DNA from: Rhodococcus sp. B7740
GTDB taxonomy: Bacteria > Actinomycetota > Actinomycetes > Mycobacteriales > Mycobacteriaceae
Direction: 5' to 3'
Length of the DNA: 64,000 nucleotides
NCBI RefSeq assembly: GCF_000954115.1
Contig: NZ_CP010797.1
Coordinates: forward strand, 3,782,001 to 3,846,000
Below, one piece after another: positions 1 through 64,000 of the stretch. Within the stretch, counting starts at the first letter, position 1; each line of letters starts with the position of its first letter. The notes beneath the pieces are model-generated. The model was not told the DNA's origin. It searched no databases and saw only the letters and a list, made by a program, of their open reading frames with translations. A program made the position numbers and the translations under genes.

Positions 1-978
1 GGCCGAGTTCTGGTGTCGGGCAAGCTACTTGCCGATATCACCAAGTCGTTGCCGAACAAGCCGGTCGACGTCACCGTCGACGGAACCCGCGTTCTGGTCA
101 ACTGCGGCAGCGCCAAGTTCTCACTGCCCACGATGCCGGTGGAGGACTACCCGCAGCTCCCCGAGCTGCCCAACAACACCGGTTCGCTGGCCGGCGATGT
201 CTTCTCCGAGGCAATTGCCCAGGTCGCCGTGGCGGCGGGCAAGGACGACACACTGCCGATGCTCACCGGTATCCGCGTCGAGATCGACGGCACCAACGTC
301 GTTCTCGCGGCCACCGACCGTTTCCGGTTGGCCGTTCGAGAGGTGGAGTGGACTCCCGCCGGCGCCGATACCACCACCGCGGTGCTCATCCCGGCCAAGA
401 CCCTGTCCGAGTCGGCCAAAACCCTCGGCGGCAACTCCGGCTCACCCGTCGAACTGGCCCTCGGTTCCGGTTCGACCATCGGTAGTGACGGGCTGCTCGG
501 CATCGTCAGCGATGGGCGCCGCACCACGACGCGTCTGCTCGACGCCGAATTCCCGAAGTTCCGTCAGTTGCTGCCGGCCGAACACACTGCGGTGGCGACC
601 CTCGAGATCGCGTCGCTGATCGAAGCGATCAAGCGTGTGGCTCTCGTCGCCGAGCGTGGCGCGCAGGTTCGACTGGAGTTCAACGGCGAGGGTGTGTTGC
701 TCTCCGCAGGTGGAGACGATGCAGGTCGCGCCGAGGAGGCTCTGCCTGCCGATTTCCAGGGCGAGGCTCTGACCATCGCGTTCAACCCCGGTTACCTCAT
801 CGACGGCCTGTCGTCGCTGCACAGCGAGAAGGTTACGTTCGGATTCACGACGCCGAGCCGACCCGCAGTGCTGCGGCCGACCTCGGACGAGGAACTGGTG
901 CCCGATGACGCGGGCAAGTTCGCGGCGCCGCAGTCCGAGTACACGTACTTGCTGATGCCGGTCAGGCTGCCGGGCTGA
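1..978 (+). CDS. dnaN: DNA polymerase III beta subunit (sliding clamp), 5' truncated
   Basis: Replicative sliding clamp, a ring-shaped dimer that tethers DNA polymerase to the template. The frame is already open at base 1 (Gly-Arg-Val-Leu-Val), so the start codon lies left of the window; 325 residues are visible against about 395 to 400 in related bacteria. Seen are the conserved stretches [22 protein letters not shown] and [14 protein letters not shown], and the family C-terminus [10 protein letters not shown], which forms part of the partner-binding pocket. It is followed by gnd and recF, the gene order seen beside oriC in Mycobacterium and Rhodococcus. That it is a partial gene is certain from the sequence. 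Confidence 0.97.
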
Positions 979-1043
979 TCCGGTCTGGTTACTGTTGAAC
1001 CCGCGCGAACTTTCGCACCTGACACAGACAAGGACGCCTCATC

Positions 1044-1970
1044 ATGCAGCTGGGCTTGGTCGGTCTCGGAAAAATGGGCTTCAACATGCGCGAGAGACTG
1101 CGTGAGCACGGTCACGAGGTGGTCGGCTACGACCCCCGACCGGAGGTGACCGATACTCCGTCACTGGCCGGTCTGGCCCAGGCGCTGACGGCGCCTCGTG
1201 TGGTGTGGGTGATGGTTCCGTCGGGCAAGATCACCCGCGACACCATCACCGGTCTGGCCGATGTGCTCGAGCCGGGCGATCTGGTGATCGACGGCGGAAA
1301 TTCTCGATTCACCGACGACAAGCCCAACGCAGAGCTGTTGGACGCCAAGGGAATCGGCTACATCGACGCCGGAGTATCCGGTGGCGTCTGGGGCCTGAAG
1401 AACGGCTACGGCCTGATGGTCGGCGGTCAGGACGAGCACGTCGCTCGGGCGATGCCGATCTTCGACGCCTTGCGTCCCGAAGGCGAGCGTGCGGACGGTT
1501 TCGTGCACGCCGGTCCGGTCGGTGCAGGCCACTACTCGAAGATGGTGCACAACGGCATCGAGTACGGGTTGATGCAGGCGTACGCCGAGGGTTACGAGAT
1601 CCTCGAGGCCGAAGAACTCGTGCAAGATGTCCAGGGCGTACTGCGAGCCTGGAGCAAGGGAACGGTCGTGCGATCGTGGCTGCTCGACCTGTTGGTCGAA
1701 GCGCTGGGCCAGGATCCGGAATTCAGTGCGATCTCCGGCTACACCGAGGATTCCGGTGAGGGCCGTTGGACCGTCGAGGAGGCCATTCGTCACGCGGTCC
1801 CCGCACCGGTCATCTCCGCGGCCCTGTTCGCGAGATTTGCGTCGCGGCAAGAGGATTCACCGGCAATGAAGGCTGTTTCCGCACTGCGCAACCAGTTCGG
1901 CGGGCACGCGGTGAAGAAGGCCGATGCCGACGAGACCCTGCGCGCCCCGGCGCCGAAGAACACCGAGTAA
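1044..1970 (+). CDS. gnd: 6-phosphogluconate dehydrogenase, decarboxylating, short form
   Basis: Converts 6-phosphogluconate to ribulose 5-phosphate and CO2 in the oxidative pentose phosphate pathway. The 308-residue length fits the short class (YqeC/GndA-like, often NAD-dependent) rather than the 470-residue class. Seen are an N-terminal dinucleotide-binding GLVGLGKMGFNM, VIDGGNSRFTDD, the substrate loop AGVSGGVWGLKNGYGLMVGG, and GAGHYSKMVHNGIEYGLMQAYAEG with the catalytic Lys and His-Asn. An AAGGA about 9 bases before the ATG at 1044 supports the start. Its stop codon abuts the recF start with no gap. A metabolic gene inside the dnaN-recF cluster is normal for this order. NAD preference is inferred from length only. 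Confidence 0.93.
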   Translation: MQLGLVGLGKMGFNMRERLREHGHEVVGYDPRPEVTDTPSLAGLAQALTAPRVVWVMVPSGKITRDTITGLADVLEPGDLVIDGGNSRFTDDKPNAELLDAKGIGYIDAGVSGGVWGLKNGYGLMVGGQDEHVARAMPIFDALRPEGERADGFVHAGPVGAGHYSKMVHNGIEYGLMQAYAEGYEILEAEELVQDVQGVLRAWSKGTVVRSWLLDLLVEALGQDPEFSAISGYTEDSGEGRWTVEEAIRHAVPAPVISAALFARFASRQEDSPAMKAVSALRNQFGGHAVKKADADETLRAPAPKNTE

Positions 1971-3221
1971 GTGTTCGTTCGGTCTCTGCAGCTGCACGAT
2001 TTTCGATCCTGGGACGATCTCACCGTCGACCTCGGACCGGGCTCGACCGTGTTCGTAGGGCCCAACGGACACGGCAAGACCAATCTGCTCGAGTCGCTCA
2101 ACTATCTGTCGACGTTGTCCTCGCATCGTGTGTCGTCGGACGCTCCCATGATTCGAGCCGGTGCTGCCAAGGCCTTCGTGGGCAGCGCCGTGGTCAATCA
2201 CGGTCGCGAATTGATCATCGATGTCGAGCTCCTCGAAGGCAGAGCCAACAAGGCTCGGATGAACAGGTCTCCGCTGCGGCGCCCCCGTGAGATTCTGGGG
2301 GTGTTGCAGAGTGTGCTGTTCGCTCCCGAGGATCTTTCGCTCGTGCGCGGCGATCCCGGCGAGCGACGCCGCTATCTCGACGAGCTACTGACCACTCGGA
2401 TTCCTCGAATGGCCACCGTCCGTGCCGATTACGACAAGGTGCTGCGGCAACGATCGGCTCTGCTCAAGACGGCGAGTGGATCGCTGCGTCGCGGATCGTC
2501 CTCGGGCGACGGCGCGAGTGCGCTCGCCACCCTGGACGTCTGGGATGGTCATCTGGCAGCGCACGGAGCTCGATTGCTCGCTGCCAGAATAGCTTTGGTT
2601 CACGAGCTGATGCCGTTCGTGCAACAGGCCTACAGTTCGATCGCACCCGAGTCGCGGTTGGCTGCCGTCGCCTATCGCTGCAGTCTGGCCGAGGCGCTCC
2701 CACCGGAGTTCTCCGATGCCGACCGTGCACCAGAGCCCGACGACACAGAAGTTCTCGAAGCTGCCTTCCTCCACCAACTTTCGGTGATGAGACAGCGTGA
2801 AATCGAACGCGGGGTCTGCCTGGTCGGACCGCACCGCGACGACCTGGAACTGATGCTCGGTGACCAACCGACGAAAGGCTTTGCCAGCCATGGTGAATCG
2901 TGGTCGTACGCGTTGTCTCTGCGGCTCGGCTCCTTTGCCTTGTTGCGGGAGGACGGTACCGACCCGGTACTGATGCTCGACGACGTCTTCGCCGAACTCG
3001 ACCGCAAACGGCGTGCCGCGCTGGCGACGGTGGCGGCCGGTGCCGAGCAGGTGCTCATCACGGCCGCGGTACCCGAGGACGTACCACCCGAGCTGGACGC
3101 TCGTCGCTACGGAGTGGAAGCGAAGCAGAGCGCGGATTCCGGTGCAGCAGGACGTATCTCGCGTATCTCGGACTTGTCGGACGATCTCGACATCGCACGT
3201 TCGGAAGGTGAGGATCGATGA
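1971..3221 (+). CDS. recF: DNA replication and repair ATPase RecF
   Basis: SMC-like ATPase that acts with RecO and RecR to load RecA at single-strand gaps. The GTG start at 1971 directly follows the gnd stop codon. Seen are Walker [10 protein letters not shown] near residue 30, preceded by LQLHDFRSW typical of RecF, the ABC-type signature region [18 protein letters not shown], and Walker [14 protein letters not shown] with the following D-loop. At 416 residues it is slightly longer than the usual 360 to 400; the excess lies in an acidic, Ser-rich C-terminal tail. The end overlaps dciA by four bases (ATGA), implying translational coupling. Confidence 0.97.
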
Positions 3222-3781
3222 CCGACGACGACGCGACTCCCACGGACAACGGTGACGTACCGGAACTGAAAGGCGTGGATCTGGCGCGTCGAGCACTCGA
3301 GGACGCCCGGGCCGCAGCCAAGGCCAGCGGCAAATCGGTGGGACAGGGACGGTCGTCACCGACGGGCGGAGTCAGAGCACTGCGGGGGCGTCGTCGCCGG
3401 GGCTGGTCGGGAGCCGGGCCGGACGACCGTGATCCCCAGGCGTTCGGGGCGCTGGCGAACTCGATCGCGTCCAAGCGCGGATGGTCGGCGAAGGTGTCGG
3501 AGGGCGCGGTGCTCGGCCGGTGGCCGAGCGTGGTCGGCGAGGACATCTCGGCTCATGCGGACCCCACCGGTCTCAAGGACGGAGTGTTGAGTATTTCCGC
3601 CGAGTCCACGGCGTGGGCGACCCAGTTGAGGCTGATGCAGTCGCAGATTCTGGCCAAGATCGCTGCCGCTGTCGGTCACGGCGTGGTGACCTCGCTACGC
3701 ATCACCGGTCCGACGACCCAGAGTTGGAGAAAAGGCGAACGGCACGTCCGGGGACGAGGGCCGCGCGACACGTACGGATAG
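3218..3781 (+). CDS. dciA: DciA/DUF721 family protein (Rv0004-like)
   Basis: Likely DciA, the ancestral loader or operator of the replicative helicase DnaB; the mycobacterial orthologue Rv0004 is reported as part of the replication machinery. The 187-residue protein has a charged, low-complexity N-terminal half ([20 protein letters not shown], then an Arg/Gly-rich segment) and a DUF721 core at about 75-170 ([35 protein letters not shown] ... [18 protein letters not shown]). The ATG overlaps the recF stop. In M. tuberculosis gyrB follows directly; here two unrelated genes come between. Identification rests on position plus the DUF721 pattern. Confidence 0.85.
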
Positions 3782-3947
3782 TGAGAGGTCCCAACCTTCA
3801 CTTTCGAAACCTCCTGGTCCAGGTGATTCTCAACAGATGTTGGGGCCAGTGTTGCTGTGACATGGTCGATGTGCGTAGCGTGATTCGGGACACGCAACGG
3901 TCGGGGGACCGATTTACTGTTCTGTGCGCATCGGACGAGGAGAAGTT

Positions 3948-4865
3948 GTGTCTGCACCAACGAAGAAGACATCGACAGCAGCCGTCGATGTGGACGGAAC
4001 CCCCGAAGATCGCGTCATCCTGCACGCGCGGAACGTGGAGTTCGATTGGAACTCCCTGCCGCTGCACTACATGGACGGCAACCCACTCGCGACGCACCTG
4101 ATCAACGTGATGCACCTGCTCCTGCCCGAGGGTGAGGAGTGGTTCGTGCGCACGTTCAAGGAGGCGCTGCCACTTATCCACGACGATCAGCTGCGCGACG
4201 ACGTGATCGGATTCATCGGTCAGGAAGCGATGCACGCGCAGGCGCACACCGATGTGCACGATCAGCTTCGGGCCCACGGCATCGACGTCGATCCGTACGT
4301 CGATCAGATGAAGTTCCTGTTCGGCCGTGCTCTCGGAAACCGGTCCGGTCACGGCCAGAACAGCCTGGTCGAACGTCTCGCCCTGATCGCCGCCGCCGAG
4401 CACTTGACCGCTTTTCTCGGCGATTGGGTTCTCAATGCCACGGCGTTGGACGAGGCGGACATCGATCCGATCATGCTTGACCTGCTGCGGTGGCACGGAG
4501 CCGAAGAGGTCGAGCATCGATCGGTGGCCTACGAGGTGATGCGATACTTCGACGTCCGCCCGGCCCGTCGGATCCGAACCTACGTCGTCATCGCGCCCAC
4601 GCTCGTGTGGTTCTGGACCCGCGGTGTTCGCTTTCTCATGAGCCAGGATCCGACGCTGGCGCACCTTCCCGCCAAGCAGCGCACACCGTCGTTCCGAGAG
4701 TTTCGCCGAGTGGCCGCTGCGGGTCTGTTCCCGACCCCAATGTCGATGGTGAAAGCGTCGCTGCGCTACTTCAAGCGCACGTACCACCCTTCGCAGGAAG
4801 GGTCGACGGTGCAGGCAGTGCAGTATCTGGCCACCTCACCGGCAGCTCGGTCCGCCGATCGATGA
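3948..4865 (+). CDS. PF10118 family protein with ferritin-like di-iron ligands
   Basis: A 305-residue protein of the family annotated as metal-dependent hydrolase (PF10118). The visible ligands fit a ferritin-like di-iron fold instead: Glu63/64 (PEGEEWF), Glu93-x-x-His96 plus His100 (GQEAMHAQAH), Glu151 (AAAEHLTAF) and Glu187-x-x-His190 (GAEEVEH). A hydrophobic segment at about 211-230 may dip into the membrane. GTG at 3948 is chosen because AGGAG ends five bases before it; an upstream GTG at 3924 would add eight residues. It overlaps the next gene by ATGA, so the two products are probably made in concert. The inferred role is an oxygenase or desaturase-like step on an unknown, possibly lipid, substrate; hydrolase activity is not shown by the sequence. 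Confidence 0.8.
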   Translation: MSAPTKKTSTAAVDVDGTPEDRVILHARNVEFDWNSLPLHYMDGNPLATHLINVMHLLLPEGEEWFVRTFKEALPLIHDDQLRDDVIGFIGQEAMHAQAHTDVHDQLRAHGIDVDPYVDQMKFLFGRALGNRSGHGQNSLVERLALIAAAEHLTAFLGDWVLNATALDEADIDPIMLDLLRWHGAEEVEHRSVAYEVMRYFDVRPARRIRTYVVIAPTLVWFWTRGVRFLMSQDPTLAHLPAKQRTPSFREFRRVAAAGLFPTPMSMVKASLRYFKRTYHPSQEGSTVQAVQYLATSPAARSADR

Positions 4866-5995
4866 CCAAACGCACGTTGCGGAGCAAGCTCGGCGCAATG
4901 GCACAGAAGGTGGACTCGTTCCGACTGGGACGCACGATTCCGAAGAATCTGTACGGCCGCGACGAGCCCGATCAGACCGTGTCACTGGTGACCGACGCGC
5001 TCGACAAATGGTTCGCGCTGCTCGACGGTGACGACTACGACGCGTCGTTCGCGGCACCGCTCGTCGTCCGGACCCGCGTACTGACCTTGGTCTCACGCGA
5101 AGTGCTCTGCGTGGACGAGCACGTGGTCCGACTGACGTTCGCCGCGGCCGACGGAGCGGTGTTGCCTGCGTGGGCACCGGGAATGCATCTGGACTTCTAT
5201 CTCCCGTCCGGCCGCCGTCGGCAGTACTCGTTGTGTGGCGATCCGGATGCCGACTCGTACTCCATCGCGGTGCGCCTGGTGCCCGACGGCGGCGGCGGGT
5301 CGCGCGAGATGCACGGTCTCCCGGTCGGCACCGAAGTCTCGATTCGGGGGCCGCGCAACGGTTTTCCGTTCGTAAAGTCCGAGCATGCACTGTTCGTGGC
5401 CGGAGGAATCGGTATCACTGCCATCATCTCGATGGTCCGTCGCGCTCGCCGGACGGGAATGGACTGGCACCTGGTCTACTGTGGCCGTTCGCGTGAATCG
5501 ATGCCGTTCCTCGACGAGATCGCCGGTTGGGAGGCCGAGCGTGTCACGGTGCGGACCGATGATGTGGACGGCATGCCGTCGAGCATGGATCTGCTCGGTG
5601 CCGCGGCACCGGGTGGTTCGGTCTACGTGTGCGGGCCGCCGCCGATGATCGACCTGGTTCGGGCTTCGTTCGACTCCTTGCCCGCAACGCATCTGCACTT
5701 CGAGCGGTTCTCGCCGCCACCGGTGAAGAACGGTGCCGAATTCGAGGTCCAACTCGTCGACTCCGGTGACATCGTCACGGTCGGCCCGGAAGAGACTGCG
5801 CTGCATGCCATTCGGCGGCTGCGCCCGGATGTGGCGTACTCCTGTCAGCAGGGTTTCTGCGGGACGTGTCGCGTTCGAGTACTGAGCGGAACACCGCAGC
5901 ATCGGGAGAATCGACTCACGGCCGAGGAGCAGCAGCGTGAGATGTTGATCTGCGTGTCGCGTTCCGAGGGCGAACGGATCGTGCTCGATCTGTAG
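4862..5995 (+). CDS. Phthalate-dioxygenase-reductase-like flavoprotein with C-terminal [2Fe-2S] ferredoxin
   Basis: Electron-transfer protein of 377 residues carrying electrons from NAD(P)H through flavin to a [2Fe-2S] cluster. Domain order is flavin domain (about 68-165, with RRQYSLCG at 119-126 for flavin phosphate), NAD domain (FVAGGIGITAIISM; YVCGPPPMI), then a plant-type ferredoxin domain with Cys328, Cys333, Cys336 and Cys364. This order and the RxYSL motif match the phthalate dioxygenase reductase/VanB class, usually FMN-binding. The ATG at 4862 overlaps the stop codon of the di-iron gene, pointing to that protein as the electron acceptor. An open frame extends back to 4490 but is the shadow of the upstream gene. 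The acceptor assignment is inferred. Confidence 0.88.
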   Translation: MTKRTLRSKLGAMAQKVDSFRLGRTIPKNLYGRDEPDQTVSLVTDALDKWFALLDGDDYDASFAAPLVVRTRVLTLVSREVLCVDEHVVRLTFAAADGAVLPAWAPGMHLDFYLPSGRRRQYSLCGDPDADSYSIAVRLVPDGGGGSREMHGLPVGTEVSIRGPRNGFPFVKSEHALFVAGGIGITAIISMVRRARRTGMDWHLVYCGRSRESMPFLDEIAGWEAERVTVRTDDVDGMPSSMDLLGAAAPGGSVYVCGPPPMIDLVRASFDSLPATHLHFERFSPPPVKNGAEFEVQLVDSGDIVTVGPEETALHAIRRLRPDVAYSCQQGFCGTCRVRVLSGTPQHRENRLTAEEQQREMLICVSRSEGERIVLDL

Positions 5996-6234
5996 CCGAA
6001 TCGCCGGTTTTACCCTTCATCTTTGCCGTCCGGTATCGAAAAAATGCGTCTGTGAAGCAATCAGGGGCCTTTTAGGGGTGTCATCGTGCCCATGCTGTCG
6101 CAGGCAACCAGTACTATGGACCGGTACGACATCAAGCCCGGAAAAAACGCATGGACTCGGGCGCGGCCGGAACCGACTGCGCCCATCCCTGCGGTAGCAC
6201 CCTGCGGGGTGTGAGCGGGGTAGTGGACGCGTAG

Positions 6235-8295
<2,061 letters not shown>

Positions 8296-8305
8296 TCACT
8301 TCCCT

Positions 8306-8336
8306 TCACGCACCGATGAGTTCTCTCGGTGCGTGA
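8306..8336 (+). terminator. Strong hairpin between gyrB and gyrA
   Basis: An 11-bp perfect stem (TCACGCACCGA with TCGGTGCGTGA) with a 9-base loop lies in the 68-bp gyrB-gyrA gap, 11 bases after the gyrB stop and 27 before the gyrA ATG. No T-tract follows, so it may be an attenuator, an RNA processing or stabilising hairpin, or a factor-independent terminator of the actinobacterial type. The fold is seen directly; its role is inferred. Confidence 0.6.
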
Positions 8337-8363
8337 CGGTGACCGTTTCTCGAGGAGATTTGC

Positions 8364-10907
8364 ATGTCTGACATCACCGAACCGCCGGTAGGACCCCCGC
8401 CGGGTTCGACCACCAACGCCGAGGGCGGCGACCGGATCGATCCGGTCGACATCCAGCAGGAAATGCAGCGCAGCTACATCGATTACGCGATGAGCGTCAT
8501 CGTCGGGCGCGCACTGCCCGAGGTGCGTGACGGACTCAAGCCCGTGCACCGCCGCGTGCTGTACGCGATGTACGACTCCGGCTTCCGGCCCGACCGCAGC
8601 TACGTCAAATCCGCACGCCCCGTTGCCGAGACGATGGGTAACTACCACCCCCACGGCGACACCTCGATCTACGACGCACTGGTGCGTCTGGCCCAGCCGT
8701 GGTCGATGCGGTACCCGCTGGTCGACGGCCAGGGCAACTTCGGATCCCGCGGCAACGACGGTGCCGCTGCCATGCGTTACACCGAGGCCCGGCTGACTCC
8801 GCTCGCGATGGAGATGTTGCGCGACATCGACGAGGAAACCGTCGACTTCATCCCCAACTACGACGGCAAAACCCAAGAGCCGACGGTCCTTCCGTCCCGC
8901 GTGCCGAACCTGTTGATGAACGGCTCCAACGGCATCGCCGTCGGTATGGCCACCAACATTCCGCCGCACAACCTGCGTGAACTGGGCGACGCGGTGTTCT
9001 GGGCCCTCGACAACTTCGAGGCCGACGAAGAAGCGACGCTCGCGGCCTGCATGGAACGCGTCAAGGGCCCCGACTTCCCGACCCACGGCCTCATCGTCGG
9101 TGGCCAGGGCATCCAGGATGCGTACTCCACCGGCCGCGGCTCGATCCGCATGCGCGGCGTCGTCGAGATCGAAGAAGATTCCAACGGTCGCACCACGATC
9201 GTCATCACCGAGCTGCCCTACCAGGTCAACCCGGACAACCTGATCACCTCGATCGCCGAGCAGGTCCGAGACGGCAAGCTCTCGGGCATCTCCAAGATCG
9301 ACGACGAGTCCTCCGACCGTGTCGGCATGCGCATCGTCGTCACGATCAAGCGCGACGCCGTCGCGAAGGTCGTGCTCAACAATCTCTACAAGCACTCGCA
9401 GCTGCAGACGAGCTTCGGCGCGAACATGCTCTCGATCGTCGACGGCGTTCCGCGGACGCTGCGCCTGGATCAGATGATCCGCTTCTACGTCACTCACCAA
9501 CTCGACGTGATCGTCCGACGTACGCGGTATCGCCTGCGCAAGGCCGAAGAGCGCGCCCACATTCTGCGCGGCCTGGTCAAGGCTCTGGATGCGCTCGACG
9601 AGGTCATCGCGCTGATCCGGGCATCTCCAACGGTCGACGACGCGCGGCAGGGCCTGATCTCGCTGCTCGACATCGACGACATTCAGGCCCAGGCCATCCT
9701 CGACATGCAGCTGCGGCGCCTCGCAGCCCTCGAGCGTCAGAAGATCATCGACGAGCTGGCCGAACTCGAACGCACCATTGCCGACCTGCAGGACATTCTG
9801 GCCAAGCCGGAGCGGCAGCGACAGATCGTGCGCGACGAGCTCGCCGAGATCGTCGAGAAGTTCGGCGACGACCGTCGCACGCGCATCATCGCCGCCGACG
9901 GGGACGTCAACGACGAGGATCTGATCGCCCGGGAGAACGTGGTCGTGACGATCACCGAGACCGGTTACGCCAAGCGCACCAAGACCGACCTCTACCGCTC
10001 GCAGAAGCGCGGCGGCAAGGGCGTGATGGGAGCGGGGCTCAAGCAGGACGACATCGTCAGCAAGTTCTTCGTCTGCTCGACGCACGACTGGATCCTGTTC
10101 TTCACCACCAAGGGGCGCGTCTACCGGGCCAAGGCCTACGAACTGCCCGAGGCCAACCGGACCGCCCGCGGTCAGCACGTCGCGAACCTGCTGGCCTTCC
10201 AGCCGGACGAACGCATCGCCCAGGTCATCCAGATCAAGACCTACGAGGATGCGCCGTATCTGGTGCTCGCCACCAAGGGCGGTCTGGTCAAGAAGTCACG
10301 ACTGACCGATTTCGACTCCAACCGCAGCGGCGGCATCGTGGCCGTCAACCTGCGCGGCGAGGACGAGTTGGTCGGGGCCGTTCTCGCGTCCTCGGACGAC
10401 GATCTGCTGCTGGTCTCGGCGCAGGGACAGTCCATCCGGTTCTCTGCCACCGACGAGGTGTTGCGCCCGATGGGCCGCGCCACCTCGGGCGTGCAGGGCA
10501 TGCGCTTCAACGGCGAGGACGCGTTGCTCTCGCTCAACGTCGTCAGCGAGAACAAGTTCCTGCTGGTCGCGACCTCGGGTGGATACTCCAAGCGGACCGC
10601 GATGGAGGACTACCCCCAGCAGGGCCGCGGCGGAAAGGGAGTGCTGACAATCCAGTACGACCCGAAGCGTGGCACGCTGGTGGGAGCTCTCATCGTCGAC
10701 GACGAGGACGAGCTGTACGCCATCACGTCCAGTGGTGGCGTGATCCGGACCGCTGCCAAGCAGGTTCGGAAGGCCGGCCGACAGACCAAGGGCGTGCGGT
10801 TGATGAATCTCGGTGAAGGCGACACACTGCTCGCGATCGCGCGCAACGCCGACGAGATCGAACCGGATTCTCTGGGCACCGAAGACGATGCAGCGAAGGA
10901 GTCGTAA
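8364..10907 (+). CDS. gyrA: DNA gyrase subunit A
   Basis: DNA-cleaving and rejoining subunit of gyrase. The 847 residues cover the breakage-reunion domain ([28 protein letters not shown]; catalytic Tyr139 in [10 protein letters not shown]), a coiled-coil gate, and six-bladed C-terminal repeats ([19 protein letters not shown] and similar; the GyrA box is QGRGGKG near residue 754). The quinolone-determining segment reads [10 protein letters not shown]: Thr100 sits where E. coli has Ser83 and M. tuberculosis Ala90, with Ser101 and Asp104 normal. RBS GAGGAG precedes the ATG. The TAA stop abuts the next GTG start. Confidence 0.98.
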
Positions 10908-12302
10908 GTGAGCACTCCCAACCGGCCTGGTAGCAGGCCCGGCCCCAGCGGTGGACCGGACAGCCGGGATGCCGCGCGGGCCGAGCAGCCCGCGCGTCCC
11001 GCGCCGCCCGAGGGAGCTCGCCCGGGCAACCGCCCGCAGCCGGCCACTCGTCCCGCGCCCGCCGCAGGCCGTGGTCCGGTCCCGCAGGGGGGTGCACGCC
11101 CACCGATGCGACCCGCACCGGGTGCTCCGAACGGTCCGGCACGTCCGGCTCAGGGACCCCCGCCGCAGCGGCCGCCTGCACCTCAGGGACCGCCGCCTCA
11201 GGCTCCTTCGGGGGCCACCGAGCAGAGTGCGCCTCGGCAGGGACAGGCTCCTGCCGGTCCGGCGCAGGCCCAGCCGCCCCAGGCTCCCGGCCGTCCGCCC
11301 GGACCCGGTCAGCAACCGGCCGGTCGACCCAACGGTGGTCCGCCGCAGAACGGCCAGCCGCCACAGCGGCAGGCACCGGGCGGTCGACCTCCACGACAGC
11401 AGGCTCCACAGCGATCGGCACCCGGCGAGACCGTGCGCACTCCGGAGGTCTCCGCCGAGTCGACGGCCACCGGCGAGGCGTCACGCGCGCCGGAAGCCGC
11501 TCGGGGTCAGGACCAGGCCGGTCCGGCAGCGACTCAGGCGATGCCGGCCCAGCAGAACGACGGTCCGCAAGGTGGCTCGGGAACCCCGCCCTGGCAGCGC
11601 GGTCAGCGTCCCGCATCGCAGGGAACCGACGATCGGCAGCAGCCGCAGAATCAGCCGCAGACCAACCTCTCCGGACGCGGTGCGGCACTGCCTCCGACCG
11701 GTGAGTTCGATCGATCGGCTCGCACGTCTGCCGAGCCGATCCAGCGCGAATCGACCGAGGACAAGACCGAACGGCGAGAAGCCGCCAGGTCGAAGGCCGC
11801 GGTCATCGACGGACCGACACGGCACATCGAACGCAAGGATCTGGCGAAGGACATGCCGGATCTGTCTGCGGTGCGGCACCCGGAGCCGTCCCTGTCCGAG
11901 CGTGCGGCACCTGCATCGATCACGGCCGTGCCCAGTGCCGACGGTGATCCCCTGCGGGCGACCATCCAGATCCGCAAGATCGATCCGTGGTCGACGCTCA
12001 AGATCGCCCTCGTGATCGCAGTGTCGCTGTTCTTCGTGTGGATGGTGTCGGTCGGCCTGCTGTACGCAGTGCTGGACGGCATGGGCGTCTGGGAACGGCT
12101 CAACAGTGCGTTCACCGAGATCGTCAACGAATCCGGCGACGGCGGACTCGTCAGCGCCGGGCAGGTATTCGGCTACGCGGCGGTGATCGGTGTGATCAAT
12201 GTCGTACTCTTCACCGCTCTGACGACCATCGGCGCCTTCATCTACAACCTGTCGTCGGACCTGGTCGGTGGCGTCGAAGTGACGTTGGCAGACCGCGACT
12301 GA
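10908..12302 (+). CDS. DUF3566 membrane protein with long Pro/Gln/Gly-rich N-terminus (Rv0007-like)
   Basis: A 464-residue protein with a roughly 330-residue disordered cytoplasmic segment extremely rich in Pro, Gly, Gln and Arg, followed by a DUF3566 domain with two predicted membrane helices (about 363-388 and 415-445; [21 protein letters not shown] and [20 protein letters not shown]). The GTG start directly follows the gyrA stop codon, so it is probably co-transcribed with gyrBA. The M. tuberculosis counterpart at this position is Rv0007. Function is unknown; a role at the division or cell-wall machinery is sometimes suggested but nothing here shows it. The N-terminal repeat composition varies widely in the family. 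Confidence 0.88.
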
Positions 12303-12318
12303 CCTGCATCATCGACAG

Positions 12319-12357
12319 CCGTATCGGGCCGTTTTGGAAGACAGCGGCCCGATACGG
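12319..12357 (+). terminator. Perfect 13-bp hairpin after the gyrBA-DUF3566 operon
   Basis: CCGTATCGGGCCG and CGGCCCGATACGG are exact inverted copies separated by 13 bases, 16 bases after the DUF3566 stop and 54 before tRNA-Ile. There is no T-run, as is common for actinobacterial terminators. It probably ends the gyrase operon transcript. Confidence 0.75.
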
Positions 12358-12411
12358 TAATCTCATCCCTCGGTTCGAGGAGAGGTTTTCTTCGGTCCGA
12401 AGTAGTGATGA

Positions 12412-12485
12412 GGGCCTATAGCTCAGGCGGTTAGAGCGCTTCCCTGATAAGGAAGAGGTCGGAGGTTCAAGTCCTCCTAGGCCCA
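12412..12485 (+). tRNA. tRNA-Ile (anticodon GAT)
   Basis: A 74-base cloverleaf: acceptor GGGCCTA pairs with TAGGCCC, D-arm AGCTCAGGCGGTTAGAGCG, anticodon loop CTGATAA with GAT, and T-arm GGAGG-TTCAAGT-CCTCC. The discriminator is A and CCA is not encoded. Its position after gyrA matches ileT of M. tuberculosis. Confidence 0.98.
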
Positions 12486-12512
12486 CACCGAACGAACGAA
12501 AAGAGGCAGGAC

Positions 12513-12623
12513 GTGAAAATCCTTCTTCTGGTCGCATCGGCGGTGATCGCAGTGCTGACACTATCGAAGGTGCGCTCGCAGCGCAGCGCAGACGGCGTCT
12601 GGCACAGCATCCCCACCGCGTGA
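12513..12623 (+). CDS. DLW-39 family small protein (36 aa)
   Basis: A very short gene between tRNA-Ile and tRNA-Ala. From GTG at 12513 it encodes 36 residues: a hydrophobic N-terminus (MKILLLVASAVIAVLTLSK) followed by a basic linker and DGVWHSIPTA. Family knowledge: a roughly 39-residue actinobacterial protein with a DLW motif is encoded at this site beside tRNA-Ala; here DGVWHS takes the place of the DLW segment. AGAGGCAGG ends just before the start and can serve as RBS. The single hydrophobic segment suggests a membrane peptide of unknown function. Confidence 0.75.
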   Translation: MKILLLVASAVIAVLTLSKVRSQRSADGVWHSIPTA

Positions 12624-12675
12624 CAATCGCTCGGAGTGGACGTGTAAGGTTCGTCTACGATCACCGGCAACACCC

Positions 12676-12748
12676 GGGGCCTTAGCTCAGTTGGTAGAGC
12701 GCTGCCTTTGCAAGGCAGATGTCAGGAGTTCGAATCTCCTAGGCTCCA
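12676..12748 (+). tRNA. tRNA-Ala (anticodon TGC)
   Basis: A 73-base cloverleaf: acceptor GGGGCCT pairs with AGGCTCC (one G-T pair), D-arm TAGCTCAGTTGGTAGAGCG, anticodon stem GCCTT/AAGGC with TGC in the loop, and T-arm with TTCGAAT. The discriminator is A; CCA is not encoded (the DNA continues ACAAG). It corresponds to alaT of M. tuberculosis. Confidence 0.98.
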
Positions 12749-12756
12749 CAAGAAAT

Positions 12757-12786
12757 AGGACGTCCACTTCGGTGGGCGTCCTTTTT
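12757..12786 (+). terminator. Rho-independent terminator after tRNA-Ala
   Basis: An 11-bp stem (AGGACGTCCAC with GTGGGCGTCCT, one G-T pair) closed by a TTCG tetraloop and followed by TTTTT, starting 9 bases after the tRNA. It is the clearest classical terminator in the window. Confidence 0.93.
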
Positions 12787-13156
12787 CGTTTCTCCACCGG
12801 CCCCACGTCCACTCGATGTGACATCGACCCCCCAAAAGTCCACTGAATGTGACATTGAGTGCCCTCGAGTGCCGAGAGGTTCGAAGCGGATTCGGCGGCC
12901 CGGTTGTGATCGGACCCAAGGCGGTCTGTGCTTCGGCGCCCACATGTCCAGACAGTCGCCGGTTCTGTGTCGTATCCGTATTTCGATCCTTAGCGTGGTC
13001 GCTGTGCAAAGCACGTCGGTTCTCGGATCGATGTGGATGGTCGCGACGGCGCACCGCAGGGGGGTGTGCCGTCGTCCGATCTCGGTGGACGCTGTTCGCC
13101 ACTGTCTCGAATCGGTTGGCGGTTCGGGCATCTCGAATCTCTAAGGAGTCCCGCAG
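12787..13156. other. Non-coding gap before the desaturase gene
   Basis: A 370-bp stretch with one copy of the 55-bp palindromic repeat (12807-12861) and an AAGGAG at 13143-13148 serving the downstream ATG. Open frames on the plus strand here (for example 12818-13144) have no RBS or family likeness and run through the repeat. The desaturase promoter must lie here, but no convincing -35/-10 pair was found. Confidence 0.6.
12807..12861 (+). repeat. 55-bp inverted-repeat element, copy A
   Basis: Begins GTCCACTCGATGTGACATCG and ends TGAATGTGACATTGAGTG, with centre ACCCCCCAAAAGTCCAC. The right arm is an inverted copy of the left with a few changes. It lies between the tRNA-Ala terminator and the desaturase gene. 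Confidence 0.9.
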
Positions 13157-14107
13157 ATGACGCGTGTTCTCGATCATGAAGAGCTGTTGACGGAACTCGA
13201 CGGCACTCTGGAAGCCAATTTGAATCGCCATCTGTCGATGGCGAAAGAATGGCATCCGCATGATTACGTTCCGTGGGATCTGGGTCGGAACTTCGCGGCG
13301 ATGGGTGGGCAGGACTGGTCTCTGGAGCAGTCGTCGTTGTCGGAACTGGCTCGCACGGCGATGATCACCAATTTGCTCACCGAGGACAATCTGCCGTCGT
13401 ATCACCGGGGGTTGGCAGACAACTTCTCGTTGGACGGTGCCTGGGGGACGTGGGTGGGGCGTTGGACTGCGGAAGAGAATCGCCACGGCATCGTCATGCG
13501 CGACTATCTGGTCGTGACCCGAGCGGTCGACCCGGTGGAGCTGGAGCGGGCTCGAATGCATCACATGACGGTGGGCGTCGATGCGCCGATGGATGGCGCG
13601 AATTTTCTCCATTCGGTGGCGTACGTGACGTTTCAGGAGTTGGCGACGCGGGTGTCGCATCGCAACACGGGTCTGGCGTGCGGAGATCCGGTGGCGGATC
13701 GAATGTTGGCTCGTGTTGCCGCGGACGAGAACCTGCACATGATCTTCTATCGGAACCTCGGTGAGGCGTCGCTGGATCTGGTGCCCGATCAGATGGTCCG
13801 CGCCATCACCGATGTCGCGACCGACTTCCAGATGCCCGGTCTGAACATGCCCAATTTCCGCAAGAATGCGATGACCTTGGCCAAGCACGGGATCTACGAT
13901 CTGCGGCAGCATCTGGACGAGGTGTTGATGCCTGTCTTGCGCAAGTGGAAGATCTTCGAGCGCAACGATTTCACGGGTGAGGGCGAGCGGGATCGTGACC
14001 GGCTGGCAGCCTTCGTCGAAGACCTGGCAGTCAAGGCGACCAAGTTCGAGGAGTCTCGCGATCGTCTGCTTGCCAGGGAGGCGGCACGCGCCGAGAAGGC
14101 GTCCTGA
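13157..14107 (+). CDS. Acyl-[ACP] desaturase (ferritin-like di-iron)
   Basis: Soluble fatty-acid desaturase of the plant stearoyl-ACP/DesA family that inserts a cis double bond into an acyl chain carried on ACP or a similar carrier. The 316-residue protein shows the di-iron ligands Glu76 (LLTEDNLPSYH), Glu107-x-x-His110 (AEENRHG), Glu161 (FQELATRVSH) and Glu191-x-x-His194 (ADENLH). AAGGAG eight bases upstream supports the ATG. It sits alone between the tRNA-Ala terminator and a diguanylate cyclase gene, in a block absent from this spot in M. tuberculosis. Regiochemistry cannot be read from the sequence. A reductase partner is not adjacent. Confidence 0.93.
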   Translation: MTRVLDHEELLTELDGTLEANLNRHLSMAKEWHPHDYVPWDLGRNFAAMGGQDWSLEQSSLSELARTAMITNLLTEDNLPSYHRGLADNFSLDGAWGTWVGRWTAEENRHGIVMRDYLVVTRAVDPVELERARMHHMTVGVDAPMDGANFLHSVAYVTFQELATRVSHRNTGLACGDPVADRMLARVAADENLHMIFYRNLGEASLDLVPDQMVRAITDVATDFQMPGLNMPNFRKNAMTLAKHGIYDLRQHLDEVLMPVLRKWKIFERNDFTGEGERDRDRLAAFVEDLAVKATKFEESRDRLLAREAARAEKAS

Positions 14108-14261
14108 CCTGCTACGTCTTCGCCGGCCAGAGTCGTGATCACGTCTCGGAGGTGTTAGAGTCCGGGCATCGTTGGGTCATGTGAGGCGATGGCCGTAGTG
14201 CGTGGGGAGGGCCGATGGTGCCTGGGGGGTATCGGGTGAGTGGTGGTGTTCCTTTCGGTGA

Positions 14262-15311
14262 ATGCTGCCTCCAGTCGGCCGAATCATGGTCTTGCACGGT
14301 TGGAATCGACTGGTGAGCAGGCTCAGGTTCGACGAGTCCGGACGCATGCTCGCCGTGTTCGCGGCGGTCACCACGGTTCTGTACGCCGCCAGCGCGATAG
14401 CGTCGTGGTCGAATCTGACCGGTGCGCAGCAGGTTCTGGCCGCTTTGGCTCTGATACTGGGTCCGACGGCGATCGTGGTGCTGGCAAGGGCGGGTGTGCC
14501 GAGCCCCAAGCAGGCGGTGGGATTGGCGACCGCATTGTCGGTGATGGCACTCGCCTGCGCGTTGGGGAGCAGCGACACCATGCCGGCGTTCTTGATCTGC
14601 GTCCAGGCGGCCATGTTCCTCGGCATGCACATCGGTGCGTTCTGGTCCGAACGCAGTGCAGGCATTTGGGTTGCAGTGCTTGCTGTTTCGGCGGTCATCG
14701 GAGCGGCGATCGCGCCGTACGGAACGCCGTTCATCAGTTACATCCTCGTGGCGCTCGGCATCGTCGGTGCCACGGAGGTGTTCGGTGTCTTCGCGCGCCG
14801 AATGCGCTATTCCGCGACGCACGACGCTCTGACCGGCCTGCTCAACAGATTCGGGTTCGAGTCCAAGATCGAGAAGATGTTGCCGGCATGTGCCGCTCGC
14901 GGATTGTCGGTCAGCCTCGCCGTGCTCGACCTGGACAATTTCAAGGAGATCAACGACGAGTACGGCCACATTGCCGGTGACGTCCTGCTCGCCCGGGTCT
15001 CGAAGGCATGGAAGGGGCAGTTGACCCGACGCGACGTTCTCGGTCGGCTCGGCGGAGACGAGTTCGTGCTGTTCATGCCGGGGGTTCTCGAAACGGAGGC
15101 CTGGCAGATCATCGAGCGACTGCGCCGCGCTCATCGTGCGGAATGGAGCGTCGGATTGGCCTGCATGCCCGCGGGTCGCCGCTGGGGTGAGATCTATCGG
15201 GCAGCCGACGCCGATCTGTACCGAGCGAAGCGAAGCCGTCCGCCGAGGACGAGTCGGCCGTCCGATCCCGACGCCGGGTACAGCGGACCGATTCGCAGGA
15301 TCGCGCAGTAG
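14262..15311 (+). CDS. Membrane diguanylate cyclase (GGDEF domain)
   Basis: Makes the second messenger cyclic di-GMP from two GTP. The N-terminal about 180 residues are hydrophobic with five to six predicted helices (for example AVFAAVTTVLYAASAIASW and ISYILVALGIVGATEVFGVFA). A GGDEF domain follows, starting at THDALTGLLNRFGFE, with DLDNFKEINDEYGH and an intact GGDEF at 264-268. The residues five before GGDEF read TRRD, not RxxD, so product feedback through an I-site is unlikely. The start is uncertain: ATG at 14262 or 14286, neither with a good RBS. The membrane part resembles MASE-type sensors but no family can be named. Confidence 0.9.
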   Translation: MLPPVGRIMVLHGWNRLVSRLRFDESGRMLAVFAAVTTVLYAASAIASWSNLTGAQQVLAALALILGPTAIVVLARAGVPSPKQAVGLATALSVMALACALGSSDTMPAFLICVQAAMFLGMHIGAFWSERSAGIWVAVLAVSAVIGAAIAPYGTPFISYILVALGIVGATEVFGVFARRMRYSATHDALTGLLNRFGFESKIEKMLPACAARGLSVSLAVLDLDNFKEINDEYGHIAGDVLLARVSKAWKGQLTRRDVLGRLGGDEFVLFMPGVLETEAWQIIERLRRAHRAEWSVGLACMPAGRRWGEIYRAADADLYRAKRSRPPRTSRPSDPDAGYSGPIRRIAQ

Positions 15312-15332
15312 CACTCCGTCGATGCAGCGTTG

Positions 15333-15367
15333 ATCCCCAGATTTCATCCACAAGCTGGGGATAGATT
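15333..15367 (+). terminator. Hairpin plus T-tract after the GGDEF gene
   Basis: ATCCCCAG and CTGGGGAT form an 8-bp stem around a 14-base loop, 21 bases after the stop codon, followed by AGATTTT. The loop holds TCATCCACA, one mismatch from the DnaA box TTATCCACA. Confidence 0.6.
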
Positions 15368-15430
15368 TTCCCGCGCGGTGCACTTCTCGCGTTGACTCGT
15401 CGACAACGACGATGCTGCGGGGGATACGCG

Positions 15431-17062
15431 ATGGTCACTCTCGACGAGTTCAGAACATGGGACAGCCGAGTGCTGGAAGCCGCGTCCGAAGCCCTGATGT
15501 GGCGGTGGCGTGAAGTGACTGCCGTGCACGATTCGGTAGCGGACGCGGCCATGGGCACAGGCTGGGACGGTCCTGCGGCCGAGGCGGCGCGTGAGGCGAT
15601 GAGCCGCATCCGATCCGATCTGGCAGACATCGCAGCCGAGTTGCTTCGGATCGCGACCTGTACCGCGGATGCCTCGATCGACATGCAGAGTCTGGTCGCT
15701 GCCCTCCGCTCGGTGGAGCAGAGAGCGGCGGACGAGCGATTCGCGGTCGAATCCGATGGCTCGGTGTCCGACGCTGCAGCGTCGTATTCGGTTGCGCTCG
15801 TGGATCTGTGGTCGACGATGCGAGAGCGGCGGCGGTGCCGTGACGAGCTCGCCGAGCGAATCGCGCAGCTGATTCGTACGGCCACGGACTTCGACGACTT
15901 CCTTGCCCGACGCCTCGCCGGGGACACGTCCGCAGCCTCCGTCGCGGCGGCAGTTGCGGCTTCGGTGCCGCGCGACGGGTCACCGGCGGCCAATGCTGCC
16001 TTCTGGAGCGCGCTCTCGCCTGCGGCACGAACCAGGTTGCTCGTCGAACAGCCCGCGCTGATCGGCAATCTCGACGGCCTGCCTGGACGGGTACGGGACA
16101 GCGCCAACCGCCGAGTGTTGGCCGCCGAGCGTATCCGCCTCCGCGCCGTCCAGGCCGAACTGCAGAAAGAGTTGGACGACAACGTGTTCGGCGGGATCTT
16201 CAGTGACGCCGATGCCGGACTCGAGCAGACTCGCACACGGCTGGCATCACTCGATGCGATCGACGCGACGCTGGCGCAAGGAGCTCGACAGCTCCTTGTC
16301 CTCGACAATTCCTCGTACGAGGAGACGATGGCGGCCGTGGCGGTCGGCGATGTCGATACCGCAACCCATGTCGCCGTCTTCGTGCCCGGTCTCGGCTCGA
16401 CGGTGCACGGTCATCTTCTCCGCTACGACGGCGACATGGAGAACCTCGAAAGCACTGTGCAGCAACTTGTTTCGCAAGACGGACCGCAATCTGCGGCTGC
16501 CGTGACCTGGCTGGACTACCAAGCCCCTCAGGTGGGGTGGAGCTTGCTCGATCCGGATCGGACCGTGGTCTCGGGTGCGGCTGCGCAGGCGGGAGCCGAT
16601 CGACTGGTTCCGTTTCTGAACGGCCTCGACGCCGCGCGTGCGGGCGATCCGCATCTGTCGGTGTTGGCCCACTCCTACGGATCCCTCACGGCAGCATCTG
16701 CGCTCCGAGGTGACACGGGAGTCGACGAGTTCGTGGCTCTCGGGTCACCGGGGCTCGGCACACACAGCGTCGCGGACCTTCAGCTTCCCGTCGGACACAC
16801 CTTCGTAGCGGAGGCCCAGGGCGATATCGTCGCCGATCTCGCCGCGTTCGGCCGCGATCCGGGCGCACTCGACGGAGTCACACTGCTGTCCACCGAGCCG
16901 TCCGACGGGGCCGGCGGCTCGATCGGTCACAGCGACTATCTCACCGAGGGGACCACCAGCGGACACAACACGGCACTGGTCGTCGCCGACCGCGGCGCTG
17001 AGGCCGTGATCAGAACGAGGCCGGGTCTGCTCGACCTGCTGCAGAAAGCTCTGTACCTATGA
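15431..17062 (+). CDS. DUF1023 alpha/beta-hydrolase with N-terminal helical domain
   Basis: A 543-residue protein. Residues 1-100 (AAMGTGWDGPAAEAAREAMSRIRSDL) look like a WXG100-type helical hairpin. The C-terminal about 220 residues are the actinobacterial DUF1023 hydrolase domain with THVAVFVPGLGSTV, the nucleophile Ser415 in LAHSYGS, FVALGSPGLG, and a candidate catalytic His in GHSDYL. There is no signal peptide. ATG at 15431 is preferred over an upstream start at 15392 because the extra residues look non-coding. The WXG100 resemblance raises the possibility of ESX-type export, but that is inference; the substrate is unknown. The 3' end overlaps the convergent cwsA by 6 bp. Confidence 0.85.
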   Translation: MVTLDEFRTWDSRVLEAASEALMWRWREVTAVHDSVADAAMGTGWDGPAAEAAREAMSRIRSDLADIAAELLRIATCTADASIDMQSLVAALRSVEQRAADERFAVESDGSVSDAAASYSVALVDLWSTMRERRRCRDELAERIAQLIRTATDFDDFLARRLAGDTSAASVAAAVAASVPRDGSPAANAAFWSALSPAARTRLLVEQPALIGNLDGLPGRVRDSANRRVLAAERIRLRAVQAELQKELDDNVFGGIFSDADAGLEQTRTRLASLDAIDATLAQGARQLLVLDNSSYEETMAAVAVGDVDTATHVAVFVPGLGSTVHGHLLRYDGDMENLESTVQQLVSQDGPQSAAAVTWLDYQAPQVGWSLLDPDRTVVSGAAAQAGADRLVPFLNGLDAARAGDPHLSVLAHSYGSLTAASALRGDTGVDEFVALGSPGLGTHSVADLQLPVGHTFVAEAQGDIVADLAAFGRDPGALDGVTLLSTEPSDGAGGSIGHSDYLTEGTTSGHNTALVVADRGAEAVIRTRPGLLDLLQKALYL

Positions 17063-17437
17063 CGGCGTGTCGTCGTAGTCGGCCAGACTCGGCGGAACGT
17101 CGGCAGGCGGGGGAACCTCGTTGCGACGGCGACCGAGGAAGAACACGACACCTCCGACGACGGCAGCAGCGGCACCGAACACCAGGATTCGGCGGGTCCG
17201 ACGTGATCCGGCGTCGACCGTGACCAGCGCTGGGGTGCGATTCGCTTCGGCAATACGCTCCGCGGTCACCGCTCGCCGCTGCGCAGCCTGCTTGCGTGCC
17301 AGCCCGTAACCCCGTCTGGCCAACAGCAGGCCCACTCCGGCCGGACCCTTGCTTGCGGCAGATGCGGCTCCGAGCAGCGCGGACGCTGCGGTACCGGTGG
17401 TCGACCGACCCCGGTCGGGCTTCGTTGTGCTCGTCAT
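17057..17437 (-). CDS. cwsA: CwsA-like cell-wall synthesis membrane protein (Rv0008c-like)
   Basis: A 126-residue protein with an Arg/Ala-rich N-terminal part, a basic helical middle ([28 protein letters not shown]), one membrane helix near 85-105 ([20 protein letters not shown]) and a short Pro-rich acidic tail. Position between tRNA-Ala and ppiA, on the minus strand, and topology match M. tuberculosis CwsA (Rv0008c), reported to work with CrgA and Wag31 in peptidoglycan synthesis and cell shape. GTGAGGG just before the ATG at 17437 supports the start; a longer frame to 17617 overlaps ppiA. Identification is mainly positional, because the family diverges quickly. Confidence 0.75.
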
Positions 17438-17531
17438 ACCCTCACTGTTCCACAACACGCCCCCGCTGAACCCTCCCGATACACCCGACTCGATGCCCGT
17501 TGTGAACTGCCCGATCACCCGAGATGGCACG

Positions 17532-18068
17532 ATGGAGGGCGTGACTTCACCAAACAAGACCCAAACGGCCACGCTGCACACCAACCGCGGCGATATCGTC
17601 ATCGAACTGTTCGGCAATCACGCCCCCAAGACCGTCGCGAACTTCGTCGGTCTCGCGGACGGATCCAAGGAGTACACGACGCAGAACGCATCGGGTGCCA
17701 AGACCGGACCGTTCTACGACGGCGCGGTCTTCCACCGCGTCATCGACGGCTTCATGATCCAGGGCGGCGACCCGACCGGCACCGGTGCAGGCGGACCGGG
17801 CTACAAGTTCGAGGACGAGTTCCACCCGGAGCTCTCCTTCGATCGCCCGTACCTGCTGGCCATGGCGAACGCCGGCCCCGGCACCAACGGCTCGCAGTTC
17901 TTCATCACCACCGGCAAGACCCCGCACCTCAACCGCAAGCACTCCATCTTCGGTGAGGTCACCGACGAGGCGTCGAAGAAGGTCGTCGACGCGATCTCGA
18001 GCACGCCGGTCGGCCGCGGAGATCGCCCGGTGGACGAGGTCGTCATCAACAACGTCACCATCTCTTGA
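17532..18068 (+). CDS. ppiA: Peptidyl-prolyl cis-trans isomerase, cyclophilin type
   Basis: Cytoplasmic cyclophilin that speeds proline isomerisation in folding proteins. The 178 residues include [101 protein letters not shown]: the catalytic Arg (FHRV), Gln-Gly-Gly-Asp and the active-site Trp/His region are intact. ATG at 17532 gives an N-terminus like that of M. tuberculosis PpiA; GTG at 17541 is an alternative. It is divergent from cwsA and 25 bases upstream of the rhomboid gene, probably co-transcribed with it. Confidence 0.95.
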
Positions 18069-18092
18069 TCTGACCGAAGGACTCTCGACAAG

Positions 18093-19022
18093 ATGACGAA
18101 CCCCGGCTGGGGTGGCGCCTACGGCGACCAGCCCAACCCACCCCAGTCGGTGTGCGTCCGACATCCCGATCGCCCCACCGGCTTGGCCTGTTCGCGCTGC
18201 GGCCGGCCGGCATGTCCGCAGTGTCTGCAGGCCGCCGCCGTCGGACAGCACTGCGTCGATTGCGTGCGCGAGGGCAACAAGAACATCCGCACTGCGCAGA
18301 CCGTCGCCGGTGCACCCATGGCACGATCGGCCAAAACCCCACTGACGTACGCCCTCATCGCCGTCAACGTGATCGTCTACGGCATCACCGTGGCACAGTC
18401 CGGCGATCCGATGAACAACACCTCCGGATCCGCGCTTGCGCGCAGCTGGGCTCTCAACAGCCTGCTCGTCTCCGACGGCGATGTGTTCCGGTTGATCGGC
18501 AGCGGCTTCGTCCACTACGGGCCGATCCACCTGCTCGTGAATATGTTCGCGCTGTACATCATCGGTCGCGACGTCGAACTCGTGCTCGGCCGAACCCGCT
18601 ACCTGGTCGTCTACTTCCTCTCGCTCCTCGGCGGAAGCGCGTCGGTGATGCTGCTGGAGAATCCACTGGCGCTCACCGTCGGCGCGTCCGGTGCCGTCTT
18701 CGGCCTCCTCGGCGCGCAGGCCGTCATCCTGCTGCGGCTCAAGCGAAGCCCGGCACCCATCCTCATCGTCATCGCAGTGAACATCTTCATCAGCATCTCG
18801 ATCCCCAGCATCTCGCTGTGGGGACACATGGGCGGACTCGTCGCCGGAGCCGCCGCAACCGCCGGTCTGGTGTTCCTCTCCCGACGAACCCCGGACACGG
18901 GTCGACAACGAACCATGGCCGGCGTGTCCATGGCCTGGCTCTCGGTCATCGCGGTCGCTCTGGTGTCACTGGGCATCATCGCCATCCGTGTACTCGACCT
19001 GCGCGCCCATATGGGCCTCTAG
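18093..19022 (+). CDS. Rhomboid-family intramembrane serine protease with N-terminal zinc-binding segment
   Basis: Membrane protease cutting substrates inside the bilayer. The N-terminal 60 residues carry a B-box-like Cys/His cluster (CVRHPDRPTGLACSRCGRPA, then CPQC, HCVDC) likely to bind zinc. Six or seven membrane helices follow. The catalytic dyad is Ser199 in VGASGAVFG and His245 in WGHMGGLVAG, and HLLVNMFALY supplies the conserved His-Asn of helix 2. It follows ppiA by 24 bases. The stop codon is followed within 3 bases by a copy of the 55-bp repeat. Substrates are unknown. Confidence 0.92.
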   Translation: MTNPGWGGAYGDQPNPPQSVCVRHPDRPTGLACSRCGRPACPQCLQAAAVGQHCVDCVREGNKNIRTAQTVAGAPMARSAKTPLTYALIAVNVIVYGITVAQSGDPMNNTSGSALARSWALNSLLVSDGDVFRLIGSGFVHYGPIHLLVNMFALYIIGRDVELVLGRTRYLVVYFLSLLGGSASVMLLENPLALTVGASGAVFGLLGAQAVILLRLKRSPAPILIVIAVNIFISISIPSISLWGHMGGLVAGAAATAGLVFLSRRTPDTGRQRTMAGVSMAWLSVIAVALVSLGIIAIRVLDLRAHMGL

Positions 19023-19025
19023 CCA

Positions 19026-19080
19026 GTCCACTCGATGTGACATCGACCCCCCAAAAGGCCACTGAATGTCACATCGAGTG
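19026..19080 (+). repeat. 55-bp inverted-repeat element, copy B
   Basis: GTCCACTCGATGTGACATCG ... TGAATGTCACATCGAGTG, centre ACCCCCCAAAAGGCCAC. It starts 3 bases after the rhomboid stop codon and ends 18 bases before the stop of the convergent PH-domain gene, so it sits exactly in a convergent junction. Confidence 0.92.
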
Positions 19081-19098
19081 ACCCTGGGGGCCGGGCGG

Positions 19099-19539
19099 TC
19101 AGGAGTTGCGGGGCACCAGACCGTGTATTTCGAGTGCGTCGTACACATCTCGGGGGTCGGTTCCGAGGTCCCATCTGCCGAAGATGATGAGTCGGTCGTC
19201 GTCTTCGCCGGGTGGGCGGACGTCGAGTTCGAGCATCGGGACGCGTCGGCCCAGTCGTGGGTATTTCACGATTTTGATGCGGACGATGTCATTGCGAGTG
19301 TACGTGTGTCTGCCGCCGAGGCGTTTCATCACCAGCGATCCGTCGTGGGTGATGGCCAGTCGGGGGCGTTGTGCGGCGGCGAGTGCGGCGATGATCCACA
19401 TTCCGACGGCGGCGAGGCCGACGAGGAATGTTCCGGCTGCGTCGGTGGATGAGAGTGCAGCTCCGATTCCGAGCGCGATTCCGCCCACGACCAGGGCTGC
19501 GACGGCGACGAGGGGCGTCGCCCACTGCTGTTCGTACAC
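19099..19539 (-). CDS. PH domain-containing membrane protein (Rv0010c-like)
   Basis: A 146-residue protein with two N-terminal membrane helices (TPLVAVAALVVGGIALGIGAAL and AGTFLVGLAAVGMWIIAALAAA) and a cytoplasmic bacterial PH-like domain (RPRLAITHDGSLVMKRLGGRHTYTRNDIVRIKI ... DDRLIIFGRWDLGTDPRDVYDALEIHGL). Position and the WDLGTDP segment match M. tuberculosis Rv0010c. GTG at 19539 is preferred because it gives an N-terminus like Rv0010c and leaves a cluster of DnaA-type boxes outside the coding region; ATG at 19584 would add 15 residues encoded by those boxes. Function is unknown. Confidence 0.85.
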   Translation of the reverse strand: MYEQQWATPLVAVAALVVGGIALGIGAALSSTDAAGTFLVGLAAVGMWIIAALAAAQRPRLAITHDGSLVMKRLGGRHTYTRNDIVRIKIVKYPRLGRRVPMLELDVRPPGEDDDRLIIFGRWDLGTDPRDVYDALEIHGLVPRNS

Positions 19540-19543
19540 ACCC

Positions 19544-19583
19544 TGTGGATCGTTCGTAGAGTTATCCACAGGGTTTATCCACA
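19544..19583. promoter_or_regulatory. Three DnaA-box-like sites upstream of the PH-domain gene
   Basis: Two perfect TTATCCACA 9-mers (19562-19570 and 19575-19583, 13 bp apart) plus an inverted TGTGGATCG (19544-19552). CCCTGTGGAT at 19541-19550 and ATCCACAGGG at 19564-19573 form a perfect 10-bp inverted repeat. TTATCCACA is the classical DnaA box; binding here is inferred. Confidence 0.6.
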
Positions 19584-19620
19584 TTGGGGATGAATGACAT
19601 CGATGTAACTCGGTCGGCTC

Positions 19621-19884
19621 TCAGCGCCACCGCATGGTCATCACGAGTCCGACGACCATGAACCCGAAGCCGATCAGGAAGTTGTAGGCGCCGAGGTTCC
19701 CGATGAAGGCGATGTCCTCGGAAGCCAGGTAGTAGACGATGAGCCACAGCAGCCCGACCAGCATGAATCCCAGCATCAGCACCACGTACCAGACCGGTGA
19801 CGGCCCGGCGTTGACCTTGACCGGCGTACGGTTCGCCGGGTTGATCGTGTAGTCGTTCTTCTTCCGTACCTTCGACTTCGGCAT
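19621..19884 (-). CDS. crgA: Cell division protein CrgA
   Basis: Small divisome membrane protein (87 residues) that in mycobacteria interacts with FtsZ, FtsQ, FtsI and CwsA. Seen are the basic N-terminus MPKSKVRKK, NAGPSPVWYVVLMLGFMLVGLLWLIVYYLA with the first membrane helix, and a second helix NFLIGFGFMVVGLVMTMRW. The full family length is present. It is flanked on both sides by DnaA-box-like 9-mers and is divergent from the DUF881 gene. Its position between Rv0010c-like and Rv0012-like genes is as in M. tuberculosis. Confidence 0.96.
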   Translation of the reverse strand: MPKSKVRKKNDYTINPANRTPVKVNAGPSPVWYVVLMLGFMLVGLLWLIVYYLASEDIAFIGNLGAYNFLIGFGFMVVGLVMTMRWR

Positions 19885-19931
19885 TGCTTCCTCTTCGTGT
19901 TCGTGACGGCCGGTGGCACTGCGGCCGTACC

Positions 19932-19964
19932 TGTGGACAACTTACGGTCGGAACCTGTGGATCG
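19932..19964. promoter_or_regulatory. Two DnaA-box-like sites in the crgA-DUF881 divergent promoter region
   Basis: TGTGGACAA (19932-19940, the reverse complement of TTGTCCACA, the usual mycobacterial DnaA box) and TGTGGATCG (19956-19964, two mismatches from the classical box) lie in the 122-bp gap between crgA and the DUF881 gene. The role is inferred. Confidence 0.5.
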
Positions 19965-20006
19965 GCGGGTGCCGCGCATCCCCAGGCTATTGTCACCTCG
20001 AGGACC

Positions 20007-20834
20007 GTGACGGTCACCGAACCGGTTGCTGTACACGCTAACGCAGGTGAGCCCAGCACCGACCCACCGGACAAATTGCGAGCACCCGTGAGACGACGAT
20101 CGACTGCCCCCGCCGACACGCGCTGGTGGGTGCTCGCCGTTGTGGTGTGCGCTGTCGTGGGTCTGCTGCTCGGCACCACCAGGCATGTCTCGGACGGCTC
20201 CGAGCTGCGCGGCGGCGACACCACTCGGCTCGCGGATCTGGTCGATGCGGCCCGACTCAGCAGTGACGATGCCCAGCGGAGCCGGGACGCGCTCGAGCAG
20301 CAGGTCGAGTCCATCCAGCAACGCACTGCGACGGGGGACACCGAGGTTGCCGATGCGTTGGTGCGTATCGATTCCCTGGCCGACGCGGCGGGACGCAAGC
20401 CCGCGTCCGGTGGGGGTGTGACCGTCACGATGGCCGACGCTCCCCGTGGACCGGACGGCTCGTATGCGTCCGACGCGTCCGTCGACGATCTGGTGGTTCA
20501 TCAGGTCGATGTCCAGAGCGTGCTCAACGCGTTGTGGGCCGGCGGCGCGTCGGCGATCGCGATGCAGGATCAACGCCTGGTGGCCTCGTCGGCTCCGCGG
20601 TGCATCGGAAACACCCTTCTGCTCGGCGGGCGGACGTACAGTCCGCCGTACGTGATGACGGCGATCGGGGATTCGGATCGGTTGCGCGCGGCCTTGAAGA
20701 ACGAGCCGGGTGTGCGGTTGTACGAGCAGTACGCGCTTCGATACGGCCTCCGTTACGACGTCGCAGCGTCCGAGAACCTCTCGGTGCCCGCGTACTCCGA
20801 ATCGGTGCGCATGCGGTATGCACAGCCTCGCTGA
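20007..20834 (+). CDS. DUF881 membrane protein (Rv0012-like)
   Basis: A 275-residue protein with one N-terminal membrane helix (WWVLAVVVCAVVGLLLGTTR), a coiled-coil (SSDDAQRSRDALEQQVESIQ) and an extracytoplasmic DUF881 domain containing DDLVVHQVDVQSVLNALWAGGASAIAMQDQRL, IGNTLLLGGRTYSPPYVMTAIGD and YALRYGLRYD. Related to Rv0012 of M. tuberculosis; such proteins lie next to division genes throughout actinobacteria but their biochemical role is not known. The start is uncertain: GTG at 20007, with others at 20049 and 20088, all with weak RBS. Confidence 0.85.
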   Translation: MTVTEPVAVHANAGEPSTDPPDKLRAPVRRRSTAPADTRWWVLAVVVCAVVGLLLGTTRHVSDGSELRGGDTTRLADLVDAARLSSDDAQRSRDALEQQVESIQQRTATGDTEVADALVRIDSLADAAGRKPASGGGVTVTMADAPRGPDGSYASDASVDDLVVHQVDVQSVLNALWAGGASAIAMQDQRLVASSAPRCIGNTLLLGGRTYSPPYVMTAIGDSDRLRAALKNEPGVRLYEQYALRYGLRYDVAASENLSVPAYSESVRMRYAQPR

Positions 20835-20847
20835 GTACGCTGTCCAC

Positions 20848-21489
20848 ATGCGTATTCTCGTCGTCGACAACTACGACAGCTTCGTCTTCAACCTCGTCCA
20901 GTACCTGGGCCAGTTGAATGCCGATGTCGAGGTCTGGCGCAACGACGACGAGCGCCTCACCGACCGTGACGCCGTTGCTGGCCGGTTCGACGGCATTCTG
21001 CTCAGCCCGGGGCCGGGCACGCCGCAGCGCGCGGGTGCCACGATGGATCTCGTCTCGGCCAGCGCTCGCGCGAAGACGCCCCTGCTCGGGGTCTGTCTGG
21101 GCCATCAGGCGATCGGTGCAGCCTTCGGTGCGACGGTGGAGAAGGCTCCGGAACTGCTGCACGGTAAGACCAGCCTGGTGCACCATTCGGGCGTCGGAGT
21201 TCTCGAGGGGATGAACGAGCCGTTCACGGCCACTCGCTACCACTCGCTGACCGTCCGGGAGGACACGATCCCGGACGAACTCGAGATCATCGGGCGCACC
21301 GAATCCGGTCTGGTGATGGCCATGAGGCACACCGAACTACCGATTCACGGCGTCCAGTTCCATCCGGAGTCCATCCTCACCGAGGGCGGCCACCGCATGC
21401 TGGCGAATTGGCTGACCGTCTGCGGGATGCCCACCGACCAGGGTCTGGTTTCCAAGCTCGAGGCCCAGGTCGCCGAGGCGTTCGCCTGA
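20848..21489 (+). CDS. trpG: Glutamine amidotransferase, anthranilate/aminodeoxychorismate synthase component II
   Basis: Supplies ammonia from glutamine to chorismate-using enzymes for tryptophan or folate synthesis; one protein may serve both (TrpG/PabA). The 213 residues carry RILVVDNYDSFVFNLVQYL, LSPGPGTP, the nucleophile Cys in LLGVCLGHQAIG, RYHSLTV, and the catalytic His-Pro-Glu in GVQFHPESILTEGG. ATG at 20848 follows the DUF881 stop by 13 bases. The partner component I gene is not in the window. The 3' end faces pknB across 16 bases. The order matches Rv0013-pknB in M. tuberculosis. Confidence 0.93.
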   Translation: MRILVVDNYDSFVFNLVQYLGQLNADVEVWRNDDERLTDRDAVAGRFDGILLSPGPGTPQRAGATMDLVSASARAKTPLLGVCLGHQAIGAAFGATVEKAPELLHGKTSLVHHSGVGVLEGMNEPFTATRYHSLTVREDTIPDELEIIGRTESGLVMAMRHTELPIHGVQFHPESILTEGGHRMLANWLTVCGMPTDQGLVSKLEAQVAEAFA

Positions 21490-21505
21490 GCCGGCCTCGA
21501 CGCGG

Positions 21506-23443
21506 CTAGTTGCCGCTGGGGATTCCCAGCGCCCCGATGCTCACGGTGATGGTGTCGGTCTTGCTGATCTCCGAGCCTGCCGGCTGCGTCTGGTTGACGA
21601 TTCGCCCGACCATCAGTGGGTCGAGTGTCGACTGCCTCGACGTCGACAGGTTCGACGCAGTTCCGGTCCACCCCGCCGATTCCAGTGCTGTCAGGGCCTG
21701 AGCCTCGGTGAGGCCGGACAGGTCCGGCATCGGGATCTTGTCTCCGTTGGAGACCCGCAACGTCACGACGGTGTTCTCGGCGACGTTGGCACCACCGGTC
21801 GGGTCCGTCGAGACGACCTGTCCCACCGGCTGACTCGAGTCGATGTTCTGTATCTGGACACGGAGCCCGGCACCCTCGACGTTCGGCTGCGCGACGTCGA
21901 CGAGCTGGCCGACGACGTTGGGCATCCGGACCTGCGCAGGCCCCGAACCGAGCGTGATGCGAACCTGCGAGTCGGCGTTCATGCTCACGCCCGAGGACGG
22001 GTTCTGCTCGATGACCTTGTCGAGGTTCTCCGGCGTCGACGGCGCACGGGCGACGGTGGGATCGAGTTCGAGGCCCACCTCGTTCAAGGCGTCTGCCGCC
22101 TCCTGTTGCGTTCGTCCGGTCAGCCGCGGCACCTGCACCTGCTGCGGGCCCGAGGAGACATCGAGCTGAATGTCTCCCGGTGATTCGGTCTGTGACCCTG
22201 CGGCCGGGTTGGTGCCTATCGCCGAACCCTCGGGGACCGACGCATCCGGCCTCTCCTGCACGGTGACGCGTAGTCCGACGTTCTCGAGTTCCCGCTGGGC
22301 CTCGTCGGCGACGAGTCCGGCGACGGACGGCACGGTGACGGACGTGGGCTCCGCTCCGGGACCGAGGGACCACAGGAATGCTCCGACGATCGCGACGACG
22401 ATGATCGACGCCGCGGAAACGAGGGCGATCTTGAGTCCGCGACGGCTCCTGGGTTCGTCCTCGCGTTCGGCGTGCCTCGACGCACGGGGTGCGGCGGCTG
22501 CGGCCGGTTTGTCCGCGCCGGAGAAGTCTGCCTGCCGGGAGTCGACCGATCCGAGGATCGTGGTGCGGTCCTCGTCGTTCATGACCATCGGGGCGCTCGG
22601 GCGTTGACCTCCGAGGACACGGACCAGGTCGGTACGCATCTCGGCGGCGCTCTGGTAGCGGTTGGCGGGGTTCTTGGCCATCGCCTTGAGGATGATCGAG
22701 TCGAGTTCGCGCGGCACGGTGTCGTTGACCAACGACGGCAGCTGAGGATCCTCGCGCACGTGCTGGTAGGCGACGGCGACCGGTGAATCACCCTTGAACG
22801 GCGGTTCGCCGGTGAGGATCTCGAACAGCACACATCCGAGCGAGTAGACGTCCGATCGAGCGTCGACCTGTTCGCCGCGGGCCTGCTCGGGTGAGAGATA
22901 TTGAGCGGTCCCGATGACGGCGGCGGTCTGGGTCATCGGAGACGACGAATCGGCGATGGCACGCGCGATGCCGAAATCCATCACCTTCACGGCGCCCGCG
23001 TTGTTGATCATGATGTTCGCGGGTTTGACGTCGCGGTGCACGATTCCGTTGCGGTGGCTGAAATCGAGTGCAGCACAGACGTCGGCGATGACCTCCATGG
23101 CCCGACGCGGCGCCATGGGTCCCTCGGCGCGCACGATGTCGCGCAGGGTGTCGCCGTCGACGTACTCCATGACGATGAACGGGAGCGGTCCGGCCTCGGT
23201 CTCGGCCTCGCCGGTGTCGTACACGGCGACGATGGCGGGGTGGTTCAGGGCGGCCGCGTTCTGGGCTTCGCGTCGGAAGCGCAGGTAGAACGTGGGGTCG
23301 CGAGCGAGATCGGCGCGCAGGACCTTGATGGCGACGTCGCGATCCAGCCGAGTGTCACGTGCCAGATGAACCTCGGACATGCCGCCGAAACCGAGTATCT
23401 CGCCCAGCTCGTAGCGAGAGGACAGCGTACGGGGAGTCGTCAT
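21506..23443 (-). CDS. pknB: Serine/threonine protein kinase PknB with PASTA domains
   Basis: Transmembrane kinase that senses muropeptides or lipid II and controls growth and cell-wall synthesis. The kinase domain spans about 11-275: glycine loop [13 protein letters not shown], Lys40, [11 protein letters not shown] with Asp138, DFG 156-158, APE-equivalent [11 protein letters not shown] juxtamembrane Arg-rich stretch and one membrane helix near 337-357 ([20 protein letters not shown]) precede four PASTA repeats to residue 645. It is the last gene of the minus-strand operon and overlaps pknA by four bases. All catalytic residues are present. Confidence 0.97.
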
Positions 23444-24807
23444 TGTTGTCCTCGAGGATCTTGCTGGAATGGAATCTCGATCAGCGGCCGTCTCGTCGTC
23501 GTCTGCGTCGGCTCGGCCGTGGTCGTGGTGGTTTCCTCGGTGGTCGTCGGCGCCTCGGTTGTGGTCGTCGTCGTGGTCGTCGTGGTTTCTTCGGTGGTGG
23601 TTTCTTCCGTGGTCGTCGTGGGTTCGGTGGTTGTGGTCGTGGTGGTGGTCGGCTGCGTGGTCGTGGTGGTCGGCGGCACGAACGGAGTCGGCGTGTCGTC
23701 CCTGCCCCCGGTCAACAGCACGTAACCGCCGATGAGGATGGCCAGCAGCAGCAGTCCGGCGCCGCCCCAGGCCAGGGCCTTCTGCGCCGACGACATTCCG
23801 GTGGACTCGGGGACTGCGGCGGCTGCCGTTCCGGTGACCGGTCCGCGGTACTCGCGCTGCGATGTCGGCATCATCTGGGTGCTCGACGGCGGTGCCGCAG
23901 GGCTGGGTACGACGCCCGGCATCATGACCCGGCCGGTGCCCGTACCGCGGGAGTTTCCGGGTGCGGGCGGGCGACGGCCTGCACGGACCGCGGCGACGGC
24001 GTCGGCGAACTCGCCACCGTTGGCGTAGCGCGCGGCGGGGTCCTTGACCATCGTGATCTCGATGAGTTCGCGTACGGCAGGCGGCAGGTCGAGCGGCATG
24101 GGTGCCGGCGTTTCGCGGACGTGCTTCATGGCCACGGTCAGGGCACCGTCGCCCACGAACGGCCGCGTGCCCGCGAGTACTTCGTATCCGACGACTCCGA
24201 GCGAGTAGACGTCGGAAGCCGAGGTGGCCTCTTCGCCGAGTGCCTGTTCGGGGGCGATGTACTGCGCTGTGCCCATGACCATTCCGGTCTTGGTGACCGG
24301 CGACGCGTCGACCGCTTTCGCGATGCCGAAGTCGGTGATCTTGACCTGCCCGGTGGGGGTGATCAGGATGTTGCCCGGCTTGACGTCGCGGTGGACGACG
24401 CCTGCGGTGTGCGCGATCTGCAGGGAGCGGCCGGTCTGTTCGAGCATGTCGAGGGCATGGCCGAGCGGCAACCGGGACATCCGGCCCAACACCGCGTTCA
24501 GCGGCTCACCGTTGACCAGTTCCATCACCAGGTAGGCCAGTGATTCGCCCGCGCCGTCGCGGGTCTCGCCGTAGTCGTAGACCCCGGCGATTCCGGGGTA
24601 GTTCAGCTGTGCGGTGGTGCGCGCCTCGAACCTGAAGCGCTGCAGGAATTCCGGGTCCTCGGAGAACTCCGCCTTGAGTACCTTGACCGCCACGCGGCGA
24701 TCCAGGCGATTGTCCATCGCCTCCCACACCTGACCCATACCGCCGGTGGCGATCAGGCGCAGCAGTCGGTAGCGCTGGGCGATGACAGCCCCGTTGCTCA
24801 ATGGCAC
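23440..24807 (-). CDS. pknA: Serine/threonine protein kinase PknA with Thr-rich extracytoplasmic tail
   Basis: Transmembrane kinase partner of PknB in cell-shape control. Kinase motifs: [13 protein letters not shown], Lys42 in [35 protein letters not shown]. One membrane helix ([16 protein letters not shown]) lies near 355. The outer segment has no PASTA repeat; it is a threonine-rich linker (42 of 59 residues are Thr) ending [17 protein letters not shown] at 24807 is chosen because GGGAGG lies upstream and the sequence [16 protein letters not shown] fits the family; longer frames are shadow. It overlaps pknB by four bases and follows pbpA by 7 bp. Confidence 0.95.
23494..23670 (-). repeat. 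Threonine-run low-complexity coding segment in pknA
   Basis: ACC/ACG/ACA-rich codons (seen as GGT/CGT/TGT on the plus strand) encode 59 residues with 42 Thr, broken only by Glu, Pro, Gln and Ala. Mixed codon choice argues for selection on the amino acids, not simple slippage. Such segments are often O-glycosylated cell-wall spacers; that is inference. Confidence 0.8.
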
Positions 24808-24814
24808 CGTACGT

Positions 24815-26299
24815 TCACCTCCCCTGCAATGCGGCTGCGATGACGGCTCGCCCGATGGGGGCGGCCACGGATCCACCGGTTGCGGCGAGAGCTCGGTCGC
24901 CGCCGTCCTCGACGATGACGGCGATGGCGACCTTGGGGTCGTCGGCAGGTGCGAATCCGATGTACCACGCGTGCGGTGGGGTGTTGCGCGGGTCGGAACC
25001 ATGTTCTGCGGTACCGGTTTTCGACGCGATCTGGACGCCGGGGATCTTGCCCTCGCCGCTGGTGTTGTTCTCGGAGCCGATCATCAGATCGGTCAGCGTC
25101 GCCGCGGTCGCCGAGCTGATCGCCTCGCCCATGGCCTTGGGCTGGTAGCTCGACAGGTCCGACAGGTCGGGAGATTGCAGCTGCTGCACCAGGTTCGGGG
25201 CCATCCGCACGCCGCCGTTGGCGACGGTGGCGGCGATGACGGCGTCCTGCAGCGGGGTCAGCGCCACATCGCGCTGGCCGATGCTGGATTGGCCGAGCGC
25301 GGCGTCGTCGTCGATGGGCCCGATGGTGCTGTCGGCGACGGTGAGCGGAATGGTCGAGTCCTCACCGATGCCGAATGCCGCGGAGGTCTCACGCATCCTG
25401 TCGACCCCGGTGTCGATGCCGAGCTCGACGAAGGCGGTGTTGCACGAGCGTGCGAACGCTTCGCGCAGGGTTGCCGTCTGGCCACCGCCGCACGTCGACC
25501 CGTTGTAGTTCTCCAGTGTCGTCGAGGTCCCCGGCAACGTGATGTTCGACGCGGCCGTGAGTTGATCGTCCGGTGTCGCGCCCGCTTCGAGTGCGGCTGC
25601 GGTGGTGATCACCTTGAACGTCGATCCGGGTGGGTAGGTCTGCGAGATCGCCCGGTTGACCATCGGCTTCTCGGGATCGTTGCTCAGGTTCTCCCACGCT
25701 TCGGTGGTGGTGCTGCCGTCGTGGCTGGCCAACAGGTTCGGGTCGTAGCTGGGGGTGCTGGCCATGGCCAGGATGTTGCCGGTGGCGGGGTCGAGGGCCA
25801 CTACCGAACCGGTGTATCCCTTGGCGGTCAGCTGGTCGTACGCGACCTGCTGAACGACGGGGTCGATGGTGGTGACGACGTTGCCGCCGCGGGGATCTCG
25901 GCCCGAGATGAGGTCGAACAGGCGTCCGCCGAAGAGCCGGTCGTCGGATCCGTTGAGGACGGGATCCTCGGCGCGTTCGAGGCCACTGCTCGAGTACAGC
26001 ATCGAGTAGTAGCCGGTGATCGGCGCGTTGGCCTGCGGGCTGGCGGGGGAGATCGAATTCTGCGGGTAGGTGCGCAGGTACTTGTAGCGGTCGTCGGTCG
26101 GGACCGAGGACGCGAGTACCTGGCCGCCTGCCGAGATCTGACCGCGCTGGCGCGAGTACTCGTCGAGCAGTACTCGCGAATTCCTGGGGTCGGTGCGCAG
26201 ATCGTCGGCCTTGATGACCTGGAGGTAGGTGGCGTTGGCGAGCAACGCAACGACCATGACCATCACGGCGATGGAGACGCGGCGCAGGGGAGTGTTCAT
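24815..26299 (-). CDS. pbpA: Class B penicillin-binding protein PbpA
   Basis: Peptidoglycan D,D-transpeptidase working with RodA. The 494 residues contain an N-terminal membrane anchor ([21 protein letters not shown]), a dimerisation region, and the transpeptidase domain with the nucleophile Ser in [11 protein letters not shown] (SxxK), the SxN motif in ARSCNTAF and KTG in [11 protein letters not shown]. The order pbpA after rodA and before pknA is that of M. tuberculosis, where PbpA is a PknB substrate. ATG at 26299 overlaps the rodA stop by four bases. Confidence 0.95.
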
Positions 26300-27753
26300 G
26301 CGCGCTTCACCATCTCGGTGGGTGCCTCCGCGATGGGCGCTGCGGGAGCGGGCTTCTTCTTGGGCGTTGCCGGCTCACGGGCTGCGTCGGAGATCTTGAT
26401 CAGCAGCGCGAGGAGCAGGTAGTTGGCGAGAAGCGACGATCCTCCGTAGGACAGATACGGCGTGGTGAGGCCGGTCAATGGGATGAGTTTGGTGACGCCG
26501 CCGACGACGACGAACAGCTGGATGGCAATGGTGAACGACAGACCTGCGGCCAGCAGTTTGCCGAAGCTGTCGCGGACGGCCAGCGCGGTACGCAAGCCGC
26601 GAATGATGAACAGCAAGTACAGGATCAGGACCGCGGTCAGGCCGATGAGGCCGAGTTCCTCTCCGACCGTCGCGATGATGAAGTCGGTCTTGGCGAACGG
26701 AACCTGGGACGGGCGACCGCTGCCGAGCCCGGTGCCGGCCAACCCGCCCGTGGCGAAGCTGAACATGGACTGGACGATCTGGTAGCCGGTGTCGTTGTAG
26801 TCGTCGAACGGGTGCAGCCAGGTGTCGGTGCGGATCTTGACGTGGCCGAACACCTGATACGCGAACAGGAATCCGACGAGCAACAGCCCGAATCCGATGA
26901 TCAACCAGCCGACGCGTTCGGTGGCGATGTAGATCATCACCAGGACGGTTCCGAAGATCAGCAGCGACGTACCGAGATCCTTCTCGAACACGAGTACACC
27001 GACCGAGACGATCCAGACGACCAGGATCGGCCCCAGATCGCGTGCCCGTGGGAAGTCCATTCCGAGGAAGTGCTTGCCGGCGACGGTGAACAGTTCGCGC
27101 TTGGCCACCAGCAGTGAAGCGAAGAAGATGAGCAGCAGGATCTTCGCGAACTCACCGGGCTGAATACTGAAGCCGGGCAGTCGGATCCAGATCTTTGATC
27201 CGTTGACCTCGGAGAATGCCGACGGCAGCATGGCCGGGATGGCCAGGAGCACCAGTCCGGCGAGTCCGACGGTGTAGCCGTAGCGAGCCAGGGTGCGGTA
27301 ATCGCGTAGCAGCACCAGCAGAGCGACGAACCCGGCGATGGCCAGCGTCGTCCACAGCACCTGCTGGTTGGCATCGGGCGACGGAATGGGGTTGCCGAGA
27401 TACTGGGCCTGCTGCTCGTCGGCCAGATCGAGGCGATGAATGAGCACCAGACCGAGTCCGTTGAGCAACGCCACGATCGGCAACAGCAACGGATCCGCGT
27501 AGGGAGCGAAACGGCGTACCGCCAGGTGCGCCACCGTCATCAGCGCGAGATACGCCACCGCGTACTTCGCCAGATCCCAGGTGATGGTCTGTTCCTGACT
27601 GGCTTCGACCAGAACCAAGGAGATCGTGGTGATCAGAACGGCAGCGCCGAGCAACAGCAGTTCGATCCCGCGTCGGTTGGATTGAACCGGCGCTGGGGCG
27701 AACCCTTCGGGCGGACTCGGAAAGGATCCTCCCGCGGACGGATTGGAACTCAT
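26296..27753 (-). CDS. rodA: RodA/FtsW/SpoVE family peptidoglycan glycosyltransferase
   Basis: Polytopic SEDS protein that polymerises lipid II into glycan strands with PbpA as its transpeptidase partner. The 485 residues have about 12 membrane helices and the SEDS signatures GSKIWIRLPGFSIQPGEFAKILLLIFFASLL, DLGTSLLIFGTVLVMIYIATERV (with the conserved catalytic-region Asp), FAKTDFIIATVGEELGLIG and LTTPYLSYGGSSLLANYLLLALLI. It has four-base overlaps with pstP upstream and pbpA downstream. The Ala/Pro/Lys tail (TPKKKPAPAAP) is cytoplasmic. Confidence 0.96.
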   Translation of the reverse strand: MSSNPSAGGSFPSPPEGFAPAPVQSNRRGIELLLLGAAVLITTISLVLVEASQEQTITWDLAKYAVAYLALMTVAHLAVRRFAPYADPLLLPIVALLNGLGLVLIHRLDLADEQQAQYLGNPIPSPDANQQVLWTTLAIAGFVALLVLLRDYRTLARYGYTVGLAGLVLLAIPAMLPSAFSEVNGSKIWIRLPGFSIQPGEFAKILLLIFFASLLVAKRELFTVAGKHFLGMDFPRARDLGPILVVWIVSVGVLVFEKDLGTSLLIFGTVLVMIYIATERVGWLIIGFGLLLVGFLFAYQVFGHVKIRTDTWLHPFDDYNDTGYQIVQSMFSFATGGLAGTGLGSGRPSQVPFAKTDFIIATVGEELGLIGLTAVLILYLLFIIRGLRTALAVRDSFGKLLAAGLSFTIAIQLFVVVGGVTKLIPLTGLTTPYLSYGGSSLLANYLLLALLIKISDAAREPATPKKKPAPAAPIAEAPTEMVKRA

Positions 27754-29189
27754 CGAGTACCGGTCCTGCAGTTCTGGCCGGGAATTTGCGGAACCGTCGG
27801 TGTCGGCACGGCTGTGGTGGTCGGTGCTGCCTCAGGAGTGGGTTCGACCGTGGGCGGCAGCGGGGCGGCGGGCGGCGGGATGATCGCCGTCGGAGTCGGT
27901 TCGACGGTCGTGGTCACGACCGGCTCGGTCTCGCAGACCTGAAGCAGGTCCCCGGAAGCCAACCGCTCGACCTGTCCGCGCGCATCGTCGAGAGATCCCG
28001 ACGGCAACCCGGCCGTGACCTGCTCACGTGCAGCAGGCAGAAGATCGTCGATCTCGAACGGAACACAGTCCGCCGGGGCGGCATCCGGCGCGGTCAACGT
28101 GACGGCTCCGTCGTCGTCGAGGCAGCCGATCAGTTCGACGCTCTGCAGCGAGTACCCCAGCACCGAGCCGGGCAGCCCGCGCAGCACGGTCACCTTGCTG
28201 TTGTCGGCACCGACGTAGTAATTGCCCTTGATGATCGAATTGGCCACCACCGCACCGATTCCGGCGAGAACGACCAGGGTCAGGGCAATGAGTGTCCAGC
28301 GCAGCTTGTGCGATTTCTTCTCCGGTGCGACAACCGGAGCGGTGACGCGCTTGGGCGTCGTACGGGGGGGACGCATCGCTGCGGCGCGCCCTGCTGCGGT
28401 GTTGGGCGGAGGGGCGTCCTCCTCGTCTTCGGTGCTGGCGGCACCGCCGAGAATGGGGTGGCTCTGTCCGTAGTCGAGGTCGATCACATCGGCGACGACG
28501 ACCGTCACGTTGTCCGGCCCGCCACTGCGAAGCGCGAGTTCGATCAGTCGGTCGGCGCAGGGTCCCGTCTCGCCCTCGTTCAGCGTGTTCTCGATGGTTT
28601 CGTCGCTCACGACGTCCGAGAGGCCGTCGGAGCACAGCAGATATCGATCGCCTGCGCGCACTTCTCGAACGGTGAGCGTCGGCTCGATCTCGTTGCCGGT
28701 GAGGGCACGCATGATCAAGGAGCGTTGCGGATGTGTGTGCGCCTGCTCGGCGGTGATGCGGCCTTCGTCGACGAGAGACTGAACGAAGGTGTCGTCTCGG
28801 GTGATCTGGGTGAGCGAGCCGTCGCGCAGCATGTACGCGCGCGAATCGCCGATGTGTACCAGTCCGATTCGCTTGCCCGCGAACAGGATTGCGGTCAGTG
28901 TGGTCCCCATGCCGTCGAGCTCGGGTTCGTCCTCGACCTGGTCTGCGATGGACGCGTTGCCCTCGCGGGTGGCTGCCTCGAGCTTGCCCAGCAGATCCTC
29001 GCCGGGCTCGTCGTCGTCGAGATGAGCCAATGCGGCGATCATCAACTGCGAGGCCACTTCACCGGCGGCGTGACCGCCCATGCCGTCGGCCAGCGCCAGT
29101 AGGCGAGCCCCGGCGTACACGGAGTCCTCGTTGTTGGATCGAACCAGACCGCGATCGCTGCGGGCGGCATAGCGAAGGACGAGGGTCAC
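27750..29189 (-). CDS. pstP: PP2C-family Ser/Thr protein phosphatase PstP
   Basis: Membrane phosphatase that reverses PknA and PknB phosphorylation. The catalytic domain (about 1-240) carries RSDRGLVRSNNEDS, ALADGMGGHAAGE, MGTTLTAIL, HIGDSRAYMLRDG, LLCSDGLSDVV and GGPDNVTVVVADV with the metal-binding Asp residues. A Pro-rich linker, one membrane helix (LIALTLVVLAGIGAVVANSII) and an about 160-residue outer domain rich in Pro/Thr follow. The GTG start at 29189 overlaps the fhaB stop (GTGA); an in-frame extension upstream is shadow. Total 479 residues; the M. tuberculosis protein is similar in length. Confidence 0.95.
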   Translation of the reverse strand: MTLVLRYAARSDRGLVRSNNEDSVYAGARLLALADGMGGHAAGEVASQLMIAALAHLDDDEPGEDLLGKLEAATREGNASIADQVEDEPELDGMGTTLTAILFAGKRIGLVHIGDSRAYMLRDGSLTQITRDDTFVQSLVDEGRITAEQAHTHPQRSLIMRALTGNEIEPTLTVREVRAGDRYLLCSDGLSDVVSDETIENTLNEGETGPCADRLIELALRSGGPDNVTVVVADVIDLDYGQSHPILGGAASTEDEEDAPPPNTAAGRAAAMRPPRTTPKRVTAPVVAPEKKSHKLRWTLIALTLVVLAGIGAVVANSIIKGNYYVGADNSKVTVLRGLPGSVLGYSLQSVELIGCLDDDGAVTLTAPDAAPADCVPFEIDDLLPAAREQVTAGLPSGSLDDARGQVERLASGDLLQVCETEPVVTTTVEPTPTAIIPPPAAPLPPTVEPTPEAAPTTTAVPTPTVPQIPGQNCRTGTR

Positions 29190-29650
29190 GGGCGCAACTC
29201 GATCACGGTCTTGCCGACGCGGACAGGGGTTCCCAGGGGGACGCGAACGGCGGTGGTCACCTTCGCGCGGTCGAGGTAGGTGCCGTTGGTCGAGCCGAGG
29301 TCTTCGACGTACCAATCTCCGCCGCGGGGCGAGATGCGCGCATGCCGCGTCGACGAGTAGTCGTCTGTCAGAACGAGAGTGGAGTCGTCCGCTCGCCCGA
29401 TGAGGACGGGCTGCGTGCCGAGCGATATGCGCGTTCCGGCGAGACCGCCCTGGGTCACCACGAGGTACTTGGCCACCTTCTGCTTGTTGAACGACGGGAG
29501 AACTTTCGAGCCGCCGGAGTAGCGAGGAGGCACTCGCATGCCTGCGGCCGCATAGATGTCACTGCGCAAGGTGCGAAGGACGGCCCAGACGAAGAACCAC
29601 AGCAAGAGCAGGAAGCCCGCCCTTGTCAGTTGCAGAATCAATCCCTGCAC
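29186..29650 (-). CDS. fhaB: FHA-domain protein FhaB (FipA)
   Basis: Small phosphothreonine-binding protein that links the Pkn kinases to division and wall synthesis. Residues 1-30 include a membrane helix (LTRAGFLLLLWFFVWAVL), followed by a basic linker with the conserved RxxP region and a C-terminal FHA domain: IGRADDSTLVLTDDYSSTRHARISP, DLGSTNGTYLD. Length (154 residues) is standard. GAGGAGG ends shortly before the start, consistent with strong translation initiation. It is followed by pstP with a four-base overlap and preceded by a 168-bp gap after fhaA that shows no feature beyond its own RBS. Confidence 0.95.
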   Translation of the reverse strand: MQGLILQLTRAGFLLLLWFFVWAVLRTLRSDIYAAAGMRVPPRYSGGSKVLPSFNKQKVAKYLVVTQGGLAGTRISLGTQPVLIGRADDSTLVLTDDYSSTRHARISPRGGDWYVEDLGSTNGTYLDRAKVTTAVRVPLGTPVRVGKTVIELRP

Positions 29651-29818
29651 GACGATTCACCTCCTCCTTCGCAATCGACCCGTGTTCCGCACACGCGCAA
29701 AGTCGCGGCGCGGCAGACATGGTTGCCTCGCAGCATCATAGGGTGAAGCAGCTCGTGTCGACGACATACGGGTGGACGAGAGTGCGAGTCGAACCCCCAC
29801 CCGAGCCCACGTCGATCG

Positions 29819-31270
29819 TCAGACGATCCGAACCAGAATTTCGGAGTGACCGGCCCGAATGACGTCGCCATCGGCCAACTGCCAGTCCTGCACCGGAGCG
29901 CCGTTGACGGTGGTGCCGTTGGTGGAACCGAGGTCGGAGAGCATGGCCACGCGGCCGTCCCACCGGATCTCGATGTGTCGACGCGAGACACCGGTGTCGG
30001 GGAGCCGGAACTGTGCATCCTGGCCACGGCCGATGATGTTCTGACCGTCACGGAGCTGGAAGTAGCGGCCGCTGCCGTCCTCGAGTTGCAGCGTGGCGGC
30101 GAGCGCCTGGCTCCGCCCTGCGTACGAGGCGGGCTGGTCGTAGCCGTAACCGTCCCCGCGGTCGCCCGCACCCTGCGGGTACCCACGGCCGTAGGCGGCC
30201 GGTGCAGGCGGGTAGTCGTAGCCGGGCTGCTGGTAGCCGGGCTGTTGATATCCGGCGGCCTGAGGCTCGGCATACCGGCCGGCCGGGTCGTTGTACGCCT
30301 GCTCCTGGTAGGGGGCCTCGGAGTACGCGGCACCCTGCTCGGCGGCGTTGTAGTCGTAGCCCTGGCCGTTGTAGCCCTGTGCGTTGTAGGCCTGCGCGTC
30401 GTATGCCTGGCCGTCGTACCCTTGCGCGTCGTAACCCTGGGCACCGTAACCCTGATCCTGGCCGCCGGGCGCGCCGTAGGCGTTGGGGTCGTAGCCCTGT
30501 TCCTGGCCGGCCGCGCTGTAGGCCTGACCCTGCTCGGGGTACGACTGCTCGTCGTAGCCACCGTTGTACGGCTGCTGGTCGTAGCGCGGATCGTGATCGG
30601 CAGGCGCGTAGGCCTGGGCGTCGTACCCGTTCTGCTCACGTGCGGGGTAGCGCGGATCCTGGCCACCGGCGTAACCGTTGCGCGTGCGCGGATCGGGACG
30701 ATGGCCGTCCGCGGGATCGCGCTGCGGGTCGTAGCCTGGGTTCTGCGTCATGTGGCCGGCTCCTGGTATCGACATCGGTGGGGCAGACGGTCGCTGCGTA
30801 GCTGAAGGGACGGGACTGGGTGCCGGCGGAGCCGATACGTTCTTCGGGGCCGAGGCACCCTGCTGCGCATTGCGGCCAGCAGTCGCCGATCGTCCCACAT
30901 CGGGATCGACCGAGCCACTGGCACGGAACTGTCCGGTGTGCAGGGTGGGCGAGGGCTCGAATCGAACCACCACGTCGCCGTAGGTCTGCCAGCCTTGATC
31001 GCGGATGTAATCGTCGAGGTGACGTGAGAACGCCTTGACCGTGAGTTCTCGGTCGCCGGCGAGCTCGGCGTGGTCCGAGCTGTTGATGGTGATGACGTAG
31101 CTGTTGGGTGCCAGCAGATGCCCGCCGTCCAGGGGCCGAACCAGATCCGACGCTTCCTGCTGGAGCGCTGCCTCCACCTCCGCCGGTACGACGCCTCCGC
31201 CGAACACGCGGGCGAAGACGTCGCCGACAGCGCCTTGGAGCTTGCGTTCGAAACGTTGAACGATGCCCAT
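29819..31270 (-). CDS. fhaA: FhaA: DUF3662 and FHA-domain protein with Tyr/Gln/Gly repeat linker
   Basis: Signalling scaffold that in mycobacteria binds the phosphorylated pseudokinase MviN and regulates peptidoglycan precursor flipping. The N-terminal DUF3662 domain (about 1-125, FERKLQGAVGDVFARVFGGGVVPAEVEAAL) is followed by about 260 residues of low-complexity Pro/Gln/Tyr/Asp linker with tandem QGYDA-like units, then a C-terminal FHA domain (IIGRGQDAQFRLPDTGVSRRHIEI; LGSTNGTTVNG). ATG at 31270 has AGGAGGGG five bases upstream; an ATG at 31288 is poorer. This is the first gene of the minus-strand kinase operon; TATATCAT at 31370-31377 (minus strand) is a possible -10 element. Confidence 0.95.
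   Translation of the reverse strand: MGIVQRFERKLQGAVGDVFARVFGGGVVPAEVEAALQQEASDLVRPLDGGHLLAPNSYVITINSSDHAELAGDRELTVKAFSRHLDDYIRDQGWQTYGDVVVRFEPSPTLHTGQFRASGSVDPDVGRSATAGRNAQQGASAPKNVSAPPAPSPVPSATQRPSAPPMSIPGAGHMTQNPGYDPQRDPADGHRPDPRTRNGYAGGQDPRYPAREQNGYDAQAYAPADHDPRYDQQPYNGGYDEQSYPEQGQAYSAAGQEQGYDPNAYGAPGGQDQGYGAQGYDAQGYDGQAYDAQAYNAQGYNGQGYDYNAAEQGAAYSEAPYQEQAYNDPAGRYAEPQAAGYQQPGYQQPGYDYPPAPAAYGRGYPQGAGDRGDGYGYDQPASYAGRSQALAATLQLEDGSGRYFQLRDGQNIIGRGQDAQFRLPDTGVSRRHIEIRWDGRVAMLSDLGSTNGTTVNGAPVQDWQLADGDVIRAGHSEILVRIV
30349..30454 (-). repeat. Tandem 15-bp coding repeat in fhaA
   Basis: About seven imperfect 15-bp units, each encoding five residues of the type Gly-Tyr-Asp/Asn-Ala/Gly-Gln. Third-position changes between units suggest old duplication with divergence. 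The array forms part of the flexible linker between DUF3662 and FHA and is a likely site of length variation between strains. Confidence 0.75.
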
Positions 31271-31477
31271 CGTGACCCCTCCTCTCACTGTGTTCTTCCA
31301 CCGTGTGGTGCCTGCTGGTGTGCAGGACGCGACGGCCGCGTGTCATCACGAAGTCGCGCTGCAAGCATGATATACGGTGCCACCGACGGGGACTGCTCGC
31401 CGCGGTCGGCTCCCGGCTGCTCGACGCGGCGATTTTCGAGCGCGGCATGGTGCGTGTTAGTGTTCTCGCCGTTACCC

Positions 31478-31563
31478 GGGCGGGTGGCGGAATGGCAGAC
31501 GCGCTGGCTTCAGGTGCCAGTGTCCTTCGGGACGTGGGGGTTCAAGTCCCCCTCCGCCCACCA
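31478..31563 (+). tRNA. tRNA-Leu (anticodon CAG)
   Basis: A class II tRNA with a long variable arm: acceptor GGGCGGG pairs with TCCGCCC, D-arm TGGCGGAATGGCAGACGCGC, anticodon loop CTTCAGG with CAG at 31511-31513, variable arm TGTCCTTCGGGACG, and T-arm GGGGG-TTCAAGT-CCCCC. The discriminator is A at 31560 and CCA is encoded at 31561-31563. It corresponds to leuT after fhaA in M. tuberculosis. TAGTGT (31458-31463) with TTTCGA 18 bases upstream is a possible promoter. Confidence 0.97.
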
Positions 31564-31564
31564 C

Positions 31565-31598
31565 ACTGGCCGCAGCTGATTCGATCGCTGCGGCCAGT
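31565..31598 (+). terminator. Terminator hairpin after tRNA-Leu
   Basis: ACTGGCCGCAGC and GCTGCGGCCAGT are perfect 12-bp inverted copies around a 10-base loop, two bases after the encoded CCA; AGTTTCTT follows. It should separate the tRNA from gltBD. Confidence 0.88.
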
Positions 31599-31992
31599 AG
31601 TTTCTTCCGGGTCGGTTTCCTCGCGGCCCGTTCCTCGAATCGTCCTACAGGCGTGTGATTCTCGGGCGATGTCGGCCGGGTGGTCCAGTACCCGGTCTCG
31701 ATGGCGTCTCGTATACGAGAATTCGCAGGTGAAAGCCCATAATAGGCTTACCTTATTTGCGGGGGCACCCAGGTGCTGACTTATCGTTCGTAGTTGGATC
31801 GGCCTCACCACGGCCGGATCCGTCGAGACCCTCACTTTTCTACCATGAGCTCACCCGCTCGTGCAGGGGAAAGCGTCGACGATCGACAGGTGCTGCTTCA
31901 ACGGCGAGGACGCACCGCAGGCCGTTCGTGCAGCCGGTTACACCACACCGTCGCCGACGAGTATCAAGGCTGGACTTATCCGAAGGCTAGGT
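31599..31992 (+). other. Leader region of gltBD, non-coding
   Basis: About 390 bp without a convincing gene. It holds an IdeR/DtxR-like half-site (31737-31755), a small hairpin GCACC-CA-GGTGC just after it, and GAAGG six bases before the gltB ATG. The gltB frame stays open back to 31861, but that extension has no RBS and no family resemblance, so it is read as leader. Confidence 0.6.
31737..31755 (+). promoter_or_regulatory. Candidate IdeR/DtxR iron-box half-site upstream of gltB
   Basis: The twelve bases AGGCTTACCTTA (31744-31755) match the right side of the DtxR/IdeR consensus (AGSCTWACCTWA) at every position. The left side matches poorly, about 14 of 19 overall. Glutamate synthase is an iron-sulphur flavoenzyme, so iron control would make sense. 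Binding is inferred. Confidence 0.4.
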
Positions 31993-34900
31993 ATGAAGCA
32001 CACTCCGGGCCCGCAAGGCCTCTACGATCCCGTCAACGAACACGACTCCTGTGGTGTCGCGTTCGTGGTGGACATGCACGGTCGACGCAGTCGCGACATC
32101 GTCGAGAAGGCGATCACCGCACTGGTCAACCTCGAGCACCGCGGTGCTGCCGGCTCCGAACCGAACACCGGTGACGGTGCGGGCATTCTGATCCAGGTTC
32201 CGGACGCGTTCTTCCGCGCCGTCGTAGATTTCGAGCTCCCCGCTGCCGGCGCGTACGCGACCGGTGTCGCGTTCCTTCCCCAGGGCCGCAGCGATGCCGC
32301 GCGTGCCTGCGAGGGTGTCGAGCGCATCGTCGAGAGCGAAGGCCTGTCGGTTCTGGGTTGGCGTGAGGTCCCCACCGACGACTCCTCCCTCGGAGCTCTG
32401 GCGCGCGATGCGATGCCGACCTTCCGTCAGCTGTTCCTCGCGGCTCCCGACGCGTCGGTCACCGACCTCGACCTCGAGCGGCGCGCATTCGTCATCCGTA
32501 AGCGCGTCGAGCACGAGCTGGGCGAAGAGGGCGCGGGCAAGGACGGCCCCGGCCGCGAAACCGTGTACTTCCCGTCGCTGTCCTCGCAGACGTTCGTCTA
32601 CAAGGGCATGCTGACGACGCCTCAGCTCAAGGGCTTCTACTTGGACCTGCAGGACGAGCGTGTGGAAAGCGCACTGGGACTTGTGCATTCGCGCTTCTCC
32701 ACCAACACGTTCCCGTCGTGGCCGCTGGCACATCCGTTCCGCCGCGTCGCCCACAACGGCGAGATCAACACCGCCACCGGCAACGAGAACTGGATGCGCG
32801 CCCGCGAGGCACTCATCACCTCCGACGTGTTCGGTGGCTCCGAGGCTCTCGAGAAGATCTTCCCCGTGGTCACCCACGGAGCAAGTGACACAGCACGTTT
32901 CGACGAGGTGCTCGAGCTGTTGCACCTCGGCGGCCGCAGCCTGCCCCACGCCGTGCTGATGATGATTCCCGAGGCCTGGGAGCGGCACGAGTCCATGGAC
33001 CCCGCACGTCGGGCGTTCTACAAGTACCACTCCTCGTTGATGGAGCCCTGGGACGGACCGGCCTCGGTGTGCTTCACCGACGGCACCGTCATCGGCGCGG
33101 TTCTCGACCGCAACGGCCTGCGCCCGAGCCGGCTGTGGGTCACCGACGACGGTCTGGTCGTCATGGCCTCCGAGGTCGGCGTGCTCGACATCGATCCGTC
33201 GAAGGTCGTCCGCAAGGTTCGCCTGCAGCCGGGCCGCATGTTCCTGGTGGACACCGCGCAGGGCCGCATCGTCTCCGACGACGAGATCAAGGACGAGCTC
33301 GCCGCCGAGCATCCGTACCAGCAGTGGCTCGACGAGGGCCTGACCTCGATCGACGACCTGCCCGAGCGTCCGCACGTGCACATGCCGCACGACCGCGTGC
33401 TCATCCGTCAGCAGATCTTCGGGTACACCACCGAGGAATTGAACGTGCTGGTCTCGCCGATGGCGAAGTCCGGTGCCGAGGCCATCGGTTCCATGGGTAC
33501 CGATACCCCGATCGCCGTGCTGTCGGCTCGTCCGCGGATGCTGTTCGACTACTTCTCGCAGCTGTTCGCGCAGGTCACCAACCCGCCACTCGACGCCATC
33601 CGCGAGGAGATCGTCACCAGCCTCGGCGGCACCATCGGACCCGAGGGCGATCTGCTCAACCCGGGTGCCGACGGCTGCAAGCAGATCGTGCTTCCGCAGC
33701 CCATCCTGCACAACGACGACCTCGCCAAGCTCGTCCACATCAACGACGAGGGCACGCAGGAAGAGCTGCGCTCGGTGGTCGTGCGCGGTCTCTACCCGGT
33801 GTCCGAGGGTGGTGAGGGCCTCCGAAAGTCGTTGGAGGCCATCCGCGCTCAGGTGTCCGCTGCCATCTCGGGCGGCGCGCGGATCATCGTGCTCTCGGAC
33901 CGTGAGTCCAGCGAGAAGCTCGCTCCGATTCCGTCGCTGCTGCTCACCTCGGCAGTGCACCATCACCTCGTCCGCGAGAAGACCCGAACCAAGGTCGGTC
34001 TGATCATCGAGGCCGGTGACGCCCGCGAGGTGCACCACATGGCTCTGCTCATCGGATTCGGTGCGGCAGCGGTCAACCCGTACATGGCGTTCGAGTCGAT
34101 CGAGGACATGATCGAGCGCGGTGCCCTCACCGACATCGAGTTCGACAAGGCCGTCGCCAACTACATCAAAGCCGCGGGCAAGGGCGTACTCAAGGTGATG
34201 TCCAAGATGGGCATCTCCACTCTCGCGTCGTACACCGGAGCCCAGCTGTTCCAGGTCATCGGCCTCTCGCAGGAACTGGTCGACGAGTACTTCACCGGCC
34301 TCAACAGCCACCTCGGCGGTATCGATCTCGATCAGGTCGCCGACGACGTCGCAGCGCGGCACGCGGTGGCGTACCTGGACAACCGTCAGGAGCGTGCGCA
34401 CCGCGAGCTCGAAACCGGCGGTGAGTACCAGTGGCGTCGCGAAGGGGAGTACCACCTCTTCAACCCGGACACGGTGTTCAAGCTGCAGCATTCCACTCGC
34501 ACCGGTCAGTACGACATCTTCAAGGAATACACGAAGATGGTCGACGACCAGTCCGAGCGCCTCGCGTCGCTGCGCGGTCTGTTCCGCTTCAAGACCGAAG
34601 AGCGACAGGCTATTTCGATCGACGAGGTCGAGCCGGCCAGCGAGATCGTCAAGCGTTTCTCCACGGGCGCGATGAGCTACGGCTCCATCTCGGCCGAGGC
34701 GCACGAGACCCTTGCCATCGCGATGAACCGTCTCGGCGGACGCTCGAACTCCGGTGAGGGCGGCGAGGACGTCTCGCGGTTCGAGCCGGACGAGAACGGT
34801 GACTGGCGACGCAGTGCCATCAAGCAGGTCGCGTCGGGACGTTTCGGCGTCACCTCGCACTACCTGACCAACTGCACCGACATCCAGATCAAGATGGCGC

Positions 34901-36582
34901 AGGGAGCCAAGCCCGGTGAGGGCGGCCAGCTTCCGGCGCACAAGGTGTACCCGTGGGTCGCCGAGGTTCGGCATTCGACGCCCGGCGTCGGCCTGATCTC
35001 GCCGCCGCCGCACCACGACATCTACTCCATCGAGGATCTCGCGCAGCTGATCCACGACCTCAAGAACGCCAACCCGCAGGCCCGCATTCACGTGAAGCTG
35101 GTTTCCGAGGTCGGCGTCGGAACGGTCGCCGCCGGTGTGTCCAAGGCGCACGCCGACGTGGTGCTCATCTCGGGCCACGACGGCGGCACCGGCGCGACGC
35201 CGCTGACGTCGGTCAAGCACGCGGGTGGACCGTGGGAGCTCGGGTTGGCCGAAACGCAGCAGACGTTGCTGCTCAACGGACTTCGCGATCGGATCGTCGT
35301 GCAGGTGGACGGTCAGCTCAAGACCGGCCGCGACGTCATGGTGGCCGCTCTGCTCGGCGGCGAGGAGTTCGGTTTCGCCACCGCTCCGCTCGTCGTCTCG
35401 GGCTGCATCATGATGCGCGTGTGCCACCTCGACACCTGCCCCGTCGGTGTTGCAACTCAGAATCCGTTGCTGCGCAAGCGGTTCGCAGGCAAGCCGGAGT
35501 TCGTCGAGAACTTCTTCATGTTCATCGCCGAAGAGGTTCGCGAGCTCATGGCCGAGCTCGGGTTCCGCACGCTCGACGAGGCCGTCGGTCAGGTGGGTCT
35601 GCTGGACACCACCGCGGCCAAGGAGCATTGGAAGGCGTCGAAGCTGGATCTGGCACCGATTCTCGAAGAGGTCGAGTCGGCGTTCATGAACCAGAACCTG
35701 TACAACACCGGCGTCCAGGATCACGGTCTCGACAAGGCTCTCGATCAGCAGCTCATCTCGGCCAGCCGCAATGCGTTGGACAGGGGTGAGAAGGTCGCGT
35801 TCGAGTCCAAGATCACCAACGTCAACCGCACCGTCGGCACGATGCTGGGGCACGAGGTCACCAAGGCCTACGGCGGCGTCGGCCTGCCGGACGACACCAT
35901 CGAGATCACCTTCACCGGCTCGGCCGGCAACAGTTTCGGTGCGTTCGTGCCCTCCGGTATGACGCTCCGACTCAACGGCGATGCCAACGACTTCGTCGGC
36001 AAGGGACTCTCCGGTGGACATCTGGTGTTGCGCCCGTCGCTGAATGCTCCGAAGGGATTCGTCGCCGAGGACAACATCATCGGCGGCAACGTGTTCCTGT
36101 TCGGTGCCACCAGCGGTGAGGCTCTCATCCGCGGCGTCGTCGGCGAGCGTTTCGCCGTTCGTAACTCCGGTGCCGTTGCCGTCGTCGAAGGCGTCGGAGA
36201 TCACGGCTGCGAGTACATGACCGGCGGCAAGGTCGTCATCCTCGGCTCGACGGGCCGCAACTTCGGTGCCGGTATGTCCGGCGGAGTCGCGTTCGTGTTC
36301 GATCCGAACAAGACGTTCGAGGCCAACCTCAACACCGAGCTGGTCGACATCGAAGAGCTCGAAGGTGACGAGTTCACCTGGCTGAAGGACATCGTCACCC
36401 GCCATCAGGAGCAGACCGGCTCCGAGGTGGCCGAGCGGATCCTCGCGGATTGGTCACAGCAGGTGAACCATTTCGTGAAGGTCATGCCTCGCGACTACAA
36501 GAAGGTACTGCTGGCCATTTCCGAAGCCGAGAAGAACGGCGCGGACGTGGACGAAGCGATCATGGAGGCAGCTCGTGGGTGA
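31993..36582 (+). CDS. gltB: Glutamate synthase (GOGAT), large subunit
   Basis: Transfers the amide of glutamine to 2-oxoglutarate, giving two glutamates; main ammonium-assimilation enzyme with glutamine synthetase. The 1529-residue product has a short propeptide before the nucleophile Cys20 (HDSCGVAF), a class II amidotransferase domain to about 430, a central domain, an FMN domain ([27 protein letters not shown]) and the [3Fe-4S] cysteines in [16 protein letters not shown], then a C-terminal beta-helix with Gly-rich repeats. ATG at 31993 has GAAGG six bases upstream. It overlaps gltD by 8 bases. Confidence 0.98.
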
Positions 36583-38026
36583 CCCACAGGGATTTCTGAA
36601 GAACACGGTCCGCGAAGTGCCGAAGCGGCGCCCCGTCGACCTGCGCCTGATGGACTGGAAAGAGGTCTACGAGGACTTCTCGAAGGACACCTTGCGCACG
36701 CAGGCCAGTCGATGCATGGACTGCGGTATTCCGTTCTGCCACAACGGCTGCCCGCTGGGTAACCTGATTCCCGAGTGGAACGACCTGGTGTTCAAGGACC
36801 GCTGGCGCGACAGCATCGATCGACTGCACGCCACCAACAACTTCCCGGAATTCACCGGTCGGTTGTGCCCCGCCCCGTGCGAGGCGGCGTGTGTCCTGGG
36901 CATCAATCAGGATCCGGTCACCATCAAGCAGGTCGAGGTCGAGATCATCGACAAGGCCTTCGAAGAGGGATGGGTCACGCCGGTCTACCCGACGCATCTG
37001 ACCGGCAAGACCGTCGCCGTCGTCGGCTCCGGACCCGCGGGACTCGCTGCAGCGCAGCAGCTCACCCGCGCCGGGCACACCGTCACGGTGTTCGAGCGGG
37101 CAGATCGCATCGGCGGATTGCTGCGATACGGCATCCCCGAGTTCAAGATGGAGAAGCGCCACATCGACCGTCGCCTGGCGCAGATGGAGGCCGAGGGCAC
37201 CGTCTTCCGCACCGGTGTCGATGTGGGCGTCGACATCTCGGCCGACGAACTGCGCGAGCAGTTCGATGCCGTGGTCCTCTCAGGCGGCGCCACCGCATGG
37301 CGCGACCTGCCCATCGAGGGCCGCGAGCTCGACGGCATCTACCAGGCCATGGAGTTCCTGCCGCACGCCAACCGCGTCCAGCAGGGCGACTTCGCCGCGC
37401 CGCCGGTGAGCGCCGAGGGCAAAAAGGTCGTCATCATCGGCGGCGGCGACACCGGGGCCGACTGCCTCGGTACCTCGCACCGTCAGGGCGCAGAAAGCGT
37501 CCACCAGTTCGAGATCATGGCCCGCCCGCCCGAGGAGCGTGCGACGTCCACCCCGTGGCCGACGTACCCACTGATGTACCGGGTGGCCTCGGCCCACGAA
37601 GAGGGTGGCGAACGCGTCTTCTCCGTCAACACCGAGCGTTTCGTCGGCGAAGACGGCAAGGTCACCGCACTCGAAGCCTGCGAGGTCGAGTTCAAGGCGG
37701 GCAAGTTCGAGAAGGTCGAGGGCAGTGAATTCACCCTCGAAGCCGATCTGGTTCTGCTCGCCATGGGATTCGTCGGACCGGAGAAGGGCGGCCTGCTGAC
37801 CGACCTGGGTGTCGACTTCAACCAGCGCGGCAACGTCGAGCGCACCAACGAGTGGGTCACCAACGTCCCCGGCGTGTTCGTCGCCGGCGACATGGGCCGC
37901 GGCCAGTCGCTCATCGTGTGGGCCATCGCCGAGGGCCGGTCCTGCGCGGCCGCCGTCGACACCTTCCTGCAGGGAGCAACGGCGCTACCGGCGCCGATCG
38001 TGCCCACTCAGGCACCGCAGCGGTAA
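36575..38026 (+). CDS. gltD: Glutamate synthase, small subunit
   Basis: NADPH-oxidising FAD subunit that passes electrons through [4Fe-4S] clusters to GltB. The 483 residues show N-terminal cluster cysteines ([16 protein letters not shown] and [12 protein letters not shown]), the FAD-binding [36 protein letters not shown], the NADPH-binding [15 protein letters not shown], and the closing FAD motif [22 protein letters not shown]. The GTG start lies inside the end of gltB. A long perfect hairpin follows the stop codon. Confidence 0.97.
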
Positions 38027-38045
38027 GTCGCGTTTCTCCGCCGAG

Positions 38046-38093
38046 CTCGAAGTTGTGGACGGATCGAGGTCCGATTCCGTCCACAACTTCGAG
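38046..38093 (+). terminator. Perfect 18-bp hairpin after gltBD
   Basis: CTCGAAGTTGTGGACGGA and TCCGTCCACAACTTCGAG are exact inverted copies around a 12-base loop, 20 bases after the gltD stop. There is no T-run. It is the longest perfect stem among the terminators here. Confidence 0.85.
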
Positions 38094-38226
38094 TTCGTCT
38101 GCTTTCCGCTGCCATTCGACACACGGTTACGTTCGTTAACCATGTAGGCATCTGATGGTCACAGGCCGCTGTCATTGTGGTGATCGAACAACGAAGCGCG
38201 TTCGACCACCAGTGAGGCCCCCTCCC

Positions 38227-39132
38227 ATGAGTGTCAAGAAGATCTGCGCCGGTATCGGCGTCGCTGCAGCTGTTGCATCCGGAATCGTCGTCGGAACGGC
38301 TTCGCCCGCCGCCGCGGACCCGGCCGATTGCCCGGCGATGTACGTCGTGGCCATTCCGGGCACCTGGGAGACCAGCTCGGGTGCGGCCCCCAAGCCGGGC
38401 ATGCTGACCGACGTCACCGATCGTCTCGGTGGCGACATCCGCACCGACTACGTCTCGTATCCCGCGACCGCGTTCCCCTGGGAGGGCGAGGTGTACGGGC
38501 AATCACGCGCCGAAGCCGTCGCCAACGCGGGCGGGATGCTGAAGGCCATGGCCGATCGTTGTGGCGCAACGAAACTGGGCATCATCGGGTACAGCCAGGG
38601 TGCCGACGCGGCGGGCGATCTCGCCGCGGCCATCGGCACCGGAGTGGGCGTGGTGCCCGCGGACAAGGTGGTCGCCGTGGGGCTGATCTCCGACCCGAAG
38701 CGCTCCGACACCGACGCTCTCGTGGGGCCCGCCGTGGTCGGAACCGGGGTCGGTGGACCCCGCGTCGGTGGATTCGGCTACGTCAGCCCCGTGGTGCGGA
38801 CGTTCTGTGCCGTCGGCGACCTGTACTGCTCGACGCCCAAGGACGATTACGTCGCGCGGCTGGCCGGCTTCTTGGCCGTCTCGTCGAACCCCGCGCCGAA
38901 CGTCGCCGATCAGTACTCGCAGGAAGCGCAGTCCCTGATCGCGGACCTCGCCGCGGCCGGTGGTCTGCCGGTGTTGCAGGGCCAGCTCACCGATCAAGCG
39001 AACGCTCAGCGTCAGCGTGAGATCGAGGCGTTCTACCGTTCGGGTATCCACCAGGAGTACCAGAGCTACGACGTCGGGGGCGGCCAGTCCGCGACTCGGT
39101 GGTTGGCGCGCTACCTCGCCGACGCGGTCTGA
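38227..39132 (+). CDS. Secreted cutinase-family serine esterase
   Basis: Exported alpha/beta hydrolase of 301 residues. The signal peptide (MSVKKICAGIGVAAAVASGIVVG) ends at SPAAA-DPAD near residue 30. The nucleophile is Ser123 in GIIGYSQGADAAG; the acid is likely Asp198 in FCAVGDLYC, and the only His of the protein, His275 in SGIHQEYQSYDV, is the probable base. About 55 residues rich in Gln and Ala separate Asp and His, an insertion relative to short cutinases. Cys35, Cys112, Cys194 and Cys201 can form disulphides. ATG at 38227 is chosen by the signal peptide. The 3' end overlaps the convergent MFS gene by 22 bp. Confidence 0.9.
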   Translation: MSVKKICAGIGVAAAVASGIVVGTASPAAADPADCPAMYVVAIPGTWETSSGAAPKPGMLTDVTDRLGGDIRTDYVSYPATAFPWEGEVYGQSRAEAVANAGGMLKAMADRCGATKLGIIGYSQGADAAGDLAAAIGTGVGVVPADKVVAVGLISDPKRSDTDALVGPAVVGTGVGGPRVGGFGYVSPVVRTFCAVGDLYCSTPKDDYVARLAGFLAVSSNPAPNVADQYSQEAQSLIADLAAAGGLPVLQGQLTDQANAQRQREIEAFYRSGIHQEYQSYDVGGGQSATRWLARYLADAV

Positions 39133-40637
39133 CGGCGTAGCAGCACGAAAACCGCCACAGCGCTGACGGCCATCAGACCGGCGCTCCAGCCGGCCGCGAG
39201 GTTGAAGCCGTCGACGAACGACGAGTTCGCGACGGTGGTCAGTTGCGAGGCGAACGGCTCGGGCAGGTAGTCCGCGACGGCGACGGCACCGCCTATGGTT
39301 TCTCGTGCGGGGTCCGCTATCTCGGCAGGGGTGCCCGCCGGGATGGCGTCGTCCATGCGGTGCCGGTAGACGGTGCTGCCGATCGTGCCGAGGATCGCGA
39401 TACCCACGGCGCCGCCCAGTTCGGCTCCGGTTTCCGACAGTGCCGATGCGGCACCGGCCTTTTCGGGTGCCGCGGCGGTCAGGACGATGTCGGAGTTGAG
39501 CGTCGACGCCGCGCCGATGCCGAACGTCAGCAGAGCCATTCCGGTCAGGAGTAACGGTAGGCCCGAGTTGCTGGTGACGAAGACCATTGCCACACAACCG
39601 AATCCGATGAAAGCCAGGCCGCAGGCGATGATGGTGCCCGTATGGATGACCTTACTCATCGTCGGTGCCAACACAGCTCCGGTCGCTGCAGCCGCGGCGG
39701 GAATCAACAACCACAATCCGGCCTCGAGCGGCCCGAGTCCGACTACCAGCTGGAGATACTGCGCGGCGAACAGGCTGAAGCCGGTCATCGCGAAGATCAC
39801 CAGGAACTGCACGACGACGGCTGCACTGAAGGCACGTTCGGCGAACAGCGTGACGTCGATCAAAGGGTGTGCTGCCTTCCGTTGCCGGATGACGAACACT
39901 GCACCGAGCGTCAGCCCGACGAGGGCGGTGACGATCATTGCCGCGTCGATCCCCTCCTGTGCACCGTGTTTGATGGCGAACACGATCGAGAGCATCGAGG
40001 AGATAGCGAGAATCACGCTGATGGGATCGAACTTCCCGGGGTCGGAGTCCTTGAACTCGGGGACCAGAAACGGGGCGGCGACGAAAAGTACCACCATGAT
40101 CGGAATGTTGATCAGGAACACCGAGCCCCACCAGAAGTGTTCGAGCAGAACACCGCCGATGACAGGGCCCACTGCTGCTCCACCGGCGAAGCCGGCAGTC
40201 CACAGGCCGATGGCTTCCTTTCGCTGAGTGGGGTCGTGAAACATGTTGCGGATCAACGACAATGTGCTCGGCGCAATGGTGGCTCCGCCGATTCCCAGCA
40301 GAGCGCGCGCCGCGAGCAGCATCTCGGGAGAGGTGGACAACGTCGCGGCCAGAGACGCCACTCCGAACACGACGGCACCGATCATGAGCAGGGTGCGCCT
40401 GCCGATGCGATCGCCCAGCGAGCCCATGGTGATCAGTAGGCCGGCAAGCAGAAATCCGTAGATGTCGAGAATCCACAACGACTGATTGCTGGTGGGTTCG
40501 AGATCGGCCGTCATGAACGGCAGGGCCAGGTACAACACCGACATGTCCATCGACACGACGAGAATCGGCACCACCAGCACTGCGAGGCCGAGCCACTCCT
40601 TACCGGTGGCGCGCTGGTCGGTTGCCGTCTGGCTCAC
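39111..40637 (-). CDS. MFS drug transporter, DHA2 (QacA/SmvA-like)
   Basis: Proton-driven efflux pump with 14 predicted helices in 508 residues. Motifs: MDMSVLYLALPFMTADLEPTSNQSLWILDIYGF (membrane-embedded Asp and DHA2 helix 1), GSLGDRIGRRTLLMIGAVVFG (motif A), LGIGGATIAPSTLSLIRNMF, and AGFAGGAAVGPVIGGVLLEHFWWGSVFLINIPI (antiporter motif C). These match the QacA/SmvA/LfrA group pumping cationic dyes and antiseptics. The only nearby gene on its 5' side is the ABM monooxygenase, which is divergent. No dedicated repressor is adjacent. The substrate is inferred from family. Confidence 0.93.
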   Translation of the reverse strand: MSQTATDQRATGKEWLGLAVLVVPILVVSMDMSVLYLALPFMTADLEPTSNQSLWILDIYGFLLAGLLITMGSLGDRIGRRTLLMIGAVVFGVASLAATLSTSPEMLLAARALLGIGGATIAPSTLSLIRNMFHDPTQRKEAIGLWTAGFAGGAAVGPVIGGVLLEHFWWGSVFLINIPIMVVLFVAAPFLVPEFKDSDPGKFDPISVILAISSMLSIVFAIKHGAQEGIDAAMIVTALVGLTLGAVFVIRQRKAAHPLIDVTLFAERAFSAAVVVQFLVIFAMTGFSLFAAQYLQLVVGLGPLEAGLWLLIPAAAAATGAVLAPTMSKVIHTGTIIACGLAFIGFGCVAMVFVTSNSGLPLLLTGMALLTFGIGAASTLNSDIVLTAAAPEKAGAASALSETGAELGGAVGIAILGTIGSTVYRHRMDDAIPAGTPAEIADPARETIGGAVAVADYLPEPFASQLTTVANSSFVDGFNLAAGWSAGLMAVSAVAVFVLLRRQTASAR

Positions 40638-40736
40638 TGTGGTTTCCCTTCCCGAATGGACACCTCAGCTTAGGGGGATCGGGAGTACGTTCGGTGAAGA
40701 AACATGTCTCTCGCCGAACGAAGGAAAAATCACCTC

Positions 40737-41033
40737 ATGACCAACGATCTGAAGGTAGTCGCGACGATCATCGCCAAGCCGGATGCCATCGACGCCGTGC
40801 GCGACGGCCTCTCCGCTCTGGTTGCCGAATCGCGGAAGGAAGACGGCAACCTCTCGTACGAGCTGTTCGAGTCCGCGATCGAGCCGGGAACCTTCATCAC
40901 CGTCGAGGTGTGGAAGTCGCAGGAGGACCTCGACGGCCACATGCAGACTCCGCACCTGCAGCAGGCGCTAAGCGAGTTCGGGGCCCACCTCGCGGCTGCG
41001 CCCGCCATTCATCCCCTCCGGCCGGTCGGCTGA
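40737..41033 (+). CDS. Antibiotic biosynthesis monooxygenase (ABM) domain protein
   Basis: A 98-residue cofactor-free monooxygenase-like ferredoxin-fold protein (YgiN/quinol monooxygenase type). Seen: LKVVATIIAKPDAIDAVRDGLSALVAESRKEDGNLSYELFES, then TFITVEVWKSQEDLDGHMQTPHLQQAL with the characteristic Trp and the His of the H-x-x-x-x-H region. ATG at 40737 has AAGGAA upstream; an ATG at 40704 would add 11 residues. It is divergent from the DHA2 pump, hinting at detoxification of a quinone-like compound. Its last 66 bases overlap the end of the convergent YhgE-like gene, which is unusually long. Confidence 0.85.
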   Translation: MTNDLKVVATIIAKPDAIDAVRDGLSALVAESRKEDGNLSYELFESAIEPGTFITVEVWKSQEDLDGHMQTPHLQQALSEFGAHLAAAPAIHPLRPVG

Positions 41034-42473
41034 CTCACCCCGCACGCTTGCGTAGACGAGTGTCGACACGATGAGCAGGGCCATCGTGGCACCGATCGCG
41101 AGCCAGCCGGTCCCGCTCATCTCGCCCGACGCGATGACGCGGGCTCCGGCGGCGGTGTAGCTCATGGGCATGAAGGCGGCGAGATCGCCCCAGATCGGTG
41201 CCGTCGATGCGTATGCGAAGCCACAGACGACGACCTGCACCGCGAGCGCGGCGACGTTGACGATCTGGCCGATCACGGCACCGAGCACCCGTTGGATCGC
41301 TCCCGCTGCGGCGAGGTAGGCCGCAGCCGAGACGATCAGGAACGCACCCGCTCCCAGGACCGGCCCGAGGGCGGCGTCGGTGGCGAAAGCGAACGCAACG
41401 GCGGCGCTGATGCCCACTGCGGCGACCGCTGCGGCCACGGCGAGCCAGCGAGGCTTGCTGTCCCTGCCCAGAACCCGCACGAGACTGACGCACCCGAGAG
41501 CACCGAGCGCGACCAGGGCAGCGATCAGATACGGGGTGGCACCGGTTCCGGTGCTCGACGACGTGACCGCGATGTTCTGGTCCGACGCTGCGTCGTCGGT
41601 AGCGGCAGCGGTTCCCTGCGGAAGTGCCGCCGAGGCGTCGCGCACATTGGTGGCGATGCCGTTGACGATTCCCTCGACCGGTTCGACCGACGTCACGAGC
41701 TGATCGGTGCCGGCCTTGAGCTGCTGGCCGCCGTCGTCGAGTTGGCCCAGTCCGTCGCGCAACTGCACGGTCGCGTCGCCGAGTTGGGCGGTGGCTCCGA
41801 GGAACTGACTGTTGGGGTCGTTGAGTTCGGAGGACAGCTGCTGAGCACCGCTCTTGAGGGTCTGCAGCTGGGCGAGGGTGTCGGGTCCGAAAGCCTGCGT
41901 GTTCAGAGTGTCGATGACCCCGCGGATCTCACCGGAGATGGCGTCCGATCCCGGGTGCGGGAATCGATCGACCTGGTCAGCGGTGGCGGCGAGTTTGGCG
42001 GTGAAATCGGCCTGCAGAGCGCCGAATCCGGCGAGCTGGTCGACGACCTGGTCGACGCCGCCGCTGATCTGGGACGCGCCGTCTCCGAGCTGACCGATGC
42101 CGTCGCGGTACTGCCCGAATCCATCGGCGAGCTGAATGGTTCCGTCGTGTGCCTGGGTGATGCCGTCGGCGAGCTGCCCGACGCCGTCGTTGAGCTGCGT
42201 TCCGCCGTCGGTCAGCTGGCCGATACCGCTGGAGAGGAACGTGATGGGCAGCGATGCGCTGTTGAGGCTGCTCCTGGCTGCGGCCAGGGGATCGGCCGTC
42301 TGCTGGTCCGCTGCCGGTGCCTGCTCGGTGTCGGCGACGACGGTGGTGGTTGCCGCGGACTCGCCACCGAGGTCGTAGCCGGTGCCCAGTGCAAATGCAC
42401 CTACCGCTACCAGAGGAAACGCCAGCGCAGTGAGAGCAACGGCAGGACGTCGGAAGATACGCAATTCACCCAT
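40968..42473 (-). CDS. YhgE/Pip-like membrane protein with Gly-Gln-Leu-x-Asp-Gly repeats
   Basis: A 501-residue protein with one N-terminal membrane helix (VALTALAFPLVAVGAFALGTG), an outer domain of about 280 residues and five C-terminal helices. The outer part has repeated 7-residue units of the kind GIGQLTDGGTQLNDGVGQLADG up to about residue 140, then coiled-coil-like stretches with TLKSGAQQL and GLGQLDDGGQQL. This architecture is that of YhgE/Pip (phage infection protein)-related exporters, also seen near ESX or MmpL-like systems. No ATPase is adjacent. ATG at 42473 has a weak RBS. The substrate is unknown. Confidence 0.8.
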   Translation of the reverse strand: MGELRIFRRPAVALTALAFPLVAVGAFALGTGYDLGGESAATTTVVADTEQAPAADQQTADPLAAARSSLNSASLPITFLSSGIGQLTDGGTQLNDGVGQLADGITQAHDGTIQLADGFGQYRDGIGQLGDGASQISGGVDQVVDQLAGFGALQADFTAKLAATADQVDRFPHPGSDAISGEIRGVIDTLNTQAFGPDTLAQLQTLKSGAQQLSSELNDPNSQFLGATAQLGDATVQLRDGLGQLDDGGQQLKAGTDQLVTSVEPVEGIVNGIATNVRDASAALPQGTAAATDDAASDQNIAVTSSSTGTGATPYLIAALVALGALGCVSLVRVLGRDSKPRWLAVAAAVAAVGISAAVAFAFATDAALGPVLGAGAFLIVSAAAYLAAAGAIQRVLGAVIGQIVNVAALAVQVVVCGFAYASTAPIWGDLAAFMPMSYTAAGARVIASGEMSGTGWLAIGATMALLIVSTLVYASVRGESADRPEGMNGGRSREVGPELA

Positions 42474-42578
42474 GATGAGTTCGAGGCTAACCGCACGGTG
42501 CAGCGTCGCCGACCAGTCGACGACCGCCGACGCCCTATTTTGTGCCCTCGACCTGGGAGTTTAAGAGGTCTCTGTGGA

Positions 42579-43175
42579 TTACCGATTGCGGGGCAACAGG
42601 TCCCACACGTGCTCGGTTTCGTTCACCGAGGAGACCGACCTCGCGCCGCTGCGCGAGAACAGCACCCGCGTCACCGAGCAGTAGTCGATCGGGAAGCCGA
42701 GCACCTTCGGGGTCTGCAGAATGTCCTGCAGCAGGATGTTGATCACGCCGCCGTGAGCGAACAGCGCCACGGTGTCGGTGTGTGCGCTCGCCGAGACGAC
42801 ATCGGCGACACCATCCAGGACTCGCCGGCGAAACGCCTGCTCGTCGACCTGCTCCGGGAGATGCCCTGCCTTGATGCGATCGAATGCCTCCCGGAATTCG
42901 GTCTTGGCCGACTCGATCGGGACGTAGCCGCCGAAGTCGCGATCGTATTCGGTCAGGCGATCGTCGGGCTCGACGGTCAGACCGAGCCGATCGGCCAGAG
43001 GCTGCGCGGTCTGGACGGCGCGTAGCTGCGAGCTCGAGACGACTCGCGAGATCGGGAACCGGGCGACGGCACCCGGCACTCGCTGGGACTGTTCGACGCC
43101 GAGTTCGGCCAGAGCGGGATCGGCCGAGGTCTCCGACCGTTGCGGGAGGGCATGCCGCACCAGAACCAATTGCAT
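42579..43175 (-). CDS. Histidine phosphatase superfamily protein
   Basis: A phosphoglycerate-mutase-like phosphatase of 198 residues. The phosphorylated His is in LVLVRHALPQ (RHA replacing the usual RHG). VVSSSQLRAVQTAQPLADRLGL carries the second conserved Arg, the acid region is LTEYDRDFGGY and the second catalytic His lies in VALFAHGGVINILL. The substrate could be a sugar phosphate or a nucleotide. It lies 4 bases downstream of the LysR gene on the same strand and is probably co-transcribed with it. Confidence 0.88.
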   Translation of the reverse strand: MQLVLVRHALPQRSETSADPALAELGVEQSQRVPGAVARFPISRVVSSSQLRAVQTAQPLADRLGLTVEPDDRLTEYDRDFGGYVPIESAKTEFREAFDRIKAGHLPEQVDEQAFRRRVLDGVADVVSASAHTDTVALFAHGGVINILLQDILQTPKVLGFPIDYCSVTRVLFSRSGARSVSSVNETEHVWDLLPRNR

Positions 43176-43179
43176 CGAC

Positions 43180-44091
43180 TCACCTAATCACGAGTGTTCT
43201 GCCGCTGCGCAGCACCATCGATCGAAATGCCGCCACCTGACGCGGCGAATCGGCCCGCGGATCCCACACCATGCCGATTCGCCTGCGCGCGGCCGGTTGG
43301 GTGAGTCCGATGTCCACGGTTCCGCCCTCACCGCCGTGCGCGCGTATTCGCGGCAGAATGGCGATACCGAGACCGGCCCCGACGAGTCCGCGCACCGTGT
43401 GGGTGTCCTGACCCTCGAAGGCGATACGCGGGCTGAAGCCGGCGTCCGCCCACAACTCGTCGCAGATCGAGCGCATCCCGAAGCCGTGGCCCATCGCGAT
43501 GTAGTTCTCGTCGGCCGTGTCGGCCAGATCGACCGACCTGCGCGTGGCCAGCCGATGATCGGCCGGAACCACCAGCATCAGTCGCTCGTCGTAGAGCTGG
43601 AACGAATTGTGCTCGGTGTGTTCGGCGCTGAGAGAGACGAACGCCAGGTCGGAGACCCCGTCGGCGAGACGGTCGAGGCAGCGTGCCCGGGCACCCTGAT
43701 CCAGATCGAACGTGACGGCCGGGTGGTCGACGCGGAACTGACGGATCAGTGCGGGTACGACGTCCTCGCCCAGGGTGTTCTGAAACGCCACCGCGATACG
43801 GCCGCGGGCTCTGGCGTCGTGCTCGGTCATCGCGTCGATGCCGGCGTCGATGTCGCTCAACGCCCGCTGGAGATAAGGAATGAGCACTCGGCCGGTGCTG
43901 GTGAGCACGATCCCGCGGCCGCGTCGTTCCACGATGTCGACGCCCAGAATTGCCGAGGCGCGGGCGACCTGCCGACTGACGGTGGGCTGTGGGACGCCCA
44001 GGACGTGCGCGGCGTCGGTGATGTGTTCGGTGTCGGCCACTGCGACGAGAGTCGGTAGCAGCGGCAGGAGTTCGATCGTTTCACGACGCAT
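43180..44091 (-). CDS. LysR-family transcriptional regulator
   Basis: A 303-residue regulator with an N-terminal winged helix (LLPTLVAVADTEHITDAAHVLGVPQPTVSRQVARASAILGVDIVERRGRGIVLTSTG) and a C-terminal periplasmic-binding-like effector domain (about 90-295; RIAVAFQNTLGEDVVPALIRQF). ATG at 44091 is chosen by the family N-terminus; a longer frame to 44181 overlaps the divergent MFS gene. The divergent arrangement with the MFS transporter at 44174 suggests that transporter is its target. The effector is unknown. Confidence 0.92.
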   Translation of the reverse strand: MRRETIELLPLLPTLVAVADTEHITDAAHVLGVPQPTVSRQVARASAILGVDIVERRGRGIVLTSTGRVLIPYLQRALSDIDAGIDAMTEHDARARGRIAVAFQNTLGEDVVPALIRQFRVDHPAVTFDLDQGARARCLDRLADGVSDLAFVSLSAEHTEHNSFQLYDERLMLVVPADHRLATRRSVDLADTADENYIAMGHGFGMRSICDELWADAGFSPRIAFEGQDTHTVRGLVGAGLGIAILPRIRAHGGEGGTVDIGLTQPAARRRIGMVWDPRADSPRQVAAFRSMVLRSGRTLVIR

Positions 44092-44100
44092 TGCCGAATC

Positions 44101-44115
44101 ATATCGTCGGTGTAT
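44101..44115. promoter_or_regulatory. Candidate LysR operator between the LysR and MFS genes
   Basis: ATATCGTCGGTGTAT has the LysR T-N11-A arrangement with ATA...TAT ends and lies 10 bases from the regulator start codon and 59 from the MFS start. The pattern is short, so chance is possible. Confidence 0.35.
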
Positions 44116-44173
44116 CGGTTTGCCCGGTCTCATGCATTGGACGAATATCGTGAGCGCTTCTAACGTGATCTGC

Positions 44174-45400
44174 ATGACCACGACGCAGCCCGAGGTGCTC
44201 GAATGGGAGGGACACCCCAGGGGATCGCGCGAATACCGCAGGCTCGTGCTGGCACTGCTGTTCGCCGGAGTCGCAACGTTCGCTCAGCTCTATTCGGTGC
44301 AGGGCATCCTGCCCCTCATCGCCGCCAATCTCGACATCACGCCGTCGCAGTCCTCGCTCGCGGTCGGGCTCGCGACGGTCGGCGTTGCGGTGTCCGTCAT
44401 TCCGTGGTCGGTGGCGGCCGACCGCATCGGTCGTGTTCGGGCCATGACGGCGTCGATCCTCACCGCCACGACGCTGGGTCTGCTGGTTCCGCTCGCGCCG
44501 TCGCTCGAAGTACTGCTGGTGATTCGATTCTTCGAGGGTGCAGCACTGGGCGGTCTTCCGGCCATCGCCATCGCGTACCTCAGCGAAGAGATCCATCACA
44601 AGCACACAGCCCTGGCTGCGGCGACCTACGTGTCCGGTACGACGCTCGGCGGACTGCTCGGCCGCATCGTCGCGGGACCCGTTGCGGAGTACACCAACTG
44701 GCGGATCGGCACGTTGACCGTGTCGATGATCGCTGCGTTGGCCGCCGGACTGTTCGTCTGGCTTGCACCGAAGCCGCGAACGACGCTCGTGCACAGCGAA
44801 ATTCGTGACCTACCCGGACGGCTGTGGGTGAACCTGCGCGAGCCGGGGATGGCGGCACTCTACGGCCAGGGGTTTCTGCTGATGGGCGGCTTCGTCGCGA
44901 TCTACAACTACCTCGGATTTCGTTTGGAGGCCGTGCCTTTCGGGCTCCCGCAGTCTCTGATCAGCCTGATCTTCGTGGCGTACCTCAGCGGTACCGTGTC
45001 CTCACGGGTAGCGGGCAATCTCGCGACGAAGCACGGCAGATCGGTGGTGCTCGCCGGATCCACCGCCACGATGGTCGCCGGAGTTGCCCTGACGATGGCG
45101 TCGAATCTCGCCGTCATTCTGACCGGCTTGGTGATCCTGACCATGGGATTCTTTGCCGCCCACGCCATCGCGTCGGGATGGACCGGACAACGAGCCGTCC
45201 ACGGCCGAGCCCAGGCGACATCGCTGTACAACCTCTTCTACTACGGCGGATCCTCCGTCGTCGGCTGGATCGGCGGCGTCGTCTTCCAATCCCAGGGATG
45301 GAACGCGTTGGCGCTGTTCGTCATTGCGTTGGCAGTGATCGCAGGCGTGTGGGCCGCGTGCATGAACGGCCGATTGGCGAAGCCGGTATCAGTAGGTTGA
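44174..45400 (+). CDS. MFS transporter, DHA1-type (YnfM-like)
   Basis: A 408-residue, 12-helix proton-coupled transporter. Seen: ALLFAGVATFAQLYSVQGILPLIAANLDITPSQSSLAVGLATVGVAVSVIPWSVAADRIGRVRAM (helices 1-2 with motif A), RFFEGAALGGLPAIAIAYLSEEI, and YVSGTTLGGLLGRIVAGPVAEYTNWR. These resemble YnfM and related exporters, which are typically encoded divergently from a LysR regulator as here. ATG at 44174 is chosen because the upstream open frame overlaps the LysR gene. The 3' end overlaps the convergent DUF4190 gene by 12 bp. The substrate is unknown. Confidence 0.92.
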   Translation: MTTTQPEVLEWEGHPRGSREYRRLVLALLFAGVATFAQLYSVQGILPLIAANLDITPSQSSLAVGLATVGVAVSVIPWSVAADRIGRVRAMTASILTATTLGLLVPLAPSLEVLLVIRFFEGAALGGLPAIAIAYLSEEIHHKHTALAAATYVSGTTLGGLLGRIVAGPVAEYTNWRIGTLTVSMIAALAAGLFVWLAPKPRTTLVHSEIRDLPGRLWVNLREPGMAALYGQGFLLMGGFVAIYNYLGFRLEAVPFGLPQSLISLIFVAYLSGTVSSRVAGNLATKHGRSVVLAGSTATMVAGVALTMASNLAVILTGLVILTMGFFAAHAIASGWTGQRAVHGRAQATSLYNLFYYGGSSVVGWIGGVVFQSQGWNALALFVIALAVIAGVWAACMNGRLAKPVSVG

Positions 45401-45865
45401 CGTGTTTGCGGCAGCGAGGGCAAAAATGACGATCGCACCCACGATGACGACGAAGAGCGCGATCGAGACGTAACCCACGATCAGGCCCGCCGTCGCAAAA
45501 CCCGATCCGCCTTCGCTGGTGCGCTTGATCTGACCGCGCGCAATGTGGCCACACACCACCGCGCACACCGACGCAATCAACGGAATGAACGTCAGACCGA
45601 GAATCGCCAACACGAGTGACACGATCGCCAAGGTGTTGGTGGACGCCGGAGCCTGATACCCGCCGGCATACGGCGCATTCCCGTACTGCGAATACTGTTG
45701 CTGCGGGTTCGGGTACTGGGGGCTCTGTTGCGGGGGGTTCGGGTACTGGGGGTTCGGGTTCTGGGGGTTCGGGTTCTGATAGGGCGGGTACTGCTGCCTC
45801 CCGTACGGCTGATCCTTGTTCGCTGCGTCGAACGGATCGTTGCTCTCACCCTGCGGATCGCCCAT
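45389..45865 (-). CDS. DUF4190 membrane protein with Asn-Pro-Gln repeat N-terminus
   Basis: A 158-residue protein. Residues 25-70 are a low-complexity Pro/Gln/Asn/Tyr tract. The C-terminal half has two membrane helices (LAIVSLVLAILGLTFIPLIASVCAVVCGHIA and GLIVGYVSIALFVVIVGAIVIFALA) joined by a basic loop with the DUF4190 signature GHIARGQIKRTSEGGSGFATAGLIVGY. The family is common in actinobacteria and its function is unknown. It overlaps the MFS gene by 12 bp and is followed by an F420/PPOX-fold gene on the same strand (upstream side). Confidence 0.88.
   Translation of the reverse strand: MGDPQGESNDPFDAANKDQPYGRQQYPPYQNPNPQNPNPQYPNPPQQSPQYPNPQQQYSQYGNAPYAGGYQAPASTNTLAIVSLVLAILGLTFIPLIASVCAVVCGHIARGQIKRTSEGGSGFATAGLIVGYVSIALFVVIVGAIVIFALAAANTSTY
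45705..45785 (-). repeat. Short tandem coding repeat in the DUF4190 gene
   Basis: Imperfect units of about 15 bp based on GGGGTTCGGGTTCTG encode Gln-Asn-Pro-Asn-Pro-like runs. It is probably prone to length change by slippage. Confidence 0.7.
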
Positions 45866-45916
45866 GGCGGGAGTGTGGCACCTGGAGACAGCAGTCGCAA
45901 CCGCTCTCCCTCTGCG

Positions 45917-46318
45917 CTACGTACCGAGCTTGCCCCACCCCACATAGGCGTCGACAGTGACGTATCCGGTCACGCGCGGCTGATCCCGAACCGGATACGG
46001 ATCGCCGGTGTAATGCGTCGAAATGCGATCGATATCGACCAGATCGGGATCGTCACGCAACTCGATCGAACCGTGCACCGTCACATGTGTGTACCAACTG
46101 GCCTCGTCCAACACCGAAATCGAGACCTTCGGATTCGCCTTGATGTGCTCGAGACGCTTCCGCGACGCATCGAAATTGAGCACCACCTTCCCGTCCTCCC
46201 ACAGATACCACGTGGGTGCGGTGATCGGCGTTCCATCTGCACGAACCACCGCCATGACCGCGGGATTGGCCTTCTTCAGCAATTCGACAGCGGCATCGGG
46301 CAACGGAGGCTTGGGCAT
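45917..46318 (-). CDS. PPOX-class F420-dependent/FMN-binding split-barrel protein
   Basis: A 133-residue protein of the pyridoxamine-5'-phosphate-oxidase-like fold. Seen: AVMAVVRADGTPITAPTWYLWEDGKVVLNFDASRKRLEHIKANPKVSISVLDEASWYTHVTVHGSIEL, the pattern of TIGR03618-type F420-dependent enzymes (strand with Arg-Lys-Arg for cofactor phosphate). The cofactor could be F420 or FMN; context does not decide. ATG at 46318 is chosen; the open frame to 46456 runs through a copy of the 55-bp repeat and is not genuine coding. Confidence 0.88.
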   Translation of the reverse strand: MPKPPLPDAAVELLKKANPAVMAVVRADGTPITAPTWYLWEDGKVVLNFDASRKRLEHIKANPKVSISVLDEASWYTHVTVHGSIELRDDPDLVDIDRISTHYTGDPYPVRDQPRVTGYVTVDAYVGWGKLGT

Positions 46319-46379
46319 ACGACAACAGTACGACTCGACCCCCGCCTTGGGTCCCGAATCGCCCCACAGCGTCCCCGGA

Positions 46380-46434
46380 GTCCACTCGATGTGCCATTGA
46401 CTGCCGAAAAGGCCACTCAATGTCACATCGAGTG
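46380..46434 (+). repeat. 55-bp inverted-repeat element, copy C
   Basis: GTCCACTCGATGTGCCATTG ... TCAATGTCACATCGAGTG, with the centre ACTGCCGAAAAGGCCAC. It lies between the end of the FabH-like gene and the start of the PPOX-type gene, both on the minus strand. Confidence 0.92.
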
Positions 46435-46451
46435 CACTGGGGTGAAAGGTG

Positions 46452-46472
46452 TGCACTCGGGAATCGAGTGCA
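46452..46472 (-). terminator. Hairpin after the FabH-like gene
   Basis: TGCACTCG and CGAGTGCA form a perfect 8-bp stem around GGAAT, 19 bases beyond the stop codon of the minus-strand FabH-like gene. Its left arm can also pair with CGAGTGCA at the right end of repeat copy C. It may work with that repeat in transcript termination. Confidence 0.5.
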
Positions 46473-46490
46473 TCCGATGTGGATCGGCGA

Positions 46491-47495
46491 CTACAGGTTG
46501 GGGAGTTTGACTACCTGTCCGGCGTAGGAGAGTCCGGCACCGAAGGCGAGCAGCAGTGCTGTGTCTCCTGCCTTTGCTTTGCCGGTGCGCAGTAGTTCTT
46601 CCATGGCCAGGGGGATCGAGGCTGCCGAGGTGTTGCCGGTTTCGGCGATGTCATTGGCGACGGGTGTGTCCTCGTTCAGATTCAGGCTCTTGGCGAGGAG
46701 TTCGGTGATGCGGCTGTTGGCCTGGTGGGGGATGAAGGCGTGCAGTTCGTCGGTTTTGATACCGGCGACGTCGAGGACGCGCTGCGCGGCTTTGCCCATT
46801 TCGAATGCGGCCCAGCGGAAGACGGAGATGCCGTTCATCCGGATCCAGGGGCGCTCGAGGCCTTCTTCGGTGATGTAGTCGTACCAGTCGGTGGTCTGGA
46901 CGATGGCGTCGGATTGCGAGCCGTCGGAGCCCCAGACGGCGGGTCCGATCTCGGTTTCGTCGCTCTGGCCGACGACCACGGCACCGGCGCCGTCGGCGAA
47001 GATGAAGCGGGTGGTGCGGTCGTAGGGGTCGGTGGTCACGCTGAGCTGCTCTGCACCGATGACGAGGACGTACTTGGACGTTCCGGCCTTGACCAGGTCC
47101 GATGCGACTGCGAGGGAGTAGCAGAAGCCCGCGCAGCCGGCGCAGATGTCGAATGCGGCCGGCCCCTTGGTGCCGAGTCCGTGCGCTACTTTTGCAGCTG
47201 CTTGGGGTGTGAGTTCGAGATGCGTCGAGGTGGCGACGATGACGGTGTCGACTTGGTCGGCGGTGATTCCGCTGGCTTCGAGGGCCTTACGACCTGCCGC
47301 GATGGACATCTCGACGACGTTTTCCTTGGGATCGGCGAAGCGCCGGTTCTTGATTCCGGACCGCGTCTGGATCCACTCGTCGCTCGAGTCGATGAATTCA
47401 CAGATCTCGTCGTTGGTCACGACTCTCTCGGGGCGGTGAACGCCGAGTCCGAGTAGTTTCGACTGTCGTCCCTGCGTCGTGCTGATCGCACCCAT
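46491..47495 (-). CDS. Beta-ketoacyl-ACP synthase III (FabH-like)
   Basis: Condensing enzyme of 334 residues joining an acyl-CoA starter to malonyl-ACP or a similar extender. The catalytic triad is intact: Cys in FDICAGCAGFCYSLAVA, His in FIPHQANSRI, Asn in ETGNTSAASIPLA. KLLGLGVHRPERVVTNDEI and SDEWIQTRSGIKNRRFA are typical of KAS III. ATG at 47495 has GAGG nine bases upstream. It stands apart from other fatty-acid genes; its neighbour is an alpha/beta hydrolase. It could be a housekeeping FabH or an accessory KAS III for wax, olefin or specialised lipid synthesis. Confidence 0.9.
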   Translation of the reverse strand: MGAISTTQGRQSKLLGLGVHRPERVVTNDEICEFIDSSDEWIQTRSGIKNRRFADPKENVVEMSIAAGRKALEASGITADQVDTVIVATSTHLELTPQAAAKVAHGLGTKGPAAFDICAGCAGFCYSLAVASDLVKAGTSKYVLVIGAEQLSVTTDPYDRTTRFIFADGAGAVVVGQSDETEIGPAVWGSDGSQSDAIVQTTDWYDYITEEGLERPWIRMNGISVFRWAAFEMGKAAQRVLDVAGIKTDELHAFIPHQANSRITELLAKSLNLNEDTPVANDIAETGNTSAASIPLAMEELLRTGKAKAGDTALLLAFGAGLSYAGQVVKLPNL

Positions 47496-47527
47496 CTTCA
47501 ATTTCCTCTCGTGCTACCGCGCCATCG

Positions 47528-47543
47528 CCGAGCTTCGGCTCGG
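47528..47543 (-). terminator. TTCG-loop hairpin between the alpha/beta hydrolase and FabH-like genes
   Basis: CCGAGC-TTCG-GCTCGG, a perfect 6-bp stem with a stable tetraloop sequence, 53 bases after the hydrolase stop on the minus strand. No T-run follows. It may end the hydrolase transcript or sit in the FabH-like leader. Confidence 0.45.
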
Positions 47544-47564
47544 GTCTTGGGCTACGGGCTCGGT

Positions 47565-47583
47565 GACACACGTTACGTGCGTC
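47565..47583. promoter_or_regulatory. Palindromic candidate operator upstream of the FabH-like gene
   Basis: A 19-bp near-perfect palindrome with core CACGTTACGTG (eight of nine outer pairs match), 70 bases before the FabH-like start codon. It resembles a repressor site, for example TetR-type. No regulator gene is adjacent. Confidence 0.4.
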
Positions 47584-47595
47584 GCCTCGAGGAGT

Positions 47596-48492
47596 TCACA
47601 CCAGTTCGGTGATGAGGGCTGCGACCTCGGCGGGCTTGTCGATCATGGCGTGGTGGTGGGCGGGCATGACGACAGTGAAGTCGGCCCGCAGATACGCGGC
47701 CAGCTTGCGTTGAGTCTTGATCCATCGCTTGCCCCACGGGGAGGGTCGTCCGGTGTGGGCTGCGGCGACGATGACCGGAACGACGAGGGGCGAACGCTTC
47801 CGCATTCTGTTCAGTTCGGCGGCGAGATCCGGGTAGACGACATCCTCCACCAGGGCGGCGGCGAGGTAGGTGGGTCGTCGATAGATGTCGTCGACCCAGT
47901 CGAACGTCTCCTGCGGCGTGCCGTCGGGCGGTGTCGCCTGATTGAGGACGCGTCGCACACGCGGTCCGACCAACTTCTGCAGGCCGGTCTTGCTGAGCGC
48001 GGTGGCGATGACGTGGGCAGCCTCGACGCGCACGAGGGTCGGGACGAAGCGTGGGGGGTCGGATTCGGCGCTGGAATCGAGCAACAGAATCCCGCGGGTG
48101 CGCGACGGGTACAGCCGGGCCACAGCTTCTGCGTAGAAGCCGGCTATCGAATGACCTACCACGACGGCCGGGTCGGTGACTCCGAGTGCGTCGAGGACAC
48201 CGATGATTCGGTCTGCCTCCCCGCGGACGGTGGGTGTGGCACCGGCGGGCAAGGGGTCGCTGAGTCCGAAGCCGGGCCGGTCGAGCACGACCACGTGATG
48301 GTGGGCGCTCAGGATGTCGACGGTGTCGTTCCAGTCGAACCAATTACTGCCGAGGCCTCCGCACAGGACGACCGTGGGGCCGGTTCCGCGTACGAACAGA
48401 TGCAGACGTTGCCCGTCCACCTCGACGTACTGACCGGGAGGATGTTTCACGGGAAACAACGCACTGCGTTCGGCTCGATCCCCGCTGTCCAT
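47596..48492 (-). CDS. Alpha/beta hydrolase
   Basis: A 298-residue hydrolase of the epoxide hydrolase/haloperoxidase-like superfamily. Seen: TVVLCGGLGSNWFDWNDTVDIL (oxyanion-hole region), VVLDRPGFGLSDPL, the nucleophile Ser in VVGHSIAGFYAEAVARLYP, LLLDSSAESD, and a candidate catalytic His in MPAHHHAMID. ATG at 48492 is preferred because GGAG lies eight bases upstream; GTG at 48501 overlaps that RBS. It precedes the FabH-like gene in the same direction across a hairpin. The substrate is unknown. Confidence 0.88.
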   Translation of the reverse strand: MDSGDRAERSALFPVKHPPGQYVEVDGQRLHLFVRGTGPTVVLCGGLGSNWFDWNDTVDILSAHHHVVVLDRPGFGLSDPLPAGATPTVRGEADRIIGVLDALGVTDPAVVVGHSIAGFYAEAVARLYPSRTRGILLLDSSAESDPPRFVPTLVRVEAAHVIATALSKTGLQKLVGPRVRRVLNQATPPDGTPQETFDWVDDIYRRPTYLAAALVEDVVYPDLAAELNRMRKRSPLVVPVIVAAAHTGRPSPWGKRWIKTQRKLAAYLRADFTVVMPAHHHAMIDKPAEVAALITELV

Positions 48493-48601
48493 GTTTGGCA
48501 CTCCACGATGCTCTACCGACCTGTCGACTGTTTCACGCTCCAGTTTCCATCATTTTCCCCGTTTTGCACACTCGTGCGCGCGGATCGGTCACCAGGGAAG
48601 G

Positions 48602-51600
48602 TCATTGACGCGGCTTGGCCAGGGGGAACGCGAGCGTTTCCCGAATGCTGCCACCGGTGATGAGCATGACGACCCGGTCGACTCCCATGCCGAGACCGCC
48701 GGTCGGCGGCATCCCGTGCTCGAGCGCTTGCAGGAAATCCTCATCCAGGCTCATCGCTTCCTCGTCACCGCCGGCCGCCAACAGCGACTGTTCGGTGAGG
48801 CGCTGCCGCTGATCGACAGGGTCGGTCAGCTCGCTGTACGCGGTACCCAGCTCCACACCCCACGCGACGAGATCCCACTTCTCGGCGACGCCCGGAATGC
48901 TCCGATGCGGCCTCGTCAACGGCGACATCGACGTCGGGAAGTCCTTGTAGAAAGTGGGGAACTCGGTGTAGTCCTCGACGAGATGCTCGTACATTCCCTG
49001 CGCGACGGCCCCAGCATCCCAGGTCTTCTCGTACGGAATGTCGTTCTCGTCGCACAGGCGTTGTAGCTCCTCCAGAGGAGTCGCCGGTTCGACGGGCACT
49101 CCCAACTTCTCGGCGACGGCACCGTGCAACGTCTTGACCGGCCATTCGCCGGAGATGTCGATCTCGATCATTTCCCCGTTCGGACCGTCCGGGCGCAGGA
49201 TGATCTCGCGTCCATGCGCGGCGACGGCCGCTCGCTGAATCAGCTCGCGGCACAACACCATTGCGCGTTCGTAGTCGCTGTGGGCCTCGTAGGCCTCGAG
49301 GATCGTGAACTCGGGGTTGTGCTTGAAGTCCGCGCCTTCGTTGCGGAACACGCGGCCGATCTCGAACACCTTCTCCATGCCGCCGACACACAGGCGCTTC
49401 AGATAGAGCTCCGGTGCGATCCGCAGGTAGAGGTCGAGATTGTAGGCATTGATGTGGGTGACGAACGGTGCTGCGTTGGCACCGCCGTGAACCTGCTGCA
49501 GAATCGGTGTCTCGACCTCCATGTATCCGCGCTCGCCGAGCGAATCACGAAGTGACTTCACGACATTGGATCGGGCGATCATCAGTGCACGAGCATCGCG
49601 ATTGATCGCCAGATCGACGTAGCGTTGCCGCACCCGAGCTTCCGGGTCGGTGAGTCCGCGATACTTGTCCGGCAGTGGATGCAGGCACTTGGCGTTCATT
49701 CGCCAGTCCGTCGCGAGGAGCGACAGCTCCCCACGCTTGCTGCGGCCGATCGCGCCACTGACCTCGATGAGATCGCCGAGATCGAAATCGGCGTCGAAGT
49801 TCTCGATCGAATCCCCGACGCGATCGCGGTCGAAGAGAACCTGGATATCGGCCGACCAGTCACGCACCACAGCGAATACGACACCGCCGTAGTCGCGAAT
49901 CCGCAGGATGCGTCCGGCAATTCGTACCGTTGTGCCCTGCGGCGAGGCCACCGCCGCCTCGACCGTATGTGTCGGGGGATAGGCGACGGGATAGCCCTCG
50001 GTGCCCTCGCGTTCGAGACGATCGAGTTTCGACATGCGTACGCGCACCTGGTCGGGACGCTTACGGCCCGGTGTCGGCTCGTCCGGGACGCTGTCGGGGC
50101 CGCTGCCGTCGGGATGAATGTCGTCGGCGTCGGCCAGAGCCGCGGGTACCGCAACGTGAGAACCGGTGTGCTTCGAGGCGCGTCGGAAGGTCGGCAGGGT
50201 CAAGAAGCCCTCGGCGATGGCCGACGCCACGCCGACCTTGGGCAACACCCGATTGTCGGCGAAGCAGAGGTAGCGCGGCTCCCATTCCGGAAGGTACTTC
50301 ACGTTCGAGCGATACAGGGCCTCGAGCTGCCACCACCGAGAGAAGAACACCAGCACGCTGCGCCAGATTCGCAACACCGGCCCGGCACCGATCCGGCTGC
50401 CCTCCTCGAACGCCGCGCGGAACACCGCGAAGTTCAGCGAGATCTTGCCGACCCCGAAATGATCGGCGCTGGTAGCGAGTTCGGTCACCATCAGTTCGAT
50501 CACCCCGTTGGGCGACGCCGGATCACGACGCATCAGATCCAAGGACACACCGGTGCGACCCCACGGCACCAGCGAGAGAACGCCGATCACCTTCTCGCCC
50601 TGAACTGCTTGCACCAGAAGACAATCACCGTCGAGCGGATCACCCAGTCGACCCAACGCCATCGAGAAACCACGCTCGGTTTCGGTATCGCGCCACGCAT
50701 CCGCGCAGGCAATGATCTCCGACATCTCCTCCGACGAAATGTCACGATGACGACGCACGGTGACCACGACACCCGCTTTACGAGCCCGGTTGACCGCCTG
50801 ACGCACGGGGCGCATCTCGCGTCCATTGAGGTTGAAATCCTTGGTTTTCAGGATTGCTTCGTCGCCGAGTTCGAGGACACTCAGTCCAGCCCGCTTGTAC
50901 GCGGTCGCGCCGATCTCGCTGGCGCCCATGACAGCTGGGGTCCAGCCGTATTTCTCGGCCAGGTCCAACCATTCCGAGATCGCATGCGGCCACGCCTCGG
51001 GATTTCCGATCGGATCACCACTGGCCAGACACACGCCGACCTCGACTCGATACGTCACCGCCGCCTTACCGCTGGTGGCGAAGATGACGCCCTTGTCGCG
51101 CCGAGTGGCGAAGTAGCCGAGGGAATCGTCGGCACCCCATTTGTCGAGCAGGCCACGCAGCGCGGACTCGTCGCGACCGGTGAGCGCGTTGCTCGACCGC
51201 TGCGACCGAAACAACGTGACGACAGCCCCCAACAACGCCAGCGCTCCGAACAGCCCGAGGGCCGTGTTCACGATGCCGTTCGGCCTGCCGTCGAACTGCT
51301 CGTTGTCCACCGTCGCCAACGCCGTCACGCGATTGAACGCCCACAGGAACGTCTGACTCTCCGGCAACGACCCGGGGAACAGCGCAACCAGCGCCCACCC
51401 GATCACCGTCCCGACGGCCGCGCCGAGCACGAGCACCCGAGTGCCTTCCACACCGCACCACGACGCACCCGCGTGTAGAACTCCTTGCGCGCGGCGATCA
51501 ACACCCCCGTCACCACAACATGGACAGCCAGCGCAATCCACGAATTGACGCTCTTGTCCGTGATCCCCTCGACCACATTGGTGATCGCCAACAACACCAG

Positions 51601-51912
51601 ATAGATCGTCAGCAACCACCACGCAATGCGCTTACGACTCGCCAACGCCGCCGCCAACAAACCGACCACCAGCGCCCACGACAAACTCGTATCGGGAGCA
51701 TCGAAGTAATAGCTGTCGACGTACTCACGCGGAACGTGAATCAGGAAACGAAGAGTCGGCGACAGACTCCACAGAAACAACAACACCGCGAACACACCGA
51801 GCACCAGCCCCGCAATATGCGGAACCTCACTCAAACGACCGCGCTCGGGTGGCACGAACGACCGCGGAACCATGGACCCGGACCGCTCCGAGGAAACTGC
51901 TGTCGCCGTCAT
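48602..51912 (-). pseudogene. lysX: LysX: lysyl-phosphatidylglycerol synthase/lysyl-tRNA synthetase fusion, apparent frameshift
   Basis: Two overlapping minus-strand frames together make one LysX. Part 1 (51912 to about 51439, 158 residues) holds N-terminal membrane helices and ends [14 protein letters not shown]. Part 2 (about 51436 to 48602, 944 residues) continues [23 protein letters not shown], then the MprF-like aminoacyl-transferase domain, an OB fold and a class II LysRS with motif 2 ([18 protein letters not shown]) and motif 3 ([12 protein letters not shown]). The sum, about 1,100 residues, matches intact LysX of mycobacteria and rhodococci. The frame changes within GCACTCGGGTGC near 51434-51444, as if one base were missing. 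Either the gene is disabled, the sequence has an error, or part 2 is translated separately. No slippery heptamer is visible. Confidence 0.85.
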
Positions 51913-51998
51913 ATCTCACTCCCGAAGTCAGAATGCACTTGCACGTAGACGGTATCCCCGCGAAGGCGAGTCAGGTGCCCATTGCCCGCACCCCCGCC

Positions 51999-52053
51999 CA
52001 CTCAATGTGACGTTCAGTGGCCTTTTCGACAGTCGATGTCACATCGAGTGGAC
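51999..52053 (-). repeat. 55-bp inverted-repeat element, copy D (reverse orientation)
   Basis: Read on the minus strand: GTCCACTCGATGTGACATCG ... TGAACGTCACATTGAGTG, with centre ACTGTCGAAAAGGCCAC. It is the only copy in this orientation. It lies in the divergent gap between lysX and the AbiEi-like gene. Confidence 0.92.
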
Positions 52054-52133
52054 ATCGGGTCGGGTGCGGGCGGCGGATCTTCAGGTGCGTTGGATCTCGA
52101 TACGACGTCGCCTCGGCGCGCGTGGGTGAAAGT

Positions 52134-52160
52134 TCGTCCACAGGGCGTGGGTTATCCACA
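52134..52160 (+). promoter_or_regulatory. DnaA-box-like pair
   Basis: TTATCCACA (52152-52160, perfect) and TCGTCCACA (52134-52142, one mismatch from TTGTCCACA) lie in direct orientation, each followed by GGGC. They are 58 bases or more upstream of the AbiEi-like start codon. The function is inferred. Confidence 0.4.
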
Positions 52161-52217
52161 GGGCAGTTCGTTTCCCGTCGTCGCGGCGGATTCGGGGTGC
52201 GCGGACTGTGCATCATC

Positions 52218-53207
52218 ATGGCCATGAAGCGGGGTGGAGCACGAGTCGATGCGAAGGTGATCGCGGCTGCGTCGGATCGCGGCTTCATGAGGACAGCGCA
52301 CTTACTCGAGCTCGGGGTGGCGTCGAAGACCATCGTTCGACGCACCCAGCCGGACGGCAGCTGGTCACGGGCGTTACCTGGGTTGGTGTTCTTGAAGAAT
52401 CGTTCGCTGACGCCGATTGAACGCGCCACCGCGGTGGCGATCTACTGCGGCAAGGATGCTCTCATCAGCGGCCGGGCAGGGCTGGCGTTGCATGGATTGG
52501 GCACGTCGGGTTCGTTGGAGGAGACGTTCGCACTGATTCCCGAGCCGCAACATCGCAAGTCCGTGGGCTTCGCTGTCGTGGAGCGGACGTGGCGAATGCC
52601 GACGGCGGAAATCAAGTCGGGACTTCGCGTCGCCCCGATCGTTCGGTGTCTGTGCGATGCAGTTCGACGGATGAAGAATGCCGAGCAGTGCATGGCGTTG
52701 ATTGCCGGTGTCGTGCAGGGAGGTGCGGCCACCGTGGACGCGATCACGAAGGAACTGAACGCCGGTAGTACGCGGGGAACTGCGATGCCACGTCGAGTTC
52801 TGAGGGAACTGGCTGCAGGTGCGCACTCGGTGGCGGAGGCTCAGGCCCAGAAGCTGTACGCGCGCAGCGGACTTCCGACGATGCAGCACAACGTGGCTGT
52901 CCATGACGAGCAGGGCAGGTTCCTGCTGATAGCCGACAACTGGCTCGACGACGTCGCGTTGGATTGGGAGATCGATTCGCTCGAATACCATCTCTCACCC
53001 GCGGCGCACAGGGCGACGGTGGCGCGTCGGGAACGAGCGCAGAATGCCGGCCTCATCGTGGTGACACATCTGCCGAGCGATATTCGGGAGGACCCGGAAC
53101 GCGTTCTGTCCGACCTTCGTGCGCGTTACAAGCAGGCCAAGGAGCGACCGCGACCGAATGTCACGGTCCGACCGCGAGCGGATCAGGCTCGTAGTCGCTC
53201 GGGTTGA
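52218..53207 (+). CDS. AbiEi-antitoxin-like winged-helix protein with DUF559/Vsr-like C-terminus
   Basis: A 329-residue protein. The N-terminal about 75 residues (IAAASDRGFMRTAHLLELGVASKTIVRRTQPDGSWSRALPGLVFL) resemble the winged-helix domain of AbiEi type IV antitoxins. The C-terminal part (VAEAQAQKLYARSGLPTMQHNVAVHDEQGRFLLIADNWLDDVALDWEIDSLEYHLSPAAH) looks like the endonuclease-type DUF559/very-short-patch-repair fold, with Asp-x-x-x-Asp and Glu-Ile-Asp positions where nuclease acidic residues would sit. No AbiEii-type toxin gene is adjacent. ATG at 52218 or 52224; neither has an RBS. Such stand-alone fusions are common in actinobacteria and are functionally unexplained. The 3' end overlaps the GNAT gene by 25 bp. 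Confidence 0.75.
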   Translation: MAMKRGGARVDAKVIAAASDRGFMRTAHLLELGVASKTIVRRTQPDGSWSRALPGLVFLKNRSLTPIERATAVAIYCGKDALISGRAGLALHGLGTSGSLEETFALIPEPQHRKSVGFAVVERTWRMPTAEIKSGLRVAPIVRCLCDAVRRMKNAEQCMALIAGVVQGGAATVDAITKELNAGSTRGTAMPRRVLRELAAGAHSVAEAQAQKLYARSGLPTMQHNVAVHDEQGRFLLIADNWLDDVALDWEIDSLEYHLSPAAHRATVARRERAQNAGLIVVTHLPSDIREDPERVLSDLRARYKQAKERPRPNVTVRPRADQARSRSG

Positions 53208-53743
53208 TACACCCACACCATGTGCTTGCCGGTCTCGGACGCAGCTGCGATCGGTCGATGCTCGATCCTGTCCAGCACGAATCCAAGCCTCTTGGGTACG
53301 GCCTGGCTCCGGAGATTCGCTGCATCACAATGAATTTCGACTCGATTGATTCCGTCCAGCCTCACGGCCTCCCGTATGAGGGCACCGACCGCCTCGCTTA
53401 TCACCCCACGTCCCTCGGCCCCGGCGTCGAGCCAGAAACCCAATTCGATACCGTGCGGGCCGATCCGGCGATGCATCCCGATCTTGCCCAGAAACGCACC
53501 GCCGTCGCGCTCGAAAATTCCGTAATCGAACATCTCCCCGGCATTCCACTGCTCGACGGCCTCCGCAATGCGAGCCGATTGCACCGAAGGCTGGGCCGCT
53601 TCTTCGGTCGCCCACCCCATCCACGGCGCAAGGCGTGCGAGATTGCGACCGATCACGTCGGCAACGGCAACGGCATCGCCGGCCGACTCGCGACGAATGA
53701 GAAGTCGGTCGGTGACAATCCGATCGGGAGGTACATCGAACAT
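53183..53743 (-). CDS. GNAT-family N-acetyltransferase (RimJ/RimL-like)
   Basis: A 186-residue acetyl-CoA-dependent acetyltransferase. Seen: VTDRLLIRRESAGDAVAVADVI, GAFLGKIGMHRRIGPHGIELGFWLDAGAEGRGVISEAVGALIREAV (acetyl-CoA loop with GRGV) and NRVEIHCDAANLRSQAVPKRLGFVLD, all typical of the RimJ/RimL ribosomal-protein N-acetyltransferase group, which also includes drug and amino-acid modifying enzymes. The substrate cannot be assigned. It is convergent with and overlaps the AbiEi-like gene; repeat copy E lies upstream. Confidence 0.9.
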   Translation of the reverse strand: MFDVPPDRIVTDRLLIRRESAGDAVAVADVIGRNLARLAPWMGWATEEAAQPSVQSARIAEAVEQWNAGEMFDYGIFERDGGAFLGKIGMHRRIGPHGIELGFWLDAGAEGRGVISEAVGALIREAVRLDGINRVEIHCDAANLRSQAVPKRLGFVLDRIEHRPIAAASETGKHMVWVYQPERLRA

Positions 53744-53810
53744 GGCCAGCAGTGTGTCAACAGTGCACCCGATCTGCCAACGAATTTCGTTGCACTGTCA
53801 CCCGCTCGCA

Positions 53811-53865
53811 GTCCACTCGATGTGCCATCGACGGGCGAAAAGGCCACCGAAGGTCACATTGAGTG
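53811..53865 (+). repeat. 55-bp inverted-repeat element, copy E
   Basis: GTCCACTCGATGTGCCATCG ... CGAAGGTCACATTGAGTG, with centre ACGGGCGAAAAGGCCAC. The right side continues GAC, so the outermost eight bases are GTCCACTC and GAGTGGAC, a perfect terminal inverted repeat (to 53868). It lies between two minus-strand genes. Confidence 0.9.
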
Positions 53866-53891
53866 GACAAGGGGCAGCGGCAAGGGCGGGG

Positions 53892-54311
53892 TCAGGAAGC
53901 CGACCAGGATCTCCAGGACAGTTTGTCGATGATGATGACCGGACCTTCGGGTCTGTTGTTTTTGTATTGACTGTATTTCGCGACCAGGGCGTCGGTGGCC
54001 GATGTGCCTTCGGCGCTGGAGGTTTCGACGATGTGGGCGGATCCGTCCGCGCGGATCCACCAGAGTTGGGACCAATCGTCGGTGTAGTGGTCGACGATGA
54101 GGCTGACGGCGGGGTCGGCGCGGATGTTGTCGAGTCGCTGGAGTTTCTGCGTTGTCTTGGGTTTCCAGTCGATGGCGGTGAAGATTCGGTCGCCGGTGGG
54201 GGCGACGGCGAAGACGATCGGGACCAGGTGTGGTGTGCCGTCGGGGTTGATGGTGGAGAGTTGGGCTCGGGGTGCGTCGGTGAAGCGTTGGACTTCGTTG
54301 TCGATCTTCAC
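53892..54311 (-). CDS. PPOX-class F420-dependent oxidoreductase-like protein
   Basis: A 139-residue split-barrel protein similar to TIGR03668-type F420-dependent enzymes: FTDAPRAQLSTINPDGTPHLVPIVFAVAPTGDRIFTAIDWKPKTTQKLQRLDNIRADPAVSLIVDHYTDDWSQLWWIRADGSAHIVE. WKPKTT and the WxxLWWxRADG stretch are characteristic. GAGGAACC precedes the GTG start at 54311. It is 15 bases downstream of the GGDEF/EAL gene and may share its transcript. The physiological substrate is unknown; F420 dependence is inferred from family. Confidence 0.9.
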   Translation of the reverse strand: MKIDNEVQRFTDAPRAQLSTINPDGTPHLVPIVFAVAPTGDRIFTAIDWKPKTTQKLQRLDNIRADPAVSLIVDHYTDDWSQLWWIRADGSAHIVETSSAEGTSATDALVAKYSQYKNNRPEGPVIIIDKLSWRSWSAS

Positions 54312-54326
54312 GTTCGGTTCCTCGGG

Positions 54327-55712
54327 TTATGCGGATTCGCTGTGGGTGCTGTGTCGGGTGATGAATTGTTCGAGTGCCGCAACGGACATGGGGCGTCCGA
54401 GTAGGTGTCCTTGGCCGAAGGTTACGCCCATGTCGGTGCAGATCTGGAGTTGTTCCGGTGTCTCGATTCCCTCGATGACGGTGTCTTTGCCGAGAGTGGT
54501 GGTGACGTCGACGAGGGCTGTGCAGAGCGTGGTCATGGCGCGGCGTCGGTGCAGGTTGTCGCTGTCGAGGTGTTGGGTGAGGGATTTGTCGATCTTGAGG
54601 GTGTCGACGGGGAGGGTGGCGAGTCGTTCGAGGGAGGAGAAGCCGGAGCCGAAGTCGTCGATGGCGATGAGGACGCCGTGGCGTTGGACGTCGCGGAGTT
54701 GGTAGTGGACTGCGTCGAGGTCGTGGAGTGTCTGTGATTCGGAGAGTTCGAGGGCGAGTCGTCCGGGTTCGATGCCGTAGGTGTCGACGGTGTCGATGAC
54801 GTCGGTCGCGAGGGTTCCGGTGGCGAAGTGGGCTGGGCTGATGTTGACGCCCACTTGGAGGTGGATGTTGCGGGTCTGCCAGTCCGCGATCGTGTGCGCG
54901 ACCTCGGCGAGAATCCACATGCTCAGCGGGACGATGAGGTCGGCGTCCTCGGCGAGGGGGATGAAGGTGTCGGGCATCAGCAGGCCGAGTTCGGGGTGGT
55001 TCCATCGGATGAGTGCTTCGGCCCCGACGACCGTTCCCGTCGCGAGTTCCACGATGGGTTGGTAGACCATCGTCAGTTCGCGCTCGACCATGGCGGTGCC
55101 GCGTAGTCGTTCGATGAGTTCGAGTCGGGTGCGGTTGGTGTGGTGGAGCTCGTCGGTGAAGACGTGGTGTTCGTTGCGTCCGACGGCTTTGGCGGCGTGC
55201 ATGGCTGCGGTGGCGTTGTGGACCAGTTGGGTGGCGCTGATGTCGGCGGTGGTACTCGAGGCGACTCCGACGCTGGCGGTGAGGGTGAGTTGGCGGCCGG
55301 AGAGCTCGAAGGCGGGCTCGAAGATACTCGCGAATCCGGCAGCCAGGGCGCGCGCGGCTATGGAGTGGCAGCCCCGTGCGATGACGACGAATTCGTCGCC
55401 GGTGAGTCGGCCGATGGTGTCGCCGGGGCGGGTGGAGGCGAGCAGTCGCTCGGCGACCATGCACAGCAGGCTGTCGCCCTGGGCGGGGCCGAGGGCGTCG
55501 TTGAACTCTCGGAATCCGTCGATGTCGACCAGCAGGACGCTGAACTGACGATCCGGGGTGCGTCGGTCGAGCTCGTCGGTGATGAGGGCAAGGATCTCGA
55601 CGCGGTTCGGAAGACCGGTCAGCGCGTCGCGTTGGGCAGCTGTTCCGCCTACGGCAGCGGCTGAGGTGACCGCGGCGACATGACGGGGCGGCGCGTCGTG
55701 CTCTCGGCTCAC
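54327..55712 (-). CDS. GGDEF/EAL cyclic-di-GMP protein, probable phosphodiesterase with degenerate GGDEF
   Basis: A 461-residue soluble protein. The GGDEF domain (about 28-195) has TGDEF (104-108) in place of GGDEF but keeps an RxxD I-site (Arg95 to Asp98) five residues before it. The EAL domain (about 205-455) looks active: EAL 232-234 in GAEALIRW, ELSESQTL, DDFGSGFSSL, TLKIDKSL, EGIETPEQ and GQGHLLGRPM are all present. It probably degrades cyclic di-GMP, with the GGDEF part regulating it by GTP or product. GTG at 55712 has AGGGGGAA upstream. The other cyclic-di-GMP gene here is at 14262. Confidence 0.93.
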   Translation of the reverse strand: MSREHDAPPRHVAAVTSAAAVGGTAAQRDALTGLPNRVEILALITDELDRRTPDRQFSVLLVDIDGFREFNDALGPAQGDSLLCMVAERLLASTRPGDTIGRLTGDEFVVIARGCHSIAARALAAGFASIFEPAFELSGRQLTLTASVGVASSTTADISATQLVHNATAAMHAAKAVGRNEHHVFTDELHHTNRTRLELIERLRGTAMVERELTMVYQPIVELATGTVVGAEALIRWNHPELGLLMPDTFIPLAEDADLIVPLSMWILAEVAHTIADWQTRNIHLQVGVNISPAHFATGTLATDVIDTVDTYGIEPGRLALELSESQTLHDLDAVHYQLRDVQRHGVLIAIDDFGSGFSSLERLATLPVDTLKIDKSLTQHLDSDNLHRRRAMTTLCTALVDVTTTLGKDTVIEGIETPEQLQICTDMGVTFGQGHLLGRPMSVAALEQFITRHSTHSESA

Positions 55713-55805
55713 TGTTCCCCCTCATGGCCGGACAGCCATGGATGATACTAGCCGAAGAGTCTGCTTGAACGCTATAAACAGGGAGCATCCCCTTTTTTAG
55801 GACTA

Positions 55806-56870
55806 TTAGATCACGGTGTCCTTGGTTTGTGGGTCGTTTGCGCGTCCTGTCGATGCTCGTTCTTCGACGCTCCAGATCGCTTCGTCCACGCTGTCGCTGA
55901 GTCCGAGCACCCACCGAGCCGCCGACCGGCCCTGATCGAACAGCGACTGCGCAACGGTGGTCAATCCGGCCTCGGCCGCGGCAGGGGAGTCGTCCCACCC
56001 GGTCACGGCCAGTCGCCCCGGAACGTCGATTCCGGCCGTGGCCGCAGCATCGAGCACCCCGAGGGCAAGTTCGTCGCTCATCACGAGCAATGTGTCGATA
56101 GCGTTGTCCTGCAACAACACCTGCGCTGCTCGGTCCCCTTCGGGGCGGGCGTTGTTGGTGGTGAACAGTGTCGGTACCGTCGACCATTCGATCCCCGATT
56201 GCAGGCATGCGTCTCGGTAACCCTCGAGTCGAGCTCGGGTCACCGGCATCGAGATGTCCGACGCGTCCGCGCCACGCACGATCGTCGATTCGCGTCGGGT
56301 ATCGGGCCTGAGAGCGACGATGGCAGGTCGAGATCGGCTGTGCAATGCGGCGGTGGCCACTGCGTCGGCTGCCGCCCTGTCGTCGATGGCGATCGAGTTC
56401 AGGCCGGGGTGGTCGGGCCCACCCTGGATGCACGTGGGGCGGCCGGTCTCGACGAGCACGTCGAGCAAGGGGTCGTCGATCTCCGTGGTCCACACCACGT
56501 ACCCGTCGACCTGTGCGTCTCGGATGCGAGCGTTGTCGGTCTCGCGGTGCAGGTTCGGCAGCATCACCAGCGCGGTGTCGGCGTCGAGACACGCTTCGGC
56601 GATGCCGGACACAAACCGTCGAGCCTGGGGATCCTCGAAGGCGTAGGTGAGCTTCTCGCCGAGGACGACGCCGATGCTGTCGTGCCTGCCGCTGCGCAAC
56701 GACCGCGCGGTGCGGTTGGGACCGGCGTATCCGAGGGCAGCAGCTGCCTCGTGCACACGATCGCGGGTGGCCGCGGAAACTCGGCTCGGTCGGTTGTAGG
56801 TGTACGAGACGCTCATGGTGGAAACGCCTGCGGACGCTGCGACGTCGGCCATGGTCACCCGAGTGTTCAC
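55806..56870 (-). CDS. LacI-family transcriptional regulator
   Basis: A 354-residue repressor. The N-terminal helix-turn-helix and hinge helix are VTMADVAASAGVSTMSVSYTYNRPSRVSAATRDRVHEAAAALGY; the ligand-binding domain (IGVVLGEKLTYAFEDPQARRFVSGIAEACLDADTALVML ... DTLLVMSDELALGVLDAAATAGIDVPGRLAVTGWDD) is full length. GTG at 56870 is chosen by the family N-terminus; the open frame to 56963 runs over the divergent gene. A palindromic operator lies in the 47-bp divergent gap, so it likely controls the MFS gene at 56918 and itself. The ligand is unknown. Confidence 0.92.
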   Translation of the reverse strand: MNTRVTMADVAASAGVSTMSVSYTYNRPSRVSAATRDRVHEAAAALGYAGPNRTARSLRSGRHDSIGVVLGEKLTYAFEDPQARRFVSGIAEACLDADTALVMLPNLHRETDNARIRDAQVDGYVVWTTEIDDPLLDVLVETGRPTCIQGGPDHPGLNSIAIDDRAAADAVATAALHSRSRPAIVALRPDTRRESTIVRGADASDISMPVTRARLEGYRDACLQSGIEWSTVPTLFTTNNARPEGDRAAQVLLQDNAIDTLLVMSDELALGVLDAAATAGIDVPGRLAVTGWDDSPAAAEAGLTTVAQSLFDQGRSAARWVLGLSDSVDEAIWSVEERASTGRANDPQTKDTVI

Positions 56871-56895
56871 CCGCCCACTGTAGCGCGCGGCACCG

Positions 56896-56919
56896 ATGAT
56901 GTGTAACGATACACAGCAT
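56896..56919. promoter_or_regulatory. LacI-type operator palindrome at the MFS start codon
   Basis: TGTGTAACGATACACA (56900-56915) has perfect 6-bp arms; including flanks the symmetry covers 24 bp with one mismatched pair. It lies 26 bases from the LacI-family start and its right end reaches the ATG of the divergent MFS gene at 56918, where bound repressor would block transcription. Confidence 0.75.
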
Positions 56920-58117
56920 GTCGTCGCCGCTACCGAAGCTGCTGGTGCTCGCCGCAGCCGCATTCATCTACGTCACGGCGGAAACGCTGCCCGTGGGGTT
57001 GCTCCCCGAGATATCCGGGGACCTCGGCGTCGGCGAATCCGCCGTGGGTCTCCTACTGACCTTCTACGCGTACGGCGTCGCCGTGATGACGATGCCGTTG
57101 ATCCGGTTCGTGCGGCAGTGGCCCCGACGACGCGTCGTGGTCATCACCGTTGCCGCACTGGCACTCTCGCAACTCCTGTCGGCGATATCGGTCGGATATC
57201 CGATGTTGGTGATCTCTCGAATGCTCTGCGCGGCAACGCACGGAGTCTTCTGGGCTGTCGTCGCTCCGGTCGCGGCATCGCTGGCTCTACCCGGTAAGCA
57301 GGGCAAGGCCATCGCGACGGTGTATGCCGGTACCTCGTTGGCGTTGGTTGCCGGCAACCCGCTCACTGCCGCACTGGGCCAGTGGCTCGGATGGCGCACC
57401 GCAGCAACGATTCTCGGCATCGTCGCCGCAGCCATCGCGGTGGCGCTGTACTTCGTCCTCCCGGCACTACCGGTCACCCGAGCGGTCTCGGAAACGAAGA
57501 AGACACCGCGGGTGCTCGACGGCTCCCTGGCCGTTCTGTGCGCAGTGACGTTCCTGGCCGTCCTCGGTCATTTCGCCGCGTACACCTACTTCTCGGTGAT
57601 CGTCGATCGTGCCATCGGATCGGCGGGAACCACCCTGACCTTGATGCTGATGCTGTACGGACTGTTCGGGGTGGTCGGCATCTGGGTGATCGGGAGAACC
57701 TACGACCGGTGGCCCCGGCACTCGACCATCGCGGCCCTCGGTGCGGTCGCAGCGGCAGTGGCAATTCTCTGGTGCACTCTGAGCGGGGCTCCGGGCAGCT
57801 GGGCCGTGTTCGCCGTCGGTGCCATCGCGTTGTGGGGGCTGGCCTTCACCACCCTTCCGGTGTGTATTCAATCGGCCGTGGTCAGAGCCGCCCCGGCCGA
57901 TGCGGACAAGGCGTCGGCGATCTACGTCGTTTCCTTCCAGTTGGCGATCGCGACGGGCGCACTGCTGGGCGGTGTGGTGATCGACCTGAGCGGCATCGGG
58001 GCCGTCACCGCTGCTGCAACAGCCCTGGTCGCCGCAGCGCTGGCCGTGGTCGTGTTGGCGCGCAGAACCTTTCCGAGTCGCTACGCACAGGAGCCGGTGA
58101 CAGCAACGGCACGCTGA
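56918..58117 (+). CDS. MFS transporter, DHA1 (AraJ/SotB sugar-efflux-like)
   Basis: A 399-residue 12-helix transporter. Seen: LVLAAAAFIYVTAETLPVGLLPEISGDLGVGESAVGLLLTFYAYGVAVMTMPLIRFVRQWPRRRVV (helix 1 acidic residue Glu and motif A), RMLCAATHGVFWAVVAPVAASLALPGKQGKAIATVYAGTSLALVAGNPLTAALGQWLGWR. The pattern matches AraJ/SotB/CmlA-like proteins, which export sugars or drugs. It is divergent from a LacI-family gene with an operator overlapping the start, so expression is probably inducible. No RBS is visible; a leaderless or short-leader transcript is possible. Confidence 0.9.
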   Translation: MSSPLPKLLVLAAAAFIYVTAETLPVGLLPEISGDLGVGESAVGLLLTFYAYGVAVMTMPLIRFVRQWPRRRVVVITVAALALSQLLSAISVGYPMLVISRMLCAATHGVFWAVVAPVAASLALPGKQGKAIATVYAGTSLALVAGNPLTAALGQWLGWRTAATILGIVAAAIAVALYFVLPALPVTRAVSETKKTPRVLDGSLAVLCAVTFLAVLGHFAAYTYFSVIVDRAIGSAGTTLTLMLMLYGLFGVVGIWVIGRTYDRWPRHSTIAALGAVAAAVAILWCTLSGAPGSWAVFAVGAIALWGLAFTTLPVCIQSAVVRAAPADADKASAIYVVSFQLAIATGALLGGVVIDLSGIGAVTAAATALVAAALAVVVLARRTFPSRYAQEPVTATAR

Positions 58118-58150
58118 CCGTTGAGGTACCCCGCACGATAGGGTCAGCAC

Positions 58151-58238
58151 GCGACGAACGAGGGAATCCGGTGCAATTCCGGAGCTGGCGCGCAACGGTG
58201 ACGAGTGAGAGCTCGAAGTCCGAATGCTCGGACGTCGC
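58151..58238 (+). promoter_or_regulatory. Cobalamin (B12) riboswitch
   Basis: Conserved core GGGAATCCGGTGCAATTCCG followed by GAGCTGGCGCGCAACGGTGA and, near 58216, AAGTCCGAATGCTCGGAC, which corresponds to the B12-box region. Flanking GCGACG (58151-58156) and CGTCGC (58233-58238) can form helix P1. It lies 56 bases upstream of an ABC transporter lipoprotein gene. Downstream GAGC...GCTC (58267-58286) can enclose the AGGAAG RBS, suggesting control of translation. Confidence 0.85.
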
Positions 58239-58294
58239 GATCCACCTCCAACCGCGGCTCCGCGACACGAGCCCTCAGCAGGAAGCTCTTCACG

Positions 58295-59323
58295 ATGCGC
58301 ACCACCCTCGCCGTACTAGGCGCTGTCTCGTTCCTCGTTCTCGCCGGCTGTTCGTCCACGGCGACGACCGACGCGGCCACCCAGACCACAGGAAACTATC
58401 CGCTGACCATCGACAATTGCGGTCGCGACGTCGTCGTCGACGCCCCGCCGCAACGTGCGGTCTCGTTGAATCAGGGTTCGACGGAAATCCTTCTCTCGCT
58501 CGGCCTCGCCGACCGTATGGTCGGCACCGCTACCTGGACCGACCCCGTCCGTGCGAACCTCGAGTCGGAGAACGCGAAGGTGCCCAGGTTGGCGGACAAC
58601 AAACCTTCCCTCGAGGTGGTGTTGGACGCCGAGCCCGACTTCGTCACCGCGTCGTTCGGCGGCACCCTCGGACCGGGAGGCGTCGCTGACAGAGACCAGT
58701 TCGAGCAGCTCGGTGTGCCGAGCTATCTCTCTCCCACCGACTGCAACGGCAAGACCGACGACAGCGTCAACTCCGACGGCGCGCGTACCTCGCCACTCGA
58801 GATCGAGACCGTCTACCAGGAGATTCGCGACCTCGCGGCCATCTTCGACGTGCGTGAACGCGGTGAACGCTTCATCGCCGAGCTGCAGGATCGCTTCGCG
58901 AAGGCATCGGGAGCCGTCGACGCCTCCGGTGTGACGCTGGCGTACTGGTTCGCCGACACCGACACCCCCTACATGGCCGGATGCTGTGGATCGTCGGGCA
59001 TCATCACCGAATCTGTCGGTGCCGAGAACATCTACGCCGACACCACCGACGAATGGCCACAGGTCAATTGGGAGAGTGTTCTCGATCGTGATCCCACCGC
59101 GCTCGTGCTCGCGGACCTGAGCCGACGGAGCATCGCCGGTGATGCTCTCGACAGCAAGATCGCCTTCCTGGAATCGAATCCCGTCACGAGTCGGCTCACC
59201 GCCGTCGAGAGCAAGCGGTACATCGTCGTCAACGGTGCCGACCTCAACCCGTCGATCCGTACGATCGACGGGGTCGAAAAAGTTGCTGCTGCTCTGCAGA
59301 ACTGGGGATCGACCACCCCATGA
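58295..59323 (+). CDS. ABC transporter substrate-binding lipoprotein, BtuF/FepB-like (cobalamin type)
   Basis: A 342-residue lipoprotein. Signal peptide with lipobox LAGCS (Cys19), then a class III binding fold of PF01497: PLTIDNCGRDVVVDAPPQRAVSLNQGSTEILLSLGLADRMVGTATW, KPSLEVVLDAEPDFVTA, MAGCCGSSGIITESVGAENIYADTTDEWPQVNWESVLDRDPTALVLADL. The last stretch resembles proteins labelled proposed F420-0 transporters in TIGRFAM, but the B12 riboswitch upstream argues for corrinoid uptake. ATG at 58295 has AGGAAG upstream. It is the first of three genes coupled by ATGA overlaps. Confidence 0.9.
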   Translation: MRTTLAVLGAVSFLVLAGCSSTATTDAATQTTGNYPLTIDNCGRDVVVDAPPQRAVSLNQGSTEILLSLGLADRMVGTATWTDPVRANLESENAKVPRLADNKPSLEVVLDAEPDFVTASFGGTLGPGGVADRDQFEQLGVPSYLSPTDCNGKTDDSVNSDGARTSPLEIETVYQEIRDLAAIFDVRERGERFIAELQDRFAKASGAVDASGVTLAYWFADTDTPYMAGCCGSSGIITESVGAENIYADTTDEWPQVNWESVLDRDPTALVLADLSRRSIAGDALDSKIAFLESNPVTSRLTAVESKRYIVVNGADLNPSIRTIDGVEKVAAALQNWGSTTP

Positions 59324-60345
59324 GCCGGACCGATCGCGGGTTGCTGATCCCGCTTCTGCTCGGTGGCTTCGTGGTGTTGGTGCTTTCGATCGGCGTGGCC
59401 GTGACCATCGGTCCGGCCAGCGTGTCGGTATCCGATGTGTATCGAGTGATACTGGGGCACATCGGGATCGGTACGGCCGAAGTGAGCCGCATCGAGGACG
59501 GCATCGTCTGGCAGTTGCGATTGCCCCGAACGCTGCTCGCCGCCGTCTGCGGTGCAGGCCTCGCGCTGTGCGGAGCCATCATGCAATCGCTGCTGCGCAA
59601 TCCCCTCGCCGACCCGTTCGTACTGGGTATCTCGTCGGGCGCATCCACCGGTGCCGTCGTCGTCGCGGTGCTCGGCGTCGGTGGCGGTGCACTGTCGCTG
59701 TCCACCGGAGCCTTCGCCGGAGCGCTGCTGTCGTTCGTGCTGGTCATGCTGCTCGCCGCAGGTGCGGGCGGCGGCAACGACCGCGTCGTGCTCGCGGGAG
59801 TGGCAGGTACACAACTGTTCTCGGCTCTGACGTCGTTCATCGTCATATCTTCGGCCGACGCCGAGCAAACCCGAGGAGTCTTGTTCTGGCTGCTCGGTTC
59901 CTTGAGCGGCGCCGACTGGACGGACGTGGCACTGTGCGGCACTGTGGCACTGCTGGGCATGGCGGTGTGCCTGTTCAACACCTCGGCCCTCGATGCTTTC
60001 ACTTTCGGGCACGACGCGGCCGCATCCCTCGGCGTTCCGGTGAAGTACGTGCGAATCCTGTTGCTGGTCATCACCGCATTGATCACGGCCGCCCTCGTCA
60101 GCGCCGCCGGTGCCATCGGATTCGTAGGGCTGGTGCTACCGCACGCTGCTCGTTTCCTCGTGGGGTCGCGCCATCGAAGACTGCTCCCCACGACGGTGGT
60201 GATGGGGGCAATATTCATGGTCTGGGTCGACACCATCGCTCGAACGGTGTTCGCACCACAGGAAATTCCGGTCGGAGTGGTCACGGCCCTCACCGGCGTT
60301 CCGGCCTTCGCCTTGATTCTCTTTCGGCTCAGGAGATCTCGATGA
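59320..60345 (+). CDS. FecCD/BtuC-family ABC transporter permease
   Basis: A 341-residue permease with about ten helices, of the type forming the translocation pore for B12, heme or siderophores. Seen: WQLRLPRTLLAAVCGAGLALCGAIMQSLLRNPLADPFVLGISSGAS, VLAGVAGTQLFSALTSFIVISSADAEQTRGVLFWLLGSLSGADW, and GFVGLVLPHAARFLVGSRHRRLLPTT. The ATG overlaps the stop codon of the binding-protein gene. It is preceded by the riboswitch-controlled leader of the same operon. Substrate as for the binding protein. Confidence 0.95.
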   Translation: MSRTDRGLLIPLLLGGFVVLVLSIGVAVTIGPASVSVSDVYRVILGHIGIGTAEVSRIEDGIVWQLRLPRTLLAAVCGAGLALCGAIMQSLLRNPLADPFVLGISSGASTGAVVVAVLGVGGGALSLSTGAFAGALLSFVLVMLLAAGAGGGNDRVVLAGVAGTQLFSALTSFIVISSADAEQTRGVLFWLLGSLSGADWTDVALCGTVALLGMAVCLFNTSALDAFTFGHDAAASLGVPVKYVRILLLVITALITAALVSAAGAIGFVGLVLPHAARFLVGSRHRRLLPTTVVMGAIFMVWVDTIARTVFAPQEIPVGVVTALTGVPAFALILFRLRRSR

Positions 60346-61130
60346 CACTGCACGCCAGAGACATTCGATGGACCCGGAGTGGACATCCGATCCTCGACGG
60401 CATCAGCTTCGCGCCCGAACCGGGAGAGACCATCGGCCTGATCGGCCCCAACGGCTCGGGCAAATCCTCCCTGTTGCGCATTCTTGCCGGCATCGTCGCC
60501 CCCGACAGCGGCGACGTGCTGCTCGACGGAGACAACCTGCGAACACTGCGCCGACGTCGCGTCGCCAGACGGGTGGCCATGGTCGACCAACACTCCGACA
60601 CCGACGTCGACATCAGCGTCCGCGACGTCGTCCGCCTCGGCCGCATCCCACATCACGGCATCCTCGGCGGCGACGCATCCGACGACGACGCCGCCATCGC
60701 ACGAGCACTCACCGACACCGCCATGGCATCGAAAGCCACCCGACGGTGGCACACCCTCTCCGGCGGCGAACGCCAACGAGTCCAGATCGCCCGAGCCCTC
60801 GCCCAGCAACCCACCGAACTACTGCTCGACGAGCCGACCAATCACCTCGACATCCAACATCAACTCGACATCCTCACCCTCGTCGCAGGCCTACCCCTGA
60901 GCAGCTACATCGCCCTGCACGACCTCAACCTCGCCGCCATGTTCTGCGACCGAATCATCGTCCTCGATCACGGCACCATCGTGGCATCGGGAACCCCGAA
61001 CGAAGTGATCACCGAACACCTCGTGCGCACGGTATACAACGTGAACGCCAGCGTCACGAATGCCGACAACTACCCCCAGGTGACCTATCGCCGCCCCACC
61101 CCTTCCGACCCTGGAGTCCACTCGATGTGA
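60342..61130 (+). CDS. FecE/BtuD-family ABC transporter ATPase
   Basis: A 262-residue ATPase. Motifs: Walker A IGPNGSGKSS at about 32-41, Q-loop near VDQHSDTD, signature LSGGERQRVQIARAL, Walker B ELLLDEPTNHLD and switch His in YIALHDLNLAAM. ATG at 60342 overlaps the permease stop. The open frame upstream of the ATG is a shadow of the permease. The last codons, Val-His-Ser-Met and TGA, come from repeat copy F, so the gene either ends where the element inserted or has always ended there. Confidence 0.95.
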   Translation: MTLHARDIRWTRSGHPILDGISFAPEPGETIGLIGPNGSGKSSLLRILAGIVAPDSGDVLLDGDNLRTLRRRRVARRVAMVDQHSDTDVDISVRDVVRLGRIPHHGILGGDASDDDAAIARALTDTAMASKATRRWHTLSGGERQRVQIARALAQQPTELLLDEPTNHLDIQHQLDILTLVAGLPLSSYIALHDLNLAAMFCDRIIVLDHGTIVASGTPNEVITEHLVRTVYNVNASVTNADNYPQVTYRRPTPSDPGVHSM

Positions 61131-61170
61131 CATTGACTGCCGAAAAGGCCACTGGATGTCACATTGAGTA
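61116..61170 (+). repeat. 55-bp inverted-repeat element, copy F
   Basis: GTCCACTCGATGTGACATTG ... TGGATGTCACATTGAGTA, with centre ACTGCCGAAAAGGCCAC. Its first bases encode the last four residues and the stop codon of the ABC ATPase gene; its right end is 39 bases from the convergent NTF2-like gene. Confidence 0.92.
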
Positions 61171-61209
61171 CCGGCGGATGGCACACAGTGTGACGCCGGG
61201 CCGGGGGAT

Positions 61210-61686
61210 CTAGAGTTGCCGCAGTTTCTTCTCGAATGCGTCGATGCGTGTGGTGTCCTCGAAGAAGTCTTCTTGCGAGATGATTTTCCCCCAGCTCGTG
61301 CGGACCAGGAGCACGGTGCGGTTGTTGTAGATCTGGGTGCCGTCGGCTGCGTGGGCTCGGTCGTCGAACCGCACGAGCAGGGTCATTCGCCAGGGTGCGC
61401 CGCCACTGTAGATTTCGCTGATCTGTCCTTGTATCCCGGCTGCGACGAAGTCCTGGAAGAATCTTTCGATGGCTGCGCGGCCGCGATGGGTGCCCGACCA
61501 GCGGCTGTCTCCGTCGGCGAACTTGAGCACTGCGTCTCGGTGGAACGACGCGAGCAGGGGACGGTAGTCGCCGTTGTTCAGCGCTTCGATGTCTCGCTGC
61601 AGCTTGAGTGTCAGCGCTCGCATCAGCAGAAGCTTGAATGCGAAGGCCGTCGAGATGCCGGCCAGAAATCTCAGTTGCATGCCCAT
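61210..61686 (-). CDS. NTF2-like/SnoaL-like domain protein
   Basis: A 158-residue protein with a cone-shaped NTF2-like fold. The first 25 residues (MQLRFLAGISTAFAFKLLLM) are hydrophobic and may anchor the protein. Domain features: LQRDIEALNNGDYRPLLASFHRDAVLKFADGDSRWSGTHRGRAAIERFFQDFVAAGI, then strands with Trp and NNRTVLLVRTSWGKIISQEDFFEDTTRI. These match ketosteroid-isomerase-related proteins of unknown substrate. The 5' end faces the divergent VOC gene across 54 bases; the 3' end is near repeat copy F. Confidence 0.85.
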   Translation of the reverse strand: MGMQLRFLAGISTAFAFKLLLMRALTLKLQRDIEALNNGDYRPLLASFHRDAVLKFADGDSRWSGTHRGRAAIERFFQDFVAAGIQGQISEIYSGGAPWRMTLLVRFDDRAHAADGTQIYNNRTVLLVRTSWGKIISQEDFFEDTTRIDAFEKKLRQL

Positions 61687-61740
61687 ACGTTTGCCTACCG
61701 TTCATCGACGTGTCAATCGAGTCGGCGGTACGTTCTGTCG

Positions 61741-62109
61741 ATGATTCATCATGTGCAGGTCGCGTGTCCGGCGGGCGGCGAGGATCTCGAGCGAGCGTTC
61801 TTCTCAGGAGCCTTGGGCTGGGAGGAGGTCCCGAAGCCGCCGTTGTTGGCCGTTCGCGGGGGCTGTTGGTTCCGGGTGCCGGGTGTGGGTGGTCCCGACG
61901 GTGAGTTGCATGTCGGCGTCGACGACGACTTTCGTCCGGCAGTGAAGGCGCACCCGGCTTTCGTTGCCGACGTCGATGCAACCGCTGCGGCGTTGACGTC
62001 TGCCGGCTACCCGGTGAATTGGGCCGACCCCGAGGAGATCGCGGGTCGACGACGGTTCCATACCGGCGACGGAGTGGGCAATCGAATCGAATTCGTGGCA
62101 GCACAATAG
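61741..62109 (+). CDS. Glyoxalase/VOC-superfamily protein
   Basis: A 122-residue metalloenzyme-like protein. Seen: IHHVQVACPAGGEDLERAFFSGALGWEEVPKPP, GCWFRVPG, ELHVGVDDDFRPAVKAHPAFVADVDATAAALTSAGYPV and FHTGDGVGNRIEFVAAQ. His3/His4 and the C-terminal Glu of RIEF sit at metal-ligand positions of the two beta-alpha-beta-beta-beta repeats. It could be a glyoxalase, dioxygenase or binding protein. ATG at 61741 is chosen because the open frame further upstream is antisense to the NTF2-like gene. It ends one base before the convergent CitMHS gene. Confidence 0.88.
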   Translation: MIHHVQVACPAGGEDLERAFFSGALGWEEVPKPPLLAVRGGCWFRVPGVGGPDGELHVGVDDDFRPAVKAHPAFVADVDATAAALTSAGYPVNWADPEEIAGRRRFHTGDGVGNRIEFVAAQ

Positions 62110-62110
62110 G

Positions 62111-63427
62111 TCACAGACCCACCGAGATGGCTCCGGTGACAATCGCGAACACGATGTACATCAGCGACGCGGCCAACACCCACAGGAATGCGAAGCGTTG
62201 GAAGTCGCCCAGTGACGCGCGGACCAGGCCGAGAAGAACCCACAACGGTGCCGACGCCGGTCCGATCGAGTGAGCCATCTGGCCGATCACGGCGGCACGC
62301 GCCATCTCTTCGGGTGGGATGGAGTACTGCGCAGCCGATTCCGCGAGTACCGGCACTATCCCGAAGAAGTAGGCGTCGTTGGCCATGAAGAAGCTCAGCG
62401 GTATGCCGATCAGCGCGGCTGCGGCGGGAATCATGCCCTCGGCACCGTCCGGAATCAGCGATATCAGCGCGTCGGCCATGGCGGTTGTCATACCGGTTTC
62501 GGTGAGGATGCCGGTGAACACGCCGGCACCGAGGACCAATATGACGACGGGGACGGCGTTGGCAGCGTGCGATCGGATCACCTCGCCCTGATCGGAGGGC
62601 TTGGGGTGGTTGACGACGAGCACGATGATGAATCCCAGCATGAACAGCACCAATAGGTCCGCGACTCCCAGCACCAGCAGCACCAGCAAGGTGACCGTCA
62701 GTGCTGCGTTCACCCACGTTCGCCAGGTTGCCTTCGTCAGAAGTGTTCCCTCCGAGCCCTCTTCGTGCCCGCCAGCAGACACGTGCGCGGTGACTTCGGC
62801 GATGCGCTCAGGGGAGATCTTCTTACGTGCGCTGCGCCCCAACAGGTACGCGAGGCCGACGATCGCCGCGGACATCAGCAGCATCGCCGGCAGCATGTGT
62901 ACGAAGTACTCGGTGGCATCGATCTGCAGCACGCTGATCGCTCGGGTCGCGGCTCCGCCCCACGGCGTAGTACCGGATATGGTCCCGAGAGCCATGGTCG
63001 CGATCGTGGCGATCACCAGGGGGTTGATTCCGAGCTTGCGATAGATGGGGAGAAACGCGGAGCAGATGATCATGTATGACGTGGTGCCGTCGCCGTCGAG
63101 TGCGACCAGGAGTGCGAGAACCGCTGTGCCGACGCAGATCTTGACGGGGTCTCCACCGGACAGTCGGATGATGCCGCGCGAAATGGGTTCGAACAGTTTG
63201 GCGTCCATCATGATCCCGAAGTACAGCACCGCGAAGAGCAGCAAAATTGCTGTGGGAGCAACGGTTTCGATGCCTTTCGCGACCATGTCCGGTAGCGCTG
63301 CACCCTGTCCACTGATCAACAGAACAACGATGGGGATGGTGACGACGGCAACCAGTGCCGTCGCCCACTTCTTGATCACCACCAGCATGAAGGATGCGAG
63401 TGAGACGAATCCGAGCACTGCCAACAT
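62111..63427 (-). CDS. CitMHS-family citrate/tricarboxylate-metal transporter
   Basis: A 438-residue membrane protein with 11 to 12 helices, of the citrate-Mg2+ (or Ca2+):H+ symporter family (CitM/CitH). Seen: GALLVALDGDGTTSYMIICSAFLPIYRKLGINPLVIATIATMALGTISGTTPWGGAATRAISVL, IPLSFFMANDAYFFGIVPVLAESA and IGQMAHSIGPASAPLWVLLGLV. It lies 3 bases downstream of a dehydrogenase gene of the isocitrate/isopropylmalate type, so the pair probably imports and oxidises a hydroxy-tricarboxylate or dicarboxylate. The exact substrate is not determined. Confidence 0.93.
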   Translation of the reverse strand: MLAVLGFVSLASFMLVVIKKWATALVAVVTIPIVVLLISGQGAALPDMVAKGIETVAPTAILLLFAVLYFGIMMDAKLFEPISRGIIRLSGGDPVKICVGTAVLALLVALDGDGTTSYMIICSAFLPIYRKLGINPLVIATIATMALGTISGTTPWGGAATRAISVLQIDATEYFVHMLPAMLLMSAAIVGLAYLLGRSARKKISPERIAEVTAHVSAGGHEEGSEGTLLTKATWRTWVNAALTVTLLVLLVLGVADLLVLFMLGFIIVLVVNHPKPSDQGEVIRSHAANAVPVVILVLGAGVFTGILTETGMTTAMADALISLIPDGAEGMIPAAAALIGIPLSFFMANDAYFFGIVPVLAESAAQYSIPPEEMARAAVIGQMAHSIGPASAPLWVLLGLVRASLGDFQRFAFLWVLAASLMYIVFAIVTGAISVGL

Positions 63428-63430
63428 GAT

Positions 63431-64000
63431 TCAGCGCTCCGATTCGAGGTGCTCGATTACTGCGAGCGTGAAGCGCTCGGTGGTTGCGGTTCCGTGGAGG
63501 TCCGCCGTGCGGGTCTCGGGCATACCCACGGCCGTGTCGATGGCTCGATGAATCGATCTGCCCGCTGCAGTCAGTCTTTCGTCGCCGCGCTGCTGTCCGA
63601 TCCAGTCCAGGAGCATTGCGGCAGAACCGATCAACGACGCGGGATTGGCGATTCCTTGCCCTGCTATGTCGGGTGCCGATCCATGTTGTGCTTGCGCGAC
63701 GGCGTGCTTGTCACCGACATTCAGTGACGCCGCCAATCCCAAGCTGCCGGAGAGCTCGGTGGCCTCGTCCGAGAGGATGTCCCCGAACATGTTGGTGGTT
63801 GCGATCACGTCGAAGGACTCCGGTCGACGTATCAGCAGCGCGGCGACAGCGTCGACCAATAGCTCCTCGTAGGAGACGTCGGGAAAGTCCTGCCGGACGG
63901 CTCTGGCCGCCTCGAGGAACAGCCCGTCGCTCAGCCTGAGGACGTTGGCCTTGTGCACCACGGTGACTTTCGATCTACGCGTCCGTGCCAGCTCGAACGC
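63431..64000 (-). CDS. Isocitrate/isopropylmalate-type dehydrogenase, N-terminus beyond window
   Basis: C-terminal 189 residues of an NAD(P)-dependent decarboxylating hydroxy-acid dehydrogenase. Seen: VTVVHKANVLRLSDGLFLEAARAV, the metal-binding region VIATTNMFGDILSDEATELSGSLGLAASLNVG, and the nucleotide-binding loop HGSAPDIAGQGIANPASLIGSAAMLLDW. The frame stays open to base 64000, so the gene starts right of the window. Candidates are isocitrate, 3-isopropylmalate, tartrate or homoisocitrate dehydrogenase; pairing with CitMHS favours a catabolic tricarboxylate role, by inference. Confidence 0.93.
   Translation of the reverse strand, partial: AFELARTRRSKVTVVHKANVLRLSDGLFLEAARAVRQDFPDVSYEELLVDAVAALLIRRPESFDVIATTNMFGDILSDEATELSGSLGLAASLNVGDKHAVAQAQHGSAPDIAGQGIANPASLIGSAAMLLDWIGQQRGDERLTAAGRSIHRAIDTAVGMPETRTADLHGTATTERFTLAVIEHLESER

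Follow-up and report, generated by a model that had tools for sequence, protein, structure and literature searches.

The DNA analyzed here, referred to as the window, is a stretch of 64,000 nucleotides of the Rhodococcus sp. B7740 chromosome (NZ_CP010797.1, positions 3,782,001 to 3,846,000). It contains six copies of a 55-bp element (element A), two of which flank the gene for an AbiEi-like protein and its neighbor:

12807-12861, plus strand: dispersed element copy, after a tRNA-Ala gene; at the same place in genomes G014 and G023
19026-19080, plus strand: dispersed element copy in a convergent gap, 3 nt past a predicted stop codon
46380-46434, plus strand: dispersed element copy, 56 nt after the stop of the minus-strand gene at 46491-47495
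51999-52053, minus strand: element copy on the upstream flank of the AbiEi-like gene, with degenerate palindromes
52137-52160, plus strand: twin TCCACA motifs (52137 and 52155), between the element and the gene start
52224-53207, plus strand: AbiEi-like gene (327 aa, start codon inferred), the proposed partner of the element
53183-53743, minus strand: GNAT acetyltransferase gene (PF13302, E 3.6e-22)
53811-53865, plus strand: element copy on the opposite flank of the gene pair, in inverted orientation to 51999-52053
61116-61170, plus strand: dispersed element copy in a convergent gap, overlapping a predicted gene end

The GNAT gene is convergent with the AbiEi-like gene, overlaps it slightly, and lies inside the flanking pair of elements. 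We take the twin TCCACA motifs to be DnaA-box-like; such pairs, 18 to 20 bp apart, were present upstream of the AbiEi-like gene at all eight loci read, with one box mismatched at locus 2 of G010.

All six copies listed in the sequence-only reading, including the one on the minus strand, were confirmed, and they align without gaps (41 of 55 columns invariant). Searching the whole genome (5.34 Mb) with a 39-bp pattern and up to three mismatches gave 16 copies, and the reversed pattern, used as a control, gave none. A covariance model built from the 16 copies returned 16 matches at 74 to 86 bits; antisense matches of the same 16 places reached at most 34 bits, and anything else at most 21 bits. 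The pattern search and the covariance scores exclude chance as an explanation of the family. Hundreds of copies per genome had been predicted, and a search finding only these few copies had been named as speaking against the proposal; the prediction of hundreds fails at 16, but the family is real, conserved, and associated with a gene.

The arms of the element are inverted copies of each other, as first described, but they also repeat directly, with a period of 31 bp (GnCCACnnnAnGTnnCATnGA in each arm). The element starts with GTCCAC and mostly finishes with GAGTG or GAGTA. In all 91 copies compared, columns 17 and 48 hold A, whereas their arm-hairpin partners, columns 11 and 42, vary, which indicates that pairing is not what is conserved in the arms originally proposed to form hairpins. 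None of the nine predicted hairpin pairs has both sides changed among the 16 copies, and an RNA hairpin as the conserved feature was ruled out on the basis of the missing compensatory changes and of invariant columns facing variable partners. Integron attC sites were ruled out on their core motifs. At gathering thresholds, Rfam gave nothing at the elements of the window and matched three tRNAs and ASdes elsewhere in it. One element copy with its flanks had no blastn match in phages or plasmids, and the exact pattern had none in viral contigs. We found no title or abstract on this element or on AbiEi genes with dispersed repeats in a search whose scope excluded subscription journals and preprints.

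The copies had been described as sitting between genes or at gene ends, and this is borne out by the 340 kb examined, in which 10 of 12 copies have a predicted upstream stop codon no more than 61 nt away, one of these copies overlapping the gene end; random placement would give 18% (length weighted) or 44% (gap weighted). Convergent gaps hold six of the 12 copies, compared with 21% (length weighted) or 17% (gap weighted) at random. The gene predictions behind these counts were made with a home-made gene caller. On the chromosome, 11 of the 16 copies fall within 3.71 to 3.88 Mb, from 67 kb to the left to 100 kb to the right of the inferred dnaA. With the two gene-flanking copies left out, only 0.41% of chromosome positions are as central to the copies as the AbiEi-like gene; its mean log distance to them is 4.849, compared with 4.734 for the best position (at 3.849 to 3.850 Mb, ~15 kb away from the gene) and 5.070 for oriC. 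The cluster is thus centered nearer to the AbiEi-like gene than to oriC.

A search of related genomes, which the sequence-only reading had suggested, found the element in 14 of the 37 genus genomes, all in one clade, the Rhodococcus fascians group. The comparison of orthologous gaps for presence or absence had been suggested likewise. Two other species have all 12 copies of the examined 340 kb in matching positions, while the flanks diverge, and the copy at 46380-46434 is missing from the same gap in all 15 non-carrier genomes with a readable gap; within the clade species read, there was no change in presence or absence. Since the copies barely move within the clade, active mobility was not seen. 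Element copies are under purifying selection, as follows from places kept while flanks diverge and from 36 of 55 columns being nearly fixed. Between G000 and G023, element identity is 0.885 (584/660), compared with 0.657 at fourfold sites (43,757 sites); the 36 conserved columns are identical at 426 of 432 positions, and the remaining 19 columns are near neutral (158/228, 0.693). In G027, the four gaps read that correspond to dispersed copies hold no such element. A C-type palindrome array, however, occupies the same gap as copy 53811-53865 in both G010 and G027, and another lies directly upstream of the gene in both, although not in the same gap as 51999-52053, with other genes between the array and the next shared gene. 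The dispersed copies therefore seem to be of more recent origin than those flanking the gene. In the 160 kb near the origin of G016, no repeated family was found, and some members of the genus may therefore lack the trait.

The protein encoded at 52224-53207 matches the PADLOC AbiEi profile over residues 14 to 178 (E 6.3e-10) and has no Pfam or NCBIfam match. AbiEi profiles match six of six proteins, i.e., the window protein and all five diverged homologues, and these matches are confined to PADLOC; Pfam AbiEi_4 was below the cutoff in two homologues and was not reported for the other four proteins, including that of the window. In the C-terminal part, E205, D238, D242, and H256 are invariant and E249 and D251 nearly so among 14 sequences, and these acidic and histidine residues could be a nuclease motif. 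However, the structure prediction has a mean pLDDT of 43.6, and a nuclease C-terminal domain thus stays a guess. PDB sequence searches gave nothing credible, and no known transposase family was matched. Phages yielded no match to the protein, viral contigs no confirmed relative, and the plasmid collection one match (R. ruber). Among the adjacent genes, no AbiEii/DUF1814 toxin gene was seen, the neighbor being the GNAT gene. The AbiEi-like gene is 48% identical to its G027 counterpart, and since two neighbors are 50% and 58% identical, fast evolution is not special to it.

Palindromic elements were present on both sides at all 16 homologue loci read, i.e., locus 1 in nine carriers, G010, G027, and G004, and locus 2, beside the same acyl-CoA carboxylase gene, in G000, G010, G027, and R. 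ruber. The count covers close homologues with flanks read and leaves out 15 weaker homologue matches. In all nine carriers read, the flanking copies face outward. The genes are associated with several differently worded families. An exact 13-mer of family B occurs in 16 of the 37 genomes (11 to 49 matches in 10 of them and one or two in six) and in none of the 14 carriers of element A. The family looked densest at ~533 kb in G027 (31 of 49 matches, among those listed) and at 4.55 Mb in G010. We had predicted beforehand that family B, in non-carriers, would surround a paralogue, and both dense places hold one (44% identity in G027; in two pieces in G010), with inverted B arrays on both sides (130-nt arms, 91% complementary; 136-nt arms, 84%). 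With flanking copies left out, the best center of family B in G010 lies ~60 kb from the paralogue, and 2.2% of positions do as well.

At the second paralogue of B7740 (4017340-4018254), the elements on the flanks belong to a further inverted family, D (130-nt arms, 72%). In R. ruber, 54-bp elements E flank the homologue (48% identity), and two further copies lie 736 bp and 28.5 kb away, the latter in a convergent gap. Four intact E copies are present in the 50 kb read, and blastn gave 11 places in the whole R. ruber record (both strands of a palindrome). An E 13-mer matches 52 of 301 family genomes (reversed control, one match in each of two genomes), and 11 of the 14 genomes sampled from genus g9 have 8 to 32 matches each, while two g27 genomes have more than 50; among the matches listed, close plus/minus pairs have the same offset in 41 of 43 cases. 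Some B, D, and E copies score as a single mid-element palindrome or one strong arm rather than as two clear arms. G010 keeps B and C elements although both of its genes of the AbiEi-like family are in two pieces.

Two known systems resemble this arrangement. In REPIN/RAYT pairs, as described in excerpts of PMC3116915 and PMC3733652, a single-copy gene is flanked by its element, double palindromes are dispersed between genes, and the wording is specific to the pair. Element A is likewise an intergenic palindromic doublet beside a single-copy gene, and each gene-element pair has its own wording. In contrast to REPIN/RAYT, the partner is AbiEi-like, and no Y1/HUH transposase was found in the B7740 genome; there are 16 copies instead of the more than 100 given for REPs (PMC2817692, in excerpt); the GTAG or CGTC tag that marks one end of REPs (PMC3733652, in excerpt) is absent from the element ends; and the copies are fixed at orthologous places, with constraint on bases rather than on pairing. 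The second system is that of the AbiEi type IV antitoxin operators (abiE IR1-IR2; Rv2827c IR1-IR4): according to excerpts of PMC7319586, AbiEi binds a pair of 23-bp inverted repeats in its own promoter, separated by 3 bp, and Rv2827c binds four. The paired 23-bp palindromes upstream and the AbiEi-like N-terminal part are shared features. However, element A occurs on both flanks of the gene and at dispersed places, the protein has an additional C-terminal part, no DUF1814 toxin was seen next door, and the gap between the palindromes is ~8 bp rather than 3 or 13 bp.

We put at roughly two in three the probability that the elements are REPIN-like dispersed double binding sites of the AbiEi-like protein, which would replace RAYT as the partner. 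The element would comprise two degenerate ~23-bp palindromes with centers 31 bp apart, a putative double site for the 52224-53207 protein, which likely binds it. Two outward-facing copies frame the AbiEi-like gene and its GNAT neighbor, the upstream one probably being autoregulatory, like AbiEi operators. On the stem branch of the R. fascians clade, the element beside the gene would have given rise to ~14 additional copies, most of them in the vicinity of the gene and immediately past the ends of genes, and selection would have maintained these copies since then. Such a system would work like a REPIN/RAYT pair, with a single gene fixed at its locus and dispersed cognate double palindromes of lineage-specific wording. 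We infer that the protein has a part in the spread of the copies, and what selection on them acts on is inferred in the same way.

The probabilities of the alternatives overlap with each other and with that of this explanation. The best of them, although unlikely, is that the copies are pure regulator sites, the AbiEi-like protein being a local transcription factor and the dispersed copies being ordinary operators of a nearby regulon. Tandem 23-bp palindromes would suit AbiEi operators (PMC7319586, in excerpt), the fixed columns are under purifying selection, and invariant bases that show no pairing compensation point to protein contact; however, the positions behind stop codons (10 of 12) and in convergent gaps (six of 12) are atypical for promoters, and the dispersed copies seem younger than those flanking the gene, given the four empty G027 gaps and the C arrays at the gene.

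Somewhat less probable still, the copies could be relics of a dead transposon whose transposase was the AbiEi-like protein, namely its terminal inverted repeats and MITE-like derivatives, which would now be neutral or kept as terminators. The outward-facing copies on both sides of the gene and the dispersed solo copies would fit, as would the C-terminal residues if they form a nuclease motif. Neutral decay is at odds with the element conservation, however; in addition, no target duplications were seen by eye at the 16 copies and their flanks (no empty site being close enough for a clean comparison), the gene occupies the same locus in the species read, and its product matched no known transposase family.

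Chromosome-organizing sites of the origin region are found in other systems, such as parS and the RacA-binding RAMs. That the copies are sites of this kind, bound by the AbiEi-like or another protein, we regard as improbable. Like parS and RAM sites, they are about a dozen conserved noncoding sites on the origin-proximal part of the chromosome; they are conserved across species, no comparable repeat was found in 340 kb opposite the origin, and a parS-like site lies inside the cluster. However, the sequence differs (the parS motif TGTTTCACGTGAAACA was not found in the element, parS-like sites being found elsewhere), oriC is a worse center than the gene, family B centers nearer to its own paralogue, and carriers do not differ from non-carriers in having the canonical parS cluster (six of six genomes). 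The paralogue and center tests led us to drop this as the main reading.

Classical REP/BIME elements moved by a RAYT, although also short intergenic palindromic doublets with the outline of REPIN doublets (PMC3116915, in excerpt), are already contradicted by the copy number, the missing tag, the lack of compensatory pairing, and the RAYT domain PF01797, which was not found in the B7740 genome, ruling RAYT out as the partner, and occurs in one of the 37 genus genomes (carrier G030). What stands of the REP/BIME-type or small nonautonomous element first proposed is thus its architecture and a partner gene flanked by the arms; that gene, expected to encode a RAYT or other transposase, is AbiEi-like and of no known transposase type.

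The AbiEi-like gene thus seems to be paired with short, dispersed DNA sites that form a family of its own, a combination that looks undescribed. More tentatively, gene and sites may represent a new REP-like class, in which AbiEi-type proteins with a nuclease-like C-terminal domain would copy their own double operator with a probability falling with distance, so that gene, sites, and wording would coevolve in each lineage and the kept copies would be conserved landmarks of the origin-proximal chromosome. The spread of short palindromic repeats and their upkeep in bacteria is a long-standing question, which has mostly been linked to RAYT transposases. A second, unrelated partner protein, whose relatives lie beside at least five differently worded families (A to E), would point to more than one origin of the arrangement. 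With 16 sites and one gene conserved clade-wide, the system would be a compact model for tests of binding, spread, and function. If the explanation is true, AbiEi proteins would be not only autoregulators of toxin-antitoxin systems but also proteins with sites of their own dispersed over the genome.

All six copies of the 55-bp double palindrome (element A) that the sequence-only reading reported in the window, at 12807-12861, 19026-19080, 46380-46434, 51999-52053 (reverse strand), 53811-53865, and 61116-61170, are present as it described them. Its extrapolation to hundreds per genome was wrong: Rhodococcus sp. B7740 (G000; one contig, 5,341,557 bases, with the window at 3,782,001-3,846,000) holds 16 copies, both by pattern (up to three mismatches; control, 0) and by a covariance model with a clear score gap beneath its 16 matches. 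The two arms are degenerate versions of a 23-bp palindrome, and GnCCACnnnAnGTnnCATnGA is common to both, with a 31-bp period.

Of 37 genomes from the genus, 14 have element A (carriers); the other 23 gave no match at an E value of 0.01. Across the family, 7 of 251 evenly drawn genomes matched at 1e-4, all of them from the same genus, and the 69 named stretches with an exact match are all titled Rhodococcus or Rhodococcoides, including R. fascians NBRC 12155. A record titled R. ruber (IEGM 1391) also bears the element, so record titles may not follow phylogeny. In a tree of one syntenic locus from 29 genomes, the 13 carriers sampled group as a single clade (100/100), adjoined by two genomes without the element, G010 and G017. 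Seven genomes without the cut locus were left out, as was G014, whose gene start could not be located. The sequence used for G018 was mislocated, and its long branch is unreliable.

All 12 copies within the 340-kb region that surrounds the cluster occupy the same place in carriers G014 and G023. Among the hits listed, all 16 are matched in G014 in order and strand, the flanks having been compared for all except the four distal copies. The identity of element A between G000 and G023 is 0.885 (12 pairs) versus 0.657 at fourfold degenerate sites, and that between G000 and G014 is 0.944 (11 pairs, the one with a deletion excluded) versus 0.790, which speaks against neutral decay. This comparison is independent of column classes, which were derived from the same data as the rates. 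Nine of the 14 carriers yielded 92 copies, of which 91 were counted, the other having a 1-base deletion; among the 91, 36 of the 55 columns show at least 95% conservation and the remaining 19 change at about the rate of neutral sites. Conservation resides in the bases and not in the pairs, and the constraint therefore looks like protein contact on DNA.

A REP-associated tyrosine transposase (RAYT), one of the partners that the sequence-only reading had suggested looking for, does not account for the element, as its domain (PF01797) is absent from G000 and occurs in 1 of the 37 genus genomes. In outline, element A and its proposed partner gene come closest to REPIN/RAYT, from which they differ in transposase, tag, and number; in molecular detail, they come closest to AbiEi operators. 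Our literature search found no paper joining the two kinds of system. On the opposite side of the chromosome nothing comparable recurs, the largest family there filling three gaps in 340 kb. Another short tandem repeat, GAGTGGAGCCTGCGGAACGACCC (period, ~32 to 34), lies at 3968084-3968160 and 3978140-3978190 of G000, and pieces with GAGTGGAGCCTGC recur in the terminus region. In the window, an Rfam ASdes sRNA match (13475-13542, reverse strand) is antisense to a fatty acid desaturase gene.

AbiEi-like genes and associated sites
Window 51999-52053, reverse strand: element A copy
Window 52137-52160: twin TCCACA boxes upstream of the AbiEi-like gene
Window 52224-53207, forward strand: AbiEi-like gene, 327 aa
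Window 53183-53743, reverse strand: GNAT neighbour
Window 53811-53865: element A copy
G000 4,017,340-4,018,254: second paralogue, flanked by its own inverted family D
G027 533,968-534,906: paralogue directly between family B copies (positions from 31 of 49 matches)
G010 4,554,191-4,557,805: paralogue in two pieces, with B copies directly on both sides

The product of gene 52224-53207 matches AbiEi profiles. AbiEi recognizes a pair of 23-bp inverted repeats within its own promoter, and its Mycobacterium tuberculosis relative Rv2827c recognizes four (PMC7319586). The simplest reading of copy 51999-52053 is a putative operator of this type. In the C-terminal part of the protein, E205, D238, D242, and H256 are invariant and E249 and D251 nearly so (14 sequences). 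These residues are reminiscent of PD-(D/E)XK nucleases, but profile searches gave no match for this part. Upstream of the gene, a pair of TCCACA boxes with the same orientation, 18 to 20 bp apart, occurs at all eight loci read (one box has a mismatch at the second-paralogue site, locus 2, of G010). We take these boxes to resemble DnaA boxes, hinting that the gene may be controlled by replication initiation.

In carriers, two element A copies bracket the gene and its GNAT neighbour. The protein is 48% identical to its counterpart in the noncarrier G027, versus 50 to 90% for neighbouring genes, and in G010 and G027 arrays of a differently worded palindrome, C (period, ~30 bp), lie on both sides of the pair: on the GNAT side in the same gap as copy 53811-53865, and on the other immediately upstream of the gene. 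The origin region of G027 contains other palindromic families. A further intergenic family of this genome, with TACGCACGCACG, occupies 10 gaps of 320 kb (567 to 850 kb), often as opposed pairs ~30 bp apart. We had predicted beforehand that a paralogue would lie amid family B, whose highest density is elsewhere, and paralogues were then found there. The homologue in R. ruber is flanked on each side by 54-bp elements (E), a 13-mer of which is dispersed across many genomes of another genus. In G000, G027, G010, and R. ruber alike, locus 2 adjoins one and the same acyl-CoA carboxylase gene. Elements stood on both sides at all 16 loci with flanks read, namely, nine carriers, G010, G027, and G004 at locus 1 (the site of the window gene) and G000, G010, G027, and R. 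ruber at locus 2; outside this count are locus 1 of G003, G036, and unfetched carriers, locus 2 of G003, G023, and G036, and 15 weaker homologue matches (E values, 1e-12 to 5e-4). Flanking element A copies faced outward in all nine carriers read. Both AbiEi-like genes of G010 (4699062-4700050 and 4554191-4557805) appear to be in two pieces, yet the B and C elements persist. The R. ruber sequence NZ_CP145323.1, labelled a plasmid, bears pks13 and fadD32 along with arabinosyltransferase genes, which are usually regarded as chromosomal, and its plasmid label may stem from the assembly.

With the two flanking copies excluded, 0.41% of G000 positions are as central to the element A copies as the AbiEi-like gene or better; the best centre is ~15 kb away, with three copies within 2.3 kb. 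oriC, placed from dnaN, an inferred dnaA preceding it, and parS, is a clearly worse centre. For family B in G010, 2.2% of positions are as central as the paralogue, and the best centre is ~60 kb off. A parS-like site with one mismatch (window 48443-48458), identical in G014, G023, and G027, lies within the cluster.

In G027, the gaps corresponding to those of the dispersed copies hold no counterpart (0 of 4 gaps read), and the copy at 46380-46434, checked for presence or absence as had been suggested, is missing from all 15 noncarriers with a readable gap. Elements flank the gene on each side, by contrast, in the two lineages alike, and the dispersed copies therefore appear to have arisen in the carrier clade. 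In G022 (143107) one gene, and in G024 (136885) a block of genes, between directly repeated copies is missing and one copy is left, as after recombination between them; the G000 copies concerned are 3848535, 3850116, and 3850754, which G026 also lacks. The dispersed copies presumably derive from the gene-flanking ones and were retained thereafter; they may have been copied by the AbiEi-like protein or through recombination near the gene. A bolder reading, which we consider possible but unlikely, is that AbiEi-type proteins with a nuclease-like C-terminal domain may copy their own double operator to new places.
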